From Herbidospora galbida (GTDB taxonomy: Bacteria > Actinomycetota > Actinomycetes > Streptosporangiales > Streptosporangiaceae): a stretch of 64,000 nucleotides of DNA. The DNA is taken from NCBI RefSeq assembly GCF_005233835.1, contig NZ_SZQA01000025.1, positions 62,001-126,000 of the forward strand, written 5' to 3'. Positions 1 to 64,000 of this stretch are shown piece after piece (the first letter of the stretch is position 1; every line of letters begins with the position of its first letter). Under the pieces are notes generated by a model. That model worked only from the letters and a program-made list of their open reading frames with translations. It searched no databases and was not told the origin of the DNA. Both the position numbers and the translations under genes were made by a program.

Positions 1-1
1 C

Positions 2-97
2 CGCACGATAGCCACGGCCGCCTCCATCTGGCGGCCACTCGCCCGGAGCCAGGACGCCCTGGCAACCGACGGGCTCGCGTTCCTCCGGGCTCTCTGA
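2..97 (+). CDS. C-terminal end of an upstream gene (partial)
   Basis: An open frame runs from the left edge to a TGA at 95-97 and gives 31 residues ending in FLRAL. It has no stop and its codon use matches the genome, so it may be the tail of a gene cut by the window edge. The fragment is too short to name; a regulator C-terminus is possible. It contains a perfect GGCCGCC/GGCGGCC inverted repeat, which may be chance. Confidence 0.3.
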   Translation, partial: RTIATAASIWRPLARSQDALATDGLAFLRAL

Positions 98-125
98 CAC
101 ATCCCGCACCCTCCCAGGGAGCGCC

Positions 126-3100
126 ATGCGTAGGTACCTCATCGCCCTCTTGACCCCGCTTCTCCTGTTGTTAGCGCTACCAGCCCCCGCCGCGGCGGCG
201 CCCGTCTTCCGGGCGCTGCTGTTCACCGAGACGGCGGGCTACGTGCACGACTCGATCTCCGCGGGCGTCACGATGGTCAACAACATGGCGGCCGCGAACA
301 ACTTCGAGGTCGTCCAGAGCAACAACTCCAGTTCGTTCACCACCTCCAACCTGGCCACCTTCGACGTGATCATCATGCTGCAGAACTCCGGCATGGTCTG
401 GGACAACGACTCCCAGCGCCAGGCCCTGCAGAGCTACGTCGAGGGCGGCGGCGGCATCGTCGCCATCCACAACGCCACCGACATGGGGATCGAGTCGACG
501 TTCCCCTACTGGGACAACCTGATCCAGGCCGGCGCGCACATGCCCGCCCACTCCAACATCGTCCAGGGCACCGCCAAGGTGGCCGACGACGTTCACCCCT
601 CCACGTCCGGGTTGCCTGACCGCTGGACGCGGACCGAGGAGTGGTACAACTTCGACCGCAGCATCCGGGGCGACGCGCACATCCTGGTGACGGCCGACGA
701 GACGACCTACTCCCCCGGCGGCAACGCCATGGGACACGACCACCCGATCTCGTGGTGCCGTGAGGTCGGGGCGGCCAAGGTCTGGGCGACGGCCATGGGC
801 CACACCGCCTCGACCTACAGCGAACCGCTGTTCCAGCAGCACGTGCTGGGCGGCATCCGCTGGGCCGGCGGCGAACTGCCCGGCGGCTGCGGCGGCACCG
901 TCTGGAACCGGTTCCAGAAGGTGACCCTCGACTCGGCGCCCAACCAGCCGATGCAGCTCGACATCGCGCCCGACAAGACGGTGTTCTACGTCAGCCGGGC
1001 CGGTCAGCTGAAGACGATCAACCCGTCCAACGGCCAGATCGCGACCGCGCACACCCTCAGCGTCTACACCGGCGGCGAGGACGGCCTGGTCGGCCTGGCC
1101 CTCGACCCGAACTTCGCCTCGAACCGCTATCTGTATCTCTACTATTCGCCGACCGGCAGCCAGTCGATCGTGCGGGTGTCGCGGTTCACGTACACCGCCT
1201 CGGCCGCGCCCAGCGCCCTGAGCGACGAGCGCGTCCTGCTCACCATCCCGGCCGAGCGCATCGACGAGCCGGGCCACACGGGCGGTTACCTGACGTTCGG
1301 CCCGAACGGCAACCTGTACATCGGCGTCGGCGACGACGTGAACCCGAACGCCTCGTCCGGCTACGCGCCGATCGACGAGCGCTCGGGCCGCGCCCACTTC
1401 GACGCGCAGCGTACGGCGGCCAACACCAACGACCTGCGCGGCAAGATCCTGCGCATCCACCCGGAGGCCAACGGGACGTACACGATCCCGAGCGGCAACA
1501 TGTTCCCGCAGGGAACCGCGCAGACCCGGCCGGAGATCTACGCCATGGGCTTCCGGAACCCGTTCCGGTTCGCGGTGAACAAGGAGAACGGCTGGATCTC
1601 GATGGCCGACTACGGCCCCGACGCGGGTTCGCCCAACTCCAGCCGGGGCCCGGCGGGCACGGTCGAGTACAACCTGATCAAGTCGCCCGGCTTCTACGGC
1701 TGGCCCTACTGCACCGGCAACAACACCCCGTACAACGACTTCAACTTCGCGACCAACACGTCGGGGTCGCTGTTCAACTGCTCCTCCCCGACCAACACCT
1801 CGCCCAACAACACGGGTCTCCAGACGCTGCCGGCCGCGCGGGCGGCGAACGTCTGGTACACCTACAGCGGCGCGGTCCAGTGGCCCGAAATGGGCAACAG
1901 CGGCGGCGCGGCCCCGATGGGCGGCCCGTTCTACCACTTCGACCCGAACAACACCTCCGAGACCAAGTTCCCGCAGTACTTCGACGACACCCCGTTCTTC
2001 TACGAGTGGAGCCGGAACTTCGTCGCCGAGATGCGGCTCGACAACTCCGGCAACCTGCTGAAGATCAACCGGTTCCTGTCGTCGATGCAGTTCCGGTCGC
2101 CGATGGACATGAAGTTCGGCCCCGACGGGTCGCTCTACATGATCGACTGGGGCAGCGGTTTCGGCGGCGCCAACACCGACGACGGCGTCTACCGCATCGA
2201 CTACATCAACGGCTCCCGGGCCCCGCTCGCCAGGGCGTCGGGCACGCCGACCTCCGGCCAGGCCCCGCTGACGGTGCAGTTCTCGTCGTCGGGCTCGGCC
2301 GACCCCGACGGTGACGCCATCACCTACGCGTGGGACTTCACCGACAACGGCTCGGTCGACTCGACGTCGGCCAACCCGAGCTTCACCTACACCTCCAACG
2401 GCAACTACACCGCGCGCCTGACCGTCCGGGACGCAGGCGGCAAGACCGGCACCGCCACCGTGCCGGTCGTCGTGGGCAACACGGCGCCGACCCTGCAGTT
2501 CTCCGCTCCGCCGAACGGAGGCGCGTTCAACTTCGGGGACACGATCTCGTACACGATCACCGGCAGTGACCCCGAGGACGGGTCGATCGACTGTTCGCGC
2601 GTGCAGGTCATCGTCGCCCTCGGACACGACACGCACAGCCACGACGTCGAGCAGCGCACCGGCTGTTCGGCGACCATCACGACCGGCCAGTCGGGCCACG
2701 AGCCGACCCAGAACGTGTTCTACGTGCTCTCGGCGACGTACACCGACAGCGGCGGCCTCACCAAGGGCGCCGAGCTGATCCTCCAGCCCAAGCAGAAGCA
2801 GGCCGAGCACTTCACGAACTCCTCCGGAGTCCGGGTCGTGGCGGTGTCGGGCGCGGAGAACGGCAACCGGGTCGGCGACATCTCCAACAACGACTGGATC
2901 GCGTTCGCGCCCATGGCGACGCAGGGCATCACCGGGATCTCCTACCGGGTCTCCTCGATCTCCTCGGGCGGCTCGATCGAACTGCGGGCGGGCTCGGCGA
3001 CCGGCACCCTGCTCGCGACCACGTCGGTGCCCTCCACCGGCGGCTGGGACACCTACCAGTCGCTGTCGGCGAGCACCGTGACAGGGGTGAGCGGCAGCCA

Positions 3101-3629
3101 GACGTTCTACCTGGTGTTCAAGCACTCGACGGCCAACCAGTTCGACCTCGACTCCTTCACCCTCCAGGGTCAGGGCGTCGGCGGCGGTTCGTCGACCACC
3201 GGACCGGTCGCGAACGGCGTCTACCAGATCGTCAACGTCGGCTCCGGCAAGGCGGTGGACATCGAAAGCCAGTCGACGGCCGACGGTGCCAGGGCCGTCC
3301 AGTGGACGGTCGGCAGCGGGACGAACCAGCGGTTCCGGTTCGTGGACGCGGGCAGCGGCGCGTTCCGGCTCCAGGCGATGCACTCCAGCAAGTGCCTGGA
3401 CGTGTCGGGCGCCTCGACCTCCGCGGGCGGGCTCCTGGTCCAGTGGACCTGCCACACGAACGCGAACCAGTCGTACCGGTTCACGGCGCAGGGGTCGAAC
3501 TGGCGGATCCAGGCGGGGCACAGCAACCTGTGCCTCGAATTGCCTGACTCGGCCAACCTGACCCAGCTCCGCCAGAACACCTGTTCCTCGTCCAGCACCC
3601 AGCAGTGGTCGCTGACCCGGATCAGCTAG
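126..3629 (+). CDS. Secreted ThuA - PQQ-type sugar dehydrogenase - PKD - CBM6-like - ricin protein
   Basis: This is an exported protein of 1167 residues with a clear signal peptide (residues 1-25, cut after PAAAA). Domains in order: a ThuA-like fold (about 28-250), a glucose/sorbosone dehydrogenase-like beta-propeller (about 260-690, with DGLVGLALDPNF and TNDLRGKILRIHPEA), a PKD domain (about 708-788, SADPDGDAITYAWDF), a beta-rich linker, a CBM6-like domain (about 892-1015) and a ricin-type beta-trefoil (about 1030-1166). The propeller family oxidises sugars with PQQ, but no substrate can be assigned here. The carbohydrate-binding C-terminus suggests action on polysaccharide outside the cell. 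The start follows an AGGGAG ribosome site. It is paralogous to the protein encoded at 58914-62162, which lacks ThuA and ricin and has F5/8C domains instead. Confidence 0.9.
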   Translation: MRRYLIALLTPLLLLLALPAPAAAAPVFRALLFTETAGYVHDSISAGVTMVNNMAAANNFEVVQSNNSSSFTTSNLATFDVIIMLQNSGMVWDNDSQRQALQSYVEGGGGIVAIHNATDMGIESTFPYWDNLIQAGAHMPAHSNIVQGTAKVADDVHPSTSGLPDRWTRTEEWYNFDRSIRGDAHILVTADETTYSPGGNAMGHDHPISWCREVGAAKVWATAMGHTASTYSEPLFQQHVLGGIRWAGGELPGGCGGTVWNRFQKVTLDSAPNQPMQLDIAPDKTVFYVSRAGQLKTINPSNGQIATAHTLSVYTGGEDGLVGLALDPNFASNRYLYLYYSPTGSQSIVRVSRFTYTASAAPSALSDERVLLTIPAERIDEPGHTGGYLTFGPNGNLYIGVGDDVNPNASSGYAPIDERSGRAHFDAQRTAANTNDLRGKILRIHPEANGTYTIPSGNMFPQGTAQTRPEIYAMGFRNPFRFAVNKENGWISMADYGPDAGSPNSSRGPAGTVEYNLIKSPGFYGWPYCTGNNTPYNDFNFATNTSGSLFNCSSPTNTSPNNTGLQTLPAARAANVWYTYSGAVQWPEMGNSGGAAPMGGPFYHFDPNNTSETKFPQYFDDTPFFYEWSRNFVAEMRLDNSGNLLKINRFLSSMQFRSPMDMKFGPDGSLYMIDWGSGFGGANTDDGVYRIDYINGSRAPLARASGTPTSGQAPLTVQFSSSGSADPDGDAITYAWDFTDNGSVDSTSANPSFTYTSNGNYTARLTVRDAGGKTGTATVPVVVGNTAPTLQFSAPPNGGAFNFGDTISYTITGSDPEDGSIDCSRVQVIVALGHDTHSHDVEQRTGCSATITTGQSGHEPTQNVFYVLSATYTDSGGLTKGAELILQPKQKQAEHFTNSSGVRVVAVSGAENGNRVGDISNNDWIAFAPMATQGITGISYRVSSISSGGSIELRAGSATGTLLATTSVPSTGGWDTYQSLSASTVTGVSGSQTFYLVFKHSTANQFDLDSFTLQGQGVGGGSSTTGPVANGVYQIVNVGSGKAVDIESQSTADGARAVQWTVGSGTNQRFRFVDAGSGAFRLQAMHSSKCLDVSGASTSAGGLLVQWTCHTNANQSYRFTAQGSNWRIQAGHSNLCLELPDSANLTQLRQNTCSSSSTQQWSLTRIS

Positions 3630-3638
3630 CGTGACCGG

Positions 3639-3667
3639 CCGGCCCCCGGAGATCGTCCGGGGGCCGG
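3639..3667. terminator. Shared terminator hairpin between convergent genes
   Basis: A perfect 12-bp stem (CCGGCCCCCGGA with TCCGGGGGCCGG) and a 5-nt loop lies in the 47-bp gap between the stop of the secreted dehydrogenase and the stop of rhaS. It can serve both strands. There is no long T-run, as is common for actinomycete terminators. Confidence 0.7.
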
Positions 3668-3676
3668 TTCCGGCCC

Positions 3677-4740
<1,064 letters not shown>

Positions 4741-4744
<4 letters not shown>

Positions 4745-5682
4745 TGGACCGGTTTCCTTTCCAGACGGACTTTCAGGTTCGGTGCGAGCACCGAGGCGAC
4801 GAGCAGCAGGCCCGTCACGAAGTTGAGGACCTCGTTGGCGACGTCGGCGAGGATGAGCGCGTTGCGGACGACGGCCAGCAGCAGCACGGCGGCCACGACG
4901 CCCGGGAGGGTGCCGCGTCCGCCGAAGATCGACACCCCGCCCAGCAGGACGGCGGCCACGACGGCCAGTTCCAGTCCGACGCCGTTGTCGGCGCGGGCGC
5001 TGGCGTACCGGAAGGTGAACACGAGCGAGGCGAGGCCGGCCATCGCGCCCGAGGCGACGAAGAGCCAGAACTTGATGCGCTTGACCCTGATCCCGGCGAA
5101 GTAGGCGGCCTCCTCGTTGGCGCCCAGCGCGGTGATCGCCCGGCCGAGGCCGGTCGCGTGCAGCAGGATCCCGGCGGCGACGGCGAGCGCCGCGACCAGC
5201 AGGGTCATGAGCGGGATCGGGCCGACGGACTGGGTGGCCAGGCTCGTGTACGCGGGCGGCAGGTCGGCCACCGCCTGGTCGCCGAGGATGACGTAGGCCA
5301 GGCCCCGGTAGAGGGCGAAGGTGCCGATGGTGACGGCCAGCGACGGCAGCCCGAGCCGGGTGACGAGGAGCCCGTTGAGCGCGCCCGCGAGCGCGCCGAC
5401 TACGAGGCAGATCGGCATGATCGTCTCGATGGGGAGGCCGGCGGTCCACAGCCGGCCGAGCACCGCGCAGCAGAGCCCCAGTGTGGACGCGACCGACAGG
5501 TCGATCTCGGCGGCGACGATGACGAGGGTCATGGTCAGCGCCATGAGGGCGATCTCGGTGACGTCCAGGAGCAGGAAACCGACGTTGGAGCCGTTGGCGA
5601 ACCCGTCGACCCCCAGCGAGGCGGCGACGGTGACCGCGGCGAGCAGGGCGACGACGAGGGTCTCCCAGCGGTCAACGCGCAT
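4741..5682 (-). CDS. rhaQ: CUT2 sugar ABC transporter permease (second)
   Basis: Integral membrane permease of 313 residues, about eight to ten hydrophobic helices, of the BPD_transp_2/ribose-type family. The AAEIDLSVAS motif after the third helix region and LLGGVSIFGGRGT near the C-terminus are family hallmarks. It would form the translocation channel together with the adjacent permease. It overlaps the preceding permease gene by 11 bp and the following rhaS by 4 bp, so all four genes should be translated as one coupled operon. Assignment as Q rather than P follows gene order only. Confidence 0.85.
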
Positions 5683-6663
5683 CGCGGTACCTCCGCTTCC
5701 TCAGAGCCCGGGCCATCCGTAACGCGAGCAGGCGGTCGAGCATGATGGCGGCGAGGATCAGCGCGCCGTTGACGGCGGTCTGGGCCAGGGCGTCCACGCG
5801 CAGGACGGCCAGGGCGCTGGTGATGCCCGAGAGCAGCAGCGCGCCGAGCGCGGCGCCGTAGACGGTCCCCGAGCCGCCGAAGATGGCGACCCCGCCGACG
5901 ACCACGGCGGCGATGACGTCGAGCTCCTTGCCGGTGGCGACCGTGGCGTCGACGGTGCCGAACCTGGCCGCCCAGATGACGCCGGCCAGCCCGGCCAGCG
6001 CGCCGCTGACCACGAACGCCGACACGACGCGCCGCTTCACCGCGATGCCGGCCAGCACGGCGGCGTCGGGGCTGGAGCCGATGGCGTAGAGCTCGCGGCC
6101 CTGCGGCAGGTTGCGCAGCACCCAGCCGACGGCGAGCACGACGGTGAGCGCGACCAGCGCCGGGAGTGGGACGCCGAGCACGTCTGCGGAGCCCAAACGC
6201 AGGAAGCCCTCCGGCATGTCGGCGGCGTTGACCTGGCGTCCGCCGGCCCAGGCGTAGTCGACGCCGCGGAAGGCGTAGAGCGTGCCGAGGGTGGCGACCA
6301 GCGCCGGGACCTTGGCCACCCCGACGAGCAGGCCGTTGACCGCGCCGCACGCCGCGCCGAGCAGGACGCATCCGGCGACGACGACCGGGATCGGGACGCC
6401 CGGGTGGTCGGCCAGGATCAGCGCGCCCCCGAACGCGCTGATCCCGACGACCGAGCTGACCGACAGGTCGACGTTCCGGGTGACGACGACGAGCGTCTGG
6501 CCGACGGCGAGCGTGGCGATGATGGCCGAGTTGAGCAGGATGTCGCGGATGCTGGCCGGGGACAGGAACGCCGGGTTGACCACCCCGGTGACGCCGAACA
6601 GCGCGGCCAGCGCGACGACGATCCCGAGCTCCCTGACCCGCCCGACGCGGTCGACCAGCCCGG

Positions 6664-6667
<4 letters not shown>
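5672..6667 (-). CDS. rhaP: CUT2 sugar ABC transporter permease (first)
   Basis: Integral membrane permease of 331 residues. It has the family motif [10 protein letters not shown] and, near the C-terminus, [15 protein letters not shown]. The start is GTG at 6667, overlapping the ATPase stop (GTGA), followed by [15 protein letters not shown] before the first helix. A longer open frame continues upstream but lies entirely inside the ATPase gene in another frame. It pairs with the next permease to form a heterodimeric channel, as in rhamnose transporters with two different permease genes. Confidence 0.85.
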
Positions 6668-8133
<1,466 letters not shown>

Positions 8134-8150
8134 GCGACCTCCCGGGCCAG

Positions 8151-8202
8151 AAAAACGTTTCAAATTTGTCCGGACAGTAGATGAGCGTTACTGCCTCGTC
8201 AA
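8151..8202 (-). promoter_or_regulatory. rhaT promoter with LacI-type operators
   Basis: Read on the minus strand there is a -35 TTGACG (8202-8197), a 17-bp spacer and a -10 TACTGT (8179-8174). A perfect 10-bp palindrome TGTCCGGACA (8167-8176) covers the -10/start point. Just downstream, AAAAACGTTTCA (8151-8162) matches the LacI-family consensus TGAAACGTTTCA at 10 of 12 positions. This layout fits repression by the divergent LacI protein, released by sugar. Confidence 0.6.
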
Positions 8203-8244
8203 TAGCGGGTTTCCAAGCCATTTCGTGTAATGGAGCACCTCACG

Positions 8245-8273
8245 TTGCCTCTTGGCGCTTATTACGTTTTAAT
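8245..8273 (+). promoter_or_regulatory. Promoter of the LacI regulator gene
   Basis: A -35 TTGCCT (8245-8250), a 17-bp spacer and a -10 TTTAAT (8268-8273) precede the ATG at 8282 by eight bases. There is no Shine-Dalgarno sequence, so transcription probably starts at or next to the ATG and the mRNA is leaderless. Confidence 0.55.
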
Positions 8274-8281
8274 CAACGTCC

Positions 8282-9268
8282 ATGAGCGACGTGGGCATCA
8301 AGGATGTCGCCGCGCGAGCCGGAGTGTCGCCGGGCACCGTGTCCAACGTGCTCAACCGGCCCGAGAAGGTGTCGCCGGCGACCCGCGAGAGGGTCGAGGC
8401 GGCCGTCCGGGAGCTGGGGTTCGTGCGCCACGGGTCGGCGTCCACGCTGCGGGCCGGGCACAGCAAGACCATCGGCCTGTCGGTGATCGACATCGGCAAC
8501 CCGTTCTTCACCGACGTCACGGCCGGCGTGGAGGAGGTCGCCAGCAGCCTCGGTTACGCCGTCATCCTCAGCAACTCGGCCGGATCCCGGGCCAAGGAGG
8601 AGCGCAACCTGCTCGTGCTGGCCGAACAGCGGGTGCGCGGGGTGCTGATCACCCCGTCCGACGAAGACCCGGCGCGGCTCGACCGGCTGCGCAAGCGCGG
8701 CATCAGCGTCGTCCTGGTCGACCATCCGGCCCACTGCCCCGACCAGTGCTCGGTCGCGGTCAACGACGTCGGCGGGGGCATGACGGCGGTGCGCCACCTG
8801 ATGGACACGGGGGCGAGATCCATCGTGTACGTCACGGGCCCCCTCACCATCCGCCAGTGCCTCGACCGCAGGGCGGGCGCCGAGCGCGCCTTCGGCCGCC
8901 CGCTGCGGGTGATCGAGATGGGCGCGATGACCCCGCGCGCCGGCCAGCAGGCCGCCGAGAAGCTGCTCGCCGAGGGCGACCTGCCCGACGCCGTGTTCTG
9001 CGCCAACGACTTACTCGCCCTCGGCCTGATGCGCGGCCTCACCCACGCGGGCGTCAGAGTGCCCGACGACGTCGCCCTGATCGGTTACGACGACATCGAC
9101 TTCGCGGCGGCCTCGGCGGTGTCGCTGACCTCGATCCGCCAGCCGACCCACCAGCTCGGCCGGGTGGCGACCGAACTGCTGCTCGACGAGTGCGACAACC
9201 CGGCCACCCACGCCCACCAGCAGATCATGTTCCAGCCCGAACTGGTGGTCCGCGAGTCGACCCGGTGA
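8282..9268 (+). CDS. LacI-family transcriptional regulator
   Basis: Sugar-responsive DNA-binding regulator of 328 residues. The N-terminal helix-turn-helix (IKDVAARAGVSPGTVSNVLN, residues 5-24) is followed by the hinge helix and a periplasmic-binding-protein-like effector domain (KTIGLSVIDIGNPFF, ending FQPELVVREST). It is divergent from rhaT, with a palindromic LacI-type operator between the two genes, so it most likely controls the rhaTPQS operon. The inducer is probably the transported deoxyhexose or a catabolite; that part is inference. The short gap between the predicted -10 and the ATG points to leaderless translation. Confidence 0.9.
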   Translation: MSDVGIKDVAARAGVSPGTVSNVLNRPEKVSPATRERVEAAVRELGFVRHGSASTLRAGHSKTIGLSVIDIGNPFFTDVTAGVEEVASSLGYAVILSNSAGSRAKEERNLLVLAEQRVRGVLITPSDEDPARLDRLRKRGISVVLVDHPAHCPDQCSVAVNDVGGGMTAVRHLMDTGARSIVYVTGPLTIRQCLDRRAGAERAFGRPLRVIEMGAMTPRAGQQAAEKLLAEGDLPDAVFCANDLLALGLMRGLTHAGVRVPDDVALIGYDDIDFAAASAVSLTSIRQPTHQLGRVATELLLDECDNPATHAHQQIMFQPELVVRESTR

Positions 9269-9272
9269 CGGG

Positions 9273-9587
9273 TCAGGCGGGCTGGGCCTCGTTCGACAGG
9301 TAGACCCACGCGGTGATGCCCGACTTGAGGGTGACGAGACGGCGGGCGTACTCGACGCCCTCGTAGGCGTCGGCGGCGGCCAGCTCCTCGGCGCTGAGCT
9401 GGTAGATCACGCCGAGCACCTCTTCACCGGGCGACCGCTGGACGATGGGGAACGTGCCGCCGGTGATCTTGATCGTGGTCAGGCGGTGGTTCGGCAGGGC
9501 GTCGGGGCGACCTTCCAGGCGGCGGCCGAACTGGGCGAGCTGCACCCGTTCGAGCTGAAGGGTGCCGTACGAGAAGAGAAAGATCAC
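9273..9587 (-). CDS. Gamma-glutamylcyclotransferase-like (AIG2 fold) protein
   Basis: Small cytoplasmic protein of 104 residues. The N-terminal FLFSYGTLQ with its YGTL loop is the signature of the gamma-glutamylcyclotransferase/AIG2 fold, and a central acidic residue lies in VIYQLSAEELAAADAYEGV. The GTG at 9587 is chosen because the family begins directly at this strand; the longer open frame upstream is the remnant of another gene (see 9584-9725). The enzyme family cleaves gamma-glutamyl amines to 5-oxoproline, but the exact substrate here cannot be told. It converges on the LacI gene, with only 4 bp between the stops. Confidence 0.75.
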   Translation of the reverse strand: MIFLFSYGTLQLERVQLAQFGRRLEGRPDALPNHRLTTIKITGGTFPIVQRSPGEEVLGVIYQLSAEELAAADAYEGVEYARRLVTLKSGITAWVYLSNEAQPA

Positions 9588-9725
9588 CCGCCCAGTGTGC
9601 CAGTGAGCAGTGTCTTGCCGAAGACCGCCCGGCCCTCCATGGCGGCGTGCGCGGCGCAGCGGCGGATCCGCCACCTGCAGCAGGTCCTCGGCGAGATCAC
9701 CGGCGGCGAGAAGCTCTGCGAACAG
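9584..9725 (-). pseudogene. Decayed 3' end of a zinc-type quinone oxidoreductase/alcohol dehydrogenase
   Basis: On the minus strand one frame reads LFAELLAAGDLAEDLLQ and then PPLRR. After a one-base frame change it continues AHAAMEGRAVFGKTLLTG to a TGA whose last bases overlap the GTG of the next gene (GTGA). These are the C-terminal helix and GK-LL strand typical of the medium-chain dehydrogenase/quinone oxidoreductase family. The rest of the gene is missing, replaced by the rpmE2 terminator. It is probably a remnant of a gene once translationally coupled to the cyclotransferase-like gene. Confidence 0.5.
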
Positions 9726-9729
9726 CGAG

Positions 9730-9754
9730 AGCCGGCCACCAACGGTGGCCGGCT
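9730..9754 (-). terminator. Terminator of the rpmG-rpmE2 operon
   Basis: An 11-bp perfect stem (AGCCGGCCACC / GGTGGCCGGCT) with a three-base loop lies 14 bp after the stop of the L31 gene on the minus strand. No clear T-run follows. Confidence 0.65.
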
Positions 9755-9767
9755 CCCGGTCTGAGGC

Positions 9768-10010
9768 CTACTTGGCGTAGCGGCGGCGGAAGCGCTCGAC
9801 GCGTCCGGCGGAGTCCACCACGCGGCTCTTGCCCGTGTAGAACGGGTGGCTGGCGGAGCTGACGTCGACGTCGACGACCGGGTAGGTCTGGCCGTCCTCC
9901 CACTCCACCGTCTTGTTCGACCGCACCGTCGACCTGGTCAGGATCGCGAACCCCGCGCTCGGGTCGCGGAAGACCACGGGACGGTACTCGGGGTGAATGC
10001 CCTTCTTCAT
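9768..10010 (-). CDS. rpmE2: Ribosomal protein L31 type B (zinc-free)
   Basis: Large-subunit ribosomal protein of 80 residues beginning [16 protein letters not shown]. It lacks the CxxC pairs of the zinc-binding L31 and has the SHPFYTGK motif of the type B (C-minus) form. In actinobacteria this paralogue replaces zinc-containing L31 when zinc is scarce, freeing zinc. It lies three bases after the L33 gene, in one operon preceded by a Zur-like box. Confidence 0.95.
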
Positions 10011-10013
10011 GCG

Positions 10014-10178
10014 CTATCGCTCCTCTCGGAAGGTCACGTGCTGCCGGATGACGGGGTCGTACTTGCGCAACTCCATCCGGTCGGGGTCGTTGCGGCGGTT
10101 CTTCCTGGTCACATAGGTCGCACCGGTACCTGCGGTGGACCGGAGCCGGACCAGCGGGCGGAGGTCGCTTCGCTTCAC
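10014..10178 (-). CDS. rpmG: Ribosomal protein L33 (zinc-free paralogue)
   Basis: A 54-residue ribosomal protein that starts at a GTG at 10178, with the family core [19 protein letters not shown] and the C-terminus HVTFREER. No CxxC zinc ligands are present, so it is the C-minus paralogue. The predicted Zur box ends only five bases upstream of the GTG, leaving no room for a Shine-Dalgarno site, so a leaderless transcript is likely. It is the first gene of the rpmG-rpmE2 pair, expected to be induced by zinc starvation. Confidence 0.92.
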
Positions 10179-10183
10179 GGGAT

Positions 10184-10198
10184 CGAAAACCGTTTTCA
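10184..10198 (-). promoter_or_regulatory. Candidate Zur box
   Basis: Minus-strand TGAAAACGGTTTTCG is a 7-1-7 inverted repeat closely resembling the actinobacterial Zur consensus TGAAAATCATTTTCA. It lies just upstream of two zinc-free ribosomal protein genes, which are classic Zur targets. It also overlaps the last codon of the upstream epoxide hydrolase gene. Confidence 0.65.
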
Positions 10199-11350
10199 AT
10201 CTCGGGATATTCCCGGGGCGCGGAAGAAGGCGCGGATGTCGGCCGCGAGCAGCTCCGGCTCCTCCATCGCGGGGAAGTGACCGCCCTCGGTGAACTCGCT
10301 CCAGTGGCCGATCGCCTTCCACGGGTCCATCGCGCGGCGCATGAGCGGGTGGGCGTCGAACACGGCGAATCCGGACGGCACGCCGGCGCCCATGAGCACG
10401 TCGAGACCGGAGTGCGCGTTCTCGTAGTAGAACTGCGCGCTCGACGCGCCGCTGCGGGTGAACCAGTACAGGCTGATGTTGGTGAGGAGCTGGTCGCGGT
10501 CGACCGACTCGTCCGGCGTCCGGTAGGCGCCCCCGGCCCTGGTCTTGAACTTCTCGGCGATCCACGCGAGCTGACCGACCGGTGAGTCGGTGAGCGCCGC
10601 GCCGATCGTGTCGGGACGGTGGTTCTGCATCTCCAGATACCCGCGCTCGGGGGCGTCCTCGGCGCGCACCGCCTCGATCTGGGCGATCTCGTCGTCGGAC
10701 AGGCCGTCGGGGTAGGGGAACGTGTCGCCGACCAGCGCGAGCCACTTGGCGTCGCTGCCGAAGTGCGTGCCGATGACGCGCTCCGGATGGACCGCCGCGA
10801 GGCGGCCGACGGTGCCCGCGCCGACGTCGCTGCCGTGGGCCCCGAACCTCTCGTAGCCGAGCCGCGTCATGATCTCGGCGTAGGCGTCCGTCGTCCGCGC
10901 CAGCTCCCAGCCGGTCGCCGACAGCGGGGTGGAGAACCCGAAGCCGGGCGGCGACGGGATGACCACGTGGAACTCGTCGGTCAGCAGCGGGATGAGCCGC
11001 TGGTACTCGACGAACGAGCCCGGCCAGCCGTGGTTCAGCATCAGCGGGGTGGCCTCCGGATTCGCCGACCGAACGTGGACGACGTGGAACGTCTGGCCGT
11101 CGACGACCGTCGTGACCTGGTCGTACGCGTTGAGCTTCGCCTCCTGCGCCCGCCAGTCGAATGCGTCGCGCCAGTACTCGGCGAGCTCCTTCAGGTAGAC
11201 CGGCGGGATGCCGCGGCTGAAGTCGGCGCGGTCGTCCCGGCCCGGCACGGGGATCGGCCAGCGCGTGCGGGCCAGCCGGTCACGCAGGTCGTCCATGTCG
11301 GCCTGGGGGATGTCGACGCGGAACGGGGTGAGTGCGGTGTTCTGATTCAC
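10196..11350 (-). CDS. Epoxide hydrolase (alpha/beta hydrolase with EHN domain)
   Basis: Enzyme of 384 residues hydrolysing epoxides to diols. It has the N-terminal epoxide hydrolase cap ([18 protein letters not shown]), oxyanion-hole motif HGWPGS, nucleophile Asp in GSDVGAG (about residue 174) and catalytic His in [12 protein letters not shown] near the C-terminus. A ring-opening Tyr pair is likely in the lid (LYWFTR). Its GTG start at 11350 lies 64 bp from the divergent WYL regulator, which is a natural candidate controller. The substrate is unknown. The longer upstream opening runs through the divergent gene and is rejected. Confidence 0.85.
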
Positions 11351-11414
11351 GACGCCGACGCTCCCAGCCAATGCGGCAGACAAGCTTCCGCAATCGGGTG
11401 GAATGATCGGGACC

Positions 11415-12443
11415 ATGTTGGAGACCTCGGTCCGCCTGCTCGAACTGCTGTCGTTGCTCCAGCTCAAGCGCGACTGGACCAGCTCCGAACTGGCCGCCCG
11501 GCTCGGCGTGAGCACGCGGACCGTGCGGGCCGACATCGGCAAGCTGCGGTCGATCGGCTATCCCGTGGACGCGCGCCCCGGCGTCGCGGGCGGCTACCGG
11601 CTGGCCGCCGGGACGGCGATGCCCCCGCTCCTGCTCGACGACGACGAGGCCGTCGCCGTCGCGGTCGGACTGGGCGCGGTCGCGACCCAGCGGCTCGGAG
11701 TCGAGGAGACCTCGCTCACCGCGCTCGCGAAGCTGGAGCAGGTGCTGCCCGCACGCCTGCGCCGGCGCGTCGAGGCGGTACGCGAGGCGACGAGCGTCGT
11801 GCCGGGAACTCGGCCTCCGCTCGACCTCTCGGTCCTCGGCGCGGTCGCCGCCGCGGTCCGCGGCCGCGAACGGCTCCGGTTCGGCTACACCAAGCCCGGA
11901 GGCAGCGAGGAGGCCCGCCACACCGAACCGCAACGGCTGGTGACCTGGGGGGCGCTCTGGTACCTGCTCGCGTGGGACCTCGACCGCGACGACTGGCGGG
12001 TCTTCCGGGTCGACCGCATGGTTCCCCATCCACCGACGGGCGCCCGGTTCCGGCCGCGCGCGATCCCGGAGGACAGCGCCGTCGAGTACGTCGTCAAACG
12101 CGTCAGCAAGGCGGCCTGGACCTACCGCGCCCGGGTCCTCGTGCACGCGCCCGCCGCCGAGGTCACTGCGAAGATCCCCATCCCGCTCGACATCGAGGCG
12201 GTCGACGAGTCCACGTGCCATGTCGAGCTGGGCTCCGACGACCCGAACCGGCTCGCGCTGTGGCTGATCCAGCTCGACCTCGACGTCGAGGTGCTCGACG
12301 GAGCCGAACTCGCGACGGCGTTCACCCGCCTCGCGACGAGGCTCCACCGCGCGGCGGGCGGCGCATCCGGACCAGGCCCTAGTCGCCTTCCAGATGGAGT
12401 TCGAGGCCGGGCTCCGTCGCGCAGCGCTCGGCCAGCCTCCTGA
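11415..12443 (+). CDS. HTH-WYL (YafY-type) transcriptional regulator
   Basis: DNA-binding regulator of about 342 residues. An N-terminal helix-turn-helix (LGVSTRTVRADIGKLRSIGY) is followed by a WYL domain whose core reads RLVTWGALWYLLAWDLDRDDW, where the W-Y-L residues face a ligand site. Family members sense small or nucleic-acid ligands. It is divergent from the epoxide hydrolase. The start is set at MLETS (11415), which matches the family; an ATG at 11403 with a GGGTGGA site is possible. The C-terminal 30 residues are Arg/Pro-rich and overlap the convergent gene by 65 bp, suggesting a lost stop codon. Confidence 0.82.
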   Translation: MLETSVRLLELLSLLQLKRDWTSSELAARLGVSTRTVRADIGKLRSIGYPVDARPGVAGGYRLAAGTAMPPLLLDDDEAVAVAVGLGAVATQRLGVEETSLTALAKLEQVLPARLRRRVEAVREATSVVPGTRPPLDLSVLGAVAAAVRGRERLRFGYTKPGGSEEARHTEPQRLVTWGALWYLLAWDLDRDDWRVFRVDRMVPHPPTGARFRPRAIPEDSAVEYVVKRVSKAAWTYRARVLVHAPAAEVTAKIPIPLDIEAVDESTCHVELGSDDPNRLALWLIQLDLDVEVLDGAELATAFTRLATRLHRAAGGASGPGPSRLPDGVRGRAPSRSARPAS

Positions 12444-12708
12444 CCTCCTCGACCGCGCGCCGGGCCGGATCGTCCCCGGCCAGCGCGAGCGTCTCGGTCA
12501 GTTCGGCGATGAGCTGCGGCATCTCCTCCGGCGTCAGGACCAGCGATCCGTAGGGGTCCACGCGCCGCAGCATCGGCAGTCGGCTCTGGCCGCAGAGGGT
12601 CGCGAAGACGTCTCGCACGTCGGGGAAGGACTCGGCCACCTCGAAGCGGCGGCCCTTGGGACTGGTGCCCGTCTGGGTCACGCGCATCACGATCACGTCC
12701 ACACCCAT
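12379..12708 (-). CDS. Hypothetical protein, 109 residues
   Basis: Not recognised. It begins MGVDVIVMRVTQTG and has an acidic, helical C-terminal half (LTPEEMPQLIAELTETLA) with no membrane segment or metal motif. Codon use fits the genome. It converges on the WYL gene, overlapping its 3' end, and is divergent from the GH95 gene. An in-frame upstream ATG exists at 12774, but the longer form would add a low-quality stretch. The fold looks like small actinobacterial proteins of unknown role. Confidence 0.55.
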   Translation of the reverse strand: MGVDVIVMRVTQTGTSPKGRRFEVAESFPDVRDVFATLCGQSRLPMLRRVDPYGSLVLTPEEMPQLIAELTETLALAGDDPARRAVEEVRRLAERCATEPGLELHLEGD

Positions 12709-12818
12709 GGCCCGCCCCATCGCCGCGCAGGTCACCGCCGCCGACCATGCTCGTGCACACGGATCCATGACGACCGGAACCGGAAATGCCGTTATCGACT
12801 TGTGACTTTCGGCGCTCT

Positions 12819-12864
12819 TTGAAACCTCCGGGTAACAATCTACGGTGCGGGATAACGTTATCCC
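12819..12864 (+). promoter_or_regulatory. Promoter and palindromic LacI-type operator of the GH95 gene
   Basis: A -35 TTGAAA (12819-12824), 16-bp spacer and -10 TACGGT (12841-12846) are followed at once by the perfect 16-bp palindrome GGGATAACGTTATCCC (12849-12864) with the central CG typical of LacI-family operators. The operator covers the expected start point, implying repression. Confidence 0.65.
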
Positions 12865-12901
12865 ACTCTCGCCATCCGGGCCACCACGGAAAGGCACCTC
12901 C

Positions 12902-15625
12902 ATGATCAGAACGCGTGGCTCAGCCATAGCCGCCGCGCTCGCCCTGCTCGCCGGCCTGACCACGGCGACGTCCGCGCAGGCCGCCACCCCCACCCCCGAC
13001 CAGCAGTGGAGCGCCGTCCAGTCGCTGGTCGGGGCGGTCAAGGGCCGCTGGACCAACCAGGCCTACACCGGCTCGGTCACCGACACGATGCCGGACACCG
13101 CGCTCCTCGGGAACGGCGACATCGGCGTCGTCTCGGGCGGCGGCGACGGGTTCAAGACGTTCCGGATCGCCAAGGGCGACTTCTGGACCGCCAGCGCCAA
13201 CCGCTCGCTCGTCGCGCTGGGGTCGGTCTCGATCAACCCGGTGAGCAGCGGCGGGTCGCCGAACCTGGCGCTCGGGTCGACGGCGACGGCGTCCAGTTCG
13301 CACTCGTCGTTCCCGCCCGGCCGGGCCGTCAACGGCGGCTGGGGCGCCGGCTACGAGGGCTGGGTCTCCAACATCGGCAAGCCGCAGACGATCACCCTCG
13401 ACCTGGGCTCGGCGAAGACCTTCACCCGGTACGTCCTGCGCCACGACGCCGCCGCCCGCCCCGCCGAGACGGCCAACACCACGAGGAACTGGACGCTCCA
13501 GACCAGCGGCGACAACGCGACCTGGACGACCCGCGACACCGTCACCGGCAACACCGCCGCCACCACCGACCGGACCGTCGGCGGCGTCACCGCCCGGTAC
13601 GTGCGGCTGAACATCAGCGAGCCCACCCAGGGCACCACCTCCGACAGCCTCAACAACCCCCGGGCCCGCATCGGCCAGTTCGAGCTCTACAACGGGACCG
13701 GCGGCGGAGGCGGGAGCACCTCGTTCCTGGAGGAGCAGAACATCCTCAAGGGCGACGTCGACACCACGATGAGCCTCGGCGGCGGGCCCGTCACCATGCG
13801 GACGTGGGTCGGCGCCACCGACAACCTGGTCGTCACCCGCATCCAGGCCAGCGCCGCCACGACGATCAGGGTCTCGAACACGACCCAGATCCAGAACGGC
13901 CGGCCGGGCTTCACCAGCACGTCGGGCACCTCGGGCGGCACGGTCTGGGCGGCCCGCCAGACGTCCTCGGGCCAGTGGACCTCACGCGCGGCGATCGCCA
14001 CCCGCGTGATCGGCGGCACCCAGTCGGTCGCGAACAACCAGATCACCGTCGCCATCCCGGCCGGCGGCGTGGTCAGCGTCGTCACGGGCGTCGCCGGCGG
14101 CGGCACGAGCACCGGCGACCCGGCCCCGGCCGCGCGGAGCCTCGCCGACGCCCAGTCGGCCGGGAGCCTCGACGCGCAGTACGCCACGCACCTCGAATGG
14201 TGGAAGCAGTACTGGCTGAAGTCCTACGTCGACCTCAACGACGACGTGCTGGAGCGCTACTACTACGCCGCCCAGTACTTCATCGGCTCCTCCAGCCGCG
14301 CAGGGAAGACCGCGCCGGGCCTGTTCGGCATCTGGGCCACCACGGACTATCCGTTGTGGGGCGGCGACATGCACCTGAACTACAACTGGATCGCCAACTT
14401 CTACGGCGTCTACTCCTCCAACCGCCCCGAGCTGGCCCTTCCGATGTTCGACCTGGTCAGCGCCTATCTGCCGGAGGCCAGGCGCCGGGCCACCCAGGAC
14501 CTGCGCAGGGTCAACTCCGGCTACGTGAACGGCCGCTTCCCCAGTGGCGGCGTGCCGTCGGGCGTACTGTTCCCGGTCGGCATCGCGCCCAACGGCTCGA
14601 CCGCCGACGACAACTACCACCAGCAGGTCGGCAACAGCCTGTTCACCGCGACCCAGTACGTCGCCTACTGGCAGTACACCCGCGACCAGACGTGGCTGTC
14701 GCAGCGCGGCTACCCGTTCATGAAGGAGGTCGTCACGTTCTTCCAGCACTGGCTGCAGCTGGAGAACAACCGGTTCAACCTCTACTCCGGCCCGCACGAG
14801 GGCACCTGGGCCCGCAACTCCAGCGCCGACCTCGGCATGCTGAAGACGCTGCTGTCCACCACGATCGACGCGAGCACCCGGCTGAACGTCGACTCGGGCC
14901 TGCGCGCCACCTGGCAGGACATGCTGAACCGGCTGGCGCCGATCCCCCGGACGACGTACAACGGCCAGCAGGTGTACGCCCTCGGCGACCCCGGCACCCT
15001 GAGCGACGGCCGGGCCATCCGTCCCGGCGACAACACCGTCAACCTGGAGTTCGTCCACCCGGGTGAGGCGCTGGGCATCAACGGGCCGGCAGCCGACCGC
15101 CAGGTCGCGATCCAGACGCTCGACGCGATGAACTCCTGGGGCCAGGACAACTCCTTCCCGAAGGTCTTCACCCAGGCGGCGAGGGTCGGCTACCCGGCCC
15201 AGTCGCTCATCGACCGGCTGAAGACCCAGATCACCAACCGGTCGGCGGCCAACCTGCGGGTCACCGACCCGCACCACGGCCTGGAGAAGTCGGGCACCGT
15301 CGAGGCGATCAACAGCCTGCTGCTGCAGAGCGACCTCGGGATCCTGCGGGTCTTCCCGGTCTGGCCGTCGGGCAAGAACGGCTCGTTCGTGAAGCTCCGC
15401 GCCAAGGACGGCTTCGTCGTGTCGGCCGCGCGTGAGAACGGGCAGGCGAGCTACGTCGACGTCACCAGCACCGTGGGGGCGCAGCTGCGGCTGCTGAACC
15501 CGTGGCCGGGGCGCGGCGTGACCGTCGTCCGGGTCGGCGGCGGGTCGGTGACGCCGTCGGTGAGCAACGATGTCATCACTTTCTCCACCGTTGCGGGGGC
15601 GACCTACTCGATCACGCCCAACTAG
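12902..15625 (+). CDS. Secreted GH95-like glycoside hydrolase (alpha-L-fucosidase type) with inserted F5/8C domain
   Basis: Exported enzyme of 907 residues with a signal peptide ending TSAQA. The N-terminal beta domain has the family start (LLGNGDIGVVSGGG). It is interrupted at about 118-262 by an F5/8 type C carbohydrate-binding domain flanked by Gly/Ser linkers. The chain then returns to the beta domain (EQNILKGDVDT) and enters the (alpha/alpha)6 catalytic barrel (WGGDMHLNYNWIANFYG). Family GH95 contains alpha-L-fucosidases and alpha-L-galactosidases, so fucose or galactose release from plant glycans is likely, but activity is inferred. The ATG at 12902 has a GGAAAGG site; an ATG-like start at 12845 lies inside the promoter/operator. 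Confidence 0.8.
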   Translation: MIRTRGSAIAAALALLAGLTTATSAQAATPTPDQQWSAVQSLVGAVKGRWTNQAYTGSVTDTMPDTALLGNGDIGVVSGGGDGFKTFRIAKGDFWTASANRSLVALGSVSINPVSSGGSPNLALGSTATASSSHSSFPPGRAVNGGWGAGYEGWVSNIGKPQTITLDLGSAKTFTRYVLRHDAAARPAETANTTRNWTLQTSGDNATWTTRDTVTGNTAATTDRTVGGVTARYVRLNISEPTQGTTSDSLNNPRARIGQFELYNGTGGGGGSTSFLEEQNILKGDVDTTMSLGGGPVTMRTWVGATDNLVVTRIQASAATTIRVSNTTQIQNGRPGFTSTSGTSGGTVWAARQTSSGQWTSRAAIATRVIGGTQSVANNQITVAIPAGGVVSVVTGVAGGGTSTGDPAPAARSLADAQSAGSLDAQYATHLEWWKQYWLKSYVDLNDDVLERYYYAAQYFIGSSSRAGKTAPGLFGIWATTDYPLWGGDMHLNYNWIANFYGVYSSNRPELALPMFDLVSAYLPEARRRATQDLRRVNSGYVNGRFPSGGVPSGVLFPVGIAPNGSTADDNYHQQVGNSLFTATQYVAYWQYTRDQTWLSQRGYPFMKEVVTFFQHWLQLENNRFNLYSGPHEGTWARNSSADLGMLKTLLSTTIDASTRLNVDSGLRATWQDMLNRLAPIPRTTYNGQQVYALGDPGTLSDGRAIRPGDNTVNLEFVHPGEALGINGPAADRQVAIQTLDAMNSWGQDNSFPKVFTQAARVGYPAQSLIDRLKTQITNRSAANLRVTDPHHGLEKSGTVEAINSLLLQSDLGILRVFPVWPSGKNGSFVKLRAKDGFVVSAARENGQASYVDVTSTVGAQLRLLNPWPGRGVTVVRVGGGSVTPSVSNDVITFSTVAGATYSITPN

Positions 15626-15634
15626 ATCACCCGG

Positions 15635-15665
15635 AAGGCCGGTCACCACGCGTGGCCGGCCTTTT
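15635..15665 (+). terminator. Rho-independent terminator after the GH95 gene
   Basis: An 8-bp stem AAGGCCGG/CCGGCCTT, extendable by wobble pairs, is followed by TTTTGTGTTT. It lies 10 bp after the stop. Confidence 0.85.
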
Positions 15666-15738
15666 GTGTTTGCAAAAACGACAAACTAACACGCAAGAAG
15701 ACGACGACTCCGAACTCATAACCCTCCATACACGACAA

Positions 15739-15760
15739 AAGCCCCAAACAACAGGGGCTT
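15739..15760. terminator. Hairpin in the GH95-iclR gap
   Basis: AAGCCCC and GGGGCTT form a 7-bp stem with an 8-base loop. Upstream A's give a T-run on the minus strand, so it could stop antisense transcription. The surrounding 160 bp are clearly more AT-rich than the genome. A TTGACA (15759-15764) overlapping the hairpin could be a -35 for iclR, but no good -10 is spaced from it. Confidence 0.45.
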
Positions 15761-15818
15761 GACAGGATTTGAGGGCAATGCAACTCTCGCAAGCATGTTA
15801 CAAGAATATGAAAATAGA

Positions 15819-15833
15819 TTCGAGTAACTCGAA
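15819..15833 (+). promoter_or_regulatory. Palindrome overlapping the iclR start (autoregulatory operator)
   Basis: TTCGAGTAACTCGAA is a perfect 7-1-7 inverted repeat whose last base is the A of the ATG. There is no Shine-Dalgarno site; TAGATT at 15815-15820 may be a -10, making the transcript nearly leaderless. IclR proteins commonly bind palindromes of this size in their own promoters. Confidence 0.55.
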
Positions 15834-16615
15834 TGCAGAGTGGTCGTAAATCAGCAAGCGTCGACAAAGCCTTCGAGCTGGTGCACGCCGTCTCCGACGC
15901 CGGGCGCGACGGGATCACCCTGGGCGCGCTCGCGAACCGCGCCGGGATCGCCGTCAGCACCGCCCACCGGTACGTGACGTCCCTGCTCGAACTCGGAGTG
16001 CTCGACCGTGACGCGGCCGGGTCCTACCGGCTCGGGGTCACCCTGATCGTGCTGGCCGGGCAGTACCTCGACGAGGACGGCCTGCGCGCCGCCGCCCGGC
16101 CCTACCTGGCCGAACTGGTGGAGCTGAGCGGGGAGACCGTGCACCTCGGGGTCCTGGTCGGCGAACAGATCGTGTACGTCGACAAGGTCGAGAGCGCCAA
16201 GTCGATCCGGCTCGTCTCCCACATCGGCAAGCGTGCGCCGCTCCACTGCACGGCCATGGGCAAGGCCATGCTCGCCCTGCTCGGCTCCGCCCGTCGCGAC
16301 GAGATCCTTTCGGGGCCCCTTGAGGTGCGTACACCCAAGACCCTCACCGGGAACGCCCTGCTCGCCGAGCTGGGCGTGGTGGCGGACCAGGGCTTCGCGA
16401 TCGACGACGAGGAGAACGAGGAAGGGGTGCGCTGCGTCGGGCTGGCGATCATGAACGCCTCCGGCGAGCCGGTCGGCGCGTTCAGCGTGTCGGCCCCGGC
16501 CGCGCGGTTCAGCCGCGACGACTGCCACCGCCTCGCCCCCAAGGCCCGCGCGATGGCCGCCGACATCAGCAAACGGATCGGCGGGCGAACCCCCTATCGA
16601 AGGAGCAGCAAATGA
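15833..16615 (+). CDS. IclR-family transcriptional regulator
   Basis: Regulator of 260 residues with an N-terminal winged helix (ITLGALANRAGIAVSTAHRYV) and a C-terminal effector-binding domain (HCTAMGKAMLALL, DDEENEEGVRCVGLAI). It opens an operon with the aldehyde dehydrogenase (4-bp ATGA overlap) and the following CUT2 transporter. It probably controls the operon in response to the sugar or its catabolite. A palindrome at the start codon suggests autoregulation. Confidence 0.9.
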   Translation: MQSGRKSASVDKAFELVHAVSDAGRDGITLGALANRAGIAVSTAHRYVTSLLELGVLDRDAAGSYRLGVTLIVLAGQYLDEDGLRAAARPYLAELVELSGETVHLGVLVGEQIVYVDKVESAKSIRLVSHIGKRAPLHCTAMGKAMLALLGSARRDEILSGPLEVRTPKTLTGNALLAELGVVADQGFAIDDEENEEGVRCVGLAIMNASGEPVGAFSVSAPAARFSRDDCHRLAPKARAMAADISKRIGGRTPYRRSSK

Positions 16616-18000
16616 GCATCGTGGTGCGGAACCCGGGGACCGGTGAGCCTCTCGGCGAGGTCCCCGACCTGAGCGCCGACGCAGTCGTGGCCGCCATCGC
16701 GGACGCGCAGAAGGGGCAGCGCGCGATGGCGGCCATGCCCGGCCACGAACGGGCGGCCCTGTTACGCCGGGTGGCCGACCTGATCGAGGGCGAGATCGAG
16801 TCGCTGGCGAACCTGCTGGCGACCGAGAACGGCAAGCCCTTGATGCAGTGCCGGGGTGAGGTCGAGGCCGCGATCCGCATCTGGCGCGGCTACTCCGCCG
16901 AGGCGACCCGGTTGTTCGGCCGGCAGACGCCGATGGACGCGGTGCCCGGCATGGAGCGCCACCTCGCGGTGACGATCCGCGAGCCGCTCGGCGTGGTGGC
17001 CGCGCTGGTGCCGTTCAACTACCCGGTGGAGCTGTACTCCCACAAGGCCGCCGCCGCGCTGGCCGCCGGGAACGCGGTGATCGTCCAGCCGCCCGCGAAG
17101 TGTCCGCTGGCGCTGCTGCGGGTCGCCGAGCTGGTCGAGGAGGCGGGCGCTCCGGAGTTCGCCCACCAGATCGTCACCGGCGGCGTCGAGGTCTCGACCA
17201 CGCTGGCCGAGGCCCCGGGCGTCGCCGCGATCACGCTCACCGGCAGTACCAACGCCGGCCGCGCGATCGCCAAGCTGGCCTCGGGCACCCTGAAGAAGGT
17301 CTTCCTCGAACTCGGCGGCAACGACGCGATGATCGTCTGCGACGACGCCGACGTGGCGGCCGCCGCCACCGCCGTCACCCTCGGGCGGCTGGCCCGGGGC
17401 AACGGCCAGATCTGCTGCGCGGTCAAGCGGGTGTACGTCCAGGACGGCGTCCACGACGCCTTCGTCGCGGAGCTGTCGGCCCAGGCGGCCAAGCTGGTCG
17501 TGGGCGACCAGCTCGACGACGGCACCGACGTCGGGCCGCTGATCACCGAGCAGGCCGCCGAGGAGGTCGAGAAGGCCGTCGGGAAGCTGGTCGGCGAGGG
17601 CGCGCGGCTGGTCGTCGGCGGCGGCCGCCGGGGCTCGTTCGTCGACCCCGTCGTGCTCGTCGACGTGCCGGTCGAGAGCCCGACGTTCGCCGAGGAGATC
17701 TTCGGGCCGGTCGCGCCGATCGCCCGGTTCTCCGACCCGCGCGAGGCCGCCGCCCTGGTCTCCGACTCCCCGTACGGGCTGCACGCCTCGGTGTTCACCC
17801 GGGACGTCTCGCGCGCGTTCACCCTGGCCAAGCTGCTCGACGTCGGCGGCGTGATCGTCAACGGGTCGACCGCGATCCGGGCCGAGAACCTGCCGTTCGG
17901 CGGCACCAAGGACACCGGCGGCTACCGCGAGGGCCTGCACGAGACCGTGCTCGACTTCACCCGGCAGAAGACCGTGCTGGTCATGGAGGCGTTCGGATGA
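16612..18000 (+). CDS. NAD(P)-dependent aldehyde dehydrogenase
   Basis: Cytoplasmic oxidoreductase of 462 residues turning an aldehyde into its acid. Catalytic Cys sits in GQICCAVKRV (about 267), general-base Glu in FLELGGND (about 233), and cofactor contacts in PFNYPVELYSHK and LTGSTNAG. It resembles lactaldehyde/succinate-semialdehyde types. In this sugar operon, oxidation of L-lactaldehyde from deoxyhexose breakdown is a reasonable guess but not shown. It has a GAAGGAG ribosome site inside the iclR end and overlaps the ATPase start by 4 bp. Confidence 0.88.
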   Translation: MSIVVRNPGTGEPLGEVPDLSADAVVAAIADAQKGQRAMAAMPGHERAALLRRVADLIEGEIESLANLLATENGKPLMQCRGEVEAAIRIWRGYSAEATRLFGRQTPMDAVPGMERHLAVTIREPLGVVAALVPFNYPVELYSHKAAAALAAGNAVIVQPPAKCPLALLRVAELVEEAGAPEFAHQIVTGGVEVSTTLAEAPGVAAITLTGSTNAGRAIAKLASGTLKKVFLELGGNDAMIVCDDADVAAAATAVTLGRLARGNGQICCAVKRVYVQDGVHDAFVAELSAQAAKLVVGDQLDDGTDVGPLITEQAAEEVEKAVGKLVGEGARLVVGGGRRGSFVDPVVLVDVPVESPTFAEEIFGPVAPIARFSDPREAAALVSDSPYGLHASVFTRDVSRAFTLAKLLDVGGVIVNGSTAIRAENLPFGGTKDTGGYREGLHETVLDFTRQKTVLVMEAFG

Positions 18001-19466
18001 GCCTTTCGCTCCGGGACGTCCGGAAGAGCTACGGCGACGTGGAGGTGCTCCACGGCGTCGACCTCGTCGGGCGCGACGGCGAGGTCCTCGCCGTCGTCGG
18101 GGCCAACGGCGCGGGCAAGTCCACCCTGATCCGGATCTTCTCCGGGGCGCACGAGATGTCGTCCGGCGAGATGCGCATCGACGGCGAGCCGGTGCATCTG
18201 CGCTCGCCGCACGACGCCCACGAGCGCGGTATCCGCACGGTCTACCAGGAGCTGTCGATCGTGCCGGGCCTGTCGGTCACCGAGAACCTGCTGATGGGCC
18301 GGTTCCCGAAGCGCAGGTCCGGCCTCATCGACTGGCCGGCCGCGCACCGCAAGGCGAAGGAACTGCTCGACGCCGCCGGCTTCGGCGCCATCGAGCCGCG
18401 CACGATCGCGGGCCGCCTGACGGTGGCCCGCCAGCAGATGGTGGAGATCGCCAAGGCGCTGGCCGGGGAGGTCCGGGTGCTGGTCCTGGACGAGCCCTCG
18501 GCGGTCCTGGCCGGCAGCGACCTCGACGCGTTGTTCGACCTGATCCGGCGGCTGAAGGCCCGCGGGGTCCTGGTCGTGTACGTCTCCCACCGCCTCGCCG
18601 AGGTGATGGAGCTGGCCGACTCGATCGTCGTCATCAAGGACGGCGTGATCATCGAGACCACCGAGCCCGCCCGCACGTCCGAAGACGAGCTGATCCGGCT
18701 GATGGCCGGGCGCAAGCTCGAACAGATCTACCCCGACCGGCGGGACTCCCCCGGCGAGACCCGCCTCTCCGTGACCGGCCTGTCGCGGCGCGGGGAGTTC
18801 TCCGACGTCTCCTTCGAGCTGCGCGCGGGCGAGATCGTCGGCCTGTTCGGGCTGGTCGGCTCGGGGCGCAGCGAGATGGCCCGGTGCGTGTTCGGCGCCG
18901 AGCCCCCGACCTCCGGCACGGGGGCCTTCCGCTCCCCGGCCGACGCCATCTCCCACGGTCTGGCGTTCGTCACCGAGGACCGGAAGCGCACCGGCCTCGT
19001 GGGCGGGATGACCGTGACCGACAACATCGCCCTGGCGACCATGCGGGCCACCACGAAGGGCCCGCTGATCGACATGCCGGGGCGGAAGGAAAGGGTCGCC
19101 GGGATGATCGACCGGCTCAGCATCCAGCCCGCCCGGTGCGCCACCATGCCGGTGGCCGCGCTCAGCGGCGGCAACCAGCAGAAGGCCGTGCTCGCCAAGT
19201 GGCTGCTGGCCGAGCCGCGCGTGCTCATCCTCGACGAGCCGACCCGGGGCGTCGACATGGCCACCCGGGTCGACATCTACCGGATGATCGACGCGCTGGC
19301 CCGCGAGGGCCTGGCCGTGCTGCTCATCTCCTCCGACCTGACCGAGGTGCTCGGCGCCACCGACCGCGTGCTGGTCATGCGCGAGGGCCGGCTCGCCGGC
19401 GAGCTGCGGTCCGAGGGGACGACCGAGGACGAGGTGCTCGCGCACGCGATCGGGGTGGCCGCGTGA
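17997..19466 (+). CDS. CUT2 sugar ABC transporter ATPase
   Basis: ATPase of 489 residues with two ABC domains: Walker A GANGAGKST, Walker B LVLDEPSAVLAG; second domain VGSGRSEMAR, signature [14 protein letters not shown] and LILDEPTRGVD. It energises sugar import through the next permease. The ATG at 17997 overlaps the dehydrogenase stop; a longer open frame upstream lies inside that gene. It is paralogous to the rhaT ATPase at 6664-8133. Confidence 0.9.
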   Translation: MSLSLRDVRKSYGDVEVLHGVDLVGRDGEVLAVVGANGAGKSTLIRIFSGAHEMSSGEMRIDGEPVHLRSPHDAHERGIRTVYQELSIVPGLSVTENLLMGRFPKRRSGLIDWPAAHRKAKELLDAAGFGAIEPRTIAGRLTVARQQMVEIAKALAGEVRVLVLDEPSAVLAGSDLDALFDLIRRLKARGVLVVYVSHRLAEVMELADSIVVIKDGVIIETTEPARTSEDELIRLMAGRKLEQIYPDRRDSPGETRLSVTGLSRRGEFSDVSFELRAGEIVGLFGLVGSGRSEMARCVFGAEPPTSGTGAFRSPADAISHGLAFVTEDRKRTGLVGGMTVTDNIALATMRATTKGPLIDMPGRKERVAGMIDRLSIQPARCATMPVAALSGGNQQKAVLAKWLLAEPRVLILDEPTRGVDMATRVDIYRMIDALAREGLAVLLISSDLTEVLGATDRVLVMREGRLAGELRSEGTTEDEVLAHAIGVAA

Positions 19467-20410
19467 GCGTGAACGCCCTGCCCAAGATCTCCCGCGACCT
19501 GCTCGTCACGGTGGCGTTCGGCCTGCTCATCGTGGTGATGGTCGTGGTGGCCGCGGTGACGACCGAGTCGTTCCTCACCCAGGCCAACCTGACCAACCTG
19601 CTCAAGCAGATGGTCACCATCGGCCTGCTGGCCTACGGGATGCTGGTCGTCATCCTCACCGGCGGCATCGACCTGTCGGTCGGCTCGGTGGTGGCGTTCT
19701 CCGGCATCCTCACCGCCGGGATGGTCTCCAGCCTGCCGATCCCCGCCGCGATGGCCGTCGGCGTCGTCTCCGGCATCGGGTTCGGCCTGGTCAACGGCGT
19801 GCTGGTGGCCCGGTTCGGGCTGGCGCCGTTCGTGGTGACGCTGGCGTCGCTGACCACCATCAGGGGTCTGGCGTTCGTCTACTCCGAGGTGCCGATCGCG
19901 CCGGAGGACCCGGCGTTCTTCACGCTCGGGTCGGCCATGGCCGGGCCGATCCCGGTCTCCACGCTCATCATGTTCGCCGTCTTCCTCGTCGGCGGCGTCT
20001 TCCTCACCCGCACCCCGGCGGGGCGGTCGATCATCGCGATCGGCGGCAACGCCGAGACGGTCCGGCTGGCCGGCATCAACGTGCGCCGGCACGTCGTGCT
20101 GGCGTACACCGTCTCGGGCCTGTGCGCCGGGCTGGCCGGGGTGATCCTCGCCAGCCGGGTCGGCATCGCCCAGCCCAGCGTGGGCGTGGCGTTCGAACTC
20201 GACGCCATCGCCGCCTGCGTCATCGGCGGCGCCAGCCTCGCCGGCGGCAAGGGCTCCGTCCGCGCCACGTTCGGTGGCGTGCTCGTCCTGGTCCTGATCA
20301 ACAACCTGCTGAACCTGTACGGCGTGCAGAGCTTCTGGCAGCAGGTTCTCAAGGGGTTGATCATCATCGCCGTCATCCTCGCCCAGCGCACCAACCGCGT
20401 GCGCGCGTAA
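19463..20410 (+). CDS. CUT2 sugar ABC transporter permease
   Basis: Ribose-type permease of 315 residues with about eight to ten membrane helices. It carries ILTGGIDLSVGSV and the C-terminal GGASLAGGKGSV motif. The start is GTG at 19463, overlapping the ATPase stop. Only one permease gene is present, so the channel is probably a homodimer. Confidence 0.88.
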   Translation: MSVNALPKISRDLLVTVAFGLLIVVMVVVAAVTTESFLTQANLTNLLKQMVTIGLLAYGMLVVILTGGIDLSVGSVVAFSGILTAGMVSSLPIPAAMAVGVVSGIGFGLVNGVLVARFGLAPFVVTLASLTTIRGLAFVYSEVPIAPEDPAFFTLGSAMAGPIPVSTLIMFAVFLVGGVFLTRTPAGRSIIAIGGNAETVRLAGINVRRHVVLAYTVSGLCAGLAGVILASRVGIAQPSVGVAFELDAIAACVIGGASLAGGKGSVRATFGGVLVLVLINNLLNLYGVQSFWQQVLKGLIIIAVILAQRTNRVRA

Positions 20411-20428
20411 CCCCCCAGGAGAAACACC

Positions 20429-21412
20429 GTGATTTCCAAGAAGATCCTGGCCGGCGCCGGCCTCTGCCTTGCGATGCTGACCGCCTGCTCCTCGGGTTCG
20501 GAGGAACCGGCGACCGGCGCCGCCGCGTCGGGCGACGCCGGCTACACGATCGGCGTCGCCAACTTCATGCTGAGCGGTCCCTACTTCAGCGGCATGGACA
20601 AGGCGATCGCCGCCCAGGCCCAGAAGAAGGGCAACGTCGAGATCATCAGCACCGACGCCAACGGCGACGCCGCCAAGCTGGCCAGCAACGTCGAAGACCT
20701 GCTGACCAAGAACGTCGACGCCGTCATCATCTCGGGCGGCCCGCTCGAGTCGGCCCCCGCCGTGCTGAACAGCATCAAGGCGGCCGGCAAGCCGGTCGTC
20801 CTGGTCGACCGCAAGTTCCAGACCGGTGAGTACACCAGCTGGATCGGCCCCGACAACGAGGCCATCGGCCGCCAGAACGGCGAGTACCTGTCGACCGCGC
20901 TGCCCGACGGCGGCAAGGTCGCCATCATCAAGGGCGGCCCGGCCGACAACAGCATCGGCCTGGCCCGCACCAACGGCGTCAAGTCGGTCCTGTCGGCCGA
21001 CTCCAAGTTCACGCTGGTCGAGGCGCCCGACTTCGGCAACTGGGGCTCCGACGGCGGCCTGACCGTCATGGAGAGCCTGCTCGCCACCAACAAGGACATC
21101 AAGGCGGTGTTCTGCGAGAACGACGCCATGTGCCTGGGCGCCCAGCGCGCCATCGCGGACGCGGGCCTCGCCGACGGCATCATCATCGCCGGCGTCGACG
21201 GCCAGGCCGAGGCGCTGAAGGCGATCCTCGACGGCACCAACTACAAGGTGACCGGCCTGAACGACGCCGACATCATCGGCGCCAAGGGCCTGGACCGCGC
21301 GGTGGAGATCCTCGGCGGCGCGGCCAACGTCGAGAAGGACACGGTCGTGCCCTCTCCGATGGTCACCAAGGACAACGCCGCCCAGTTCCAGAACCCGGAC
21401 GGCAGCTTCTAA
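20429..21412 (+). CDS. CUT2 sugar-binding lipoprotein
   Basis: Lipid-anchored binding protein of 327 residues. Signal peptide with lipobox LTAC (Cys20), Ser/Ala-rich tether, then a type I periplasmic-binding fold (YTIGVANFMLSGPYFSGM). It ends DGSF just before a strong hairpin. The GTG at 20429 has an AGGAG site. The ligand is not deducible; the operon context suggests a plant-derived monosaccharide. Confidence 0.88.
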   Translation: MISKKILAGAGLCLAMLTACSSGSEEPATGAAASGDAGYTIGVANFMLSGPYFSGMDKAIAAQAQKKGNVEIISTDANGDAAKLASNVEDLLTKNVDAVIISGGPLESAPAVLNSIKAAGKPVVLVDRKFQTGEYTSWIGPDNEAIGRQNGEYLSTALPDGGKVAIIKGGPADNSIGLARTNGVKSVLSADSKFTLVEAPDFGNWGSDGGLTVMESLLATNKDIKAVFCENDAMCLGAQRAIADAGLADGIIIAGVDGQAEALKAILDGTNYKVTGLNDADIIGAKGLDRAVEILGGAANVEKDTVVPSPMVTKDNAAQFQNPDGSF

Positions 21413-21431
21413 GCCCCTCCCATCCCCCGCC

Positions 21432-21457
21432 GGGGTGGCGGGCGGCGACGCCACCCC
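21432..21457 (+). terminator. Intercistronic hairpin after the binding-protein gene
   Basis: GGGGTGGCG and CGCCACCCC form a 9-bp stem with an 8-base loop between the binding protein and the secreted protein gene. It could be a partial terminator or protect the 3' end of the highly expressed binding-protein message. Confidence 0.5.
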
Positions 21458-21479
21458 TTCTCACCCAGAGAGGTTGTCC

Positions 21480-23297
21480 ATGCGTACACGAAGAGGCAGC
21501 GCCGCACGCCGAGCGGCGATGGCGTTGCTGCTGACCAGCTCGGCGCTGACGCTGACGAGCGCGCCCGCCCAGGCCGACGACCCGACCCGGCCTGGCTGGA
21601 CGCTGCTCTACAACGAGAACTTCGTCAACCCGATCAACACCGGCAACGCGCCGTGGGTGCGCGACGACTACTCCCAGCCGTTCGACACCATCATGGACGA
21701 CCCGGGCCAGTGGTACCGCAACGACTACGGCCCGGCCTGGACGACCGCGCTGAACTCCTTCTCCACGTACCGGAAGGAGTTCCCCGTCGGGCAGAACGGC
21801 TGGCTGACCGCCTCGCTGTCGGCCCGTGACTGGAACAAGGACGGCAACATCGAGGCGCCGCCGACCCTGACGACCCAGACGCTCGGCAGCGAGAAGGTCG
21901 CCGTCATGAACGTCCCCGACCACACCGGCGGCGTCATCCTGCGGCCCACCCAGAAGCTCCCCGACTACTACCGCATCGAGTACAAGCTCAAGACGCTCGA
22001 CTTCGGCGGCAAGCGCAACGGGTCGATCGAGTACAACGGGCGCACCAACGGCTACAGCAACACCGGCTGCAAGACCCAGCACCCGTGGGGCGAGGGCGAG
22101 AACTCCCCCGGCTGGTCGGGCAACCCCTCGGCCCCCTACTGCGAGTGGCAGGACGTCCGGCGCGGCACCTACGGCTACAACGGCTTCCACTTCCTGTCGA
22201 TCGTCGACTTCGCCGACCCGGCCCCGCGCAACAACCACTTCTGGCACTACCGCCGCAAGGTCCTGATGGACGCCTTCTCCCAGCACCCCGACCGGGTGGG
22301 GAGCGGCACCGGCGGCCGGGTCTGCAACGCCGCGAACAACACCTACTACAACTACCGCGACGGCAACTTCAACACCGTCAACATGTGGATCAGCGGCATG
22401 CCCAACTGGAACCCCGGCCCCGGCGGACTGGCGGGCAACTCGCAGTGGTTCATGACCCCGTGCTCGGGCGGCGTCGCCGAACAGCAGCTCTCGTCGGCGG
22501 CCGAACTCCAGCCGGAGCTCATGCCGAACGAGTTCTACACCTTCGCCATCGAGCGCGACCAGACCGGTTACGTCCTGGAGGTGACCGGCAACTTCGCCCG
22601 CTCGGGCCAGCGGACCATCCGCATGCACCGCCCGTTCGTCGTCAACAACAACCCGATCTGGCACTACAACGTGAAGGCCGGCGAGTACAACGGGCAGTTC
22701 AACGGCAACCTGGTCCAGAACGACAACAACGGCTCGACCACCTGGTCGAACCAGTGGCCGGCCGGTTCGGCCTACCCCGACTACTTCGTGATCGGCGACC
22801 TCTACACCAACGTGTACGAGGGCAGCGCCTCGCTGACGGACGTCCGGCTGTACGTGCCGCAGACCACCGGCAACCCGAACCTGGCGCTGAACAAGACCGC
22901 CACCGCCGACTCCTCGTGCGCCGCGAACGAGGGCCCGGCCAAGGCCGTGAACGGCTCGGTGTCGGGCGGCAACGCCGACAAGTGGTGCTCGCTCGGGTCG
23001 AACAAGTGGCTCCAGGTCGACATGGGGTCCAACCAGCGGGTGGCCAAGATCGTGCTGAAGCACTCCGCGGCGGGCGGGGAGCAGGCGATCTGGAACACGC
23101 GGGACTTCGACGTCCAGGTGAGCACGAACGGAACCTCGTGGACCAACGTGGCCCAGCCGCGCGGGAACACGGCCAACATCACGACGCACACCTTTACGCA
23201 GCGGGATGTTCGGTATATCAGGGTGAACGTGCTGGCGCCGACGAGTAACTCGGACACGGCGGCACGCATCTACGAACTGGAGGCGTACGCCTCGTAG
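21480..23297 (+). CDS. Secreted protein of unknown function with C-terminal F5/8C domain
   Basis: Exported protein of 605 residues. The signal peptide (about 1-32, ending APAQA) is followed by a large Asn/Trp/Tyr-rich extracellular domain (about 35-460) that I do not recognise. Its repeated aromatic motifs (WTLLYNENF, PDYYRIEYKLKT) recall a concanavalin-like beta-sandwich lyase or hydrolase. A C-terminal F5/8 type C carbohydrate-binding domain follows (about 475-605, NLALNKTATADSS to RIYELEAYAS). Six or more Cys could form disulfides. It follows a sugar importer operon 68 bp downstream, so it probably works on the polymer that yields the imported sugar. The ATG at 21480 is preceded by AGAGAGG. 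Confidence 0.75.
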   Translation: MRTRRGSAARRAAMALLLTSSALTLTSAPAQADDPTRPGWTLLYNENFVNPINTGNAPWVRDDYSQPFDTIMDDPGQWYRNDYGPAWTTALNSFSTYRKEFPVGQNGWLTASLSARDWNKDGNIEAPPTLTTQTLGSEKVAVMNVPDHTGGVILRPTQKLPDYYRIEYKLKTLDFGGKRNGSIEYNGRTNGYSNTGCKTQHPWGEGENSPGWSGNPSAPYCEWQDVRRGTYGYNGFHFLSIVDFADPAPRNNHFWHYRRKVLMDAFSQHPDRVGSGTGGRVCNAANNTYYNYRDGNFNTVNMWISGMPNWNPGPGGLAGNSQWFMTPCSGGVAEQQLSSAAELQPELMPNEFYTFAIERDQTGYVLEVTGNFARSGQRTIRMHRPFVVNNNPIWHYNVKAGEYNGQFNGNLVQNDNNGSTTWSNQWPAGSAYPDYFVIGDLYTNVYEGSASLTDVRLYVPQTTGNPNLALNKTATADSSCAANEGPAKAVNGSVSGGNADKWCSLGSNKWLQVDMGSNQRVAKIVLKHSAAGGEQAIWNTRDFDVQVSTNGTSWTNVAQPRGNTANITTHTFTQRDVRYIRVNVLAPTSNSDTAARIYELEAYAS

Positions 23298-23309
23298 TCC
23301 CTGTTTCAC

Positions 23310-23355
23310 GAGGGGCCGGTCCGGCGAAATCGGACCGGCCCCTCTATGATTTTTT
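23310..23355 (+). terminator. Strong terminator after the secreted F5/8C protein
   Basis: A perfect 14-bp stem (GAGGGGCCGGTCCG / CGGACCGGCCCCTC) with a 7-base loop is followed by TATGATTTTTT. The TATGAT inside the tail (23345-23350) also looks like a -10 element for the next gene, whose ATG is eight bases further on. Confidence 0.85.
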
Positions 23356-23358
23356 CCT

Positions 23359-23661
23359 ATGTGCACATACGCCGAAGTGACGTACAAAGTGCACTATGTC
23401 TGCGTGCCCTGCCGCCAGAGCCACAAGCTGCCCTGGGACGGCGCCGAGCACCTGTGCACCCGCTGCCGCACACCGATGACGTACGCCGGCCACGACTTCG
23501 CCGCCCCCCGCCGCCGCAGAAGCGGCGAGTGGGCGGCCGTCGCCGCGGTCCTGGCCGCCGGCCTGCGCTACGAGGGCTTCGAGACCTGCGGCTGCGGCCG
23601 CGACCCCAAGCCCCGCCCGCGAACCAGGGCCCAGCTCAGGAGGGGCCTGCCGGCGCGGTGA
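23359..23661 (+). CDS. Zinc-ribbon hypothetical protein
   Basis: Small protein of 100 residues, probably cytoplasmic. It begins MCTYAEVTYKVHYVCVPCR and has paired cysteines CVPC and CTRC that would bind one zinc, with a further CGCG near the C-terminus. The tail is very basic (RDPKPRPRTRAQLRR), suggesting nucleic-acid contact. No Shine-Dalgarno is seen and the ATG follows a terminator tail directly, so it may be expressed from a leaderless promoter within that tail. Function unknown. Confidence 0.6.
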   Translation: MCTYAEVTYKVHYVCVPCRQSHKLPWDGAEHLCTRCRTPMTYAGHDFAAPRRRRSGEWAAVAAVLAAGLRYEGFETCGCGRDPKPRPRTRAQLRRGLPAR

Positions 23662-23670
23662 GCCGCCCTC

Positions 23671-24837
23671 TCATCGGTACGTGAGATCCGAGGACGAGTA
23701 GAAGCAGTTGGTCGAATCGGCCCCCGTCCCGACCTGGGTCGGTTCGTTGCCGCTGTTGTTGCCGTTGTACTTGCGGCAGATCACCATCGACCGGCCGGAG
23801 TCGTTGACGATCGTCACCCCGGAGAAGCGGGCCGTGTCGCCGTAGTTGACGTTGACGCCCGCGACGGTGTTGCCCGGCCGGGTCAGCGTGACGTTCCTGA
23901 CGACGACGTCCCGCTGGTGCTGCGTGGAGCAGTTGCCGCACGAGCGGTAGAACGTCCCGAAGTTGGTCGCCTGGAAGTTCTGGACCGTGAGGGTCCCCGC
24001 GCCGTTGTGCTGGAACACCTTGTCGCTCGCGTAGCGGGCGCCGCCGCCGTCGACGAGGAAGCTGGGGTCGCCGCTGCCCCGGAAGGTCGCGGCGTCCTCG
24101 CCGACGTCCTCCCACCAGACGTTCCGCAGCGTGCACGACCCGGAGCAGTGCACGCCGTCACCGGCGGGGGCGCCGATGATGACGTTCTGCAGGGTGGCGC
24201 CGTTGGCCAGCTGGAAGACCGGGTCCTGGCTCTCCTCCTGCCCGCCGTCGCCGATGCAGCAGTAGCGCCGCATCCCGCCGTCGAAGGTGCCGGAGACGGA
24301 GATGGTCCCGTTGACGCCGACCTGGCCAGTCGGCGTCGGCCACGTCGTGGGTTGCGGCGTCGGAGTCGGGGTCGGGGTCGGTGTGGGCGTCGGGGTCGGT
24401 GTGGGCGTCGGGGTGGGGGTCGGGCTTGGGGTGCCTCCGCCGCAGGTCACGCCGTTGACGGCGAAGGTGGTCGGGGCCGGGTTGCCGCCGTTCCAGTTCG
24501 CGTTGAAGCCGAACTGGACGGAGGCACCGGTGGCGAGGGCGCCGTTGTAGCTCAGGCTTGCCGCGGTCACCGCGCTCCCGCTCTGGGTCACGGTGGCGTT
24601 CCACGCCTGCGAGACGGTCTGGCCGGCGGCGTACGACCACGTCACCCGCCAGGTCGAGAGGGGGTCGCCGGTGTTGGTGAGGGTGACGCCGGCGGTGAAC
24701 CCGCCGGGCCACTGCGACTGGACGGCGTAGGTCACCCGGCAGGCGACCGCCGCCTGCGCCGCGACCCCTGTCAGGGGTGTGACGGCCACTGCGGCCGTCA
24801 GGACGAGTAGCGCCTTCTGACGCCATGTGCGCAGCAT
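23671..24837 (-). CDS. Secreted pectate lyase (PL3-like) with N-terminal CBM2
   Basis: Exported enzyme of 388 residues cleaving polygalacturonate by beta-elimination. It has a signal peptide (about 1-29), a family 2 cellulose-binding module (CRVTYAVQSQWPGGFTAGVT to VNGVTCGG), a Pro-Thr linker of about 25 residues, then a right-handed beta-helix lyase of PL3 type (FDGGMRRYCC, GDGVHCSG, WWEDVGEDAAT). The start at 24837 has GGAGG directly upstream. Cellulose binding would anchor the enzyme to plant cell walls. It converges on the zinc-ribbon gene. A multi-part inverted repeat lies upstream at 24931-24965. Confidence 0.88.
   Translation of the reverse strand: MLRTWRQKALLVLTAAVAVTPLTGVAAQAAVACRVTYAVQSQWPGGFTAGVTLTNTGDPLSTWRVTWSYAAGQTVSQAWNATVTQSGSAVTAASLSYNGALATGASVQFGFNANWNGGNPAPTTFAVNGVTCGGGTPSPTPTPTPTPTPTPTPTPTPTPTPQPTTWPTPTGQVGVNGTISVSGTFDGGMRRYCCIGDGGQEESQDPVFQLANGATLQNVIIGAPAGDGVHCSGSCTLRNVWWEDVGEDAATFRGSGDPSFLVDGGGARYASDKVFQHNGAGTLTVQNFQATNFGTFYRSCGNCSTQHQRDVVVRNVTLTRPGNTVAGVNVNYGDTARFSGVTIVNDSGRSMVICRKYNGNNSGNEPTQVGTGADSTNCFYSSSDLTYR
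24357..24430 (-). repeat. Pro-Thr linker microsatellite
   Basis: A run of GTCGGG/GTCGGT/GTGGGC hexamer variants encodes alternating Thr-Pro between the CBM2 and lyase domains. Such hexamer repeats can change length by slippage without shifting the frame. Confidence 0.85.
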
Positions 24838-24930
24838 GCTGCCTCCTGCTGCTCGGGAACGTGCAGGCAGCATGCGAGCTCCGGCCGCCGCCGACCAGCG
24901 GGCGTTTTCCGGCGGGTGCCATCGCCCCTG

Positions 24931-24965
24931 GTCACCTCGGAACCGAGGTGAAACGTTCACCTCGG
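24931..24965. promoter_or_regulatory. Three-part inverted repeat between pectate lyase and a membrane protein gene
   Basis: TCACCTCGG (24932-24940), CCGAGGTGAA (24943-24952) and TTCACCTCGG (24956-24965) alternate in orientation. The last two form a perfect 10-3-10 palindrome around ACG; the first two form a 9-2-9 palindrome. The inner TGAAACGTTCA resembles a LacI-type operator. It is placed about 95 bp before the lyase start and 33 bp before the divergent gene. Confidence 0.55.
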
Positions 24966-24997
24966 ACCATCAGCGCCGAACTTGAGGAGTGATCGTG

Positions 24998-25477
24998 GTG
25001 AGAGGTGGAGTGATCGCCGGGCTTGTTCTCCTGCTCGCCGCCGCCGTGTGGTGGCTGGCCGGCGCGGACGATCGGCGGCTGGACGGCCGCATGGAGCACG
25101 TCCTGCGGGGCGGCGGGCCGGTGAAAGGCGAGGACGTCGGCGCCCTCCGCGTCGAGACGGCCGTGCTGCTGCCCGACGGGCGGACGCTCCGGCTCGTGTT
25201 CACCGGCGGGGCGTCGCAGGGCGACTGCGCGGAGACCTACGCGGGCCGGGCCGTCGAATCGGCCCGGTTCGTGGTGGTCGCCGTCGTCACCACGACGGGG
25301 TTCCGGTTCGGAGAGCGGACCTGCACCGCCGTCGGCTACGAACGGATGGTGGACGTGACCCTCGACCGGCCGCTTGAGGCTCGGGGGGTGCTCGACGTGA
25401 CGACCGGCGGGCCGGTCCGGCTGAGCGCGTCCGCGCGGCCCATCCCCGGCCGGGATCTTGCCCCGACACCGTCATAG
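24998..25477 (+). CDS. Small membrane-anchored protein of unknown function
   Basis: Protein of about 159 residues with one N-terminal hydrophobic helix (about residues 4-22, VIAGLVLLLAAAVWWL) and an extracytoplasmic domain. A pair of Cys (GDCAETY and RTCTAVGY) may form a disulfide. The C-terminus is Pro-rich. Several GTG codons lie close together (24989, 24995, 24998); 24998 is best spaced from GAGGAG. No family is recognised. Confidence 0.6.
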   Translation: MRGGVIAGLVLLLAAAVWWLAGADDRRLDGRMEHVLRGGGPVKGEDVGALRVETAVLLPDGRTLRLVFTGGASQGDCAETYAGRAVESARFVVVAVVTTTGFRFGERTCTAVGYERMVDVTLDRPLEARGVLDVTTGGPVRLSASARPIPGRDLAPTPS

Positions 25478-25493
25478 CGACTTTACTGGTGTG

Positions 25494-25796
25494 ATGATTA
25501 TGCGGACCTGGCGCGGCTGGACCCGGCGGGAAGACGCCGACGCCTATGCGGACTACCTCATGGAGACCGGGCACCCCGGCTACGTCTCCACCCCCGGCAA
25601 CCAGGGCGTCACCTTCACCCGCCGCGACGACGGCGACCGGACCGAGTTCTTCCTCGTCACGCTCTGGGAGTCGTGGGAGGCCGTCCGCGCCTTCGCCGGC
25701 GACGAGCCGGGCACGGCCGTCTTCTACCCGCAGGACGACCGCTATCTCGTCGACCGGGAGACCACCGTCGACCACTTCGAGGTGTTCGCGCACTGA
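25494..25796 (+). CDS. Antibiotic biosynthesis monooxygenase-like (ABM, dimeric alpha/beta barrel) protein
   Basis: Protein of 100 residues beginning MIMRTWRGWTRREDADAY. It has the ABM pattern: an early strand with R-T-W, an aromatic helix, then FFLVTLWESWEAVRAFAG and a C-terminal YPQDDRYLVD and HFEVF. Family members are small ferredoxin-like dimers, some of which oxidise polyketides or degrade haem, many without known activity. ATGs at 25494 and 25500 are both possible. It converges on the cold-shock gene. Confidence 0.7.
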   Translation: MIMRTWRGWTRREDADAYADYLMETGHPGYVSTPGNQGVTFTRRDDGDRTEFFLVTLWESWEAVRAFAGDEPGTAVFYPQDDRYLVDRETTVDHFEVFAH

Positions 25797-25806
25797 TCGC
25801 CGGACG

Positions 25807-25843
25807 AGAAAACCGGGCCCGCGCCGTGTGGCGCGGGCCCGGT
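25807..25843 (-). terminator. Terminator of the cold-shock gene
   Basis: A 14-bp stem (ACCGGGCCCGCGCC / GGCGCGGGCCCGGT) with a GTGT loop is followed on the minus strand by TTTTCTC. It also serves as a stem-only barrier for the convergent ABM-like gene. Confidence 0.85.
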
Positions 25844-25859
25844 CAGGTCGTGCTCGGGG

Positions 25860-26063
25860 TCAGGCGGGAACGATGTTCTCGGCCTGCGGGCCCTTCTGGC
25901 CCTGCGTGACGTCGAAGCTCACGCGCTGCCCCTCCTGGAGCTCCCGGAAGCCCTGGGCGGCGATGTTCGAGTAGTGGGCGAAGACGTCGGCGCCGCCGCC
26001 GTCCTGCTGGATGAAGCCGAAGCCCTTTTCCGAGTTGAACCACTTCACGGTACCGGTAGCCAT
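25860..26063 (-). CDS. cspA: Cold-shock domain protein
   Basis: Single OB-fold RNA-binding protein of 67 residues, beginning [18 protein letters not shown] with the RNP1-like KGFGFI and RNP2-like DVFAHYS motifs. Such proteins melt RNA structure in the cold and in exponential growth. The ATG has a GGAG site. A long leader region upstream contains a strong two-tier hairpin (26165-26202). Confidence 0.95.
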
Positions 26064-26411
26064 AATATTTCTCCTTCGGGGTTGAGCCCCGTGAGACGTG
26101 CACTGTGCGCGCCTCGCGTCGCCGCGATGATTACCCCGACCGGAAAAATGATCCGGAAATACGAAAGTGCCACCACCGATTCATTTCATCGGTGAGGCAC
26201 TTGAAGTCTTCGGGAACCACAACTGCAACTGATAAAGACAGTATCACGGCAGCCCAGCCTTTATAACGGCGGTGCGGAAAAACCTGGCCGCCCGGTCGGC
26301 CGAACCGGATCATGGGTGATTCCTGGCGAAAACCTGGCTTTGCCCTGCGTGTCGCGGGGGCACGGCCCGTCGGACAGCCACTTTCGTGGGCGAGACGGGG
26401 GGATGGTGACG
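26064..26411. other. Intergenic region, cspA leader and malic enzyme upstream
   Basis: This 348-bp gap has no supportable gene. The left half is probably the cspA 5' untranslated leader. The middle is AT-richer than the genome and should hold divergent promoters, but I cannot identify convincing -35/-10 pairs. A GGGGGGA stretch at 26397-26403 is the likely ribosome site of the malic enzyme. Confidence 0.6.
26165..26202 (-). promoter_or_regulatory. Two-tier hairpin in the cspA leader
   Basis: The outer stem AAGTGCC/GGCACTT and the inner stem CACCGAT/ATCGGTG with a 7-base loop stack almost without interruption, about 100 nt upstream of the cspA start. Cold-shock mRNAs often have structured leaders that control stability and translation. 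It could instead be an attenuator. Confidence 0.5.
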
Positions 26412-28124
26412 ATGTCACCTGGGAACAGGAAGCCGGACACGGCCCGCCGGGCGTTCTCCGAGCAGGAGGACGGCTCGTACGCGACGTCCCTGCGGGGTCT
26501 CGAACTGCTGCGCGAGCCGCTGCTGAACAAGGGGACGGCGTTCACGCCGGAGGAGCGGGAGGAACTGCTGCTCGACGGCCTGCTGCCGCCGGTGACCGAG
26601 TCGCTCGACCAGCAGGTCCATCGCGTGTACGCCCAATACCGGGCGCAGCCGACCGACCTGCTCAAGAACGTCTACCTGGAGGCGCTGCGAGACCGGAACG
26701 AGACCCTCTACTACCGGCTGCTCGGCGACCACCTGCGCGAGATGCTCCCCATCGTCTACGATCCGACGGTCGCGCAGGCGATCGAGACCTACAGCCACGA
26801 ATACCGCCGGCCCCGAGGGGTGTTCCTGTCCGTCGACGACCCCGGCGGCATCGAGCGCGCCTTCGCCAACCTCGGTTTGGGGCCCGACGACGTCGACCTG
26901 ATCGTCGCCTCGGACGCCGAGGAGATCCTCGGCATCGGCGACTGGGGCGTGGGCGGCGGCGCGGGCATCGCGGCCGGCAAGCTGGCCGTCTACACGGCGG
27001 CGGCGGGGGTCGACCCCGACCGCGTCATCCCGGTCGCGCTCGACGTCGGCACCGACAACGAGGCGCTGCTCAACGACCCGGCCTACGTGGGCAACCGGCA
27101 TTCGCGGGTACGCGGGAAGCGCTACGACGACTTCATCGACGCCTACGTGACCGCGGCGACCAAGATGTTCCCCGGCGCGATGCTGCACTGGGAGGACTTC
27201 GGGCCCTCCAACGCGCGGCGGATCCTGGAGAAGTACACCGGCCGGATCTCCACCTTCAACGACGACATGCAGGGCACCGGCGCGATCGTGCTGGCCGCCA
27301 TGCTGAGCGCGGTGAAGGTGTCGGGGCTGCCGATGCGCGACCAGCGGATCGTCGTCTTCGGCGCGGGCACGGCCGGCATCGGCATCGCCGACCAGCTCCG
27401 CGACGCGATGATCCGCGACGGCCTCGACCACGAGGAGGCCACCCGCCGGATCTGGCCGATCGACCGGCAGGGCCTGCTCACCGACGACATGTCCGGCCTG
27501 CGGGACTTCCAGGTCCCCTACGCCCGCCCGGCCGGCGAGGGCGGCGGCGGGCTGGAGGAGGTGGTGGCGCGGGTCAAGCCGACCATGCTGCTGGGCACGT
27601 CCACCTCGCACGGGGCCTTCACCGAGAAGATCGTCCGGACGATGGCCTCGAACGTGGAACGGCCGGTCATCTTCCCGATCTCCAACCCGACCGAGCGGAT
27701 CGAGGCGATGCCGGGCGACCTGATCCGGTGGACCGACGGCCGGGCCCTGGTCGCGACCGGCGTGCCCATCGACCCGATCACCCACAACAGCATCACGTTC
27801 GTCATCGGCCAGGCCAACAACGCGCTGCTCTACCCGGGCCTGGGGCTCGGCGTGATCGTGTCGCGGGCCCGGAGGGTCAGCCGGGGCATGCTCCAGGCCG
27901 CCGCCGAGGCGGTCGCCGGGCTGGTCGACCCGACCCTGCCGGGGGCGTCGCTGCTGCCGCAGGTCGACAACCTGCGCGAGATCTCCGCCACGGTCGCCGT
28001 CGCCGTCGCCGAGCAGGCCGACCGGGAGCAGCTGGCCCGCACCACCCTGCGCGACCCCGTCCAGCAGGTCCAGGACGCCATGTGGCACCCGCGTTACCGG
28101 CCGGTCCGGGCGAGGGAGCGGTGA
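26412..28124 (+). CDS. NAD-dependent malic enzyme
   Basis: Cytoplasmic enzyme of about 570 residues converting malate to pyruvate and CO2. The long-form family features are RGLELLREPLLNKGTAFT at the N-terminus, the substrate motif HWEDFGPSNARRIL, the metal-site TFNDDMQGTG and the nucleotide loop VFGAGTAGIGIAD. The start at ATG 26412 has a GGGGGGA site eight bases upstream; ATG 26403 is an alternative. The stop overlaps the fumarase start (TGATG), so malate and fumarate interconversion are co-expressed. Confidence 0.93.
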   Translation: MSPGNRKPDTARRAFSEQEDGSYATSLRGLELLREPLLNKGTAFTPEEREELLLDGLLPPVTESLDQQVHRVYAQYRAQPTDLLKNVYLEALRDRNETLYYRLLGDHLREMLPIVYDPTVAQAIETYSHEYRRPRGVFLSVDDPGGIERAFANLGLGPDDVDLIVASDAEEILGIGDWGVGGGAGIAAGKLAVYTAAAGVDPDRVIPVALDVGTDNEALLNDPAYVGNRHSRVRGKRYDDFIDAYVTAATKMFPGAMLHWEDFGPSNARRILEKYTGRISTFNDDMQGTGAIVLAAMLSAVKVSGLPMRDQRIVVFGAGTAGIGIADQLRDAMIRDGLDHEEATRRIWPIDRQGLLTDDMSGLRDFQVPYARPAGEGGGGLEEVVARVKPTMLLGTSTSHGAFTEKIVRTMASNVERPVIFPISNPTERIEAMPGDLIRWTDGRALVATGVPIDPITHNSITFVIGQANNALLYPGLGLGVIVSRARRVSRGMLQAAAEAVAGLVDPTLPGASLLPQVDNLREISATVAVAVAEQADREQLARTTLRDPVQQVQDAMWHPRYRPVRARER

Positions 28125-29536
28125 TGACGACGTACAAGGAGACCCGCACCGAGAGCGACTCGCTCGGCGAGATCCAGGTGCCGGCCGACCGGCTCTGGGG
28201 GGCGCAGACCCAGCGGTCGCTGATCCACTTCGACATCGGCGACGACCGGATGCCCAAGGCCGTCTACCACGCCTACGGCTACGTCAAGAAGGCCGCCGCG
28301 ATCGTCAACGCCCGCGCGGGGCGGCTGCCCCAGTGGAAGGCCGACGCCATCGTGGAGGTCGCCGACGAGGTGATCGCCGGGAGACTCGACGACGAGTTCC
28401 CCCTGTACGTCTGGCAGACCGGCTCCGGCACCCAGTCGAACATGAACGTCAACGAGGTGATCTCCAACCGGGCCATCCAGATGCTCGGGGGCAGGCTGGG
28501 CACCAAGGACCCGATCCATCCGAACGACCACGTCAACATGGGCCAGTCGTCCAACGACACCTTCGTCACCGCGATGCACCTGGCCGCCGTGGAGGCCGTC
28601 GAGGGCGGCCTGCTCCCGGCGGCCCGCCGCCTGCGCGACGCCGCCGCCGAGAAGAGCCGGCAGTGGGCCGACGTGGTCAAGATCGGCCGGACCCACCTGG
28701 AGGACGCCACCCCGCTGACGGTCGGCCAGGAGTGGTCCGGCTACGCCGCCCAGCTCGACGACGCCGCCGACCACCTGGCGGCCACCGCCAAGGGCCTCTA
28801 CCGCCTGGCCATCGGGGGCACCGCGGTCGGCACCGGCCTGAACGCGCCGCCCGGCTTCGCCGAGGAGGTCGCCGCCGAGATCGCCGAGCTGACCGGCCAC
28901 CCGTTCACGGGCGCGACCAACCCGTTCGCCGCCCAGGCGTCGTGCGACACGCTGGTCAGGGTCTCGGCCGCGATCAAGGCGCTGGCCGTGCCGCTGTTCA
29001 AGTTCGCCAACGACATGCGCTGGCTCGGCTCGGGCCCGCGCAGCGGCCTGCACGAGCTGATCCTGCCGTCGAACGAGCCGGGCTCCTCGATCATGCCGGG
29101 CAAGGTCAACCCGACCCAGGCCGAGGCCATGCTGATGGTCTGCATCCAGGTGATGGCCGACGACTCGGCGGTCTCGGCGGCGGGCGCAGAGGGCAATTTC
29201 GAGCTCAACGCCTTCCGCCCGCTGATCATCAACAACGTGCTCCACTCGGCCCGCATCCTGACCGACATGATCGACCACTTCCGCAAGTTCCTCGTCGCCG
29301 ACGCCCGCCTCGACACCGAGAGGCTGACCGAGAACGTGGAGCGCTCGATCATGATGGTGACGGCGCTGAGCCCGGTGATCGGCTACGACAGCGCGGCCAA
29401 GATCGCCCACCGGGCGCTCGACGAGGACCTGACGCTCAAGGAGGCGGCGCTGAAGTCGGGCGTCGACGAGAAGTTGTTCGACCGGGTGGTCGTCCCGGAA
29501 CGGCTGACCCGGCCCGGCACGGCCGACGGCACATGA
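28124..29536 (+). CDS. fumC: Class II fumarate hydratase
   Basis: TCA-cycle enzyme of 470 residues that hydrates fumarate to L-malate; active as a homotetramer. The family signature GSSIMPGKVNP (about 320-330), TGSGTQSNMNVNEV and GRTHLEDATPLT are all intact. Translationally coupled to the malic enzyme. A short hairpin follows the stop. Confidence 0.96.
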   Translation: MTTYKETRTESDSLGEIQVPADRLWGAQTQRSLIHFDIGDDRMPKAVYHAYGYVKKAAAIVNARAGRLPQWKADAIVEVADEVIAGRLDDEFPLYVWQTGSGTQSNMNVNEVISNRAIQMLGGRLGTKDPIHPNDHVNMGQSSNDTFVTAMHLAAVEAVEGGLLPAARRLRDAAAEKSRQWADVVKIGRTHLEDATPLTVGQEWSGYAAQLDDAADHLAATAKGLYRLAIGGTAVGTGLNAPPGFAEEVAAEIAELTGHPFTGATNPFAAQASCDTLVRVSAAIKALAVPLFKFANDMRWLGSGPRSGLHELILPSNEPGSSIMPGKVNPTQAEAMLMVCIQVMADDSAVSAAGAEGNFELNAFRPLIINNVLHSARILTDMIDHFRKFLVADARLDTERLTENVERSIMMVTALSPVIGYDSAAKIAHRALDEDLTLKEAALKSGVDEKLFDRVVVPERLTRPGTADGT

Positions 29537-29560
29537 CCGGTTTCGACCGGTACGCATTTT
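29536..29560 (+). terminator. Small hairpin after fumC
   Basis: ACCGGT-TTCG-ACCGGT, a 6-bp stem with a TTCG tetraloop, begins within the stop codon and is followed by ACGCATTTT. Probable weak intrinsic terminator at the left border of the defence island. Confidence 0.5.
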
Positions 29561-29663
29561 CTACCGGGCCTTCCTGGTCGCGGAGGCCACCCGGCTCTGG
29601 GCTCACCGCCCAGGGGCGATCTCTACCCGATCGCGTCGAACCGCAGCCGACTACGGAAGCGCT

Positions 29664-30836
29664 TCAGGATCCGGCCTCGGACAGGTAGTCATGAAGCTCC
29701 CCGGCGATCGCCCTCGCGAGACCCACGGGCACAGCATTGCCGATCTGGCGGGCGATCTGCACCTTCGTACCGACCCAGCGGTAATCGAGCGGGAAGCCCT
29801 GTAACAACGCGGCTTCCAGGTGCGTGATCGGACGGTCCGCCTTCGGGTGCAGGTAGCGCCCCTTCTCCGGCTTGTAGAACTCGGTCCGGATGGTCACGGA
29901 CGGCCGGTCCCACCACAGCCTGCCCATGACGTCCCCGGAACCGCTGCGGTGTCTGATCCAGTTCTCGGTCGAGAGTTCGTCCGGAAGCGAGTGCCGGTTG
30001 CCCCCCTCGGGGATGGCCCGGTAACGACGAAGAGAGTGGGGTGTCGGGTTACGGCCTATGTGCAGTTCGACGGTCCGGAAGCTGCCGGGCAGCTCCTTCC
30101 CGAGAAAGTCGCATCTGCGATCCGGGAGTTCGGTGGTCTCCGTCTCCGGCGGTGTCGTGCTGAAAACAACGCTTGAGGGCAACCATGACTCCATCGGAGC
30201 GAAAAGCGTGCCATCATCGCCCTTTTTGTCGGGCTTTCGATGCGTCGCCGCAGGGTGTCCCAGAGGCATGCGAGACGGATGGGAAGCGATCACATCCCGG
30301 TGCGTGGCCAGGACGATCACGCGTCTGCGGGTCTGGGGAACCCCGTAGTCGGCGGCGTTGAGCAGTTTGGTCCGCAGAACGTAGTCGCGCAGCTCGCCCT
30401 CGCGGGTCGAGGCGTCGAGGAGCTCGAACTCCCGCGACTTGAGGAACCGATCGACATTCTCAATGACGAACACCTTGGGCTGCAACGCGCGGACGACCCG
30501 CACGTATTCGGTCCACAGTTTGTTGCGCGGATCGTTGGGATCTTCCTTGCCCAGGCCGGAGAACCCCTGGCAGGGCGGGCCGCCGAGAATCACCTCCACC
30601 TCGGATCCGAGGCCGGCGGGATCCCACTCGGCGATGTCTCCCGCGTAGACGTGGTCGGATCCGCCGGCCTCCGCGGCGAAGTTCGCCGCATACGTGGAAG
30701 CGGCTGCGACGTCCAGTTCGACTGCCCCGACCGTTCGGAAATGCCCCCTCTCGAGTGAATGAAAGCCCTGGGTCAGTCCGCCACACCCCGCGAAGAGGTC
30801 AACGATGCGTATGGGGTTGGTGGAAGTGGCGGTCAT
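29664..30836 (-). CDS. DNA (cytosine-5) methyltransferase, catalytically intact
   Basis: Methyltransferase of 390 residues that would add a methyl group to C5 of cytosine in a specific site. Motif I is DLFAGCGG (13-20), motif IV GGPPCQGFSG with catalytic Cys89, motif VI ENV (126-128), motif VIII GVPQTRRRV, and motifs IX/X LLQGFP and QIGNAVP. The target-recognition region lies between VIII and IX. Start at ATG 30836, 10 bp after the stop of the second methyltransferase. It is the last gene of the leftward operon and probably marks self DNA. The recognition site cannot be read from sequence. Confidence 0.93.
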   Translation of the reverse strand: MTATSTNPIRIVDLFAGCGGLTQGFHSLERGHFRTVGAVELDVAAASTYAANFAAEAGGSDHVYAGDIAEWDPAGLGSEVEVILGGPPCQGFSGLGKEDPNDPRNKLWTEYVRVVRALQPKVFVIENVDRFLKSREFELLDASTREGELRDYVLRTKLLNAADYGVPQTRRRVIVLATHRDVIASHPSRMPLGHPAATHRKPDKKGDDGTLFAPMESWLPSSVVFSTTPPETETTELPDRRCDFLGKELPGSFRTVELHIGRNPTPHSLRRYRAIPEGGNRHSLPDELSTENWIRHRSGSGDVMGRLWWDRPSVTIRTEFYKPEKGRYLHPKADRPITHLEAALLQGFPLDYRWVGTKVQIARQIGNAVPVGLARAIAGELHDYLSEAGS

Positions 30837-30846
30837 GGGCGTCACC

Positions 30847-31824
30847 TTATCGAGAGCCGGGCGCCAGTGCCTTCGCGATCTGGTGACCAACGGCCTCCGC
30901 CAGTGGGGGCGGGACGGCTTGGGCGACCTGCTTGTAGCGGGCGGTCTTCTTTCCCGTCACGATCCAGTCGGCGGGGAACCCCTGCAGGGTCATCACCTGA
31001 CCGACCGTCAATTTGGGCACGCCATCCCGGCCGAGCCCGGGATCCAGCACGAAATCCCGGTCGGGCACGTCGTCGCCGAGGCTGTGGGCGTTCACGGCCA
31101 GTTCCATCCACTGGCGTTTGGTGCGGGTCGGGCCGAGATCCGCGCCACCGTGCTTCTTCGAGCCGCCCACGATCGTGGGGGCGACCCGATTGGCGAGAGC
31201 GGCCCAGGCATCCACGTCGCGCCAGCCGTTCGCGGCCATCGAGTCGCGCAGGACCTCCCCCACCGTCGCGGCGACGGAGGCGGTGGGTTCGGGCCATGAA
31301 AAGTGATCGAAGTCATCGGCCCGCATCGCGACCAACAGACAGCTTCGCCGGGTTTGGGGCACACCGTAGTCCTGCGCGTCCAGAACCTTCCACTGCCAGG
31401 AGTACTCGAGGTGTTTGAGCTCGGCTTCGACGTCCGCGCGGACGTTGACGAACTTGGGCGCCAATAAGGACGGGGTGGTCTCCAAGAGGATCGCCCGGGG
31501 CTGCAGCTCGATCGCTAGACAGATCGCGGCGACCAGCAGATCCCGTTCATCCCGTGGGCCGTCCTGCTTACCGGCGATGGAATAGGGCGTGGACGGCAGG
31601 CCGCCGGACAGAAGATCAACGGTGCGGAGCCCGAAGTCGGCTCCCACGAACTCCTTGAAGTCGATCTCCAGCACGTCCCACTCCGGGCGGTTCGCCCGGA
31701 GGGTCCGGCACGCGTGTGGATCATTGTCGATGGCGATGACTGGGTCGAACCCGGCCCTTTCCAGTCCGAGCGCCTGTCCTCCGACGCCGGCGCCCATCTC
31801 GAGTCCAGTGAATCGCCGTTCCAT
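30847..31824 (-). CDS. DNA (cytosine-5) methyltransferase homologue lacking the catalytic Cys
   Basis: Protein of 325 residues with the C5-methyltransferase fold: motif I GLEMGAGVGG, motif VIII GVPQTRRS, motif IX/X LQGFPADW and QAVPPPLAEAVG. Motif IV reads GGLPSTPYS, so the catalytic Pro-Cys is Pro77-Ser78 (codon TCC). Motif VI keeps Glu115 but reads ETT instead of ENV. Methyl transfer by the usual mechanism is therefore unlikely. It may bind SAM and DNA as a partner or specificity subunit of the active enzyme encoded just downstream. The ATG at 31824 follows GGAAGG; the upstream extension lies inside the neighbouring gene region. Confidence 0.85.
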   Translation of the reverse strand: MERRFTGLEMGAGVGGQALGLERAGFDPVIAIDNDPHACRTLRANRPEWDVLEIDFKEFVGADFGLRTVDLLSGGLPSTPYSIAGKQDGPRDERDLLVAAICLAIELQPRAILLETTPSLLAPKFVNVRADVEAELKHLEYSWQWKVLDAQDYGVPQTRRSCLLVAMRADDFDHFSWPEPTASVAATVGEVLRDSMAANGWRDVDAWAALANRVAPTIVGGSKKHGGADLGPTRTKRQWMELAVNAHSLGDDVPDRDFVLDPGLGRDGVPKLTVGQVMTLQGFPADWIVTGKKTARYKQVAQAVPPPLAEAVGHQIAKALAPGSR

Positions 31825-31855
31825 GGGTGAACCCCTTCCGCGGTACCGTCCCGAA

Positions 31856-32683
31856 CTAGTCGGGGGTTTCCCTTCCGGCCGGAATTTCCGTGTAGAGCTG
31901 CTTGAACAGGGTCGACAGGACGTCCACCGAAGCCGGCCTCGCCCGTCCGTCGGCGGGGCCGGACGGGAGCGTGTCGTAGGGAACCAACTCTCCCGCCAGT
32001 TCCTCGATCCAATCGCGGTAGGCGTCACCGTCTCGTGCGGCATCAGGCGCGAGGGCTTCGTAGGACAGTGTTCCGCCCGCGGTGTTCACGGCCCCGGCCA
32101 ACGCGTTCACCTGACGCCCGGTTCGGATCACGTTCGTGGCGAGCAATCTTATGATCGCCTGGGCGGTGGGTCGGTGCAGGATCATTTCGAGCCGCAACAC
32201 CGTGTTCATGACATCTTGGTTCGCGCAGGCCACCGCGACCGGGCCGTAGTCGGGTCCGTCGCGGAACAGCTCGGCCGCCCACCACAGGCGGGCGAAGGCC
32301 TGCGAGTAGAAGGGACCCGAGAACCTGGTTCGGGAAACCGTCGGCGGATTGCCTCGGCTCATGTGGCGCCAGTAGACGTACTCGGGCGCCAACCCGATCG
32401 CCAGATAGTTCCAGAGACCGGGATCGGAGGCCTCACGCCGAGTCAGTCGAAGGGTGGCGTGCAGCACCGGCGCCAGCCAGGCGTCGGCCGACGTCCGCTC
32501 GGCCGGCGTATGGCGCTTCATGGCCTCATCGAAGAGTTGGCGTACGGGCTCGGCCTCCCGTTGGGTCGTCTCCGAGATCTTGTCGATCGCGGCGCGGGGC
32601 AGCGGCTCGCTGTTCTCCAGCACACCCGTGGTGAGGAACTTCGCGGCGGCCGCGTCCGGCAGCGATCCCAGTGTGGCGTTCAC
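31856..32683 (-). CDS. Uncharacterised defence-operon protein (DUF6339-like)
   Basis: Protein of 275 residues, mostly helical, with no membrane segment and no nuclease motif that I can see. The stretch LWNYLAIGLAPEYVYWRH followed by FARLWWAAELFRDG is reminiscent of DUF6339 proteins, which have no known function. Its ATG overlaps the preceding stop (ATGA). Its position in a restriction-modification operon suggests a structural or recognition subunit, which is inference. Confidence 0.6.
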   Translation of the reverse strand: MNATLGSLPDAAAAKFLTTGVLENSEPLPRAAIDKISETTQREAEPVRQLFDEAMKRHTPAERTSADAWLAPVLHATLRLTRREASDPGLWNYLAIGLAPEYVYWRHMSRGNPPTVSRTRFSGPFYSQAFARLWWAAELFRDGPDYGPVAVACANQDVMNTVLRLEMILHRPTAQAIIRLLATNVIRTGRQVNALAGAVNTAGGTLSYEALAPDAARDGDAYRDWIEELAGELVPYDTLPSGPADGRARPASVDVLSTLFKQLYTEIPAGRETPD

Positions 32684-33612
32684 TCGTCCTCCGGTCCGAC
32701 CTTACGCAGGGAGCGGATGAAGCCGCCCAGGCTCCGTGGCATGCGCGCCTGCTTCGCCGCGGCATGGAGCACGCGGGCCTGGATGGCTCCGGTGCCACCG
32801 TTGACGATCTCATGCAGCGCGTCATCCGGAGAGTAGTCGGGGAAGATGTCGGGCAACATCCGGCGGAGCACCTGTCCCCGCCATCCTTCGGGCCAATCAT
32901 GGCCTTCGACGTGGTAGACCGCCTCGTTGAAGAGGGTGCTCCACAGATCGACGGCGATCTGCGCCGCCAGCGCCTCGCGCGTCGCGCGGTCGGCGGCAGT
33001 GGGGCTCTCCAGCACGGCGCGCAGGCCATCGAAGCCACTGTTGAGGACCAGCGTGGCCGTCTCGTCGGTAGTCGTGACGGTCCACGGGTCGGTCTTGCAC
33101 CACGAGAACCGGGAGTCTTCGGCGAAGTTGGCCCACTGGGTGTCGATGGACTCCCGATGGGCCGTCGTTCCCGGTCGCAGATCCACCGTCCAGGGCCGAT
33201 TGACGGTCGCGATCACTCTGCCGGGCACGCCGTCGACCGTCGCGACGAGCTGTCCGGAGACCTGTACGCGGCCGACATGATCATCTCGATGGATTTCCAC
33301 CTCCCCGGTCCACTCACCGGGCTGGCCCATCATGAGCTTGACCGCCGAGTGAGCGTTCGTACGGCGCTCGGACGCTGTCGCGAGGAACGAGAGACTCAAC
33401 CAGGGCCCCGCGTCCAACTCGTATCGCTGGGCCCGGACCTGCACCCCCAACCGGATGACCTCCCAGTCATCGCGCTCCAACGGACGCGGGACGACCGTGC
33501 GATCCTGTTCGGAGATCACCGAGTAGGGGAGCTGCACGTCGTCGAGACGCGCTTCCCGGATGGTCATCGTGACCTCGCCGGTCAACACCGGGTAGGGCAT
33601 GATCCGCTTCAT
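32680..33612 (-). CDS. Uncharacterised defence-operon protein, 310 residues
   Basis: Not recognised. The N-terminal 200 residues look beta-rich (alternating strands such as YELDAGPWLSLSFLA and VQVSGQLVATVDG). The C-terminal 110 residues are helical and basic (FIRSLRKV near the end). The single Cys and scattered acidic residues give no clear active site. It overlaps both neighbours by 4 bp (ATGA), so it is made in step with the XRE-GHKL ATPase and the DUF6339-like protein, and the three may form a complex. Confidence 0.55.
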   Translation of the reverse strand: MKRIMPYPVLTGEVTMTIREARLDDVQLPYSVISEQDRTVVPRPLERDDWEVIRLGVQVRAQRYELDAGPWLSLSFLATASERRTNAHSAVKLMMGQPGEWTGEVEIHRDDHVGRVQVSGQLVATVDGVPGRVIATVNRPWTVDLRPGTTAHRESIDTQWANFAEDSRFSWCKTDPWTVTTTDETATLVLNSGFDGLRAVLESPTAADRATREALAAQIAVDLWSTLFNEAVYHVEGHDWPEGWRGQVLRRMLPDIFPDYSPDDALHEIVNGGTGAIQARVLHAAAKQARMPRSLGGFIRSLRKVGPEDE

Positions 33613-35717
33613 CGGCCGCCCTCCTTGGCCCTGATGAGATCCACTTCGACGATCGTCATGCGACCGGCCACCGGATGGCTCGCCACATCACTCACGCCGG
33701 TGAACACGGCGGAGCGCTCGCGGGGCGCACAGCTCAGGATGTCGCCGTTGACATCGCAGTTCGACTCGGCGACCAACTCGGCCCATCGGCCCTCGGGTTT
33801 GGGGCCGGAACGCGTGGCGAATCGCAGCACTGGCCGGAGCACCCAGGGGTCGTCTCGTTCCGGCAACTTGATCTCGACCCTGATCCGCCACGCGCCGGTC
33901 TCATCGACGTCTCCGGTCGCGCTCTTGACCGTCGGGTAGCCACGTGTGCGGGCAGGGGGCGTGGGTTCCAAATCGACGATGTCGCGCAAGATGGTGGGGG
34001 TCCCCCCGGACTCAACGCTCTCGGCCGGTTTCACCGTTGCCCGGACCAGGGCGAACGCGGTCTGCCGAAACTCCCGCAGCCGCGTCGCCGCGCCCCGGGC
34101 ATAGGTGGCGACCAGGTCTTCCGTGGCCTTCCAGTCGTTGTGCTCTGGCGGTTCCGCGGCGCGGAGGAACGCCTCGGCCGACGTGTCGGCCGGCAGCTTC
34201 CTGTCACCGACGATCCCGGCCAACAGAACGGCCTGGAACGGCGTCGAACCGAGGGAGAGCGCCGTGACGGGCCGATTCACCACGGTCATTCGGGTGCCGC
34301 GCATGCCGACCAGGCGATTGGGCTTCGGATCGCCCTCGACCGCCGGTGTGACCAGGAGTACGGCGGTGTGCTCCACCGGAGCCTGGCCCTTTTCCGACTT
34401 CCGGGGCGGCACGGTCAAGGGAACAGCCAGTTCGACGACGTCATCGGACTTGGTGAGCCGGGAGACCGTCGTCCCGTCGAGGAACGCCCGGATAGCCCGC
34501 GCCCTCCCCGGTTCGTATCGATAGGGGTCGACCCGCTCTTCGGCCACCACGACCTGCCCGTCGCACAACGCTTCGACCGACGCTTCGAGCATCGGCGGCT
34601 TGCCGTCGCCGGCGACCATGGAGGCCCAGAAGTTCGTCGCCAGGCCCCGGACGAGCGCGCCGTGCATTTCTTCAAGCGAGTTCGCTTCGCCCGATGGGTC
34701 GTGGGCGCCGACGATGAGGAAGCTCGTTCCCGGGTCGCCGCTGGCTCGGCGGAGGTAGAGCTCGTCGAGGGCGCGTTCGCCCGCCCACCACGAACGCGCC
34801 GCGGTCTCCCGGCTCGGATCGCGGTTGCCCAGCCAGGCGGGACCGGCGTACTGCGCACCGTTGAGCTGGTGCCACGGCAGATCGATGCGACCGATCACCC
34901 GGCGCTCCCGCAGCCCTTCGTGAGGCTCGGAAAGGGTGCTGTTCACGATGACGAGGCCGAAGCGGCTGGCCCCCCAGATCGTCGCCTTGCCCAAGCCGAA
35001 CGAGCCGCCGGCCGTTCCGAGTTTGTGGCTGTCGAGCTGGCGACGCACGACTGCGGCGAACCGCCCGTCGTCGTAATCGTCTCCCGTCAGGCCATTCGCG
35101 TTGTAGTCGTCGATCCGCAGGAGCAACAACTTGCCGGTTTCCTGGAGCTCCCGCAGACCTTCGGCCAGTTTCCGGCCGACCTTCTGCTTGCCGACCTTCT
35201 CATTGGGATCGCTCGCCGCCTCGATGTGCGGGGCGAGTTCGTCCCACCGGATCGCCTCCTGAAGGCGGCGAAGACGCTCGCCGCTGATCTCGTGCAGGAT
35301 GAACCGCACCCGGACCGGACGCGTCGGATCGTGGCATTCGTCCAAGCTATTCTGGGTCGCCTCGCGCGCGGTGATCTCCAGAGAGGAGTCGAACGCGAAG
35401 GCGGCGGCGTTCCCCAGTTCCCTCCCGCCGTCGCGGTGGGCCTCGCGGTGATGCCAGGCGATGTAGCCGCTGGACTCGGGCGTCTCATCCCTGGTTGCCG
35501 AGGCTCCGGCGGCCAGGTTGAGGAACTCTTCGATCGCCTGGATCTTGTCGACCCGGGGGGTCGCCCTCCCGGTGATCCAGGCCGACACCGCCGCCCTGGT
35601 CACATCCAGGGCGGCGGCGAGCTCCGACTGGCTCACGCCCTTGCGGCGCAACTGCCTGCCGAGCCAGGGACCGAAGGCTTCGGGGTCCGGGGGGAGGTGG
35701 TCACCGTCCAACGTCAT
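33609..35717 (-). CDS. XRE helix-turn-helix fused to GHKL (MORC/MutL/Hsp90-type) ATPase
   Basis: Protein of 702 residues. Residues 17-68 form an XRE-type helix-turn-helix (KGVSQSELAAALDVTRAAVS). A GHKL ATP-binding domain follows: N-box REATQNSLDE (118-127), G1 box IDDYNANGLTG (202-212) and G2 box GGSFGLGKATIW (237-248). The rest is a transducer-like and unknown region with GMRGTRMTVVNRP. GHKL proteins clamp or remodel DNA on ATP binding, and MutL/MORC relatives occur in restriction-modification operons. The HTH could make it its own regulator or guide it to DNA. The ATG at 35717 has CGGAG upstream; first gene of the leftward operon, with an inverted repeat 34 bp before it. Confidence 0.8.
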   Translation of the reverse strand: MTLDGDHLPPDPEAFGPWLGRQLRRKGVSQSELAAALDVTRAAVSAWITGRATPRVDKIQAIEEFLNLAAGASATRDETPESSGYIAWHHREAHRDGGRELGNAAAFAFDSSLEITAREATQNSLDECHDPTRPVRVRFILHEISGERLRRLQEAIRWDELAPHIEAASDPNEKVGKQKVGRKLAEGLRELQETGKLLLLRIDDYNANGLTGDDYDDGRFAAVVRRQLDSHKLGTAGGSFGLGKATIWGASRFGLVIVNSTLSEPHEGLRERRVIGRIDLPWHQLNGAQYAGPAWLGNRDPSRETAARSWWAGERALDELYLRRASGDPGTSFLIVGAHDPSGEANSLEEMHGALVRGLATNFWASMVAGDGKPPMLEASVEALCDGQVVVAEERVDPYRYEPGRARAIRAFLDGTTVSRLTKSDDVVELAVPLTVPPRKSEKGQAPVEHTAVLLVTPAVEGDPKPNRLVGMRGTRMTVVNRPVTALSLGSTPFQAVLLAGIVGDRKLPADTSAEAFLRAAEPPEHNDWKATEDLVATYARGAATRLREFRQTAFALVRATVKPAESVESGGTPTILRDIVDLEPTPPARTRGYPTVKSATGDVDETGAWRIRVEIKLPERDDPWVLRPVLRFATRSGPKPEGRWAELVAESNCDVNGDILSCAPRERSAVFTGVSDVASHPVAGRMTIVEVDLIRAKEGGR

Positions 35718-36151
35718 CGGCGGGTCGCTCCGTGGGTCTGATCGAGCACTGTTTGACAGCCAGGCTAGCGTCAAACGAAAGTTGACACCACCCGGCGGAG
35801 CTTGTCCTATGAGGCGAGCGCATCACCAGCCTCGAAAGGCTGATAGATGTACGCATAATGCATTTTTGTGCCACAAGTCCTATTTTCGTCCCTCTTGCGC
35901 GAAGCATCAGGCTTATGCAAGCATCAACGCACTCGCCAAAGCGGGTCGACGCACAATGACTTTCCCAGGGGTGGGGTTTACCCAAACCCGTTCACTCCAC
36001 CGGACCGCACTACTGGTATAGAGCCCCCTTTGGGGTGCCCGGGCAAGGGCTGCGAACACGCGCCACCGGGGTCACCTTCGGCATTCCCAAATCGGCCCCA
36101 TACCCGCGCCCCACCTTTCCAATTGGCTTTTCCATTGCGGGAGATAGTGCC
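35718..36151. other. Divergent promoter region of the defence operons
   Basis: This 434-bp gap separates the two main defence operons and is visibly more AT-rich than the genome. It holds the inverted repeat at 35751-35776, a further GTTGACA at 35781, and a small GGGTTT/AAACCC hairpin (35974-35989). A TGGTATAGAG at about 36013 may be a -10 for the rightward operon. No convincing gene is present. Confidence 0.6.
35751..35776 (-). promoter_or_regulatory. Inverted repeat upstream of the XRE-GHKL gene
   Basis: Perfect arms GTTTGAC and GTCAAAC are separated by 12 bp that contain a second small dyad (AGCC-A-GGCT). It sits 34-59 bp before the start codon and overlaps a possible -35 (TTGACG on the minus strand). 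It is a plausible operator for the HTH domain of the downstream protein. Confidence 0.5.
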
Positions 36152-39100
36152 GTGAACAGCGAAGATGCCTCTGTTATCGAGGTAATCCTCGAACAGACGA
36201 TGCGCGTGCTCGAAACCTACAGAATCGACCCCGGCCTCATCCAGGAACACGCGAACGGCGAGCGTCGCATCAAGGAAGGCGGGTACGGCGACCGCCAGAT
36301 CTATGAACTCGTCCAGAACGGTGCCGACGAGCTGAGAAACGAGCCCGGCGGGGAAATCGCGGTCGTGCTCACGGACACCCACCTTTATTGCGCGAACCAG
36401 GGGACCGCCATGTCCCCCGCGGGCGCCGACACCATTCTGCGCATGGGGGTCTCCCGCAAGCGCGGCGGCCAGATCGGCCGGTTCGGTGTGGGGGTGAAGT
36501 CTGTCCTCAGCGTCACCGATGTGCCCGAGTTCTTCAGCAAGGAGGACGACAAGAGCTTCGGGTTCGACCGGGAGTGGGCCGAGATGGAGATCCGGCGCGT
36601 GCGGCCGGACACGGTCGAGACCCCCGTGCTCCGGATGGCCCGCCCACTCGACCGTGACCGGGCCATGGCCGCCGACCCGATCCTCGCCGAGCTGCTGACC
36701 TGGGCGACGACGGTGGTCCGCCTCCCACTCAAGCCCGCCGCCGTGCCGGATCTGGTCAAGGACATCGACGAGTTCCCCGCCGAGTTCACGTTGTTCTCAC
36801 CCCACGTAGGCACGATCACCCTGGAGAAGAGGCTGTCGGGCCGGGTCTCCCGACGGCAGATCTTCCAGCACCTCGACGGCGACCGCCGGACGCTCCAGCG
36901 GGTCGTCTCCGTCAACGGCGGCGACGAGCGCGATGAGACCGAGGAGTGGCGGGTCTTCACCCGTGTCCATCGTCCGTCCGCCCGGGCGCTGACCGAGGCC
37001 GGCGAACTGCACGACCGGCCCGAGATCGATATCTCGTGGGCGGTGCCGCACTCCGAGGGGCGGGCCGCCGGGCGTGGCCAGTTCTGGGCGTACTTTCCGA
37101 CGAACTACGAGCTGACGCTGCGCGGCATCGTCAACGCACCTTGGAAGACCAGCGAGGATCGGCAGAACCTCTACGCCGGCAACCAGTTCAACGAGGAACT
37201 CATCGACCAGGTCGCGGACCTGGTGGTCTCGTCCCTACCCGCGCTGTCCCAGCCGGACGACCCCTGCTCCTACCTTGACTTCGTGCCCGCCCGTGGGCGG
37301 GAAGAGCCGCAGTGGGCCGCCAAGAAGCTCGTCAAGAGGGTCTGGGAGATCGCGGCCGGACGATCTGTCTTCCCCGACCAGAACGGTCGGTTCGACACCC
37401 CCGCCCGGATCCGTGTGCACCCGGATGGCCTCCAGCAGGAATGGCTCGACTGGTGGGCGGGATATTCGGGTCGGCCGGTCGAGTGGATCCATCACTCCGC
37501 CGACTCGGGCAGGAACAAGCACCGTCGTGACAGCGTCAAGCACATTCTGTCCAATGCGGTCATCCCCATCGCCACCGTCAAGGAATGGCTGGAGGCGCTC
37601 GTCTCCGACGGCAGCGCCGAGGCGTCGTCGCGGGCCGTGCTGATCGCCGCGAGCATGAAGGGCCACCCGTTCTTCGAGGAGGCGTCGCGGGCCAGGATCG
37701 TACTCATCGAGGGGGGCGGCATGGTCGCCCCCTCCTCCCGGGTCTTCCGCCGCTCCAAGGCCGACAGGCTGGCAGACAACACGGTCTACGTGGACGAACG
37801 CGTCTACGAGGGCAACGACATCATCGCGCGGGCGTTGGAAACGCTCAATATTCACGAGGCCAACCACCGGGGCAGGTTCGCCTCCGTGGTGGAGCGCGGC
37901 TTCCAGGGCTACAACACGCGTGACTGGACCGCGTTCTGGGACTTGGCGCGGCTCGCGGGTCCCGAGGGCGTCCGCTCGGCTTTCCGGGGAAAAGAGATCG
38001 ACACCGCCAAGGAGCTGAAGGTCAAAACGCTGGCCGGAGATTTCCGGCGAATCCGCGACTGTCTGCTCCCCGGTCCGGTGGTGCCCGCCGACGGTTCGAG
38101 AGACGCCGGCATCGCTGTGGACCTGGACTTCCACTCGAACGATCGCGCGTATCTCGCCGAGTTGGGGCTTCTCTCGGGCCCCATCCTCAACGTCAGCCCG
38201 GGGGACGAGGAATGGTTCCAGGCCTATAAAAAGGCCTATTGGGAACTTTACCTCGACAAACTGCCGAAAGCGGAAGCCCGCCCGTCGCTGGCCAAGATGC
38301 ACTTCGACGGCACCAACCCGGCAGGGCCCCTGCATCTGTTCATCTCACTGTCGAAAGAGGGTAGGGCGGCTTTCCTCAAGGCCATTCCCTCGGGCGGCGC
38401 GGTGACCCAGTGGACCATGCAGCCGGGGAACAAGGGCCTCTCGAGTAGGGTCTCGGTTTCATCTCCGATCAAGTGGCTCTCTCTTCGGTACGGCCACCTC
38501 CGCACCTCCCGCGGCCTCCTCAAGATCGGAGACTGCGTCTCCCCGGAACTGTCCGAGTACCGCGACGTGCTTCCGGTCGCCGACGTGTCCACCGGTGTGG
38601 CGTCGATGCTCAACCTGCCTTCGTCCCTGGGCGACTTGCGTCAGCCCATGTGGGACAAGTTGGTCGCCGAGGCTTCGGCGTCAACCGACGACCGCTTCCC
38701 CGGCCGCGTCTACGCCCTGATGTTCGAGGTGGAGGCGGACTTCCCCGAAGGCGCCATGACCCGGTGCCGCGTCGGCGACGAATGGCGCAGTGACGTCCCC
38801 GACACGGAGATCGCGGTCACCCACCTTCGCACCGAGTACGACGCCCTGCTGAAGGAGCGGGTGCCGGCGCTGCTCGTCCCGACCGACTCCCTCGCGCGGA
38901 CGATGCGGGAGGCGTGGCACATGCTCTCCCCCGCCGAAGCGATCCAGACCGAATACCGCCACGTCGAAGTGGCCGATCCGGTGCCGCTCATCGAGGAGTT
39001 CCCGTACCTCAAGACACTTCGGCGCGCCCAGGTGGAAGGATGGTCCACCATCCGGTGCGAAGAGGTCGAGGAGATCACCCGAACACCCGGCGGCATGCGC

Positions 39101-40840
39101 ACCAGCTCGGTTCCATTTGCAGTGTTGCTGAGCGAACGCAAGGTTCTGGTCCGGATGCCGGCCGACGACCTGCAGATCCTCACCATCGTCGACCGGGTGT
39201 TGAAGCTCGGGCTGGGGCAGGCCAGCTGCAGGGCCGTGCTGGAAAGGCGCGAGCAGGAACGCAACAACGAGCGGGTGCTGCGCATCCGGCAGACCGAGAG
39301 TATGGCGGAGAAGCTGCTGCTCCTCATCGGTGTCGAGGCCCTGAAGAACGGCCTGCCCGACGGCCTTCTGGAGAGCGATCGGGCGCGAAGCGACGCCGAC
39401 CCGTCGGACCTCCGGATCGCCGAGCTGGCCCACAACTCTCACCGAACCGAAGTCCTCCGCGTCTACCGCAAGGACATCGAGGTGAACTTCCCCCAGCTCG
39501 CGGCCGGCTTCCGGGGCGACGCCACGTCGGTGCGCATCGTCAACGATCTCGGCTTCCCGGGCGACTACGCCGGCAGCAGGCAGGAGACCCTGCCGCCGCT
39601 GGAGAAGATACCCGGCCCGACCGCTTTTCCCCGGCTCCACGACTATCAGGAGCGACTGGCGCGGAAAACGGTCGACCTGCTGACGAAGTACGACGCGCCG
39701 AGGGCCATGCTGTGTCTGCCCACAGGCGCCGGCAAGACGCGGGTCGCCGCCGAGGCGGTCATTCGCGTGATCCGGGAGCGCGGTCTCGGCGGTCGGCCCG
39801 TGCTCTGGATCGCCCAGAACTGGGAGCTCTGCGAACAGGCCGTCCAGAGCTGGTCCTTCGTCTGGGGCAAGGTCGGACCGGGCGAACAGCTCGTCATCAA
39901 CCGTCTGTGGGCCTCCCATGAGGCGGCGCCCAGCAGGGACACGGCGCAACTCGTCGTGGCCACCGACGCGAAGCTCGCCGCGTGCCTGGACAAGGACGAA
40001 TACTCCTGGCTGCGCGACCCGGCCCTGGTGATCGTCGACGAGGCGCACGTCTCCATCACCAAGGAGTACACCCAGATCCTCAGGTCGCTCGGGCTGACCG
40101 CCCGGGAGACCTCCCGCCCCCTGCTGGGGCTCACTGCCACACCGTTCCGGGGGAAGAACGAGGCCGAGACCAACCGGCTCGTGGAGCGCTACGGCGGCAA
40201 CCGACTCGACATGGGCGTGTTCGAGAGCGACGACCCGTACGCGGAACTGCAGGAGTTGGGCGTCCTGGCCCAGGTCGACCACCGGCAGCTCACGGGCATG
40301 ACCATCACCCTCTCCGAGGAGGATCTCCGGCAGGTGACCGCCTTCGACGGCGCCCGGCTTCCGTCCTCCGTGGAGGAGAAGCTCGGGCGGGACATCGAAC
40401 GCAACGAGATGCTCATACGGGAGATCAAGGCACTGCCCGAAGACAGCCCGATCCTGCTGTTCGCGACCTCGGTCAACCATGCCAAGCTCATGGCCGCGCA
40501 GCTCAACGACATGAACATCAGCGCGGCGTCGATCGATTCCGCCACTCCCATGGCCGATCGGCGCAACCTGATCGAGAAGTTCCGGAGTCGGCAGATCCGG
40601 GTGATCGCCAACTACTCGGTGCTCGCCCAGGGCTTCGACGCGCCGGCCACCGAAGTGGTCATCGTGTCCCGCCCCACCTTCAGCCCCAACGTCTACCAGC
40701 AGATGATCGGACGCGGCCTGCGCGGTCCCAAGAACGGCGGCAAGGACACCTGCCTGATCCTCGACGTCGCTGACAACATCATTAACTATGACCGCAAATT
40801 AGCCTTCCGCGACTTCGAGCACCTCTGGGGTGAGAAATGA
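36152..40840 (+). CDS. Sacsin/Hsp90-like ATPase fused to SF2 DEAH helicase
   Basis: Very large protein of 1562 residues. The N-terminus has a sacsin-type GHKL domain: N-box YELVQNGADE (51-60), G1 CANQGTAMS (80-88), G2 GQIGRFGVGVKS (106-117). About 1,000 residues of unrecognised middle follow. The C-terminal 400 residues are an SF2 helicase: Walker A PTGAGKT (about 1190), DEAH (about 1295), LTATPFRG and motif VI QMIGRGLRGP (about 1517). It would couple ATP-driven clamping to DNA translocation. The GTG at 36152 has a GGGAGA site; the upstream ATG at 36035 lies in non-coding-looking sequence. First gene of the rightward operon, overlapping the next by 4 bp. Confidence 0.85.
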   Translation: MNSEDASVIEVILEQTMRVLETYRIDPGLIQEHANGERRIKEGGYGDRQIYELVQNGADELRNEPGGEIAVVLTDTHLYCANQGTAMSPAGADTILRMGVSRKRGGQIGRFGVGVKSVLSVTDVPEFFSKEDDKSFGFDREWAEMEIRRVRPDTVETPVLRMARPLDRDRAMAADPILAELLTWATTVVRLPLKPAAVPDLVKDIDEFPAEFTLFSPHVGTITLEKRLSGRVSRRQIFQHLDGDRRTLQRVVSVNGGDERDETEEWRVFTRVHRPSARALTEAGELHDRPEIDISWAVPHSEGRAAGRGQFWAYFPTNYELTLRGIVNAPWKTSEDRQNLYAGNQFNEELIDQVADLVVSSLPALSQPDDPCSYLDFVPARGREEPQWAAKKLVKRVWEIAAGRSVFPDQNGRFDTPARIRVHPDGLQQEWLDWWAGYSGRPVEWIHHSADSGRNKHRRDSVKHILSNAVIPIATVKEWLEALVSDGSAEASSRAVLIAASMKGHPFFEEASRARIVLIEGGGMVAPSSRVFRRSKADRLADNTVYVDERVYEGNDIIARALETLNIHEANHRGRFASVVERGFQGYNTRDWTAFWDLARLAGPEGVRSAFRGKEIDTAKELKVKTLAGDFRRIRDCLLPGPVVPADGSRDAGIAVDLDFHSNDRAYLAELGLLSGPILNVSPGDEEWFQAYKKAYWELYLDKLPKAEARPSLAKMHFDGTNPAGPLHLFISLSKEGRAAFLKAIPSGGAVTQWTMQPGNKGLSSRVSVSSPIKWLSLRYGHLRTSRGLLKIGDCVSPELSEYRDVLPVADVSTGVASMLNLPSSLGDLRQPMWDKLVAEASASTDDRFPGRVYALMFEVEADFPEGAMTRCRVGDEWRSDVPDTEIAVTHLRTEYDALLKERVPALLVPTDSLARTMREAWHMLSPAEAIQTEYRHVEVADPVPLIEEFPYLKTLRRAQVEGWSTIRCEEVEEITRTPGGMRTSSVPFAVLLSERKVLVRMPADDLQILTIVDRVLKLGLGQASCRAVLERREQERNNERVLRIRQTESMAEKLLLLIGVEALKNGLPDGLLESDRARSDADPSDLRIAELAHNSHRTEVLRVYRKDIEVNFPQLAAGFRGDATSVRIVNDLGFPGDYAGSRQETLPPLEKIPGPTAFPRLHDYQERLARKTVDLLTKYDAPRAMLCLPTGAGKTRVAAEAVIRVIRERGLGGRPVLWIAQNWELCEQAVQSWSFVWGKVGPGEQLVINRLWASHEAAPSRDTAQLVVATDAKLAACLDKDEYSWLRDPALVIVDEAHVSITKEYTQILRSLGLTARETSRPLLGLTATPFRGKNEAETNRLVERYGGNRLDMGVFESDDPYAELQELGVLAQVDHRQLTGMTITLSEEDLRQVTAFDGARLPSSVEEKLGRDIERNEMLIREIKALPEDSPILLFATSVNHAKLMAAQLNDMNISAASIDSATPMADRRNLIEKFRSRQIRVIANYSVLAQGFDAPATEVVIVSRPTFSPNVYQQMIGRGLRGPKNGGKDTCLILDVADNIINYDRKLAFRDFEHLWGEK

Positions 40841-42708
40841 GCGAACCGTTCGCGCTCACAGAGGAACAGTGGGCCGTCGTGGATCTTCCGGCAGACGCCC
40901 TGACCCTGGTGACCGCGGAGGCGGGGGCGGGTAAGACGTACACCCTCGCGCGGCGCCTCGACAGGTTGGTCGGAGAGGCCGGCCTCGGCGCCGAAGAGAT
41001 CCTCGTTCTCACCTTCTCCCGGGCCGCGGTCCGGGAGCTGCGGGAGCGCCTCTCCCTCCACGGGGACGCCGCGCGTCACGTACGGGCCCAGACCTTCGAC
41101 TCATGGGCGCTCGACATGCTCAACCGCGTGGACGCCCGGGGCGAGTGGGTGGAACGCTCCTTCGAGGCGCGCATCGACGGCGCCCGGCAGGCGATCGACG
41201 ACGAGCTCGTCGACGACTTGTACGAGCACAACCTCCGCCATGTCGTCATCGATGAGGTCCAGGACCTGGTCGGCGCCCGCCGGGAGCTGGTGGAGGCGCT
41301 GCTGGATCGGTTTGAGTGTGGCTTCACGATCGTGGGCGACCCGGCCCAGGCGATCTACGGTTTCACGGTCAAGGACCCGGCCGAGCGGAAGGGGGAAACC
41401 AACCGCTTCTTCGAATGGCTTCGAGGCACCTTCGGCGAGGACCTGACGGAGTTGCGGCTCACCCACAATTTCCGGGCCCGGACCGACGAAGCGCGCATCG
41501 CCCTCGGCTTCGGGCCGCGGCTGCGGGTTTTATCGGAGACCGGGCACAACGGTGGCGAGGTTCTCCTCAAGGAGCTGCGGGACGCTCTGGCGGGTGTCAT
41601 GAGCTTCGGTGACTTCGACGGACTCGCCGCCGAGGCGCTCAACTCCCACCCCGGAACGACGGCGATCCTGTGCCGCACGAACGGTCAGGCGTTGCTGGTC
41701 GACGAACAGTTGCAGGCCATCGGCGTCCCCCACCGGTTGCAGCGGTCCGCGCGCGACCGGGCGGTTCCCGCGTGGCTGGGCATGTTGATGGCGCGGATCG
41801 ACGCCTCGTCGCTGCCCCGCGAAAGGTTTGACGAGGTGCTGAACGGGCTGCCGGTTCCCGAAGGGGTCAACGCCGACCTGGCGTGGCGGCTGCTGAGGCG
41901 GACGGGATCGGGCCGGGGAACGGACCGTCGGCTGGATCTGGCCCGCGTGCGGTCCGCGCTGGCCGGGGGGCGTCTGCCGGACGAACTGACCGCCCAGCCG
42001 CCCGCGCGGGTGGTGGTCTCGTCCTTCCACCGGGCGAAGGGACTGGAATTCGACCGGGTGCTGATCGTCGATCCGGGATCGGGCGAAGGGCAGCGTGACT
42101 TCGATCCGGCCGAGGAAGCCAGATCTCTGTACGTGGCCATGACCAGACCCCGGGACGAGCTCTATCGAGTCCCCACGATCGAGACGCGGTTCGTGCGAAC
42201 CGACCCGTCCACGAAGCGGTGGGGCCGCTACTTCTTCAAGCGGTGGCACCGCTTGGGGCTGGAAGTGGCGGCCGGCGATGTCACCACCAACCACCCCGGC
42301 GGCACCGTGGATTTCGCGGCCGACCCCGCCGAGTTGCAGGACTACCTGGCCACCTCGGTCCGGCCGGGCGACGAAGTCGAGCTGCGGCGCCTCCACCCCG
42401 ACCCGATCGGACTCCGGGAGAGCCCGCCCTACCTGGTCATTCATGGGGATCGCCCGATCGCGACGGCGTCGGAGCGCTTCCGGGCCGATCTCCACACCTT
42501 TCTTAAGTTGGGGCCGAGTTATGAACCCCAACACTTCCCCGCCCTGATCTCCGGCGTCCGGGTGGACGCCGTCGAAACGGTCGCGGGGGACGTGGCCACC
42601 GGGCTGCGCGCGGGGCTCAACGACCATGGCGTCTGGCTCTCGCCCCGACTGGTTGGTCTGTCCACATTCATCTGGGACAAGGGGGAATCCGATGCCCAAT
42701 CACAGTGA
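40837..42708 (+). CDS. UvrD/Rep-type SF1 helicase
   Basis: DNA helicase of 623 residues. Walker A AEAGAGKT (about 28-35), Walker B DEVQD (about 139), motif III/IV GDPAQAIYGF and THNFRA, motif V SFHRAKGLEFD and motif VI LYVAMTRPRDELY are complete. A C-terminal 180-residue extension follows motif VI and is not recognised; it may bind partners. No nuclease domain is visible. It overlaps its upstream (ATGA) and downstream (17 bp) neighbours, so the stoichiometry is probably fixed. Confidence 0.9.
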   Translation: MSEPFALTEEQWAVVDLPADALTLVTAEAGAGKTYTLARRLDRLVGEAGLGAEEILVLTFSRAAVRELRERLSLHGDAARHVRAQTFDSWALDMLNRVDARGEWVERSFEARIDGARQAIDDELVDDLYEHNLRHVVIDEVQDLVGARRELVEALLDRFECGFTIVGDPAQAIYGFTVKDPAERKGETNRFFEWLRGTFGEDLTELRLTHNFRARTDEARIALGFGPRLRVLSETGHNGGEVLLKELRDALAGVMSFGDFDGLAAEALNSHPGTTAILCRTNGQALLVDEQLQAIGVPHRLQRSARDRAVPAWLGMLMARIDASSLPRERFDEVLNGLPVPEGVNADLAWRLLRRTGSGRGTDRRLDLARVRSALAGGRLPDELTAQPPARVVVSSFHRAKGLEFDRVLIVDPGSGEGQRDFDPAEEARSLYVAMTRPRDELYRVPTIETRFVRTDPSTKRWGRYFFKRWHRLGLEVAAGDVTTNHPGGTVDFAADPAELQDYLATSVRPGDEVELRRLHPDPIGLRESPPYLVIHGDRPIATASERFRADLHTFLKLGPSYEPQHFPALISGVRVDAVETVAGDVATGLRAGLNDHGVWLSPRLVGLSTFIWDKGESDAQSQ

Positions 42709-45700
42709 GCACTATGCCTTCCGCTCCGCGCTCGCCGAGCAGCTTCGGCTGGACGCGATTGGACCGGTCGGTGGGCCGGAGGAGATCCTCAAGGACTCGC
42801 CCGTCACCACGTACGCGGCGGGGGTTCTGTACCCGCGACGGCGTGACACGGTCGAGGTGGCCGACGAGATCGGCGAACGTGATGGGGACCTCGCACCCGA
42901 GACCCGGGTGAGGGAAGATCCGCCCGACACCGGCGTGTCGTTGGCGAACGACCAGGCACCGTCCTCCATGGGCCTGACTTTCGGCGTCGATCCGACGGTC
43001 TCCCCCACCATCACCGTGACCGCGACGGCCGCGATGTACGCGCCGTTCGACACCGCCGGTCGGCCGGTCCGGGCCCAACGCGCCGAACGTCGCACCACCG
43101 AGGAGCAAGATCTGCGGTGGCACCGGCGTTCTTTGGACCTCGCGCCGTATCACGTGGACGTGCTGTCACCCCGGCAGCACACCGTGGAGCTGGGTCCGGG
43201 ACTTGAGCTCCGCGTGCGCGTACGCCCCGTGAAGGACCGCGCAGTCTCCGTCACGGTGGCGCTGCTCAACGTGACGGAAGTCGAGAAGTTCGACATCAGG
43301 GACGCTTCCTGCGTATTCCAGCCGGAGATCCGGGTCAGCGGCGCCGAGGGCACACTGCCCTTCGTGGAGCGCCGCGTGCCGGTGGGCGCCGACGAGTCGG
43401 AGATGCGGACGAACCGGCTGCTCTACCGGTACGCCCCCAACTTCGCCGTCGGCCACGGCTGCGCGGCCGACTGGGACTGGACCCCGCCCGCTCCGCGGGA
43501 CGAGGCGCTGCTCAGAATGGAGCCGGCGGCCGTCGGCGAGATCCGGAGCGAGTTCGTCCCGGCCAAGGAGGTCCTGCTCACCGACTCCAACCCCGATATC
43601 GACAACTCGGCGCTTCGCATGATCGATCTCGCCAAGGGATCCGATGAGGAGATCCTTACCGCGCTCCGCGCCCTCGTAAGCGGTTACCGCGCCTGGATCG
43701 CCGAACGGGCCGAGGAGTCCCGTCTGCTCGGCGACGTCGACTTCGCCGAAGCGGCCAGGGAGCAGGTCCGGCAGTGCAACACCGCGTGCGCCCGAATGGA
43801 CGCCGGCATTACCACGCTGCGCGACAACCCGATGGTCATGCGGGCCTTCCGGCTCGCCAACGAGGCCATGGCCAATCAGAGAGCCCAAACCGGGTGGATC
43901 AGGAACGGAAGAGCAGGCGCCCCCGACAACAGGGAAGGCCGATGGCGTCCCTTCCAGATCGCCTTCCTCCTGCTCTGTCTCAACGGCATCGACGATCCCG
44001 AACACGACGACAGGGGCATTGCCGACCTGCTCTGGTTCCCCACGGGCGGCGGAAAGACCGAGGCATACCTGGGCATCATCGCTTTCACGGTCTTTCTCCG
44101 CCGGCTGCGCAAGGGCGAGGAGGGAGGAGGGGTCACCGCGATCATGCGGTACACCCTTCGCCTACTGACCCTTCAGCAGTTCGAGCGGGCCGCCGCCCTG
44201 ATCTGCGCCATGGAGATCATTAGGAGCGGGAACCCGCGCGAACTGGGCAAGGAGACCATCTCCATCGGCATGTGGGTCGGCGCGGCGGCCACTCCCAACA
44301 AGCTGAAGGACGCGGCCGCCAGCCTCGAAAAGCTCCGCAGCGGCAAGGAACTCCACAAGGAGGATCCGGTCCAGCTGAGGTTCTGTCCGTGGTGCGGCAC
44401 GCCGATGGGGCCCGACGAGTACGTGGTGGACGTCGCCGCCTCGAACATGCGCATCTTCTGCGCCAACGGCGACTGCGCCTTCCACCACGAGCTCCCCGTC
44501 TACGTGGTGGACGAGAAGATCTACGCGGTCCGTCCCACCCTGATCATCGCGACGGTCGACAAATTCGCGCAGATCGCCTGGAAGCCGGAGGTCGCGGCGC
44601 TGTTCAACCGGGACCGGCCGGGCACCGCGCCGCCGGAGTTGATCGTCCAGGACGAACTCCATCTCATCTCGGGCCCGCTGGGCAGCCTCACCGGGCTCTA
44701 CGAGACGGCGATCGACGAGGCCGCCGAGCGACCCAAGATCGTCGCATCAACGGCGACCATCCGCCGCGCGAAAGACCAGGTCAAACGCCTTTTCAACCGG
44801 GAGGTCGCCCAGTTCCCGCCCGCAGGCCTGGACGCCCGTGACTCCTGGTTCGCGGTAGAGACCCCGGCGAAGGACAAAGCGTCACGCCTGTACGTCGGCC
44901 TGCTCGCCCCCAACACCAGTCAGGCGACCCTCCTGGTTCGCGCGTACGGGGCACTGCTGCATCACGCGACCCATATCGAGGGCGAGGACAGCGTCCGCGA
45001 CGCCTACTGGACTCTCGTCGGATACTTCAACAGCCTGCGCCTGCTGGCCGCAGCGGAACTGCAGGTGCTCGACGACGTCCAGGACCGGCTCAAGGTCCTG
45101 GCCGAACGGCACGGCATCACCGTACGTCCGCGAGACCACCTCACCGAGTTGACGAGTCGGGTGAAGTCGAGCGAGATCCCGAAGCGGCTCAAGGATCTCG
45201 AGCGCAGACATCCGGACCCCGAGGTGTTCGACGCGGTGCTGGCCACCAACATGATCTCCGTCGGTGTCGACGTCAGCCGGCTCGGTCTGATGGCGATCAC
45301 GGGACAGCCGCAGACGACCGCCGAGTACATCCAGTCGAGCAGCCGGGTCGGCCGTGAGCATCCGGGTCTGGTCGTCATGCTCTACAACGCCAACCGCTCC
45401 CGTGACCGCTCCCATTACGAAAGCTTCGTCTCCTACCACTCCGCGCTCTACCGGCAGGTCGAGTCGACGAGCGTCACCCCGTTCTCACCCCGCGCCAGGG
45501 ACCGGGCCCTGCACGCCGTACTGGTCGGCATGGCCCGACTGCTTCAACCAGAACTCCGCTTCAACCACGCGGCGGCGAGCGTACTCGCTCACGAGCACCG
45601 CATAGAGGAGTTGAAAGACCTCATCGTGGCGCGGGCGAGGGCCGCGCTGGAGAAGGACGGCACCGTCGACGAGGTCGAACTCGCCGGCGTTGAGAAGGAC

Positions 45701-45913
45701 CTCGACGAGCTCATCGCCGACTGGATCACACTCGCCGACGAGAACGACAAGCTGGTCTATCAGGCCAAAGCCCGATTCAAGCGCAGCGAGAGGCGAAACC
45801 CCCACGAGGCGCTGCTGCGGTCATTCACCGACGACGACCTCGATTATGCCTGGGACACCCTCTGGAGCCTGCGCGACGTCGACGCCGAGTCCGACCTTTA
45901 CCTGGAGCGATGA
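42692..45913 (+). CDS. drmA: DISARM helicase DrmA
   Basis: Helicase-like protein of 1073 residues. The diagnostic motif LWFPTGGGKTEAYLG (about 450) is followed by a four-Cys zinc element (RFCPWCGTPM to CANGDCAF, about 564-600). Next come the DrmA Walker B QDELHLISGPLGSLTG (about 652), STATIRRAK and motif VI SSRVGREHPG (about 882). DrmA and DrmB form the core DISARM complex, which binds DNA ends or unmodified DNA and blocks phage. The ATG at 42692 is preceded by GGGGGAA. The usual DrmA N-terminal region of beta structure is present. Confidence 0.9.
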   Translation: MPNHSEHYAFRSALAEQLRLDAIGPVGGPEEILKDSPVTTYAAGVLYPRRRDTVEVADEIGERDGDLAPETRVREDPPDTGVSLANDQAPSSMGLTFGVDPTVSPTITVTATAAMYAPFDTAGRPVRAQRAERRTTEEQDLRWHRRSLDLAPYHVDVLSPRQHTVELGPGLELRVRVRPVKDRAVSVTVALLNVTEVEKFDIRDASCVFQPEIRVSGAEGTLPFVERRVPVGADESEMRTNRLLYRYAPNFAVGHGCAADWDWTPPAPRDEALLRMEPAAVGEIRSEFVPAKEVLLTDSNPDIDNSALRMIDLAKGSDEEILTALRALVSGYRAWIAERAEESRLLGDVDFAEAAREQVRQCNTACARMDAGITTLRDNPMVMRAFRLANEAMANQRAQTGWIRNGRAGAPDNREGRWRPFQIAFLLLCLNGIDDPEHDDRGIADLLWFPTGGGKTEAYLGIIAFTVFLRRLRKGEEGGGVTAIMRYTLRLLTLQQFERAAALICAMEIIRSGNPRELGKETISIGMWVGAAATPNKLKDAAASLEKLRSGKELHKEDPVQLRFCPWCGTPMGPDEYVVDVAASNMRIFCANGDCAFHHELPVYVVDEKIYAVRPTLIIATVDKFAQIAWKPEVAALFNRDRPGTAPPELIVQDELHLISGPLGSLTGLYETAIDEAAERPKIVASTATIRRAKDQVKRLFNREVAQFPPAGLDARDSWFAVETPAKDKASRLYVGLLAPNTSQATLLVRAYGALLHHATHIEGEDSVRDAYWTLVGYFNSLRLLAAAELQVLDDVQDRLKVLAERHGITVRPRDHLTELTSRVKSSEIPKRLKDLERRHPDPEVFDAVLATNMISVGVDVSRLGLMAITGQPQTTAEYIQSSSRVGREHPGLVVMLYNANRSRDRSHYESFVSYHSALYRQVESTSVTPFSPRARDRALHAVLVGMARLLQPELRFNHAAASVLAHEHRIEELKDLIVARARAALEKDGTVDEVELAGVEKDLDELIADWITLADENDKLVYQAKARFKRSERRNPHEALLRSFTDDDLDYAWDTLWSLRDVDAESDLYLER

Positions 45914-45914
45914 A

Positions 45915-47792
45915 ATGGCACTTCGTGGCGGAAAAAACCAGCGGGCGGGTCGGACCGGTGAGGCGGAGACGACCAAAAAGCCCCTGGGCGCCGTTCGGCG
46001 CGCCCAGACGATCACGACCTACGGCGTGGGCTCAATGATCGCTATTGAGGATCAGTCATACATCGTGAGCGGGCTCGACAGCTGGCGCGTATGGCCCTCG
46101 GACGAGATCTTCGAACCCCGCCTCCAGAGATGGCTCGGTGTCGAGAGGTTCCAGCTCCCGCCGGCCGACGAGCCCTCTTCTGGAGACGGCATCCGGACGC
46201 GACGCTTTCCCGAGTGGTACTCGTGCGGCGACTGCGGCAGCCTCCGCGAGTTCCGGGATTTCGATTCCTCCACCGGTACGGCCAAATGCGACACCTGCGA
46301 AAAGACGCTGACCCCGTCGCGGTTCGTGATCGCCTGTGAGAATGGCCACCTGGACGACTTTCCCTACTTCGCGTGGCTGCACAAGAAGAACGCTGCCGGC
46401 TCCGCGGACACCTCCGGTGGTCACCGGCTCTCGTTGGAGAGCAGCGGTCAGACCGCATCGCTCAGGTCCATCGTCATCAAGTGCTCCTGCGGTGTGCGTC
46501 CCGCGTCGCTGGAGGGCGCTTTCGACAAAGGCGCGATGCCCGACCTGGGCATCAAGTGTCGGGCGAAACGGCCGTGGCTCGGCCGTGGCGCCGCGGAGAC
46601 GTCCTGCGACGCCGCGCCCCGGACGCTCCAGCGAGGCGCATCGGCGGCCTGGTTCGGAATCACCCGGTCCGCGCTGGCCATTCCCCCGTGGTCGGAGACC
46701 CTTCAGCAACGGCTGAACCGCGCCTATCCGGCCCTGCGCCGACGAGTCGAGCGAGGAGATCGGGAAGAGGACCTGCTCGAGGACATCGAGGCCGATTCGA
46801 CACTGACCGACAACGGACGCTTCACTCCGGAGGCGATCTTGGCGGCGGTCCGTCGGCGAATGGAGTTGCTGGACTCCGCACCACTGCCCGACCCCGACGA
46901 GACTCTGATCTTCGAATCGGCAAGCACGCTGCGCCGTGAGGAGTACGCCCAGCTCTACGACGGCACCGGCACCGTGTCCCGCGAAGAGAACTTCGAGTGC
47001 GTTCGGGCCGGAGACGACCTCATCCCGCTTCCTTTCGGGATCAAGCGTTCCATGCTGGTCAAGCGGCTGCGCGAAGTGCGGGCACTGGAGTCGTTCACGC
47101 GGGTCACCATGCCCGACCCGGTGGGTGGCGACACGCGCAGGGCGGCGATGGCCGGCACTCCACCGAAGTGGCTACCCGCGATCGAGGTCAGCGGCGAGGG
47201 TGTATTCCTGGCGGTGGACGAGGAGCGACTCCAGACATGGGAAAGACGGGAAGGCCCGAGGGACCGTGCCCGTCAGATAAGGCTCCGGCACACCGCGAAT
47301 CTTCGCGAACGCGCCGAAAAGGCCCGCCCTTCGAAGCCGACCGGCGAAATCACCTCACCCGTCACTCCTCGATACGTGTTTCTGCACACGCTCGCGCACG
47401 TGTTGATAAACGAGTGGAGCCTGGACTGCGGCTATCCGGCGGCCGCGCTGCGCGAGCGGCTCTATGTGGACAAGGACATGGCGGGCATTCTCATCTACAC
47501 CGCCACCAGCGACTCGGCCGGCTCCCTCGGGGGTGTGGTGGCCCAGGGTGAGCATCGCGCGCTCCATACCTCTCTCGAGGCGGCACTCGCCCGTACCGAG
47601 TGGTGTTCGCAGGACCCGCCTTGCATGGAAGCGGAGGCCGCCGGCATCGACAGTCTCAACCTGGCCGCCTGCTACGCCTGCGTGCTGCTGCCGGAGACGA
47701 GTTGCGAGACCAACAACGTCTTTCTCGACCGGGCGATGCTCATCGGAACACCGGACGACCCCCTGACCGGCTTCTTCAACGAAGCCCACTGA
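45915..47792 (+). CDS. drmB: DISARM protein DrmB (DUF1998)
   Basis: Protein of 625 residues. It begins with the DrmB signature VRRAQTITTYGVGSMI (about 28-43). Zinc-binding pairs SCGDCGS and KCDTCEK (about 101-128) are followed by IACENGHLDDFPYFAW. Near the C-terminus is the DUF1998 motif LHTLAHVLINEWSLDCGYP and a Cys cluster (CSQDPPC, CYACVLLPETSC). DrmB partners DrmA, and the C-terminal DUF1998 resembles the zinc module of MrfA-type helicases. It starts one base after the drmA stop. Confidence 0.9.
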   Translation: MALRGGKNQRAGRTGEAETTKKPLGAVRRAQTITTYGVGSMIAIEDQSYIVSGLDSWRVWPSDEIFEPRLQRWLGVERFQLPPADEPSSGDGIRTRRFPEWYSCGDCGSLREFRDFDSSTGTAKCDTCEKTLTPSRFVIACENGHLDDFPYFAWLHKKNAAGSADTSGGHRLSLESSGQTASLRSIVIKCSCGVRPASLEGAFDKGAMPDLGIKCRAKRPWLGRGAAETSCDAAPRTLQRGASAAWFGITRSALAIPPWSETLQQRLNRAYPALRRRVERGDREEDLLEDIEADSTLTDNGRFTPEAILAAVRRRMELLDSAPLPDPDETLIFESASTLRREEYAQLYDGTGTVSREENFECVRAGDDLIPLPFGIKRSMLVKRLREVRALESFTRVTMPDPVGGDTRRAAMAGTPPKWLPAIEVSGEGVFLAVDEERLQTWERREGPRDRARQIRLRHTANLRERAEKARPSKPTGEITSPVTPRYVFLHTLAHVLINEWSLDCGYPAAALRERLYVDKDMAGILIYTATSDSAGSLGGVVAQGEHRALHTSLEAALARTEWCSQDPPCMEAEAAGIDSLNLAACYACVLLPETSCETNNVFLDRAMLIGTPDDPLTGFFNEAH

Positions 47793-47817
47793 TCCATACG
47801 AACGCGGGAGGTAAACG

Positions 47818-49914
47818 GTGCCACGCCTGGCCATCCACCAGGATTTCCTGCGAGACCTGATCCGGCTGGAACGCCCCGTCGCCCAGAAAGTTCTCGACAC
47901 CCTCGGCAAGTTCGGACAGACGGCGCACGCCGGAGCACATCTGGAGAAACTTCAGGATATTCGTGACCCGAGATTCAAGAGCATCAGAATCGACCGACAG
48001 TACCGCGGAATCGTGCTGGTTCCGGATTCCGGCGACCTTTTGACGCTCCTGCACGTGGACACCCACGACGAGGCGTACGCCTGGGTGCGCAACCGTCGGG
48101 TCTCCGTGAACATGGCAACCGGGCACATGGAGATCCGCGATGACGCGATCATCGCGGAGACGATGGACGGCCTGACACGTACGCCCGAGACCACTGTGGA
48201 CAAGCTCTTCGACCACGTCTCCGACGGGGAACTCACGCGACTTGGCATCGACGAGCAGATGCTGCGATTCGCCCGGATGCTCACTGACGTCGGGATGCTG
48301 GAGGCACTGGACGGCAAACTTCCCCAAACCCAGTTCGACGTGCTGTTCGGACTGGCGGCGGGGATGTCTCCCGAGGAGGTCTGGACCGACCTCGTGGGGT
48401 CGGTGGACGTGCCGGACATCGACCCCGGAGACGTGTCCGCCGCCACCGAGCGCACCCTTCACAAGGTCGCGCTGGTGGACGGCCCGGAAGAGCTGATGGA
48501 ACTGTTCGCCAAGCCCTTCGACCGGTGGCGCGTCTACCTGCACCCGGTCCAGCGTGAGGTGGCCTTCCGATCCTACGCCGGGTCGATCCAGGTCACCGGC
48601 GGCCCGGGCACCGGCAAGACCGTGGTCGCCCTGCATCGGGCCCGCCACCTCGCGCGCCGGGGCGGCCGTGTGCTGCTGACCACCTTCACTGCCACACTCA
48701 CCAGGTCGTTGTCGGAATGGCTGCGGCTGTTGGAGACGGACGAGGAGGTGCTCTCACGGATCGACGTGCTGACCGTCGACCAGGTGGCGCGCAAGTTGGT
48801 CAACGACCATGTCGGTTCTTTCGCCCTGCTGGGCAACGAGGAGGAGAAACAGATCTGGCGGCGGATCCGGCGGCGTCGGGACCTGGACCTACCGGAAAAG
48901 TTCCTCCAGGAGGAGTGGAGGCAGGTGGTTCTCGCCCAGGAGATCGGCACGCTGGATGACTACCTCAAAGCCCGTCGGGTTGGGCGCGGGCGGCGACTCG
49001 GTTCCCTGCAACGTACGAAGATCTGGCGGGCCGTCACCGAATTCGAACAGGAACTGGCCGAGCGCCGCTATCGCACGTTCGAAACGATCTGCAGGGAAGC
49101 GACGCGGGTGCTCGGCGGGCTCGCCACCTTCCCTTACGACCACGTGATCGTGGACGAGGCCCAGGATCTCCATCCGGTGCGGTGGCGGGTCCTGCGGGCG
49201 GCAGTCCCGGAAGGTCCCGACGATCTGTTTATCACCGCCGACACACACCAACGCATCTACGACAACCGGGTCTCCCTGGCCGCGGTCGGGATCCGGCTCG
49301 GCGGCAGGTCGACCACGCTGCGGATCAACTACCGCACCACCGGCGAGATTCTCACCTGGAGTTGCGCCATGTTGGCGGACGAAAAGATCGACGACCTCGA
49401 CGGCAGGCGAACCGATCTGGCGGGTTGCCGCTCCGAGATGCGGGGCAGCGAGCCCGAGATGTTCGGGGCGGCGACCCGCCACGCCGAACTTGCCCGGCTC
49501 GTCGAAACGGTCAACGGATGGATCGATGCCGGGGTCCGCCCCGAGGAGATCGGCGTGGCCGCCCGGTCGGAAACCCTCGGGCAGTCGGCGGCGGAGGCCC
49601 TGGCGCTGGCGGGAATCGGAGCTCTGTTCCTGTCCCGCGACCGGGACGGCACGACCGACCACGTCTCGGTCACCACGATGCACCGCATGAAGGGGCTGGA
49701 GTTCCGCTGCGTCGCGGTGATCGGCGTGAGCGCAGGTCAAATCCCCGCCGACAACGCCGTCACCCCGTTGACGGAGGACGCCACCACGCACCGGAACGAC
49801 CTCCAGCGCGAACGGTGTCTGCTCTTCGTCGCCGGCACCCGGGCCCGCGAGCGTCTGCACATCTCTTGGCACGGAGAGCCGAGCCCGTTCCTCAAGTTAT
49901 CCAGTGGCCGATGA
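47818..49914 (+). CDS. RelE-fold domain fused to UvrD-type helicase
   Basis: Protein of 698 residues. Residues 1-95 look like the ParE/RelE toxin fold (IHQDFLRDLIRLER, IRIDRQYRGIVLVPDS, HVDTHDEAYAWVRNRR). The rest is an SF1 helicase: GGPGTGKT (about 261-268), VDEAQDLHP (about 445), NYRTTGE, HRMKGLEFR (about 622) and AGTRARERL (about 672). RelE-UvrD fusions are known as single genes in many bacteria, but their role is unclear. The GTG at 47818 has GGGAGGT upstream. Its last 23 bp overlap the convergent kinase gene. Confidence 0.85.
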   Translation: MPRLAIHQDFLRDLIRLERPVAQKVLDTLGKFGQTAHAGAHLEKLQDIRDPRFKSIRIDRQYRGIVLVPDSGDLLTLLHVDTHDEAYAWVRNRRVSVNMATGHMEIRDDAIIAETMDGLTRTPETTVDKLFDHVSDGELTRLGIDEQMLRFARMLTDVGMLEALDGKLPQTQFDVLFGLAAGMSPEEVWTDLVGSVDVPDIDPGDVSAATERTLHKVALVDGPEELMELFAKPFDRWRVYLHPVQREVAFRSYAGSIQVTGGPGTGKTVVALHRARHLARRGGRVLLTTFTATLTRSLSEWLRLLETDEEVLSRIDVLTVDQVARKLVNDHVGSFALLGNEEEKQIWRRIRRRRDLDLPEKFLQEEWRQVVLAQEIGTLDDYLKARRVGRGRRLGSLQRTKIWRAVTEFEQELAERRYRTFETICREATRVLGGLATFPYDHVIVDEAQDLHPVRWRVLRAAVPEGPDDLFITADTHQRIYDNRVSLAAVGIRLGGRSTTLRINYRTTGEILTWSCAMLADEKIDDLDGRRTDLAGCRSEMRGSEPEMFGAATRHAELARLVETVNGWIDAGVRPEEIGVAARSETLGQSAAEALALAGIGALFLSRDRDGTTDHVSVTTMHRMKGLEFRCVAVIGVSAGQIPADNAVTPLTEDATTHRNDLQRERCLLFVAGTRARERLHISWHGEPSPFLKLSSGR

Positions 49915-51856
49915 TGGCCGCGACCTCCTGATCCGAGATCGCGGCCAACCCGATCTGTCCGGGTTGGCCGCCATGGACCGAGAACAGGCCGGTCCCCGTG
50001 CGCAGTGTTTCGGCTCCGGCGCGGTCGATGACCGCAATGCTCTCTTCGACGGATGTCAACGGAAGGGCGAGCCGCGCGGGGAAGTAGCCCTTCACCCGGG
50101 AAACGTCGGCGTGCTCCGATGGTCTCCCCATGCGGGCCACGACGTGGAAGCCGACCGCCCGCCCTTCCATGGTCAGTTCGACGACCGAGTCGGGGGACAC
50201 GTCGTCGATTTCGTCGATGACGACGACCACGTCGGGGTGTGCCAGGTCGGAGTCTCCGAGCGCGCCGGCGGGAACCGGCCCACCCGTCTCCCGCACCCTG
50301 TCGTTGAGCTGCGCGGTCGTTCGGCACCCGTGGGCCCTCAGGTCGTCGTAGCGGCAGGCGACCTCGGCGACCGCCCAGGTGAGCGGGTCTCCATCGGCCT
50401 GCCTGACCACATGAGGAAGGGTGGCGAACGGACTTCCGGGGGCGGCGAACACCAGCCGCAGGTCATGGGGCGAATGGCGCATCGCGAATGACGCGACAAT
50501 GACACGGAGCGGGTCGACCTGGCCGCCCCTGCCACCGATGAGCAGATGCGGTGTGTCCGCCGGCTCAAAAAAGACAGCCGTACCATCTGCGGCGCGGCCC
50601 AGTCCGGCCAACTGTGCGTGCGCATCGGGAGCCTCGCGCAGGATGTCACCGAGGCCGAGCGCGTCGGGGACCCGGTGCGGCACCTCGACACCGATCGCGG
50701 GCACGCCCGGCAGCGGGGATGTCGACCGCCGCATCGGCAGGGCCCGGAGGCCATCCTGGCCCGTCACCCGGACGAACTCTCCAACCAGGGCCATGACCGC
50801 GTTCTCGTGGACGTTGGGGCCCAGCCTGACCTCGAATCGGGTGAGCTGGGGAGTACGGACGTAGTCGGCCACCCTGGCGTCGATCCGGGACCGTCGCAGC
50901 ACCTGGTCGATCGCTCTGGCCATTGCTTCGTCGACGTCGGAGTGCAGTCGCTCGGACGCACCGGACCGCAGAAGCCGATCATCGGGGAGCAGAACCGTCG
51001 CCTTGGCGGGCCCCGGGTCGGTCTGGTGGATCGCCCGGAGCCGGGTCGTCACTTCATCGGCCGACTGCGGCCGATCCTCCGGTTTCTTGGCCAAGAGGTC
51101 GAGGATCAGCTCTTCCAGCAACGAGGGAACGTCCCCACGGAAGTCTCCCGGACGCGGAGGCTGCTTCGTCGCGTGCTTGTACAGCACTTCCATCGCGCCC
51201 CCTTCGAAGGGGCGGTCGCCCGTCGTCATCTCGTATAACACACAGCCGAGCGAGTACAGGTCGCTCCGCTCGTCGGGTCTGCCCTCGTTCTGTTCGGGGG
51301 CCGTGTAGGCCGGAGTGCCGATCGGGGCGGTCGCCCCGCCCGCATCGAGGACTTTGGCGATGCCGAAGTCAAGGAGCTTCGGCCGGTCTCCGGGGAGAAG
51401 CATGATGTTGGCGGGCTTGATGTCGCGGTGGATGACCTTCTTCGCGTGGGCGGCCGCGAGGGCGTCGGCCAGCCCGATCCCGATGCGGATGATCCGGTCG
51501 AAGGGGAGACCATTCCTCGCGTCGTCCATGACTGCCCTCAGATCCCGGCCGTCCAGCATCTCCATGACGAAGAAGAGCCGTCCTTCGTCGTCGTTGGCGT
51601 CGTGGACGACGACAACCCCCGGGTGCTGAATCTGACCGCAGAGTTGGGCCTCGGCACGGAACCTCGCCGCGCGGCGGGTGTCGACACTCGAGTGCTCGGG
51701 GAAAACCTTCACCGCCACATCTCGGTTGAGCCGCGTGTCGATGCCGTGCCACACCTCGCCCATGGCCCCGGCACCCAGCTTCCTGTCCAGACGGTAGCGA
51801 CCGACCAATGTGACACCGCCGAGCACGTCAGCCCTCCCTCGTCGTGACCGTGTCAT
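49892..51856 (-). CDS. Ser/Thr protein kinase fused to a degenerate FtsK/SpoIIIE-like motor domain
   Basis: Protein of 654 residues. A complete Hanks-type kinase comes first: GAGAMGEV (28-35), Lys50, HRDIKPAN (143-150), DFG (163-165), GTPAYTAPEQ (180-189). Residues about 338-654 follow FtsK: TRFEVRLGP, PGVPAIGVEVPH, HLLIGG, HSPHDLRLV, VACRYDDLRAHG, VVVVIDEIDD and a terminal EVAAIIGHW. The Walker A site (GATGSGKS in FtsK) reads GGRGGQVDP, without the Lys, whereas Walker B Asp-Glu (548-549) is kept. It probably cannot pump DNA alone. No membrane helix is seen. ATG 51856 follows AAGCGGGA; GTG 51913 would add 19 residues. Confidence 0.82.
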   Translation of the reverse strand: MTRSRRGRADVLGGVTLVGRYRLDRKLGAGAMGEVWHGIDTRLNRDVAVKVFPEHSSVDTRRAARFRAEAQLCGQIQHPGVVVVHDANDDEGRLFFVMEMLDGRDLRAVMDDARNGLPFDRIIRIGIGLADALAAAHAKKVIHRDIKPANIMLLPGDRPKLLDFGIAKVLDAGGATAPIGTPAYTAPEQNEGRPDERSDLYSLGCVLYEMTTGDRPFEGGAMEVLYKHATKQPPRPGDFRGDVPSLLEELILDLLAKKPEDRPQSADEVTTRLRAIHQTDPGPAKATVLLPDDRLLRSGASERLHSDVDEAMARAIDQVLRRSRIDARVADYVRTPQLTRFEVRLGPNVHENAVMALVGEFVRVTGQDGLRALPMRRSTSPLPGVPAIGVEVPHRVPDALGLGDILREAPDAHAQLAGLGRAADGTAVFFEPADTPHLLIGGRGGQVDPLRVIVASFAMRHSPHDLRLVFAAPGSPFATLPHVVRQADGDPLTWAVAEVACRYDDLRAHGCRTTAQLNDRVRETGGPVPAGALGDSDLAHPDVVVVIDEIDDVSPDSVVELTMEGRAVGFHVVARMGRPSEHADVSRVKGYFPARLALPLTSVEESIAVIDRAGAETLRTGTGLFSVHGGQPGQIGLAAISDQEVAAIIGHWIT

Positions 51857-51980
51857 CGTCCCGCTTGATGATCGAATATCACCGGACGGTCCGGACCCAC
51901 GTCTATCGGTCACGTTACAATGAAGGGCAAGAAAGCGATTCTTCCGAGATCAACCAATCGTTCGGATATCGTCGACGATC

Positions 51981-52415
51981 ATGGTGGCCACCGGACCCGT
52001 TCCTCGCGACGCAGGGGTGTCACGCCGGATGCGCTCACAGCGCGAATTCGACACCGGCATTGAAGTCGAGTTGCGCAAACTTCTGTGGGCACGCGGCCTT
52101 CGCTATCGGATTCACGCGCAGGTCATCCCGGGCACCCGCCGGAAGGTCGATCTCGTCTTTCCGGGGGCCAAGGTCGCCGTCTTCGTCGACGGCTGCTTCT
52201 GGCACGGATGCCCCCGGCACTACACGGCCCCGGCGAACAACAACGATTGGTGGCTCAAGAAGATCCGGACCAACCGGACGCGGGACATCAACAGCTTCCG
52301 AAGGCTCCGGTCCATCGACTGGAGAGTCATTCGGGTGTGGGGCCATCAGGATCTCGAAGCGGCCGCAGACAAGATCGAAGCGATCGTCCGCGCCCGCCGG
52401 GCCACCACCCAATGA
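51981..52415 (+). CDS. vsr: Very short patch repair (Vsr) endonuclease
   Basis: Endonuclease of up to 144 residues that nicks next to T:G mismatches arising from deaminated 5-methylcytosine. Family features: an N-terminal R-M-R-S-Q-R stretch, GLRYRIHAQVIPGTRRKVDLVF with the catalytic Asp, AVFVDGCFWHGCP and the helical WWLKKIRTNRTRD. It is a normal companion of C5-methyltransferases, supporting real 5mC methylation by the island. Alternative start: GTG 52017, which matches usual Vsr N-termini better. It is divergent from the kinase gene and ends three bases from the ROK stop. Confidence 0.9.
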   Translation: MVATGPVPRDAGVSRRMRSQREFDTGIEVELRKLLWARGLRYRIHAQVIPGTRRKVDLVFPGAKVAVFVDGCFWHGCPRHYTAPANNNDWWLKKIRTNRTRDINSFRRLRSIDWRVIRVWGHQDLEAAADKIEAIVRARRATTQ

Positions 52416-52418
52416 TCC

Positions 52419-53591
52419 TCAGCCGGCGGGCCGAGTTCCGTTCGATTCGAGAATGAGCGGGTCGTCGAGGACGCGGTCGACCACCGTCCCGGCCGCGCCC
52501 CGCGAGGCCGCCTCGAAGCCCAGCTCCGAGGCCATGATCTTGCACCGCCCGCCGGCCACGACCCGTCGTTCGAGTTCGGCCTGGGCCGGGGGGATGAGCC
52601 GTTCGGCCAGGCGGGCGAAGTAGCCGCCGACCACGATCGCGCGCGGGTTGAAGAGGTTCACCAGGATCGAGCCGCCCAGGCCCAGCCAGCGGCCCACCTC
52701 GGCGAGCGCGTCGAGGGTGCGGGCGTCGCCGGCCGCGGCGGCCGAGGCGATCGAGTTCACCCGCGCGTCCGGGCCGGGCGAGGTCGCTCCGGCGGGGCCG
52801 AGTGCCGCCAGTCCGACCTTCGTCTCCCAGCATCCGGTACGGCCGCAGCCGCACCTCGCGCCTCCCGGGTCAACGAGCAGGTGGCCCGTCTCCCCGGAGA
52901 AGCCGTCGGCGCCGCGCAGTAATCGGCCGTCGACGATGATGCCGCCGCCCACCCCGACCTCGCCCGTCAGGTAGACCATGTCGGGGGTGCCGGCGGCCAC
53001 GCCGCACGCGTATTCGGCCAGGGCGGCCAGGTTCGCGTCGTTGCCGACCCCCACGGTCACGCCCAGTTCGGCGCGGAGCAGGTCGGCCAGGGGCACCTGC
53101 CGCCAGCCCAGGTTCGGGGCAAAGGTCACCACGCCGTCGGAGACCAGCCCCGGCACGGCCACCACGACGCCGGCCAGGGAGCCCATCTCGCCCGCCGCCC
53201 GGCGGGCCACGCGGACCAGTTCGGTCAGGCACGCCGAGAGGCCGGCGCCGGCCGCGTCGAAGCCCTCGCGGCAGGAGAACAGGACGCGGCCGCCCAGGTC
53301 GGAGCCGTGGGCGGCCACATAGTCGACGTTGATCTCCAGGCCTAGGGCCCCCACGTGGGAGCCGTCGAGGGCCACGTCACGCCGTGGCCGCCCGATGGCT
53401 CCCGCAGAGGAGGTGCCCGCCTCCCGCACCAGGCCGAGCGACATGAGCTCGGTCATCAGGGAGGAGACGGTGGCCCGGTGCAGACCGGTCGCCTCCGCCA
53501 CGTCCGCGCGGGAGCAGGTCCCGTGGTCACGCAGGTGCCGGAGCACACGGGACAGGTTGTCCCTGCGCAGGGTGGCGCGGCCGGTCGTCAC
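52419..53591 (-). CDS. ROK-family transcriptional regulator
   Basis: Repressor of 390 residues with an N-terminal winged helix (CSRADVAEATGLHRATVSSL) and a sugar-kinase-like ROK domain: GNDANLAALAEYA, GEVGVGGGIIVDGR and the zinc motif CGCGRTGCWE. The GTG start at 53591 lies 1 bp from the permease stop, so it is the last gene of the fuconate/CUT2 operon. It probably regulates that operon with the sugar as effector, which is inference. Confidence 0.9.
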   Translation of the reverse strand: MTTGRATLRRDNLSRVLRHLRDHGTCSRADVAEATGLHRATVSSLMTELMSLGLVREAGTSSAGAIGRPRRDVALDGSHVGALGLEINVDYVAAHGSDLGGRVLFSCREGFDAAGAGLSACLTELVRVARRAAGEMGSLAGVVVAVPGLVSDGVVTFAPNLGWRQVPLADLLRAELGVTVGVGNDANLAALAEYACGVAAGTPDMVYLTGEVGVGGGIIVDGRLLRGADGFSGETGHLLVDPGGARCGCGRTGCWETKVGLAALGPAGATSPGPDARVNSIASAAAAGDARTLDALAEVGRWLGLGGSILVNLFNPRAIVVGGYFARLAERLIPPAQAELERRVVAGGRCKIMASELGFEAASRGAAGTVVDRVLDDPLILESNGTRPAG

Positions 53592-53592
53592 G

Positions 53593-54654
53593 CTAGTCCT
53601 GGGCCCTCCCGCCGGTCAGCCGGCTGATCATCAGGGCGATCAGGATGATGCCGCCGTACACGAGCTGCTTCCACTCGCCGGGCACACCCTGGAGCGTCAA
53701 AATGTTCTCGACCAGGCCGATGACCAGGACACCGGTGAGGGCGCCGAGGATGGTGCCCTTGCCGCCGTCCATGCTGACGCCGCCGATGACGGCCGCGGCG
53801 AAGACCATGAAGATCCAGCCGACGCCCTGGTTGGCGCTGATGCTGCCGAGGCGGCCGGTCTCCAGGATCCCGGCCAGCGCCGCGAGGGCGCCGCCGACGA
53901 CGAAGACCGCCAGCACGACCCGCTCCACGCGGATGCCCGCCGCCCTGGCCGCGTCGGCGTTGCCGCCGATGGCGTAGAGGGAGCGGCCGGAGCGGAAGTA
54001 GCCGAGGGCGGCCATGCCGACGGCGAACAGGACGCCGGTGATCCAGATGGCGGCGGGCAGGCCGAACCAGACCGCGCTGCCGAGGTACATGAACGACTCG
54101 GGCAGGGCGAAGAGGCTCTTGCCGCCGGTCAGGCCGAGGTGCAGGCCGTGCACGACGATCAGCATGGCGAGCGTCACGACGAACGCCGAGAGCTGGAAGC
54201 GCAGGATGAGGAAGCCGTTGAAGGCTCCGATCAGGGCGCCGACGACCAGGCACAGCGGCACGGCCAGGCCCGGGGGCAGACCGAGGCCGAACCCGCCGTC
54301 ACCGGTCGCGATGACGAGCATGACCGCCACGGCGGGGGCCATGCCGACGATCGACTCCAGCGACAGGTCGAACTTGCCGGCGATCAGGATGAGCGCCTCG
54401 GCCAGCACGACCAGGGCCAGCGCCGACTGCTGCTGAAGCACGTTCGTCAGGTTGCCGGGGGTGAGGAACACCGGGTCGATGAACGACCCGACGATCAGCA
54501 GCACCACGATGACCGGCACCAGCGTCAGGTCGCGGAACCGGCTCAGCCGGAAGCCCGGCCGGGCGGCGAGCGCCGGAGCGGGGCCGGAGCCGTTCGCCGA
54601 CGCCGCCGGGGTCTTCGGCAGTGTCGGGGCGCGGCGCCCCTGCCGATCACTCAT
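53593..54654 (-). CDS. CUT2 sugar ABC transporter permease
   Basis: Ribose-type permease of 353 residues. A 45-residue polar, Pro/Ala-rich N-terminus precedes eight to ten membrane helices; motifs LIAGKFDLSLESIVG and IGGVSMDGGKGT are diagnostic. The ATG at 54654 is nine bases after GGAGG and overlaps the ATPase end by 8 bp. It forms the channel of the third importer in the window. Confidence 0.87.
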   Translation of the reverse strand: MSDRQGRRAPTLPKTPAASANGSGPAPALAARPGFRLSRFRDLTLVPVIVVLLIVGSFIDPVFLTPGNLTNVLQQQSALALVVLAEALILIAGKFDLSLESIVGMAPAVAVMLVIATGDGGFGLGLPPGLAVPLCLVVGALIGAFNGFLILRFQLSAFVVTLAMLIVVHGLHLGLTGGKSLFALPESFMYLGSAVWFGLPAAIWITGVLFAVGMAALGYFRSGRSLYAIGGNADAARAAGIRVERVVLAVFVVGGALAALAGILETGRLGSISANQGVGWIFMVFAAAVIGGVSMDGGKGTILGALTGVLVIGLVENILTLQGVPGEWKQLVYGGIILIALMISRLTGGRAQD

Positions 54655-56149
54655 GACTGACACCCTCCATAGCGGCCACGAGGTCGTTGTCCGACCATCC
54701 GCGTGGCACGTCCTTGATCACCCGGCCGTGGAACATCACCAGGACCCGGTCACAGATTCGCAGGTCGTCGAGTTCGTCGCTGACCAGCACGGCTCCCGCC
54801 CCCCGCTGCGCGGCGTCCTCGACCGAGCCGAGCAGCGACTGCTTGGCCTTGACGTCGACGCCGGCGGTGGGGTTGATGACGACCAGCGCGGCCGGGTCGT
54901 CGACCAGGGCGCGGGCCATCACGACCTTCTGGGCGTTGCCGCCCGACAGGTCGCCGACCGGCTGGTCGGGACCCTCGGTCTTGATGTCGAGCTCCTGGAT
55001 CATGGTCCGGGCGCGGGCCCGGCGTCTCTCGGGCGAGATCATCCCGAAGCGGCCGAGCTTCCCGGCGATCGGCATGGTCGCGTTCTCGCCGACCGACAGC
55101 AGGGGCACGAAGCCCTCGTGGTGGCGGTCCTGCGGGACGAAGCCGACGCCGGCGGCCAGCGCCGACGGGACGTCGCCCGGCTTGGGCCGCTTCCCGTTGA
55201 TCGTGATGACGCCGCTGTCGGCGCGGCGCAGCCCGACGATGCTCTCGGCCAGGCCGACCTTGCCGCTGCTGCCCGATCCGGCGAGGCCCACGATCTCGCC
55301 GGCCTTCACGGTCAGGTCGATGTCGTGGTAGCGGCCCGCGGAGTTGAGGCCGCGCACCTCCAGCACGACCTTGGCCTTCGCGTCGATCGTCCGGGCCTTG
55401 GCCTCGTAGGTGACGGCGTGCTCGCCGGTCATCGCGGCCACCAGCGCGTCGTGCGGGAGGTCCGCGACGGTGCTGGTGACGATGTGGCGGGCGTCGCGGA
55501 AGACGGTGACGCTCTGGCAGACCTCGTACACCTCTTCGAGGTGGTGCGAGATGAACATCATCGTGACGCCCTGCTCCCGCAGGTCGCGCATGCGGTCGAA
55601 GAGGCGTCCGATGGCCGGGCCGTCGAGCTGGGCGGTCGGCTCGTCGAGGATGATGAACCGCGCGCCGAAGGAGAGAGCGCGGGCGATCTCGACCAGCTGC
55701 CGCTGCTCGACGCCCAAGTCGCCGGCGAGCCCCGAGGGGTCGACGTCGACGTGGTACTGGTCGAGGAGGGCGGCCGCGCGGGCGCGCATGGCGCGCCAGT
55801 TGATGACCTTGCCCTCGGTCTGGCGGTTGATGAAGAGGTTCTCGGCCACGGTCAGCGCGGGGATGATCGTGGACTTCTGGTAGACGCAGGCCACGCGGGC
55901 CTTCCACGCGTCGCGGTCGGCGAGCGGCGGGGCCGCCTCGCCCGCGAACCGGACCTCGCCGGCGTCGGGGCGCTGCAGGCCGGTCAGGATCGACACGAGG
56001 GTCGACTTGCCGGCGCCGTTGCGCCCGATCAGGGCGTGCGTCTCGCCCTGCTTGATGGTGAGGCCCGCGTCGTTGAGTGCGACGGTGGGGCCGAAGCGCT
56101 TGGTGATCCCGCGCGCTTCGACCGCCGCCGCGTTCGATGAGGTGCTCAT
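54647..56149 (-). CDS. CUT2 sugar ABC transporter ATPase
   Basis: ATPase of 500 residues with two ABC domains. First: Walker A GRNGAGKST, Walker B FIILDEPTAQLD. Second: GSSGKVGLAE in place of Walker A, signature LSGGNAQKVVMAR, and Walker B LVVINPTAGVD with Asn where the catalytic Glu region normally reads DEPT. One active and one altered site is usual for this family, though the loss in the second site is more marked here than in the two other CUT2 ATPases of the window. It begins right at the binding-protein stop. Confidence 0.88.
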   Translation of the reverse strand: MSTSSNAAAVEARGITKRFGPTVALNDAGLTIKQGETHALIGRNGAGKSTLVSILTGLQRPDAGEVRFAGEAAPPLADRDAWKARVACVYQKSTIIPALTVAENLFINRQTEGKVINWRAMRARAAALLDQYHVDVDPSGLAGDLGVEQRQLVEIARALSFGARFIILDEPTAQLDGPAIGRLFDRMRDLREQGVTMMFISHHLEEVYEVCQSVTVFRDARHIVTSTVADLPHDALVAAMTGEHAVTYEAKARTIDAKAKVVLEVRGLNSAGRYHDIDLTVKAGEIVGLAGSGSSGKVGLAESIVGLRRADSGVITINGKRPKPGDVPSALAAGVGFVPQDRHHEGFVPLLSVGENATMPIAGKLGRFGMISPERRRARARTMIQELDIKTEGPDQPVGDLSGGNAQKVVMARALVDDPAALVVINPTAGVDVKAKQSLLGSVEDAAQRGAGAVLVSDELDDLRICDRVLVMFHGRVIKDVPRGWSDNDLVAAMEGVSHE

Positions 56150-57214
56150 CTAGCTGACCTGGTTGCCCCAGAGGTTGGGGTCATCCACGTTCTCCGCGGT
56201 GACCAGCGGCGCGGGCAGCTGGTCCTCCAGGCCGTTGGGGAGCTGGATGATGTTGCTGTCGTGGTCGGTCGGGCCGGGCTGGAAGGTCTTGCCCTCCAGA
56301 GCGGCCTTCGCGTAGAAGACGGCGTACTTGGCGTAGAGGTCGGCCGGCTGCGAGACGGTCGCGTCGATCTCGCCCGCGCGGATGGCCTCGAACTCGGCCG
56401 GGATGCCGTCGTTGGACACGACGAAGATGTGCTTGGGGTCGTCCGGCTTGACCAGCAGGCCCTTGGCCTTCAGGACCTGGAGGGTCGGGGCCAGGTGCAC
56501 ACCGCCGGCGTGCATGTAGATGCCCTTGATGTCGGGGTTCTGCTCCAGGCGGGTCTGCAGCATGGACGCGGCCTTGCTGCCCTCCCACTCCGTCGGCTCC
56601 TCGAAGACGGTGATCCCGGGGAACTTCTCCTTCATGCAGTCGCGGAAGGCCTCGGCGCGGTCACGGCCGTTGATGGAGGCCAGGGCGCCCATGAGCTGCA
56701 CGACCTTGCCCTTGCCGCCGAGCTTCTCGCCGAGGAACTCGCAGGCCTTGGTGCCGTAGGCGCGGTTGTCGGCGCGCACGACCATGTAGACGTTGCCCTT
56801 GTCGGGGCGGGTGTCCACCGTGACGACCGGGATCTTCTTGCCCGCGAGCGAGTCGAGCGTCGAGGCGATGGCGCCGGTGTCCTGCGGGGCCATGATGATC
56901 GCCTTGGCGCCCTGGCTGACCAGCGCCTGGGTGTTGGCGACCAGCTTGGCGACGTCGTTCTGCGAGTTGGTCGGCGGCATCAGCTCGACGCCGTCCTTGC
57001 TGGCGATCTCGGGCACGTACTTGTTGTACGAGTTCCAGAAGTCGGAGTCGGCGCGCGGGAAGTCCACGCCGACCTTGCCACCGCCGGCGGCGGCCGCGGG
57101 GGCCGACTCACCGGGGGCGGCGCTCGCTGCGGAGTCGGGGGTGTCGGACGACCCGCAGGCCGCCAGGCCCAGGGCGAGCACGGCGGCACTGGCGGCGACG
57201 GACAGAAGTTTCAT
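56150..57214 (-). CDS. CUT2 sugar-binding lipoprotein (probable fucose importer)
   Basis: Lipoprotein of 354 residues, lipobox GLAAC (Cys20), an Ala/Gly/Ser tether and a type I binding fold ([45 protein letters not shown]). It sits directly between L-fuconate dehydratase (ATGA overlap) and the transport ATPase, so L-fucose or L-fuconate is the likely ligand by context. AAAGG precedes the ATG. Confidence 0.85.
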
Positions 57215-58572
57215 GCCGATCGGCCTTTCAGGACGGGGGGGTGAGTGACGGCGGAGGTTCTGCGCGCCTCCGCCGCCGGGGAGCTCTGGGCCACTGCGCT
57301 GGTCCAGTACTGACCCCATGGATAGGTGAACGCGGCGAGCGACGCGGGTCGCATCGCCGAGCTGAATCCGGCTGCTTCGGGCGCCACGTAGCCGCCGTCC
57401 CGGATGACCACCGGATCGACGAAGTGCTCGTGCAGGTGGTCGATGTACTCGATCACCCGGCCCTCCTTCGACCCGCTGACGGAGACGAAGTCGAACATGG
57501 CCAGATGCTGGACCAGCTCGCACAGCCCGACCCCGCCCGCGTGCGGGCAGACGGGGACGCCGAACTTGGCGGCCAGCAGCAGGATGGCGATGTTCTCGTT
57601 GACGCCCCCGACGCGCGCCGCGTCGAGCTGCAGGTAGGAGATGGCCTCCGACTGGAGGAGCTGCTTGAACACGATCCGGTTCTGCACGTGCTCCCCGGTG
57701 GCGACCGGGACGGGCGCGACCGCGCGCGCGATCGCGGCGTGGCCGAGGACGTCGTCCGGGCTGGTGGGTTCCTCCACCCACCAGGGGCCGAACTCGGCCA
57801 GTGCCTGCACCCAGCGGATCGCGTCGGAGACATCCCATCTCTGGTTGGCGTCGATCGCGATCGGGTAACCGTCGCCACAGACCTCGCGGGCGATCCGCAT
57901 GCGGCGGATGTCGTCGTCGAGGTCGGCGCCGACCTTCAGCTTGATCTGCGAGAAGCCCTCGTCGAGGGCCTCCTTGCAGAGGCGCCGAAGCTTGTCGTCG
58001 TCGTAGCCGAGCCAGCCCGGCGACGTCGTGTACGCGGGATAGCCGTGCTCCCGCAGGGCCGCGATGCGGCCGGCCCGGCCCGGCTCGGCGGCGCGGAGGA
58101 TCTCCAGCGCCTCGGCGGGGGTCAGGGCGTCGGTGATGTAGCGGAAGTCGACGAGGGAGACGATCTCCTCGGGGCTCATCTCTGCGAGCAGCAGCCAGAG
58201 CGGCTTGCCCTCGCGGCGGGCCCGCAGGTCCCACAGGGCGTTCATGACGGCGGAGATCGCCATGTGCATGACGCCCTTCTCCGGCCCCAGCCAGCGCAAC
58301 TGCGAGTCGCCGATGAGGTCCTGGTAGACGGCGCCCAGGTCGGAGCAGTCACGGTCGACGATGTGACCTTCGAGCGCCCTGATGGCGGCGGTCTGCACGT
58401 CGTTGCCGCGTCCGATCGTGAACGCGAATCCGTGTCCCTTCTCGTCCTCGTCGGTCCGCAGCACCACGTACGCCGCCGAGTAGTCGGGGTCGGGGTTCAT
58501 CGCGTCGGAACCGTCGAGCTCCGCCGAGGTCGGGAACCGGATGTCATGCGTCTCCAGGGAGATGACCCTCAT
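57211..58572 (-). CDS. fucD: L-fuconate dehydratase (enolase superfamily)
   Basis: Mg-dependent dehydratase of 453 residues turning L-fuconate into 2-keto-3-deoxy-L-fuconate, part of the non-phosphorylating L-fucose route. The N-terminus ([20 protein letters not shown]) is characteristic of the family. The KxK base (IKLKVG), metal ligands in [20 protein letters not shown] and TGEHVQNR, and the second base in CPHAGGVGL are intact. The C-terminal 20 residues are an extra tail. ATG 58572 has GGAG upstream. First gene of an operon with a CUT2 importer and a ROK regulator. Confidence 0.9.
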
Positions 58573-58913
58573 GCGAGCTCCAGACACATCCGATTAATGT
58601 TAGAGACCGGCGCTACCGCCGGGCGGTCGTCTTCGAAAGCCTTTCGAGATAAAGATCCGATTAATTTGCGGACACGACACGTCGCGGCGTCGTGGACCGA
58701 TCCCAGGTGGGATCAGAATTCCGCAGGTCGCCGCCGGGCGGAAGGCCCCGCGGCCATCTTCTCGGTTACTCTCCAGACATCCGATGTTTGGTTCTCAAGA
58801 AGAATGCCCCGCGTGTTACAGGCGTGTCAATAGCCGCAACCGGAAAGAGATCCGATGATTCCGAAGGGCCGCGACCGACCTGGTGGTCCGTCGCGGCCCT
58901 CGGGCTGACCTGC
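58573..58913 (-). promoter_or_regulatory. Upstream region of fucD with four ATCCGAT boxes
   Basis: This 341-bp gap has no gene. The heptamer ATCCGAT occurs at 58588, 58655, 58779 and 58850, all in the same orientation; the first two extend to ATCCGATTAAT. About 0.01-0.02 copies would be expected by chance in a region this size and composition. They are probable binding sites of the operon regulator. The right end also holds the terminator-like hairpin of the next gene. Confidence 0.6.
58865..58900 (-). terminator. Hairpin after the secreted dehydrogenase-like gene
   Basis: An 11-bp perfect stem (AGGGCCGCGAC / GTCGCGGCCCT) with a 14-base loop lies 13 bp past the stop on the minus strand. No T-run. 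Confidence 0.6.
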
Positions 58914-61900
58914 CTAGACGCCGTAGACGTCGAACTCCCAGAGCGAATAGCCCCATGCGGTGGCTCGCTGGGTGCCGTAGATCCGGACGTATCGCCCAGA
59001 CGCGGTGACCGCGAGGTCGTCGACGCCGCCGTCGCCGGCCGTCTGGGTGTTCACGACCGTCCAGGAGCTGTTGTCATTGGAGGTCTCCACCCGGTACTGC
59101 CGGCCGTGGGCCGCCTCCCACTGGAGCCGGACCCGCGAGATCGACCGGGTCTGGCCCAGGTCGACGGTGATCCACTGCGGGTCGGCGTAGAGGCTGGACC
59201 AGCGGGTGGTGGCGTTGCCGTCGACCGCGTTGGCCGCGACGTTCGCCCCGGCCTCCGTGCTCGACACCGTCACCGGTCTGCTCCGTGACAGCAACTGGGC
59301 GGTCCCGCCGGCCGGGGTGCCGTACACGTTGAGGTCCCAGAGCGAGTAGCCGTACTGCGTCAGCGCGCGCTGGGTTCCATATATACGGACATACCGCCCC
59401 GTGCCACTGACGGAGAGATCGTCCACTCCCCCGTCCGAGGCGGTCTGGTTCGACAGGACCGTCCAGGTGCTGTTGTTCGGGGAGATCTCCACCCGGTACT
59501 GGCGGCCGTAGGCCGCCTCCCAGTTCAGCCTGACCCGGTTGACGTCGTAGGACGCCCCCAGGTCCACCGTGATCCACTGCGGGTCGGCGTACAGGCTGGA
59601 CCAGCGGGTGGCGCCGTTGCCGTCGACCGCGTTGGCCGCGACGTTCGCCCCGGCCTCCGTGCTCGACACCGTGACCGGCTTGCCCTGGGCGAGGTCGCCG
59701 CCTCCCCCGCCGACCGGCGTCGAGACGCCGGGGCCGGTGAAGGTGTAGCTGTCGACGTCGAACACGGCCGTGCCGGCCGCTCCCGAGAAGGTCAGGTACA
59801 GGTCGTGCGTGCCGGCCGGGGCGCTCACGGGAGCGGTCAGCTCCACGTAGTCGTCCCAGCCGCCGGTGTTCGTCACGTTGACGCTGGCCACGACGGGGCC
59901 GGTCGGGGAGTCGTACCGGAAGGAGAGCACTCCCCCGGCGTTGGCGGTGGAGACGCGGGCCTTGACCCCGGTGATCCCCTGGAGGTTCACCGCGTGGTGG
60001 CGGACCCACTCGCCGTTCTGGATGTCGCCGAGCCGCTTGCCGCCCTCGGCCTGGGCCTGGTCGACGACGCGCGGCCCGTTGAGGGTGACGTAGTGCTCGG
60101 CCTGCCACTGCTTGGGCCACAGGGTGATCTCCCGCTCGCCCGTCAGCGGCACCGTGCCGGTGGCGCCGCGGTCGGTGTAGGAGGCCCTGATCACCCAGAA
60201 CAGCACCGAGTCGGGACCGGCGTGCACCGGGCCGACGTCGAAGGAGGCGCCGCAGCCGGTGCCCTCACCCTCCTCGTGGGCGTGTTCCTGGTGCCCGAGC
60301 GCGGCCCGCACGACCACGTTGGCGCACGGGATCGTGCCGTCCTGCGCGTCGGTGGCCGACGCGGATGCCGTCAGGCGCTCGTCCCACGAGAACAGGCCGC
60401 CGTTGGGCAGCCCGCCGACGTTGACCACCGGCCGGTTGTTGCCCACCACGACCGGGATCAGGGTGGTCCCCGTCATGGTGCCGTCGTTGACGGTGAGCCT
60501 TGCTCTCTTGTCGCCGTTGGTCGTGTACGTGTACGACGGGTTCGCCGCCGTCGAGTCGGTGGTGCCGTTGCCGTCGAAGTCCCACGCGTAGGTGAGCGGG
60601 TTGCCGTCGGGGTCGTTGCTGCCCGCGCTGGAGAACTGCACGGTCAGCGGGGTGAGCCCGTTGTCCACGCTGGCCGTGGCCACCGCGACCGGCGACCGGC
60701 CGCCCTGCACGTAGTTGATCTTCACCAGGGCCGCGTCGGCCGCCCCGGAGAAGTACCCGCTGCCGTATTCGAGCAGGTAGAGCGACCCGTCGGGGCCGAA
60801 CTCCATGTCGATCGGGTGGACGAACGGCATCCCGGCGAGGACAGGTTCGATGATCGTCGGGTTGCCGGTCGCGGGGTTCCCGTTGCTGAACTGGACCTCC
60901 TTGATCCAGTTACGGCAGTACTCCGTGATGATCAGCTTGTTGTCGTAGTACTGCGGCCACTTCACCGCGCTGTTGAGGTTCGGGTTGTAGTGGTAGACCT
61001 CGGCGTGGTTCGGCGAGCCGCAGCCGCCGGGCTGGTCGAGGGCCGGCCACTCCTTGCTGCCGCCGTGCTGCTCCCACACCAGCGCGCCCCGCGTGGGCGG
61101 GAGCTGCTGGAGACCGGTGTTGCGCGGCGAGTTGTTGACCGGGCCGGTGCTGCCGCCGCAGGGGAACCAGCCCCGGGGCGCGTTGGCCGCGAAGTCCCAG
61201 TCGTTGTAGGCCACGTTCGGGCCGCCGCAGTAGGGCCAGCCGTAGTTGCCCGCGCTGGTGGCGCGGTTCCACTCGTCGTAGGCAGCCGGTCCGCGGTTGG
61301 CGATGGTCGCGCCGGCGTCCGGCCCGACCTCACCCCAATAAAGGGTGTTGCCGCCCTGCTTGTCGACCCAGATCCGGTACGGGTTGCGCGTCCCCATGAC
61401 GTAGATCTCGGGCCGGGTCTGCGCCGTGCCCGGCGGGAACAGGTTGCCGGCGGGGATCGTGTAGGTGCCGTCGGCCTCCGGGTGGATGCGGTTGATCTTG
61501 CCCCGGAGGTCGTTGGTGTTGCCCGACGTGCGCTGCGCGTCGTACTGCTGGTTGCGGCCGGTGCGCTCGTCGATGGGTGCCATCCCCGCCGAGTCACCGC
61601 CCGAGTTGGTGTTGTCGCCGACGGCGAAGTAGAGGTTGCCGTTGCCGTCCCAGGTCATCGACCCGGCGGAGTGACAGCACAGGTCACGCTCGGTCGGCCA
61701 TTCGATGATCATGTCTTCGGTGGCGGCCGGGATCGTGTTCGTCGACGGGTTGAAGGTGAACCGGGAGATCCGGTTCACCAGCGGGGTCACCTTGGGCGAG
61801 TAGAAGAGGTAGACCCAGCGGTTGGTCGCGAAGCCCGGGTCGAGGGTGATGCCGATCAGGCCGTCCTCGAAGCGGGCGTCGAGCTGGAGGGTGAGGGCGA

Positions 61901-62162
61901 CCGTCGTCGCCTGGGTGGCCGGGTTGTACAGGCGGACCTGGCCGCCGCCCGCGCTGGTGCCGCGGTTGATGTACAGCACCTTGCCGTCGGGCAGCACGGA
62001 CAGTTCGATGGGCTCGCCCATCGACAGGCCGCTGTCGAGCCGGACCTTCTCGAAACCACTTGTGGGTGGCGGCGCCGCGTGTGCGGGTGCGGCGGGCACC
62101 AGTGCGACGACGATCAGGGCCAACACGCCCAGGATCGCGCGCAGGCGCGGGATACCTGACAT
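58914..62162 (-). CDS. Secreted PQQ-type sugar dehydrogenase - PKD - CBM6-like - tandem F5/8C protein
   Basis: Exported protein of 1082 residues with signal peptide (about 1-29, ending APAHA). A glucose/sorbosone dehydrogenase-like propeller (about 35-500; DGLIGITLDPGF, TNDLRGKINRIHPEA) is followed by PKD (about 510-590), a domain containing ALGHQEHAHEEGEG, a CBM6-like domain (about 680-815) and two F5/8C domains (about 825-950 and 955-1082) that are nearly identical. The layout parallels the protein at 126-3629 and the two are clear paralogues. It presumably acts on cell-wall sugars outside the cell; the cofactor and substrate are not known. GGAG precedes the ATG. Confidence 0.88.
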   Translation of the reverse strand: MSGIPRLRAILGVLALIVVALVPAAPAHAAPPPTSGFEKVRLDSGLSMGEPIELSVLPDGKVLYINRGTSAGGGQVRLYNPATQATTVALTLQLDARFEDGLIGITLDPGFATNRWVYLFYSPKVTPLVNRISRFTFNPSTNTIPAATEDMIIEWPTERDLCCHSAGSMTWDGNGNLYFAVGDNTNSGGDSAGMAPIDERTGRNQQYDAQRTSGNTNDLRGKINRIHPEADGTYTIPAGNLFPPGTAQTRPEIYVMGTRNPYRIWVDKQGGNTLYWGEVGPDAGATIANRGPAAYDEWNRATSAGNYGWPYCGGPNVAYNDWDFAANAPRGWFPCGGSTGPVNNSPRNTGLQQLPPTRGALVWEQHGGSKEWPALDQPGGCGSPNHAEVYHYNPNLNSAVKWPQYYDNKLIITEYCRNWIKEVQFSNGNPATGNPTIIEPVLAGMPFVHPIDMEFGPDGSLYLLEYGSGYFSGAADAALVKINYVQGGRSPVAVATASVDNGLTPLTVQFSSAGSNDPDGNPLTYAWDFDGNGTTDSTAANPSYTYTTNGDKRARLTVNDGTMTGTTLIPVVVGNNRPVVNVGGLPNGGLFSWDERLTASASATDAQDGTIPCANVVVRAALGHQEHAHEEGEGTGCGASFDVGPVHAGPDSVLFWVIRASYTDRGATGTVPLTGEREITLWPKQWQAEHYVTLNGPRVVDQAQAEGGKRLGDIQNGEWVRHHAVNLQGITGVKARVSTANAGGVLSFRYDSPTGPVVASVNVTNTGGWDDYVELTAPVSAPAGTHDLYLTFSGAAGTAVFDVDSYTFTGPGVSTPVGGGGGDLAQGKPVTVSSTEAGANVAANAVDGNGATRWSSLYADPQWITVDLGASYDVNRVRLNWEAAYGRQYRVEISPNNSTWTVLSNQTASDGGVDDLSVSGTGRYVRIYGTQRALTQYGYSLWDLNVYGTPAGGTAQLLSRSRPVTVSSTEAGANVAANAVDGNATTRWSSLYADPQWITVDLGQTRSISRVRLQWEAAHGRQYRVETSNDNSSWTVVNTQTAGDGGVDDLAVTASGRYVRIYGTQRATAWGYSLWEFDVYGV
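58920..59690 (-). repeat. Tandem direct repeat of about 402 bp (two F5/8C domains)
   Basis: Identical landmarks such as TCGACCGCGT start at 59221 and again at 59623, an offset of 402 bp or 134 codons. Both copies encode the VTVSSTEAGANVAANAVDGN and RWSSLYADPQWITVDLG segments, indicating recent duplication or ongoing gene conversion. Confidence 0.85.
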
Positions 62163-62333
62163 GGGGTCTCCAGTGCAGGAGGGAAAGGGGGACGAGACGA
62201 CGGCCCGTGGTCACCGAGAGCCGCCGATAGAGAACGCACCGATGACCACCCGCCACAAGCGGTCACCGGCGCGCTTACTGCCCCGGCGTGAGACGCGGGC
62301 GGCCGAAGGGCGACCGTGGCTCACGCTCTGGAA

Positions 62334-64000
62334 TCACACAGGAACTAGATCAAACTGCTCCCATGGTCCGATCGCGGGCCGGTTGGTGACGAGGTTCTGC
62401 GCCCCGCCGCCCTCCGCGCACACGTATTGGCTGTTCACCGTGGCCCGCAGGCTGATCGAGCCGTCGCCGTTGGTCACCACCGTGAAGGTCTCCCACGACC
62501 CGGCCGAGGGCCGGTCCGCCAAGAGCGGCACGTTGCCGCCGCCCTGGTTGGTCACATAGAGGTTGTTGGCCACCGAGCGCAGCGCGATGTTGCCGCCGCC
62601 CAGGTCGACCCGGACGAACTGCTCGGTCGCCCCCGCCGTCGTCTTGTCGGCGATGAGCGGGGTGGTCGCGTTGGCGGCCGACACGAACAGGTTGTTGGCC
62701 CGCGACCGCAGCGTGTAGGTGTTCGCCGGGGTCGAGCCCGTGATCACCCGGACCGCGTCGATCATGCCGACCGACGTGGTCTTGTTGACCACCCGGAGCG
62801 TGTGCTGGCCGCTGGACAGGCCGGTCTTGCCGTAGACGACCTGCTGCGCCTGCCGGGCGCCGCTCTGGTAGAGGTTCACGTTCTGCTGGAAGACGTTGTC
62901 GATGTAGACGTCGACGTTGCCCATGTCGGAGAACCGTTCCGAGAGGATCTCGATGCCGGTGCCGGTGAACGTGTAGGTCGCGGCGGCGTTGACGGTGGTG
63001 CTGTGGTGCGTGTCGTCGTTGTAGTCGCCGTAGCCCCGGCCGGTGGTCAGGTGCCAGTTCGAGTCGTAGGTCAGCTCGGTGTTGTTGATCAGACCGGGGG
63101 TGCCGCCGCCGTTGATGCCGAGGGTGGAGGCGGTGCCGCTCAGCGACTTGGCCGCCTGGTTGGCGGTGCCGGTGAGCTGGGTCTGGCTGTAGGCCGACAG
63201 CAGCTTGCCGGTGCGCTCCACCACGTAGACCGCGTTGGCGGCGGTCGCGAAGCTGATCTCGCCGGCCGAGCTGGTGGTGATGATCGCGTTGTCGGAGGTG
63301 CGGCGCACGCGGACCTGCTGGGTGCCCCACGGGTTCACCACGGTGGCCTGCTTGCCGTGGAGGGACTTGATGCCGACGTACTTGGTCTCGTTGCCCTCCC
63401 GCTCGGAGGACACGATGAAGCCGTCCTTGGCCAGCAGCGAGAACTTCCCGATGAACGAGGAGCTGCTCGGCGCGGCCGGGAAGACCCGGATCTTGTCGTT
63501 GTACGACTGCATCAGCGACTCGTTCATCGCCGACAGGTGCACGCCGTGGTACTCGAACACGCCGTTGGTGTTGCTGGTGAAGCTGTTCGGGTAGTTCTGG
63601 TAGCGCTGCGCCATGGTCTTCATGCCCTGGAAGGCCTGGTCGCCCAGCCCGAGGCGGGCGGCCTGGACCGCGTCGTTGGCCCACACGTTGCCGTAGGGGT
63701 GCGGACGCACGTTCCAGGTGTTCAGCGCCGTCGAGTAGTCGGGGAAGCCGATGCCGGTCAGGTTGTACGGCCAGATCATCTCCGCCGAGACGTTCTCGTT
63801 GTTGCGGGTCTGCGAGATCGGCGGCTGGTGCGGCTGGTAGGCGTTGTTGACCACCGAGTAGGGCACCAGGTTGTTCAGGATGTTCTGCAGCTCGGTGCGC
63901 AGCGTCGCGTCGACGCCGAGCTGCTGCGCCACCTGGATGGTCACGGGGAACAGGCTGCGGATCGCGGTCAGGTCGGTAAGGGCGTTCCGCACGTTCCAGT
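62334..64000 (-). CDS. C-terminal part of a GH95-like glycoside hydrolase with fascin-like domain (partial)
   Basis: The reading frame is open to the right window edge, so the N-terminus is missing. The first 240 visible residues are the end of an (alpha/alpha)6 barrel and the C-terminal beta domain of GH95 type (NVWANDAVQAARLGLGDQA, ESLMQSYNDKIRVFPAAP, LAKDGFIVSSEREG), like the end of the enzyme at 12902-15625. A beta-sandwich module follows (YTFTGTGIEILSERFSDMG), then a fascin-like beta-trefoil with three YTLRSRANNLFV-type repeats that would bind glycans. Probably a secreted fucosidase- or galactosidase-like enzyme. The GTG at 63992 is internal, not a start. Confidence 0.75.
   Translation of the reverse strand, partial: WNVRNALTDLTAIRSLFPVTIQVAQQLGVDATLRTELQNILNNLVPYSVVNNAYQPHQPPISQTRNNENVSAEMIWPYNLTGIGFPDYSTALNTWNVRPHPYGNVWANDAVQAARLGLGDQAFQGMKTMAQRYQNYPNSFTSNTNGVFEYHGVHLSAMNESLMQSYNDKIRVFPAAPSSSSFIGKFSLLAKDGFIVSSEREGNETKYVGIKSLHGKQATVVNPWGTQQVRVRRTSDNAIITTSSAGEISFATAANAVYVVERTGKLLSAYSQTQLTGTANQAAKSLSGTASTLGINGGGTPGLINNTELTYDSNWHLTTGRGYGDYNDDTHHSTTVNAAATYTFTGTGIEILSERFSDMGNVDVYIDNVFQQNVNLYQSGARQAQQVVYGKTGLSSGQHTLRVVNKTTSVGMIDAVRVITGSTPANTYTLRSRANNLFVSAANATTPLIADKTTAGATEQFVRVDLGGGNIALRSVANNLYVTNQGGGNVPLLADRPSAGSWETFTVVTNGDGSISLRATVNSQYVCAEGGGAQNLVTNRPAIGPWEQFDLVPV

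Follow-up and report, generated by a model that had tools for sequence, protein, structure and literature searches.

The 64-kb window (the whole stretch of Herbidospora galbida DNA analysed here) carries a variable insert of ∼23 kb (29517–52450, no strand) flanked by a fumarase-like and a ROK-family gene. Homology to relatives ends at about 29517–29538 and returns at about 52443–52450, close to the limits of 29664 and 52415 proposed in the preliminary description. In two congeneric genomes (G149 and G109) the site is closed, lacking the ∼23 kb, and in four genomes it contains different cargo. Twelve adjacent genes are present and open at the positions first noted, and Pfam, NCBIfam and PADLOC profile matches place all but a 295-residue protein in the families named for them at the outset; an Rfam search at gathering thresholds gave nothing informative.

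Four plus-strand genes form the core. The first (36152–40840) encodes a sacsin-type GHKL ATPase joined to a RadD-like SF2 helicase (NCBIfam P_loop_sacsin; profile matches to the sacsin structure at 5e-7 and to RadD at 1e-34) and served as the marker in all comparisons between loci. It is followed by the UvrD/GajB-like helicase SF1a (40837–42708), recognised by profile matches and with a C-terminal region that matches no Pfam family, by DrmA (42692–45913; NCBIfam DISARM_DrmAS, 1014.9 bits with a cut-off of 950; PDB 7s9v DrmA, 1.6e-173), and by the MZB/DUF1998 protein DrmB (45915–47792; NCBIfam DrmB_fam, 467.9 bits with a cut-off of 240; Pfam MZB).

A trio of minus-strand genes, the control arm, is transcribed away from the core. 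An XRE helix–turn–helix fused to a GHKL ATPase (33609–35717; Pfam HTH_3, 1e-10) retains N-box-like and glycine motifs and matches PADLOC PDC-M33A at 5e-22, over about 142–146 of 627 profile positions. The 295-residue product of the second gene (32680–33567) belongs to no known family: PDB profile searching gave no convincing family, it matched nothing in 42 members, and its AlphaFold2 model (pLDDT 87, pTM 0.53), predicted to be beta-rich towards the N terminus and helical towards the C terminus, found no convincing fold (best E 2e-3, immunoglobulin-like folds). The third gene (31856–32683; Pfam DUF6339, 1e-11; PADLOC PDC-M33C) encodes a predicted all-helical protein (AlphaFold2 pLDDT 87, pTM 0.85) with no PDB fold match (best E 0.64). 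Ahead of the XRE–GHKL gene stands an inverted repeat, TTGAC-N12-GTCAA (35753–35774, no strand), and a repeat of this form, mostly with the 12-nucleotide spacer, precedes the gene in 62 of 74 loci (against a mean of 0.42 and a maximum of 2 on resampling), with 64 matches near GHKL starts versus 8 elsewhere in the same loci. This recurrence marks the repeat as the predicted operator of the XRE–GHKL gene.

Two C5-methyltransferase homologues complete the minus-strand side of the insert, as first described, and they differ in their catalytic residues. M1 (29664–30836; Pfam DNA_methylase, 1e-60) looks active and keeps PPCQ, ENV, QTRRR and GNAVP motifs. In M2 (30847–31824) PST replaces PCQ, and the catalytic cysteine is likewise missing from M2 in 73 of 104 loci, its place being taken by arginine in 66, serine in 14 and alanine in one of 81 aligned rows (duplicates included). 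When M2 is linked to the trio the cysteine is missing in 18 of 19 cases, and it is kept in 11 of 11 off-locus homologues examined. An open reading frame with the GG-PPCQ methyltransferase motif occurs in 98 of the 104 loci, including all 73 with a cysteine-less M2. The original proposal that both methyltransferases mark self is thus not supported, because M2 lacks the catalytic residue. It seems very improbable that M2 is nevertheless alive and methylates through another residue or chemistry (e.g. on RNA), which would leave the locus with two ordinary methyltransferases. Most of the SAM-binding glycines remain and the M2 of G158 retains a cysteine, but the replacement recurs from locus to locus and motifs VIII and X drift as well.

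Loci for comparison were chosen by the marker, 104 remaining after de-duplication (nine duplicates between two locus sets were left out of the counts, as was the G051 core locus, which failed a single-alignment length filter). Given that the loci were picked in this way, and that the 79 named loci were drawn from the top 80 among at least 352 candidates, the frequencies are not unbiased. SF1a, DrmA and DrmB accompany the marker in 95 of the 104 loci, the XRE–GHKL gene is present in 77, and in 75 of these 77 it is divergent and lies within 3 kb upstream; core and all three trio genes occur together in 72 of the 104. The exceptions to the core count are four loci without an SF1a match (G100, G216, G198 and G023), two in which the core is cut by the locus end (L188 and L207), one without any core match (L228), one with SF1a as a DNA match rather than one full reading frame (L190) and one that is rearranged (L243). 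In G100, G198 and G051 another gene occupies the SF1a slot, with a NERD domain by Pfam for G100 only. By titles of the 79 named loci, the marker occurs in 20 genera, 14 of which have it along with the core and the trio. Among 297 genomes of the family, the H. galbida genome included, 19 hold the GHKL gene, in 17 cases beside the core on one contig. A plasmid search with the marker returned 11 records, none with 80 per cent coverage, and two of their neighbourhoods were viewed. The combination first suggested from this one genome, a DrmAB core with a GHKL-type restriction–modification (R-M) arm, therefore recurs as a unit, and the grouping goes beyond what chance would give.

The remaining genes vary more. 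A Vsr-type nicking endonuclease (51981–52415, plus strand; Pfam Vsr, 2.5e-20; Escherichia coli Vsr structure 1cw0, 1e-16) occurs in 81 of the 104 loci, and no other dedicated nuclease was recognised in the locus. The second SF1 helicase, SF1b (47818–49914, plus strand; Pfam UvrD), is GajB-like with a 110-residue N-terminal extension, for which neither Pfam nor a PDB profile search confirmed a RelE-like nature; it occurs in 9 of 35 loci of the family and 4 of 70 others and is accessory. The Ser/Thr kinase fused to FtsK domains (49892–51856, minus strand; Pfam Pkinase, 1e-45, FtsK_alpha and FtsK_SpoIIIE; PADLOC PD-T4-6) is present in 12 of the 35 family loci and clear by tblastn in none of the 70 others, which show ∼3 kb past DrmB, such that a more distant kinase would escape notice; this recount is a fairer number than the 9 of 104 obtained under a strict full-length filter. 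These counts do not support the preliminary description in treating the kinase and the second SF1 helicase as general working parts. The kinase was accordingly not adopted as a core signalling component, and its distribution points to a lineage add-on outside the conserved set.

Such variability raises the question of whether the insert is a defence island in which two or three independent systems are neighbours, namely a DrmAB machine resembling DISARM, a GHKL-type R-M operon (the PADLOC candidate PDC-M33) and a kinase. This is the better reading for the kinase, and the uneven spread of the kinase and SF1b fits it generally. It is also consistent with the absence of GHKL from 27 of the 104 marker loci (one of these, G223, being a contig break), with a trio accompanied by M2 and Vsr that lacks the core (G051:C62), and with a different R-M-like cassette at the same site in G033. 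However, the divergent order is the same in nearly all GHKL loci even though GHKL identity to the window's protein is mostly 45–80 per cent, and GHKL genes in the family mostly lie beside the core.

The protein distances also argue against independence. Rank correlation with the marker is 0.94 for DrmA, 0.89 for SF1a and 0.84 for DrmB; for the control arm and M2 it is 0.78 (GHKL), 0.78 (M2), 0.76 (295-residue protein) and 0.65 (DUF6339), versus 0.42 for Vsr and 0.24 for the active methyltransferase. M2, the trio and the core thus have evolutionary distances in common, whereas the active methyltransferase and the Vsr gene are swapped. Matched distances would also be expected from shared vertical descent, but the exchanged genes in these loci argue that descent is not the whole reason for them. 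We therefore regard independent neighbouring systems as a rather unlikely account of the locus as a whole.

A locus for DNA repair or chromosome maintenance, rather than defence, might also be considered, given its RadD-, UvrD- and YprA-like helicases and mismatch nuclease. RadD, UvrD, MrfA/YprA and Vsr have roles in repair, and relatives of all four were found here. Against this stand a variable insertion site that is empty in congeners, an exchangeable methyltransferase and a patchy presence, with matches at 1e-30 in 40 of 297 family genomes and at 1e-100 in 5 of 396 genomes of the phylum. A repair function is accordingly very improbable.

Comparison with known systems places the locus closest to DISARM, with which it shares DrmA and DrmB by curated models, as separate genes, and a nearby cytosine methylation gene. 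It differs in adding the sacsin–RadD helicase, an SF1 helicase, the GHKL trio and the cysteine-less M2, and DrmA from 96 of 100 marker-linked loci forms a clade of its own (support 1.0). DISARM classes carry DrmD plus DrmMI, or DrmE. Among the PADLOC matches listed for the twelve proteins (for five of them the best 25 families) there is no DrmC, DrmE or DrmMI model, and the one sign of DrmD is a 16-bit match within the SF2 helicase half of the marker protein. Elsewhere in this genome (L152) the library does recognise DrmD, DrmMI, DrmA, DrmB and DrmC, a complete canonical class 1 DISARM, which serves as a positive control for the failure to find DrmC, DrmD and DrmMI in the insert. Decay of a canonical DISARM was rejected because a full class 1 system resides in the same genome and the DrmA of the locus falls in a different clade.

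Other resemblances are partial. M1 matches DrmMII models at 8e-45 and a DruM model better, at 7e-94, and M2 likewise matches DruM models, but no DruE-type fused helicase, as in Druantia, was recognised. At its N terminus the GHKL part of the marker matches models of TmtA, from Tiamat, but these matches end before the SF2 helicase half, the best covering 12–479 of 1538 profile positions, and the marker is not a full-length TmtA. Components A and C of the PADLOC candidate PDC-M33 are matched by the GHKL and DUF6339 proteins, and no further component was recognised; the 295-residue protein matches nothing, and the models show no DrmAB link. In MORC/paraMORC R-M operons a GHKL ATPase occurs with an SF2 helicase, with cytosine methylases and with Vsr (Iyer et al. 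2008; PMC2292703), and the locus has this neighbourhood, although the portion of that paper available to us does not mention DrmAB and the likeness is one of gene content. A recent preprint, as far as its accessible text goes, mentions many uncharacterised DISARM-like classes (Bell et al. 2025; PMC12458937); from its ARMADA type II the locus differs in its split DrmA and DrmB; neither a BrxHII-like helicase nor a PglX-like methylase was recognised, and no RelE-like domain was confirmed. Literature and PADLOC searches turned up no named system or subtype made of these genes, so the locus stands as undescribed in that sense, although the PDC-M33A and C models, the MORC operons and the DISARM-like classes precede it. 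New here are the loss of the M2 cysteine, the shared distances as opposed to the swapped methyltransferase and Vsr, and the inverted repeat before GHKL.

Most loci examined thus join the core to an oppositely transcribed control arm and a cysteine-less M2, and further carry a swappable active C5-methyltransferase and Vsr. We call the locus a new DISARM-like variant, infer an anti-phage function for it, and on balance favour one integrated actinobacterial DNA-defence system of exchangeable specificity. The active methyltransferase would mark the host's own DNA at a site that differs between lineages, and M2, no longer methylating, may be a constant partner that recognises this site or links the methyltransferase to the rest of the machine. 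The XRE–GHKL protein could bind the repeat, repress its own operon and switch when its ATPase meets abnormal DNA. A protein with HTH and GHKL parts, CapK, is described as controlling an immune operon and is reported to be activated by single-stranded DNA (PMC13373217); the likeness is by description, and CapK has in addition a STAS domain and a CapS partner. DrmAB may load where unmethylated DNA offers a free single-stranded end, in the manner solved for DISARM (PMC9142583, in its available part), whereupon the sacsin–RadD and SF1 motors would clamp and unwind the bound DNA and Vsr, or a nuclease from outside the locus, would destroy it; the kinase–FtsK protein and second SF1 helicase would be add-ons of some lineages.

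A more specific picture is put forward tentatively, and with considerable doubt: a widespread actinobacterial immune machine in which the conserved, dead M2, and not the active methyltransferase, is the fixed component, a subunit for recognition or licensing comparable to DNMT3L but bacterial. It would be kept together with an ATP-driven XRE–GHKL switch that senses the state of DNA and governs its own operon; the active methyltransferase and Vsr would be exchanged like cartridges for specificity, and a DrmAB–sacsin–SF1 motor complex would attack. If true, these proposals would define an unnamed DISARM-like branch of immunity in antibiotic-producing actinobacteria, in which the motors of a defence core stay in place as its methylation specificity is swapped, and would bear on how DISARM-like systems function without DrmC. 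The conserved pseudo-methyltransferase and the clear candidate operator would both be directly testable.

Some smaller observations concern annotation of the insert. Gene starts, as read from the reading-frame list and homologues, are probably internal to their open reading frames for M1 (30836), M2 (31824), the 295-residue protein (33567), GHKL (35717), the sacsin-helicase (about 36152, with an upstream GTG at 36035 as a possible alternative), DrmA (42692), DrmB (45915) and the kinase (51856). A minus-strand frame of 487 residues adjoining the island was rejected as a gene, since in relatives this position has a gene on the plus strand, presumably a fumarase by its signature. The inner 2-kb bins of the insert have a G+C content of 0.65–0.68, versus 0.67–0.74 outside.

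The twelve adjacent genes reported in the preliminary description were all confirmed, each with an open reading frame, and the block that they form is an insert. Its bounds at ∼29517 and ∼52450 agree with the extent first proposed for the locus, at a hotspot flanked by a fumarase-like gene and a ROK gene. When the flanks were searched in six congeneric genomes, the site was closed in two (G149 and G109), where the flanks join within a few bases, and was occupied by other cargo of 3.9 to 8.8 kb in four of the six, one of which (L266, from G033) is a cassette that probably combines a C5-methyltransferase with a helicase and a Vsr-like gene.

Domain searches identify two C5-methyltransferase homologues (M1 and M2), a DUF6339 protein, a 295-aa protein without a family and an XRE-GHKL ATPase; in the core, a protein that combines a sacsin-type GHKL with a RadD-like SF2 helicase (hereafter the marker), a UvrD/GajB-like SF1 helicase (SF1a), DrmA and DrmB, the last two exceeding their NCBIfam cut-offs; and, as remaining genes, a second SF1 helicase, a kinase–FtsK fusion and Vsr. 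The reported lack of drmC, drmD and drmE is supported, in that neither DrmC, DrmE nor DrmMI is among the PADLOC matches listed for the twelve proteins (up to 25 families for five of them) and DrmD yields a single 16-bit match, within the SF2 helicase part of the marker. The same library, in what serves as a positive control, recognizes DrmD, DrmMI, DrmA, DrmB and DrmC at a second locus of this genome (L152, 2424-16307, corresponding to G000:C24:29690-43573), a complete canonical DISARM class 1.

Recurrence of the locus was examined from the marker outward. In the 297 genomes of the family Streptosporangiaceae, marker matches at 1e-30 occur in 40, with 35 places full-length or nearly so (the window's own included), and DrmA and DrmB lie behind the marker in all 34 other loci. 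SF1a is present in 29 of these 34; the remaining five give no SF1a match, and three of the five share an alternative gene in the SF1a slot, which in G100, the only one of the three to be tested, encodes a NERD-type helicase. A scan of one genome per species (84,980 species) returned at least 352 candidates, the best 80 of which gave 79 loci from 20 actinobacterial genera by record title, predominantly Streptomyces; marker, core and the oppositely oriented trio of XRE-GHKL, DUF6339 and 295-aa genes are all present in 14 of these genera, and the 79 loci hold SF1a in 77, DrmA in 77, DrmB in 76, DUF6339 in 68, GHKL in 68, the 295-aa protein in 66 and Vsr in 56. Merging 34 family loci with 70 from the scan (still its best 80 of at least 352) gave 104 de-duplicated loci, and here the set recurs, with a complete core in 95, GHKL in 77, DUF6339 in 76, the 295-aa protein in 75, an ORF with a GG-PPCQ motif in 98, M2 without its catalytic cysteine in at least 73 and Vsr in at least 81. 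All these counts are conditional on the marker, and the scan is biased to close relatives; with a limited visible stretch per locus, the last two figures are lower bounds. Even sampling of the phylum shows the marker to be rare: 5 of 396 genomes match at 1e-100, a count that takes in the window's own genome and one partial match.

Other layouts were also seen. Four stretches (L136, L145, L146 and L147) carry a G100-type NERD-helicase-like gene followed by DrmA and DrmB without the sacsin-helicase, a further DISARM-like layout, and L148, with a DrmA fragment, DrmB, a second SF1 helicase and a kinase, likewise without the sacsin-helicase, is possibly a decayed locus. One Actinoplanes contig holds two neighbouring sacsin-helicase loci (L224 and L243), where a distantly related GHKL (29% identity) follows DrmB.

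A literature search that covered few subscription papers, most matches being judged by title and abstract opening, yielded no published description recognized as this gene set. Uncharacterised DISARM-like classes are mentioned without detail in the text available of Bell et al. (2025; PMC12458937).

The GHKL arm belongs to the locus unit. GHKL occurs in 19 of the 297 family genomes, own included, and adjoins the core on one contig in 17; the other two are G223, in which it lies at a contig end, and G051, in which it accompanies M2 and Vsr with no core at that place. Of the 77 GHKL-bearing loci in the 104-locus set, 75 have it in divergent orientation no more than 3 kb upstream. Against a single system speak the absence of GHKL from 27 of the 104 core loci and the 13 family loci with a small gene of another cluster at or near the GHKL place, for which Pfam gives just a winged-helix match, below cut-off. 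The rank correlation between each gene's protein distances and the marker's, which never exceeded 0.20 over 200 permutations, was 0.94 for DrmA, 0.89 for SF1a and 0.84 for DrmB in the core, 0.78 for GHKL, 0.76 for the 295-aa protein and 0.65 for DUF6339 in the trio, 0.78 for M2, and lowest for Vsr (0.42) and the active methyltransferase (0.24). Core, trio and M2 appear to be fixed, and Vsr and the active methyltransferase to be swapped; shared descent by itself lifts such correlations, and the widely different values among genes of the same locus serve as an internal control against an effect of descent only. In a DrmA tree, 96 of 100 marker-locus proteins form one clade (support 1.0) and the other four cluster with DrmA proteins without the marker.

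Both C5-methyltransferase homologues first described are present, but M2 lacks the catalytic cysteine and is predicted to be a pseudo-methyltransferase. Aligned to M.HhaI, whose entry is itself altered there, M2 of the window has serine at the catalytic position, which is Cys81 in M.HhaI; motifs VIII and X drift too, and the SAM glycines are retained. The motif IV cysteine is kept in 66 of 147 aligned methyltransferase rows and replaced in 81 (arginine 66, serine 14, alanine 1), which come to 73 loci after de-duplication, as the window was counted twice and some loci were present in both sets; a GG-PPCQ methyltransferase ORF accompanies the cysteine-less M2 in all 73. As a control, among the best 30 places for M2 homologues in the 297 genomes (71 further listed matches lie outside this count), the cysteine is absent from 18 of 19 trio-linked homologues, the exception being G158, and kept in 11 of 11 from genomes without this GHKL. 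Across the 104 loci, GHKL and cysteine-less M2 occur together in 72, GHKL only in five, M2 only in one and neither in 26.

Of 74 loci, 62 have an inverted repeat, TTGAC-N10..16-GTCAA, between GHKL and the marker; 100 first-order resamplings gave 0.42 such loci on average and never more than 2. The matches number 64 at GHKL starts (spacing 12 in 48 of them), eight elsewhere in the same loci and three in loci without GHKL. The window's repeat (35753-35774) is the sole match in 64 kb; since shuffling the window 100 times gave one or more matches in 11 cases, it would mean little without the conservation. We infer that XRE-GHKL binds the repeat as a predicted operator, and the resemblance of TTGAC to a -35 box means that the repeat may overlap a promoter.

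Gene content, active-site states, co-inheritance and the repeat, and only these, are established here; the mechanism is a proposal. The active methyltransferase would mark self DNA, M2 would read or license, XRE-GHKL might exert control via the inverted repeat, DrmAB would attack with the sacsin-RadD and SF1 motors, and the cutting step could fall to Vsr or a host nuclease. Parallels come from published work: in DISARM, a trigger loop keeps DrmAB closed until the complex meets DNA with a 5' single-stranded end, unmethylated DNA stimulates the ATPase of DrmAB, and DrmC is reported to be apparently non-essential (PMC9142583), which fits the absence of DrmC from this locus; the GHKL ATPases of R-M operons have been proposed to loop DNA (Iyer et al.; PMC2292703), and single-stranded DNA acts as the switch for the HTH-GHKL protein CapK (PMC13373217).

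The kinase–FtsK fusion, initially counted as part of the set, is placed outside the core: among 35 family loci, the window's own counted, tblastn recovers a kinase with its FtsK part in 12, and none of the 70 non-duplicate species-scan loci has a clear one, a median of 3 kb being visible past DrmB where DrmB is present; L179 has a short, weak kinase match just where its stretch ends. For the second SF1 helicase, tblastn gives nine of 35 family loci and four of 70 scan loci, and a stricter filter over the 104 loci gives 9 for the kinase and 12 for this helicase. Genes for proteins remotely related to the second SF1 helicase lie upstream of marker genes in L217, L224 and L228, and the ORF in L224 appears, by reading of its sequence, to open with kinase-like sequence.
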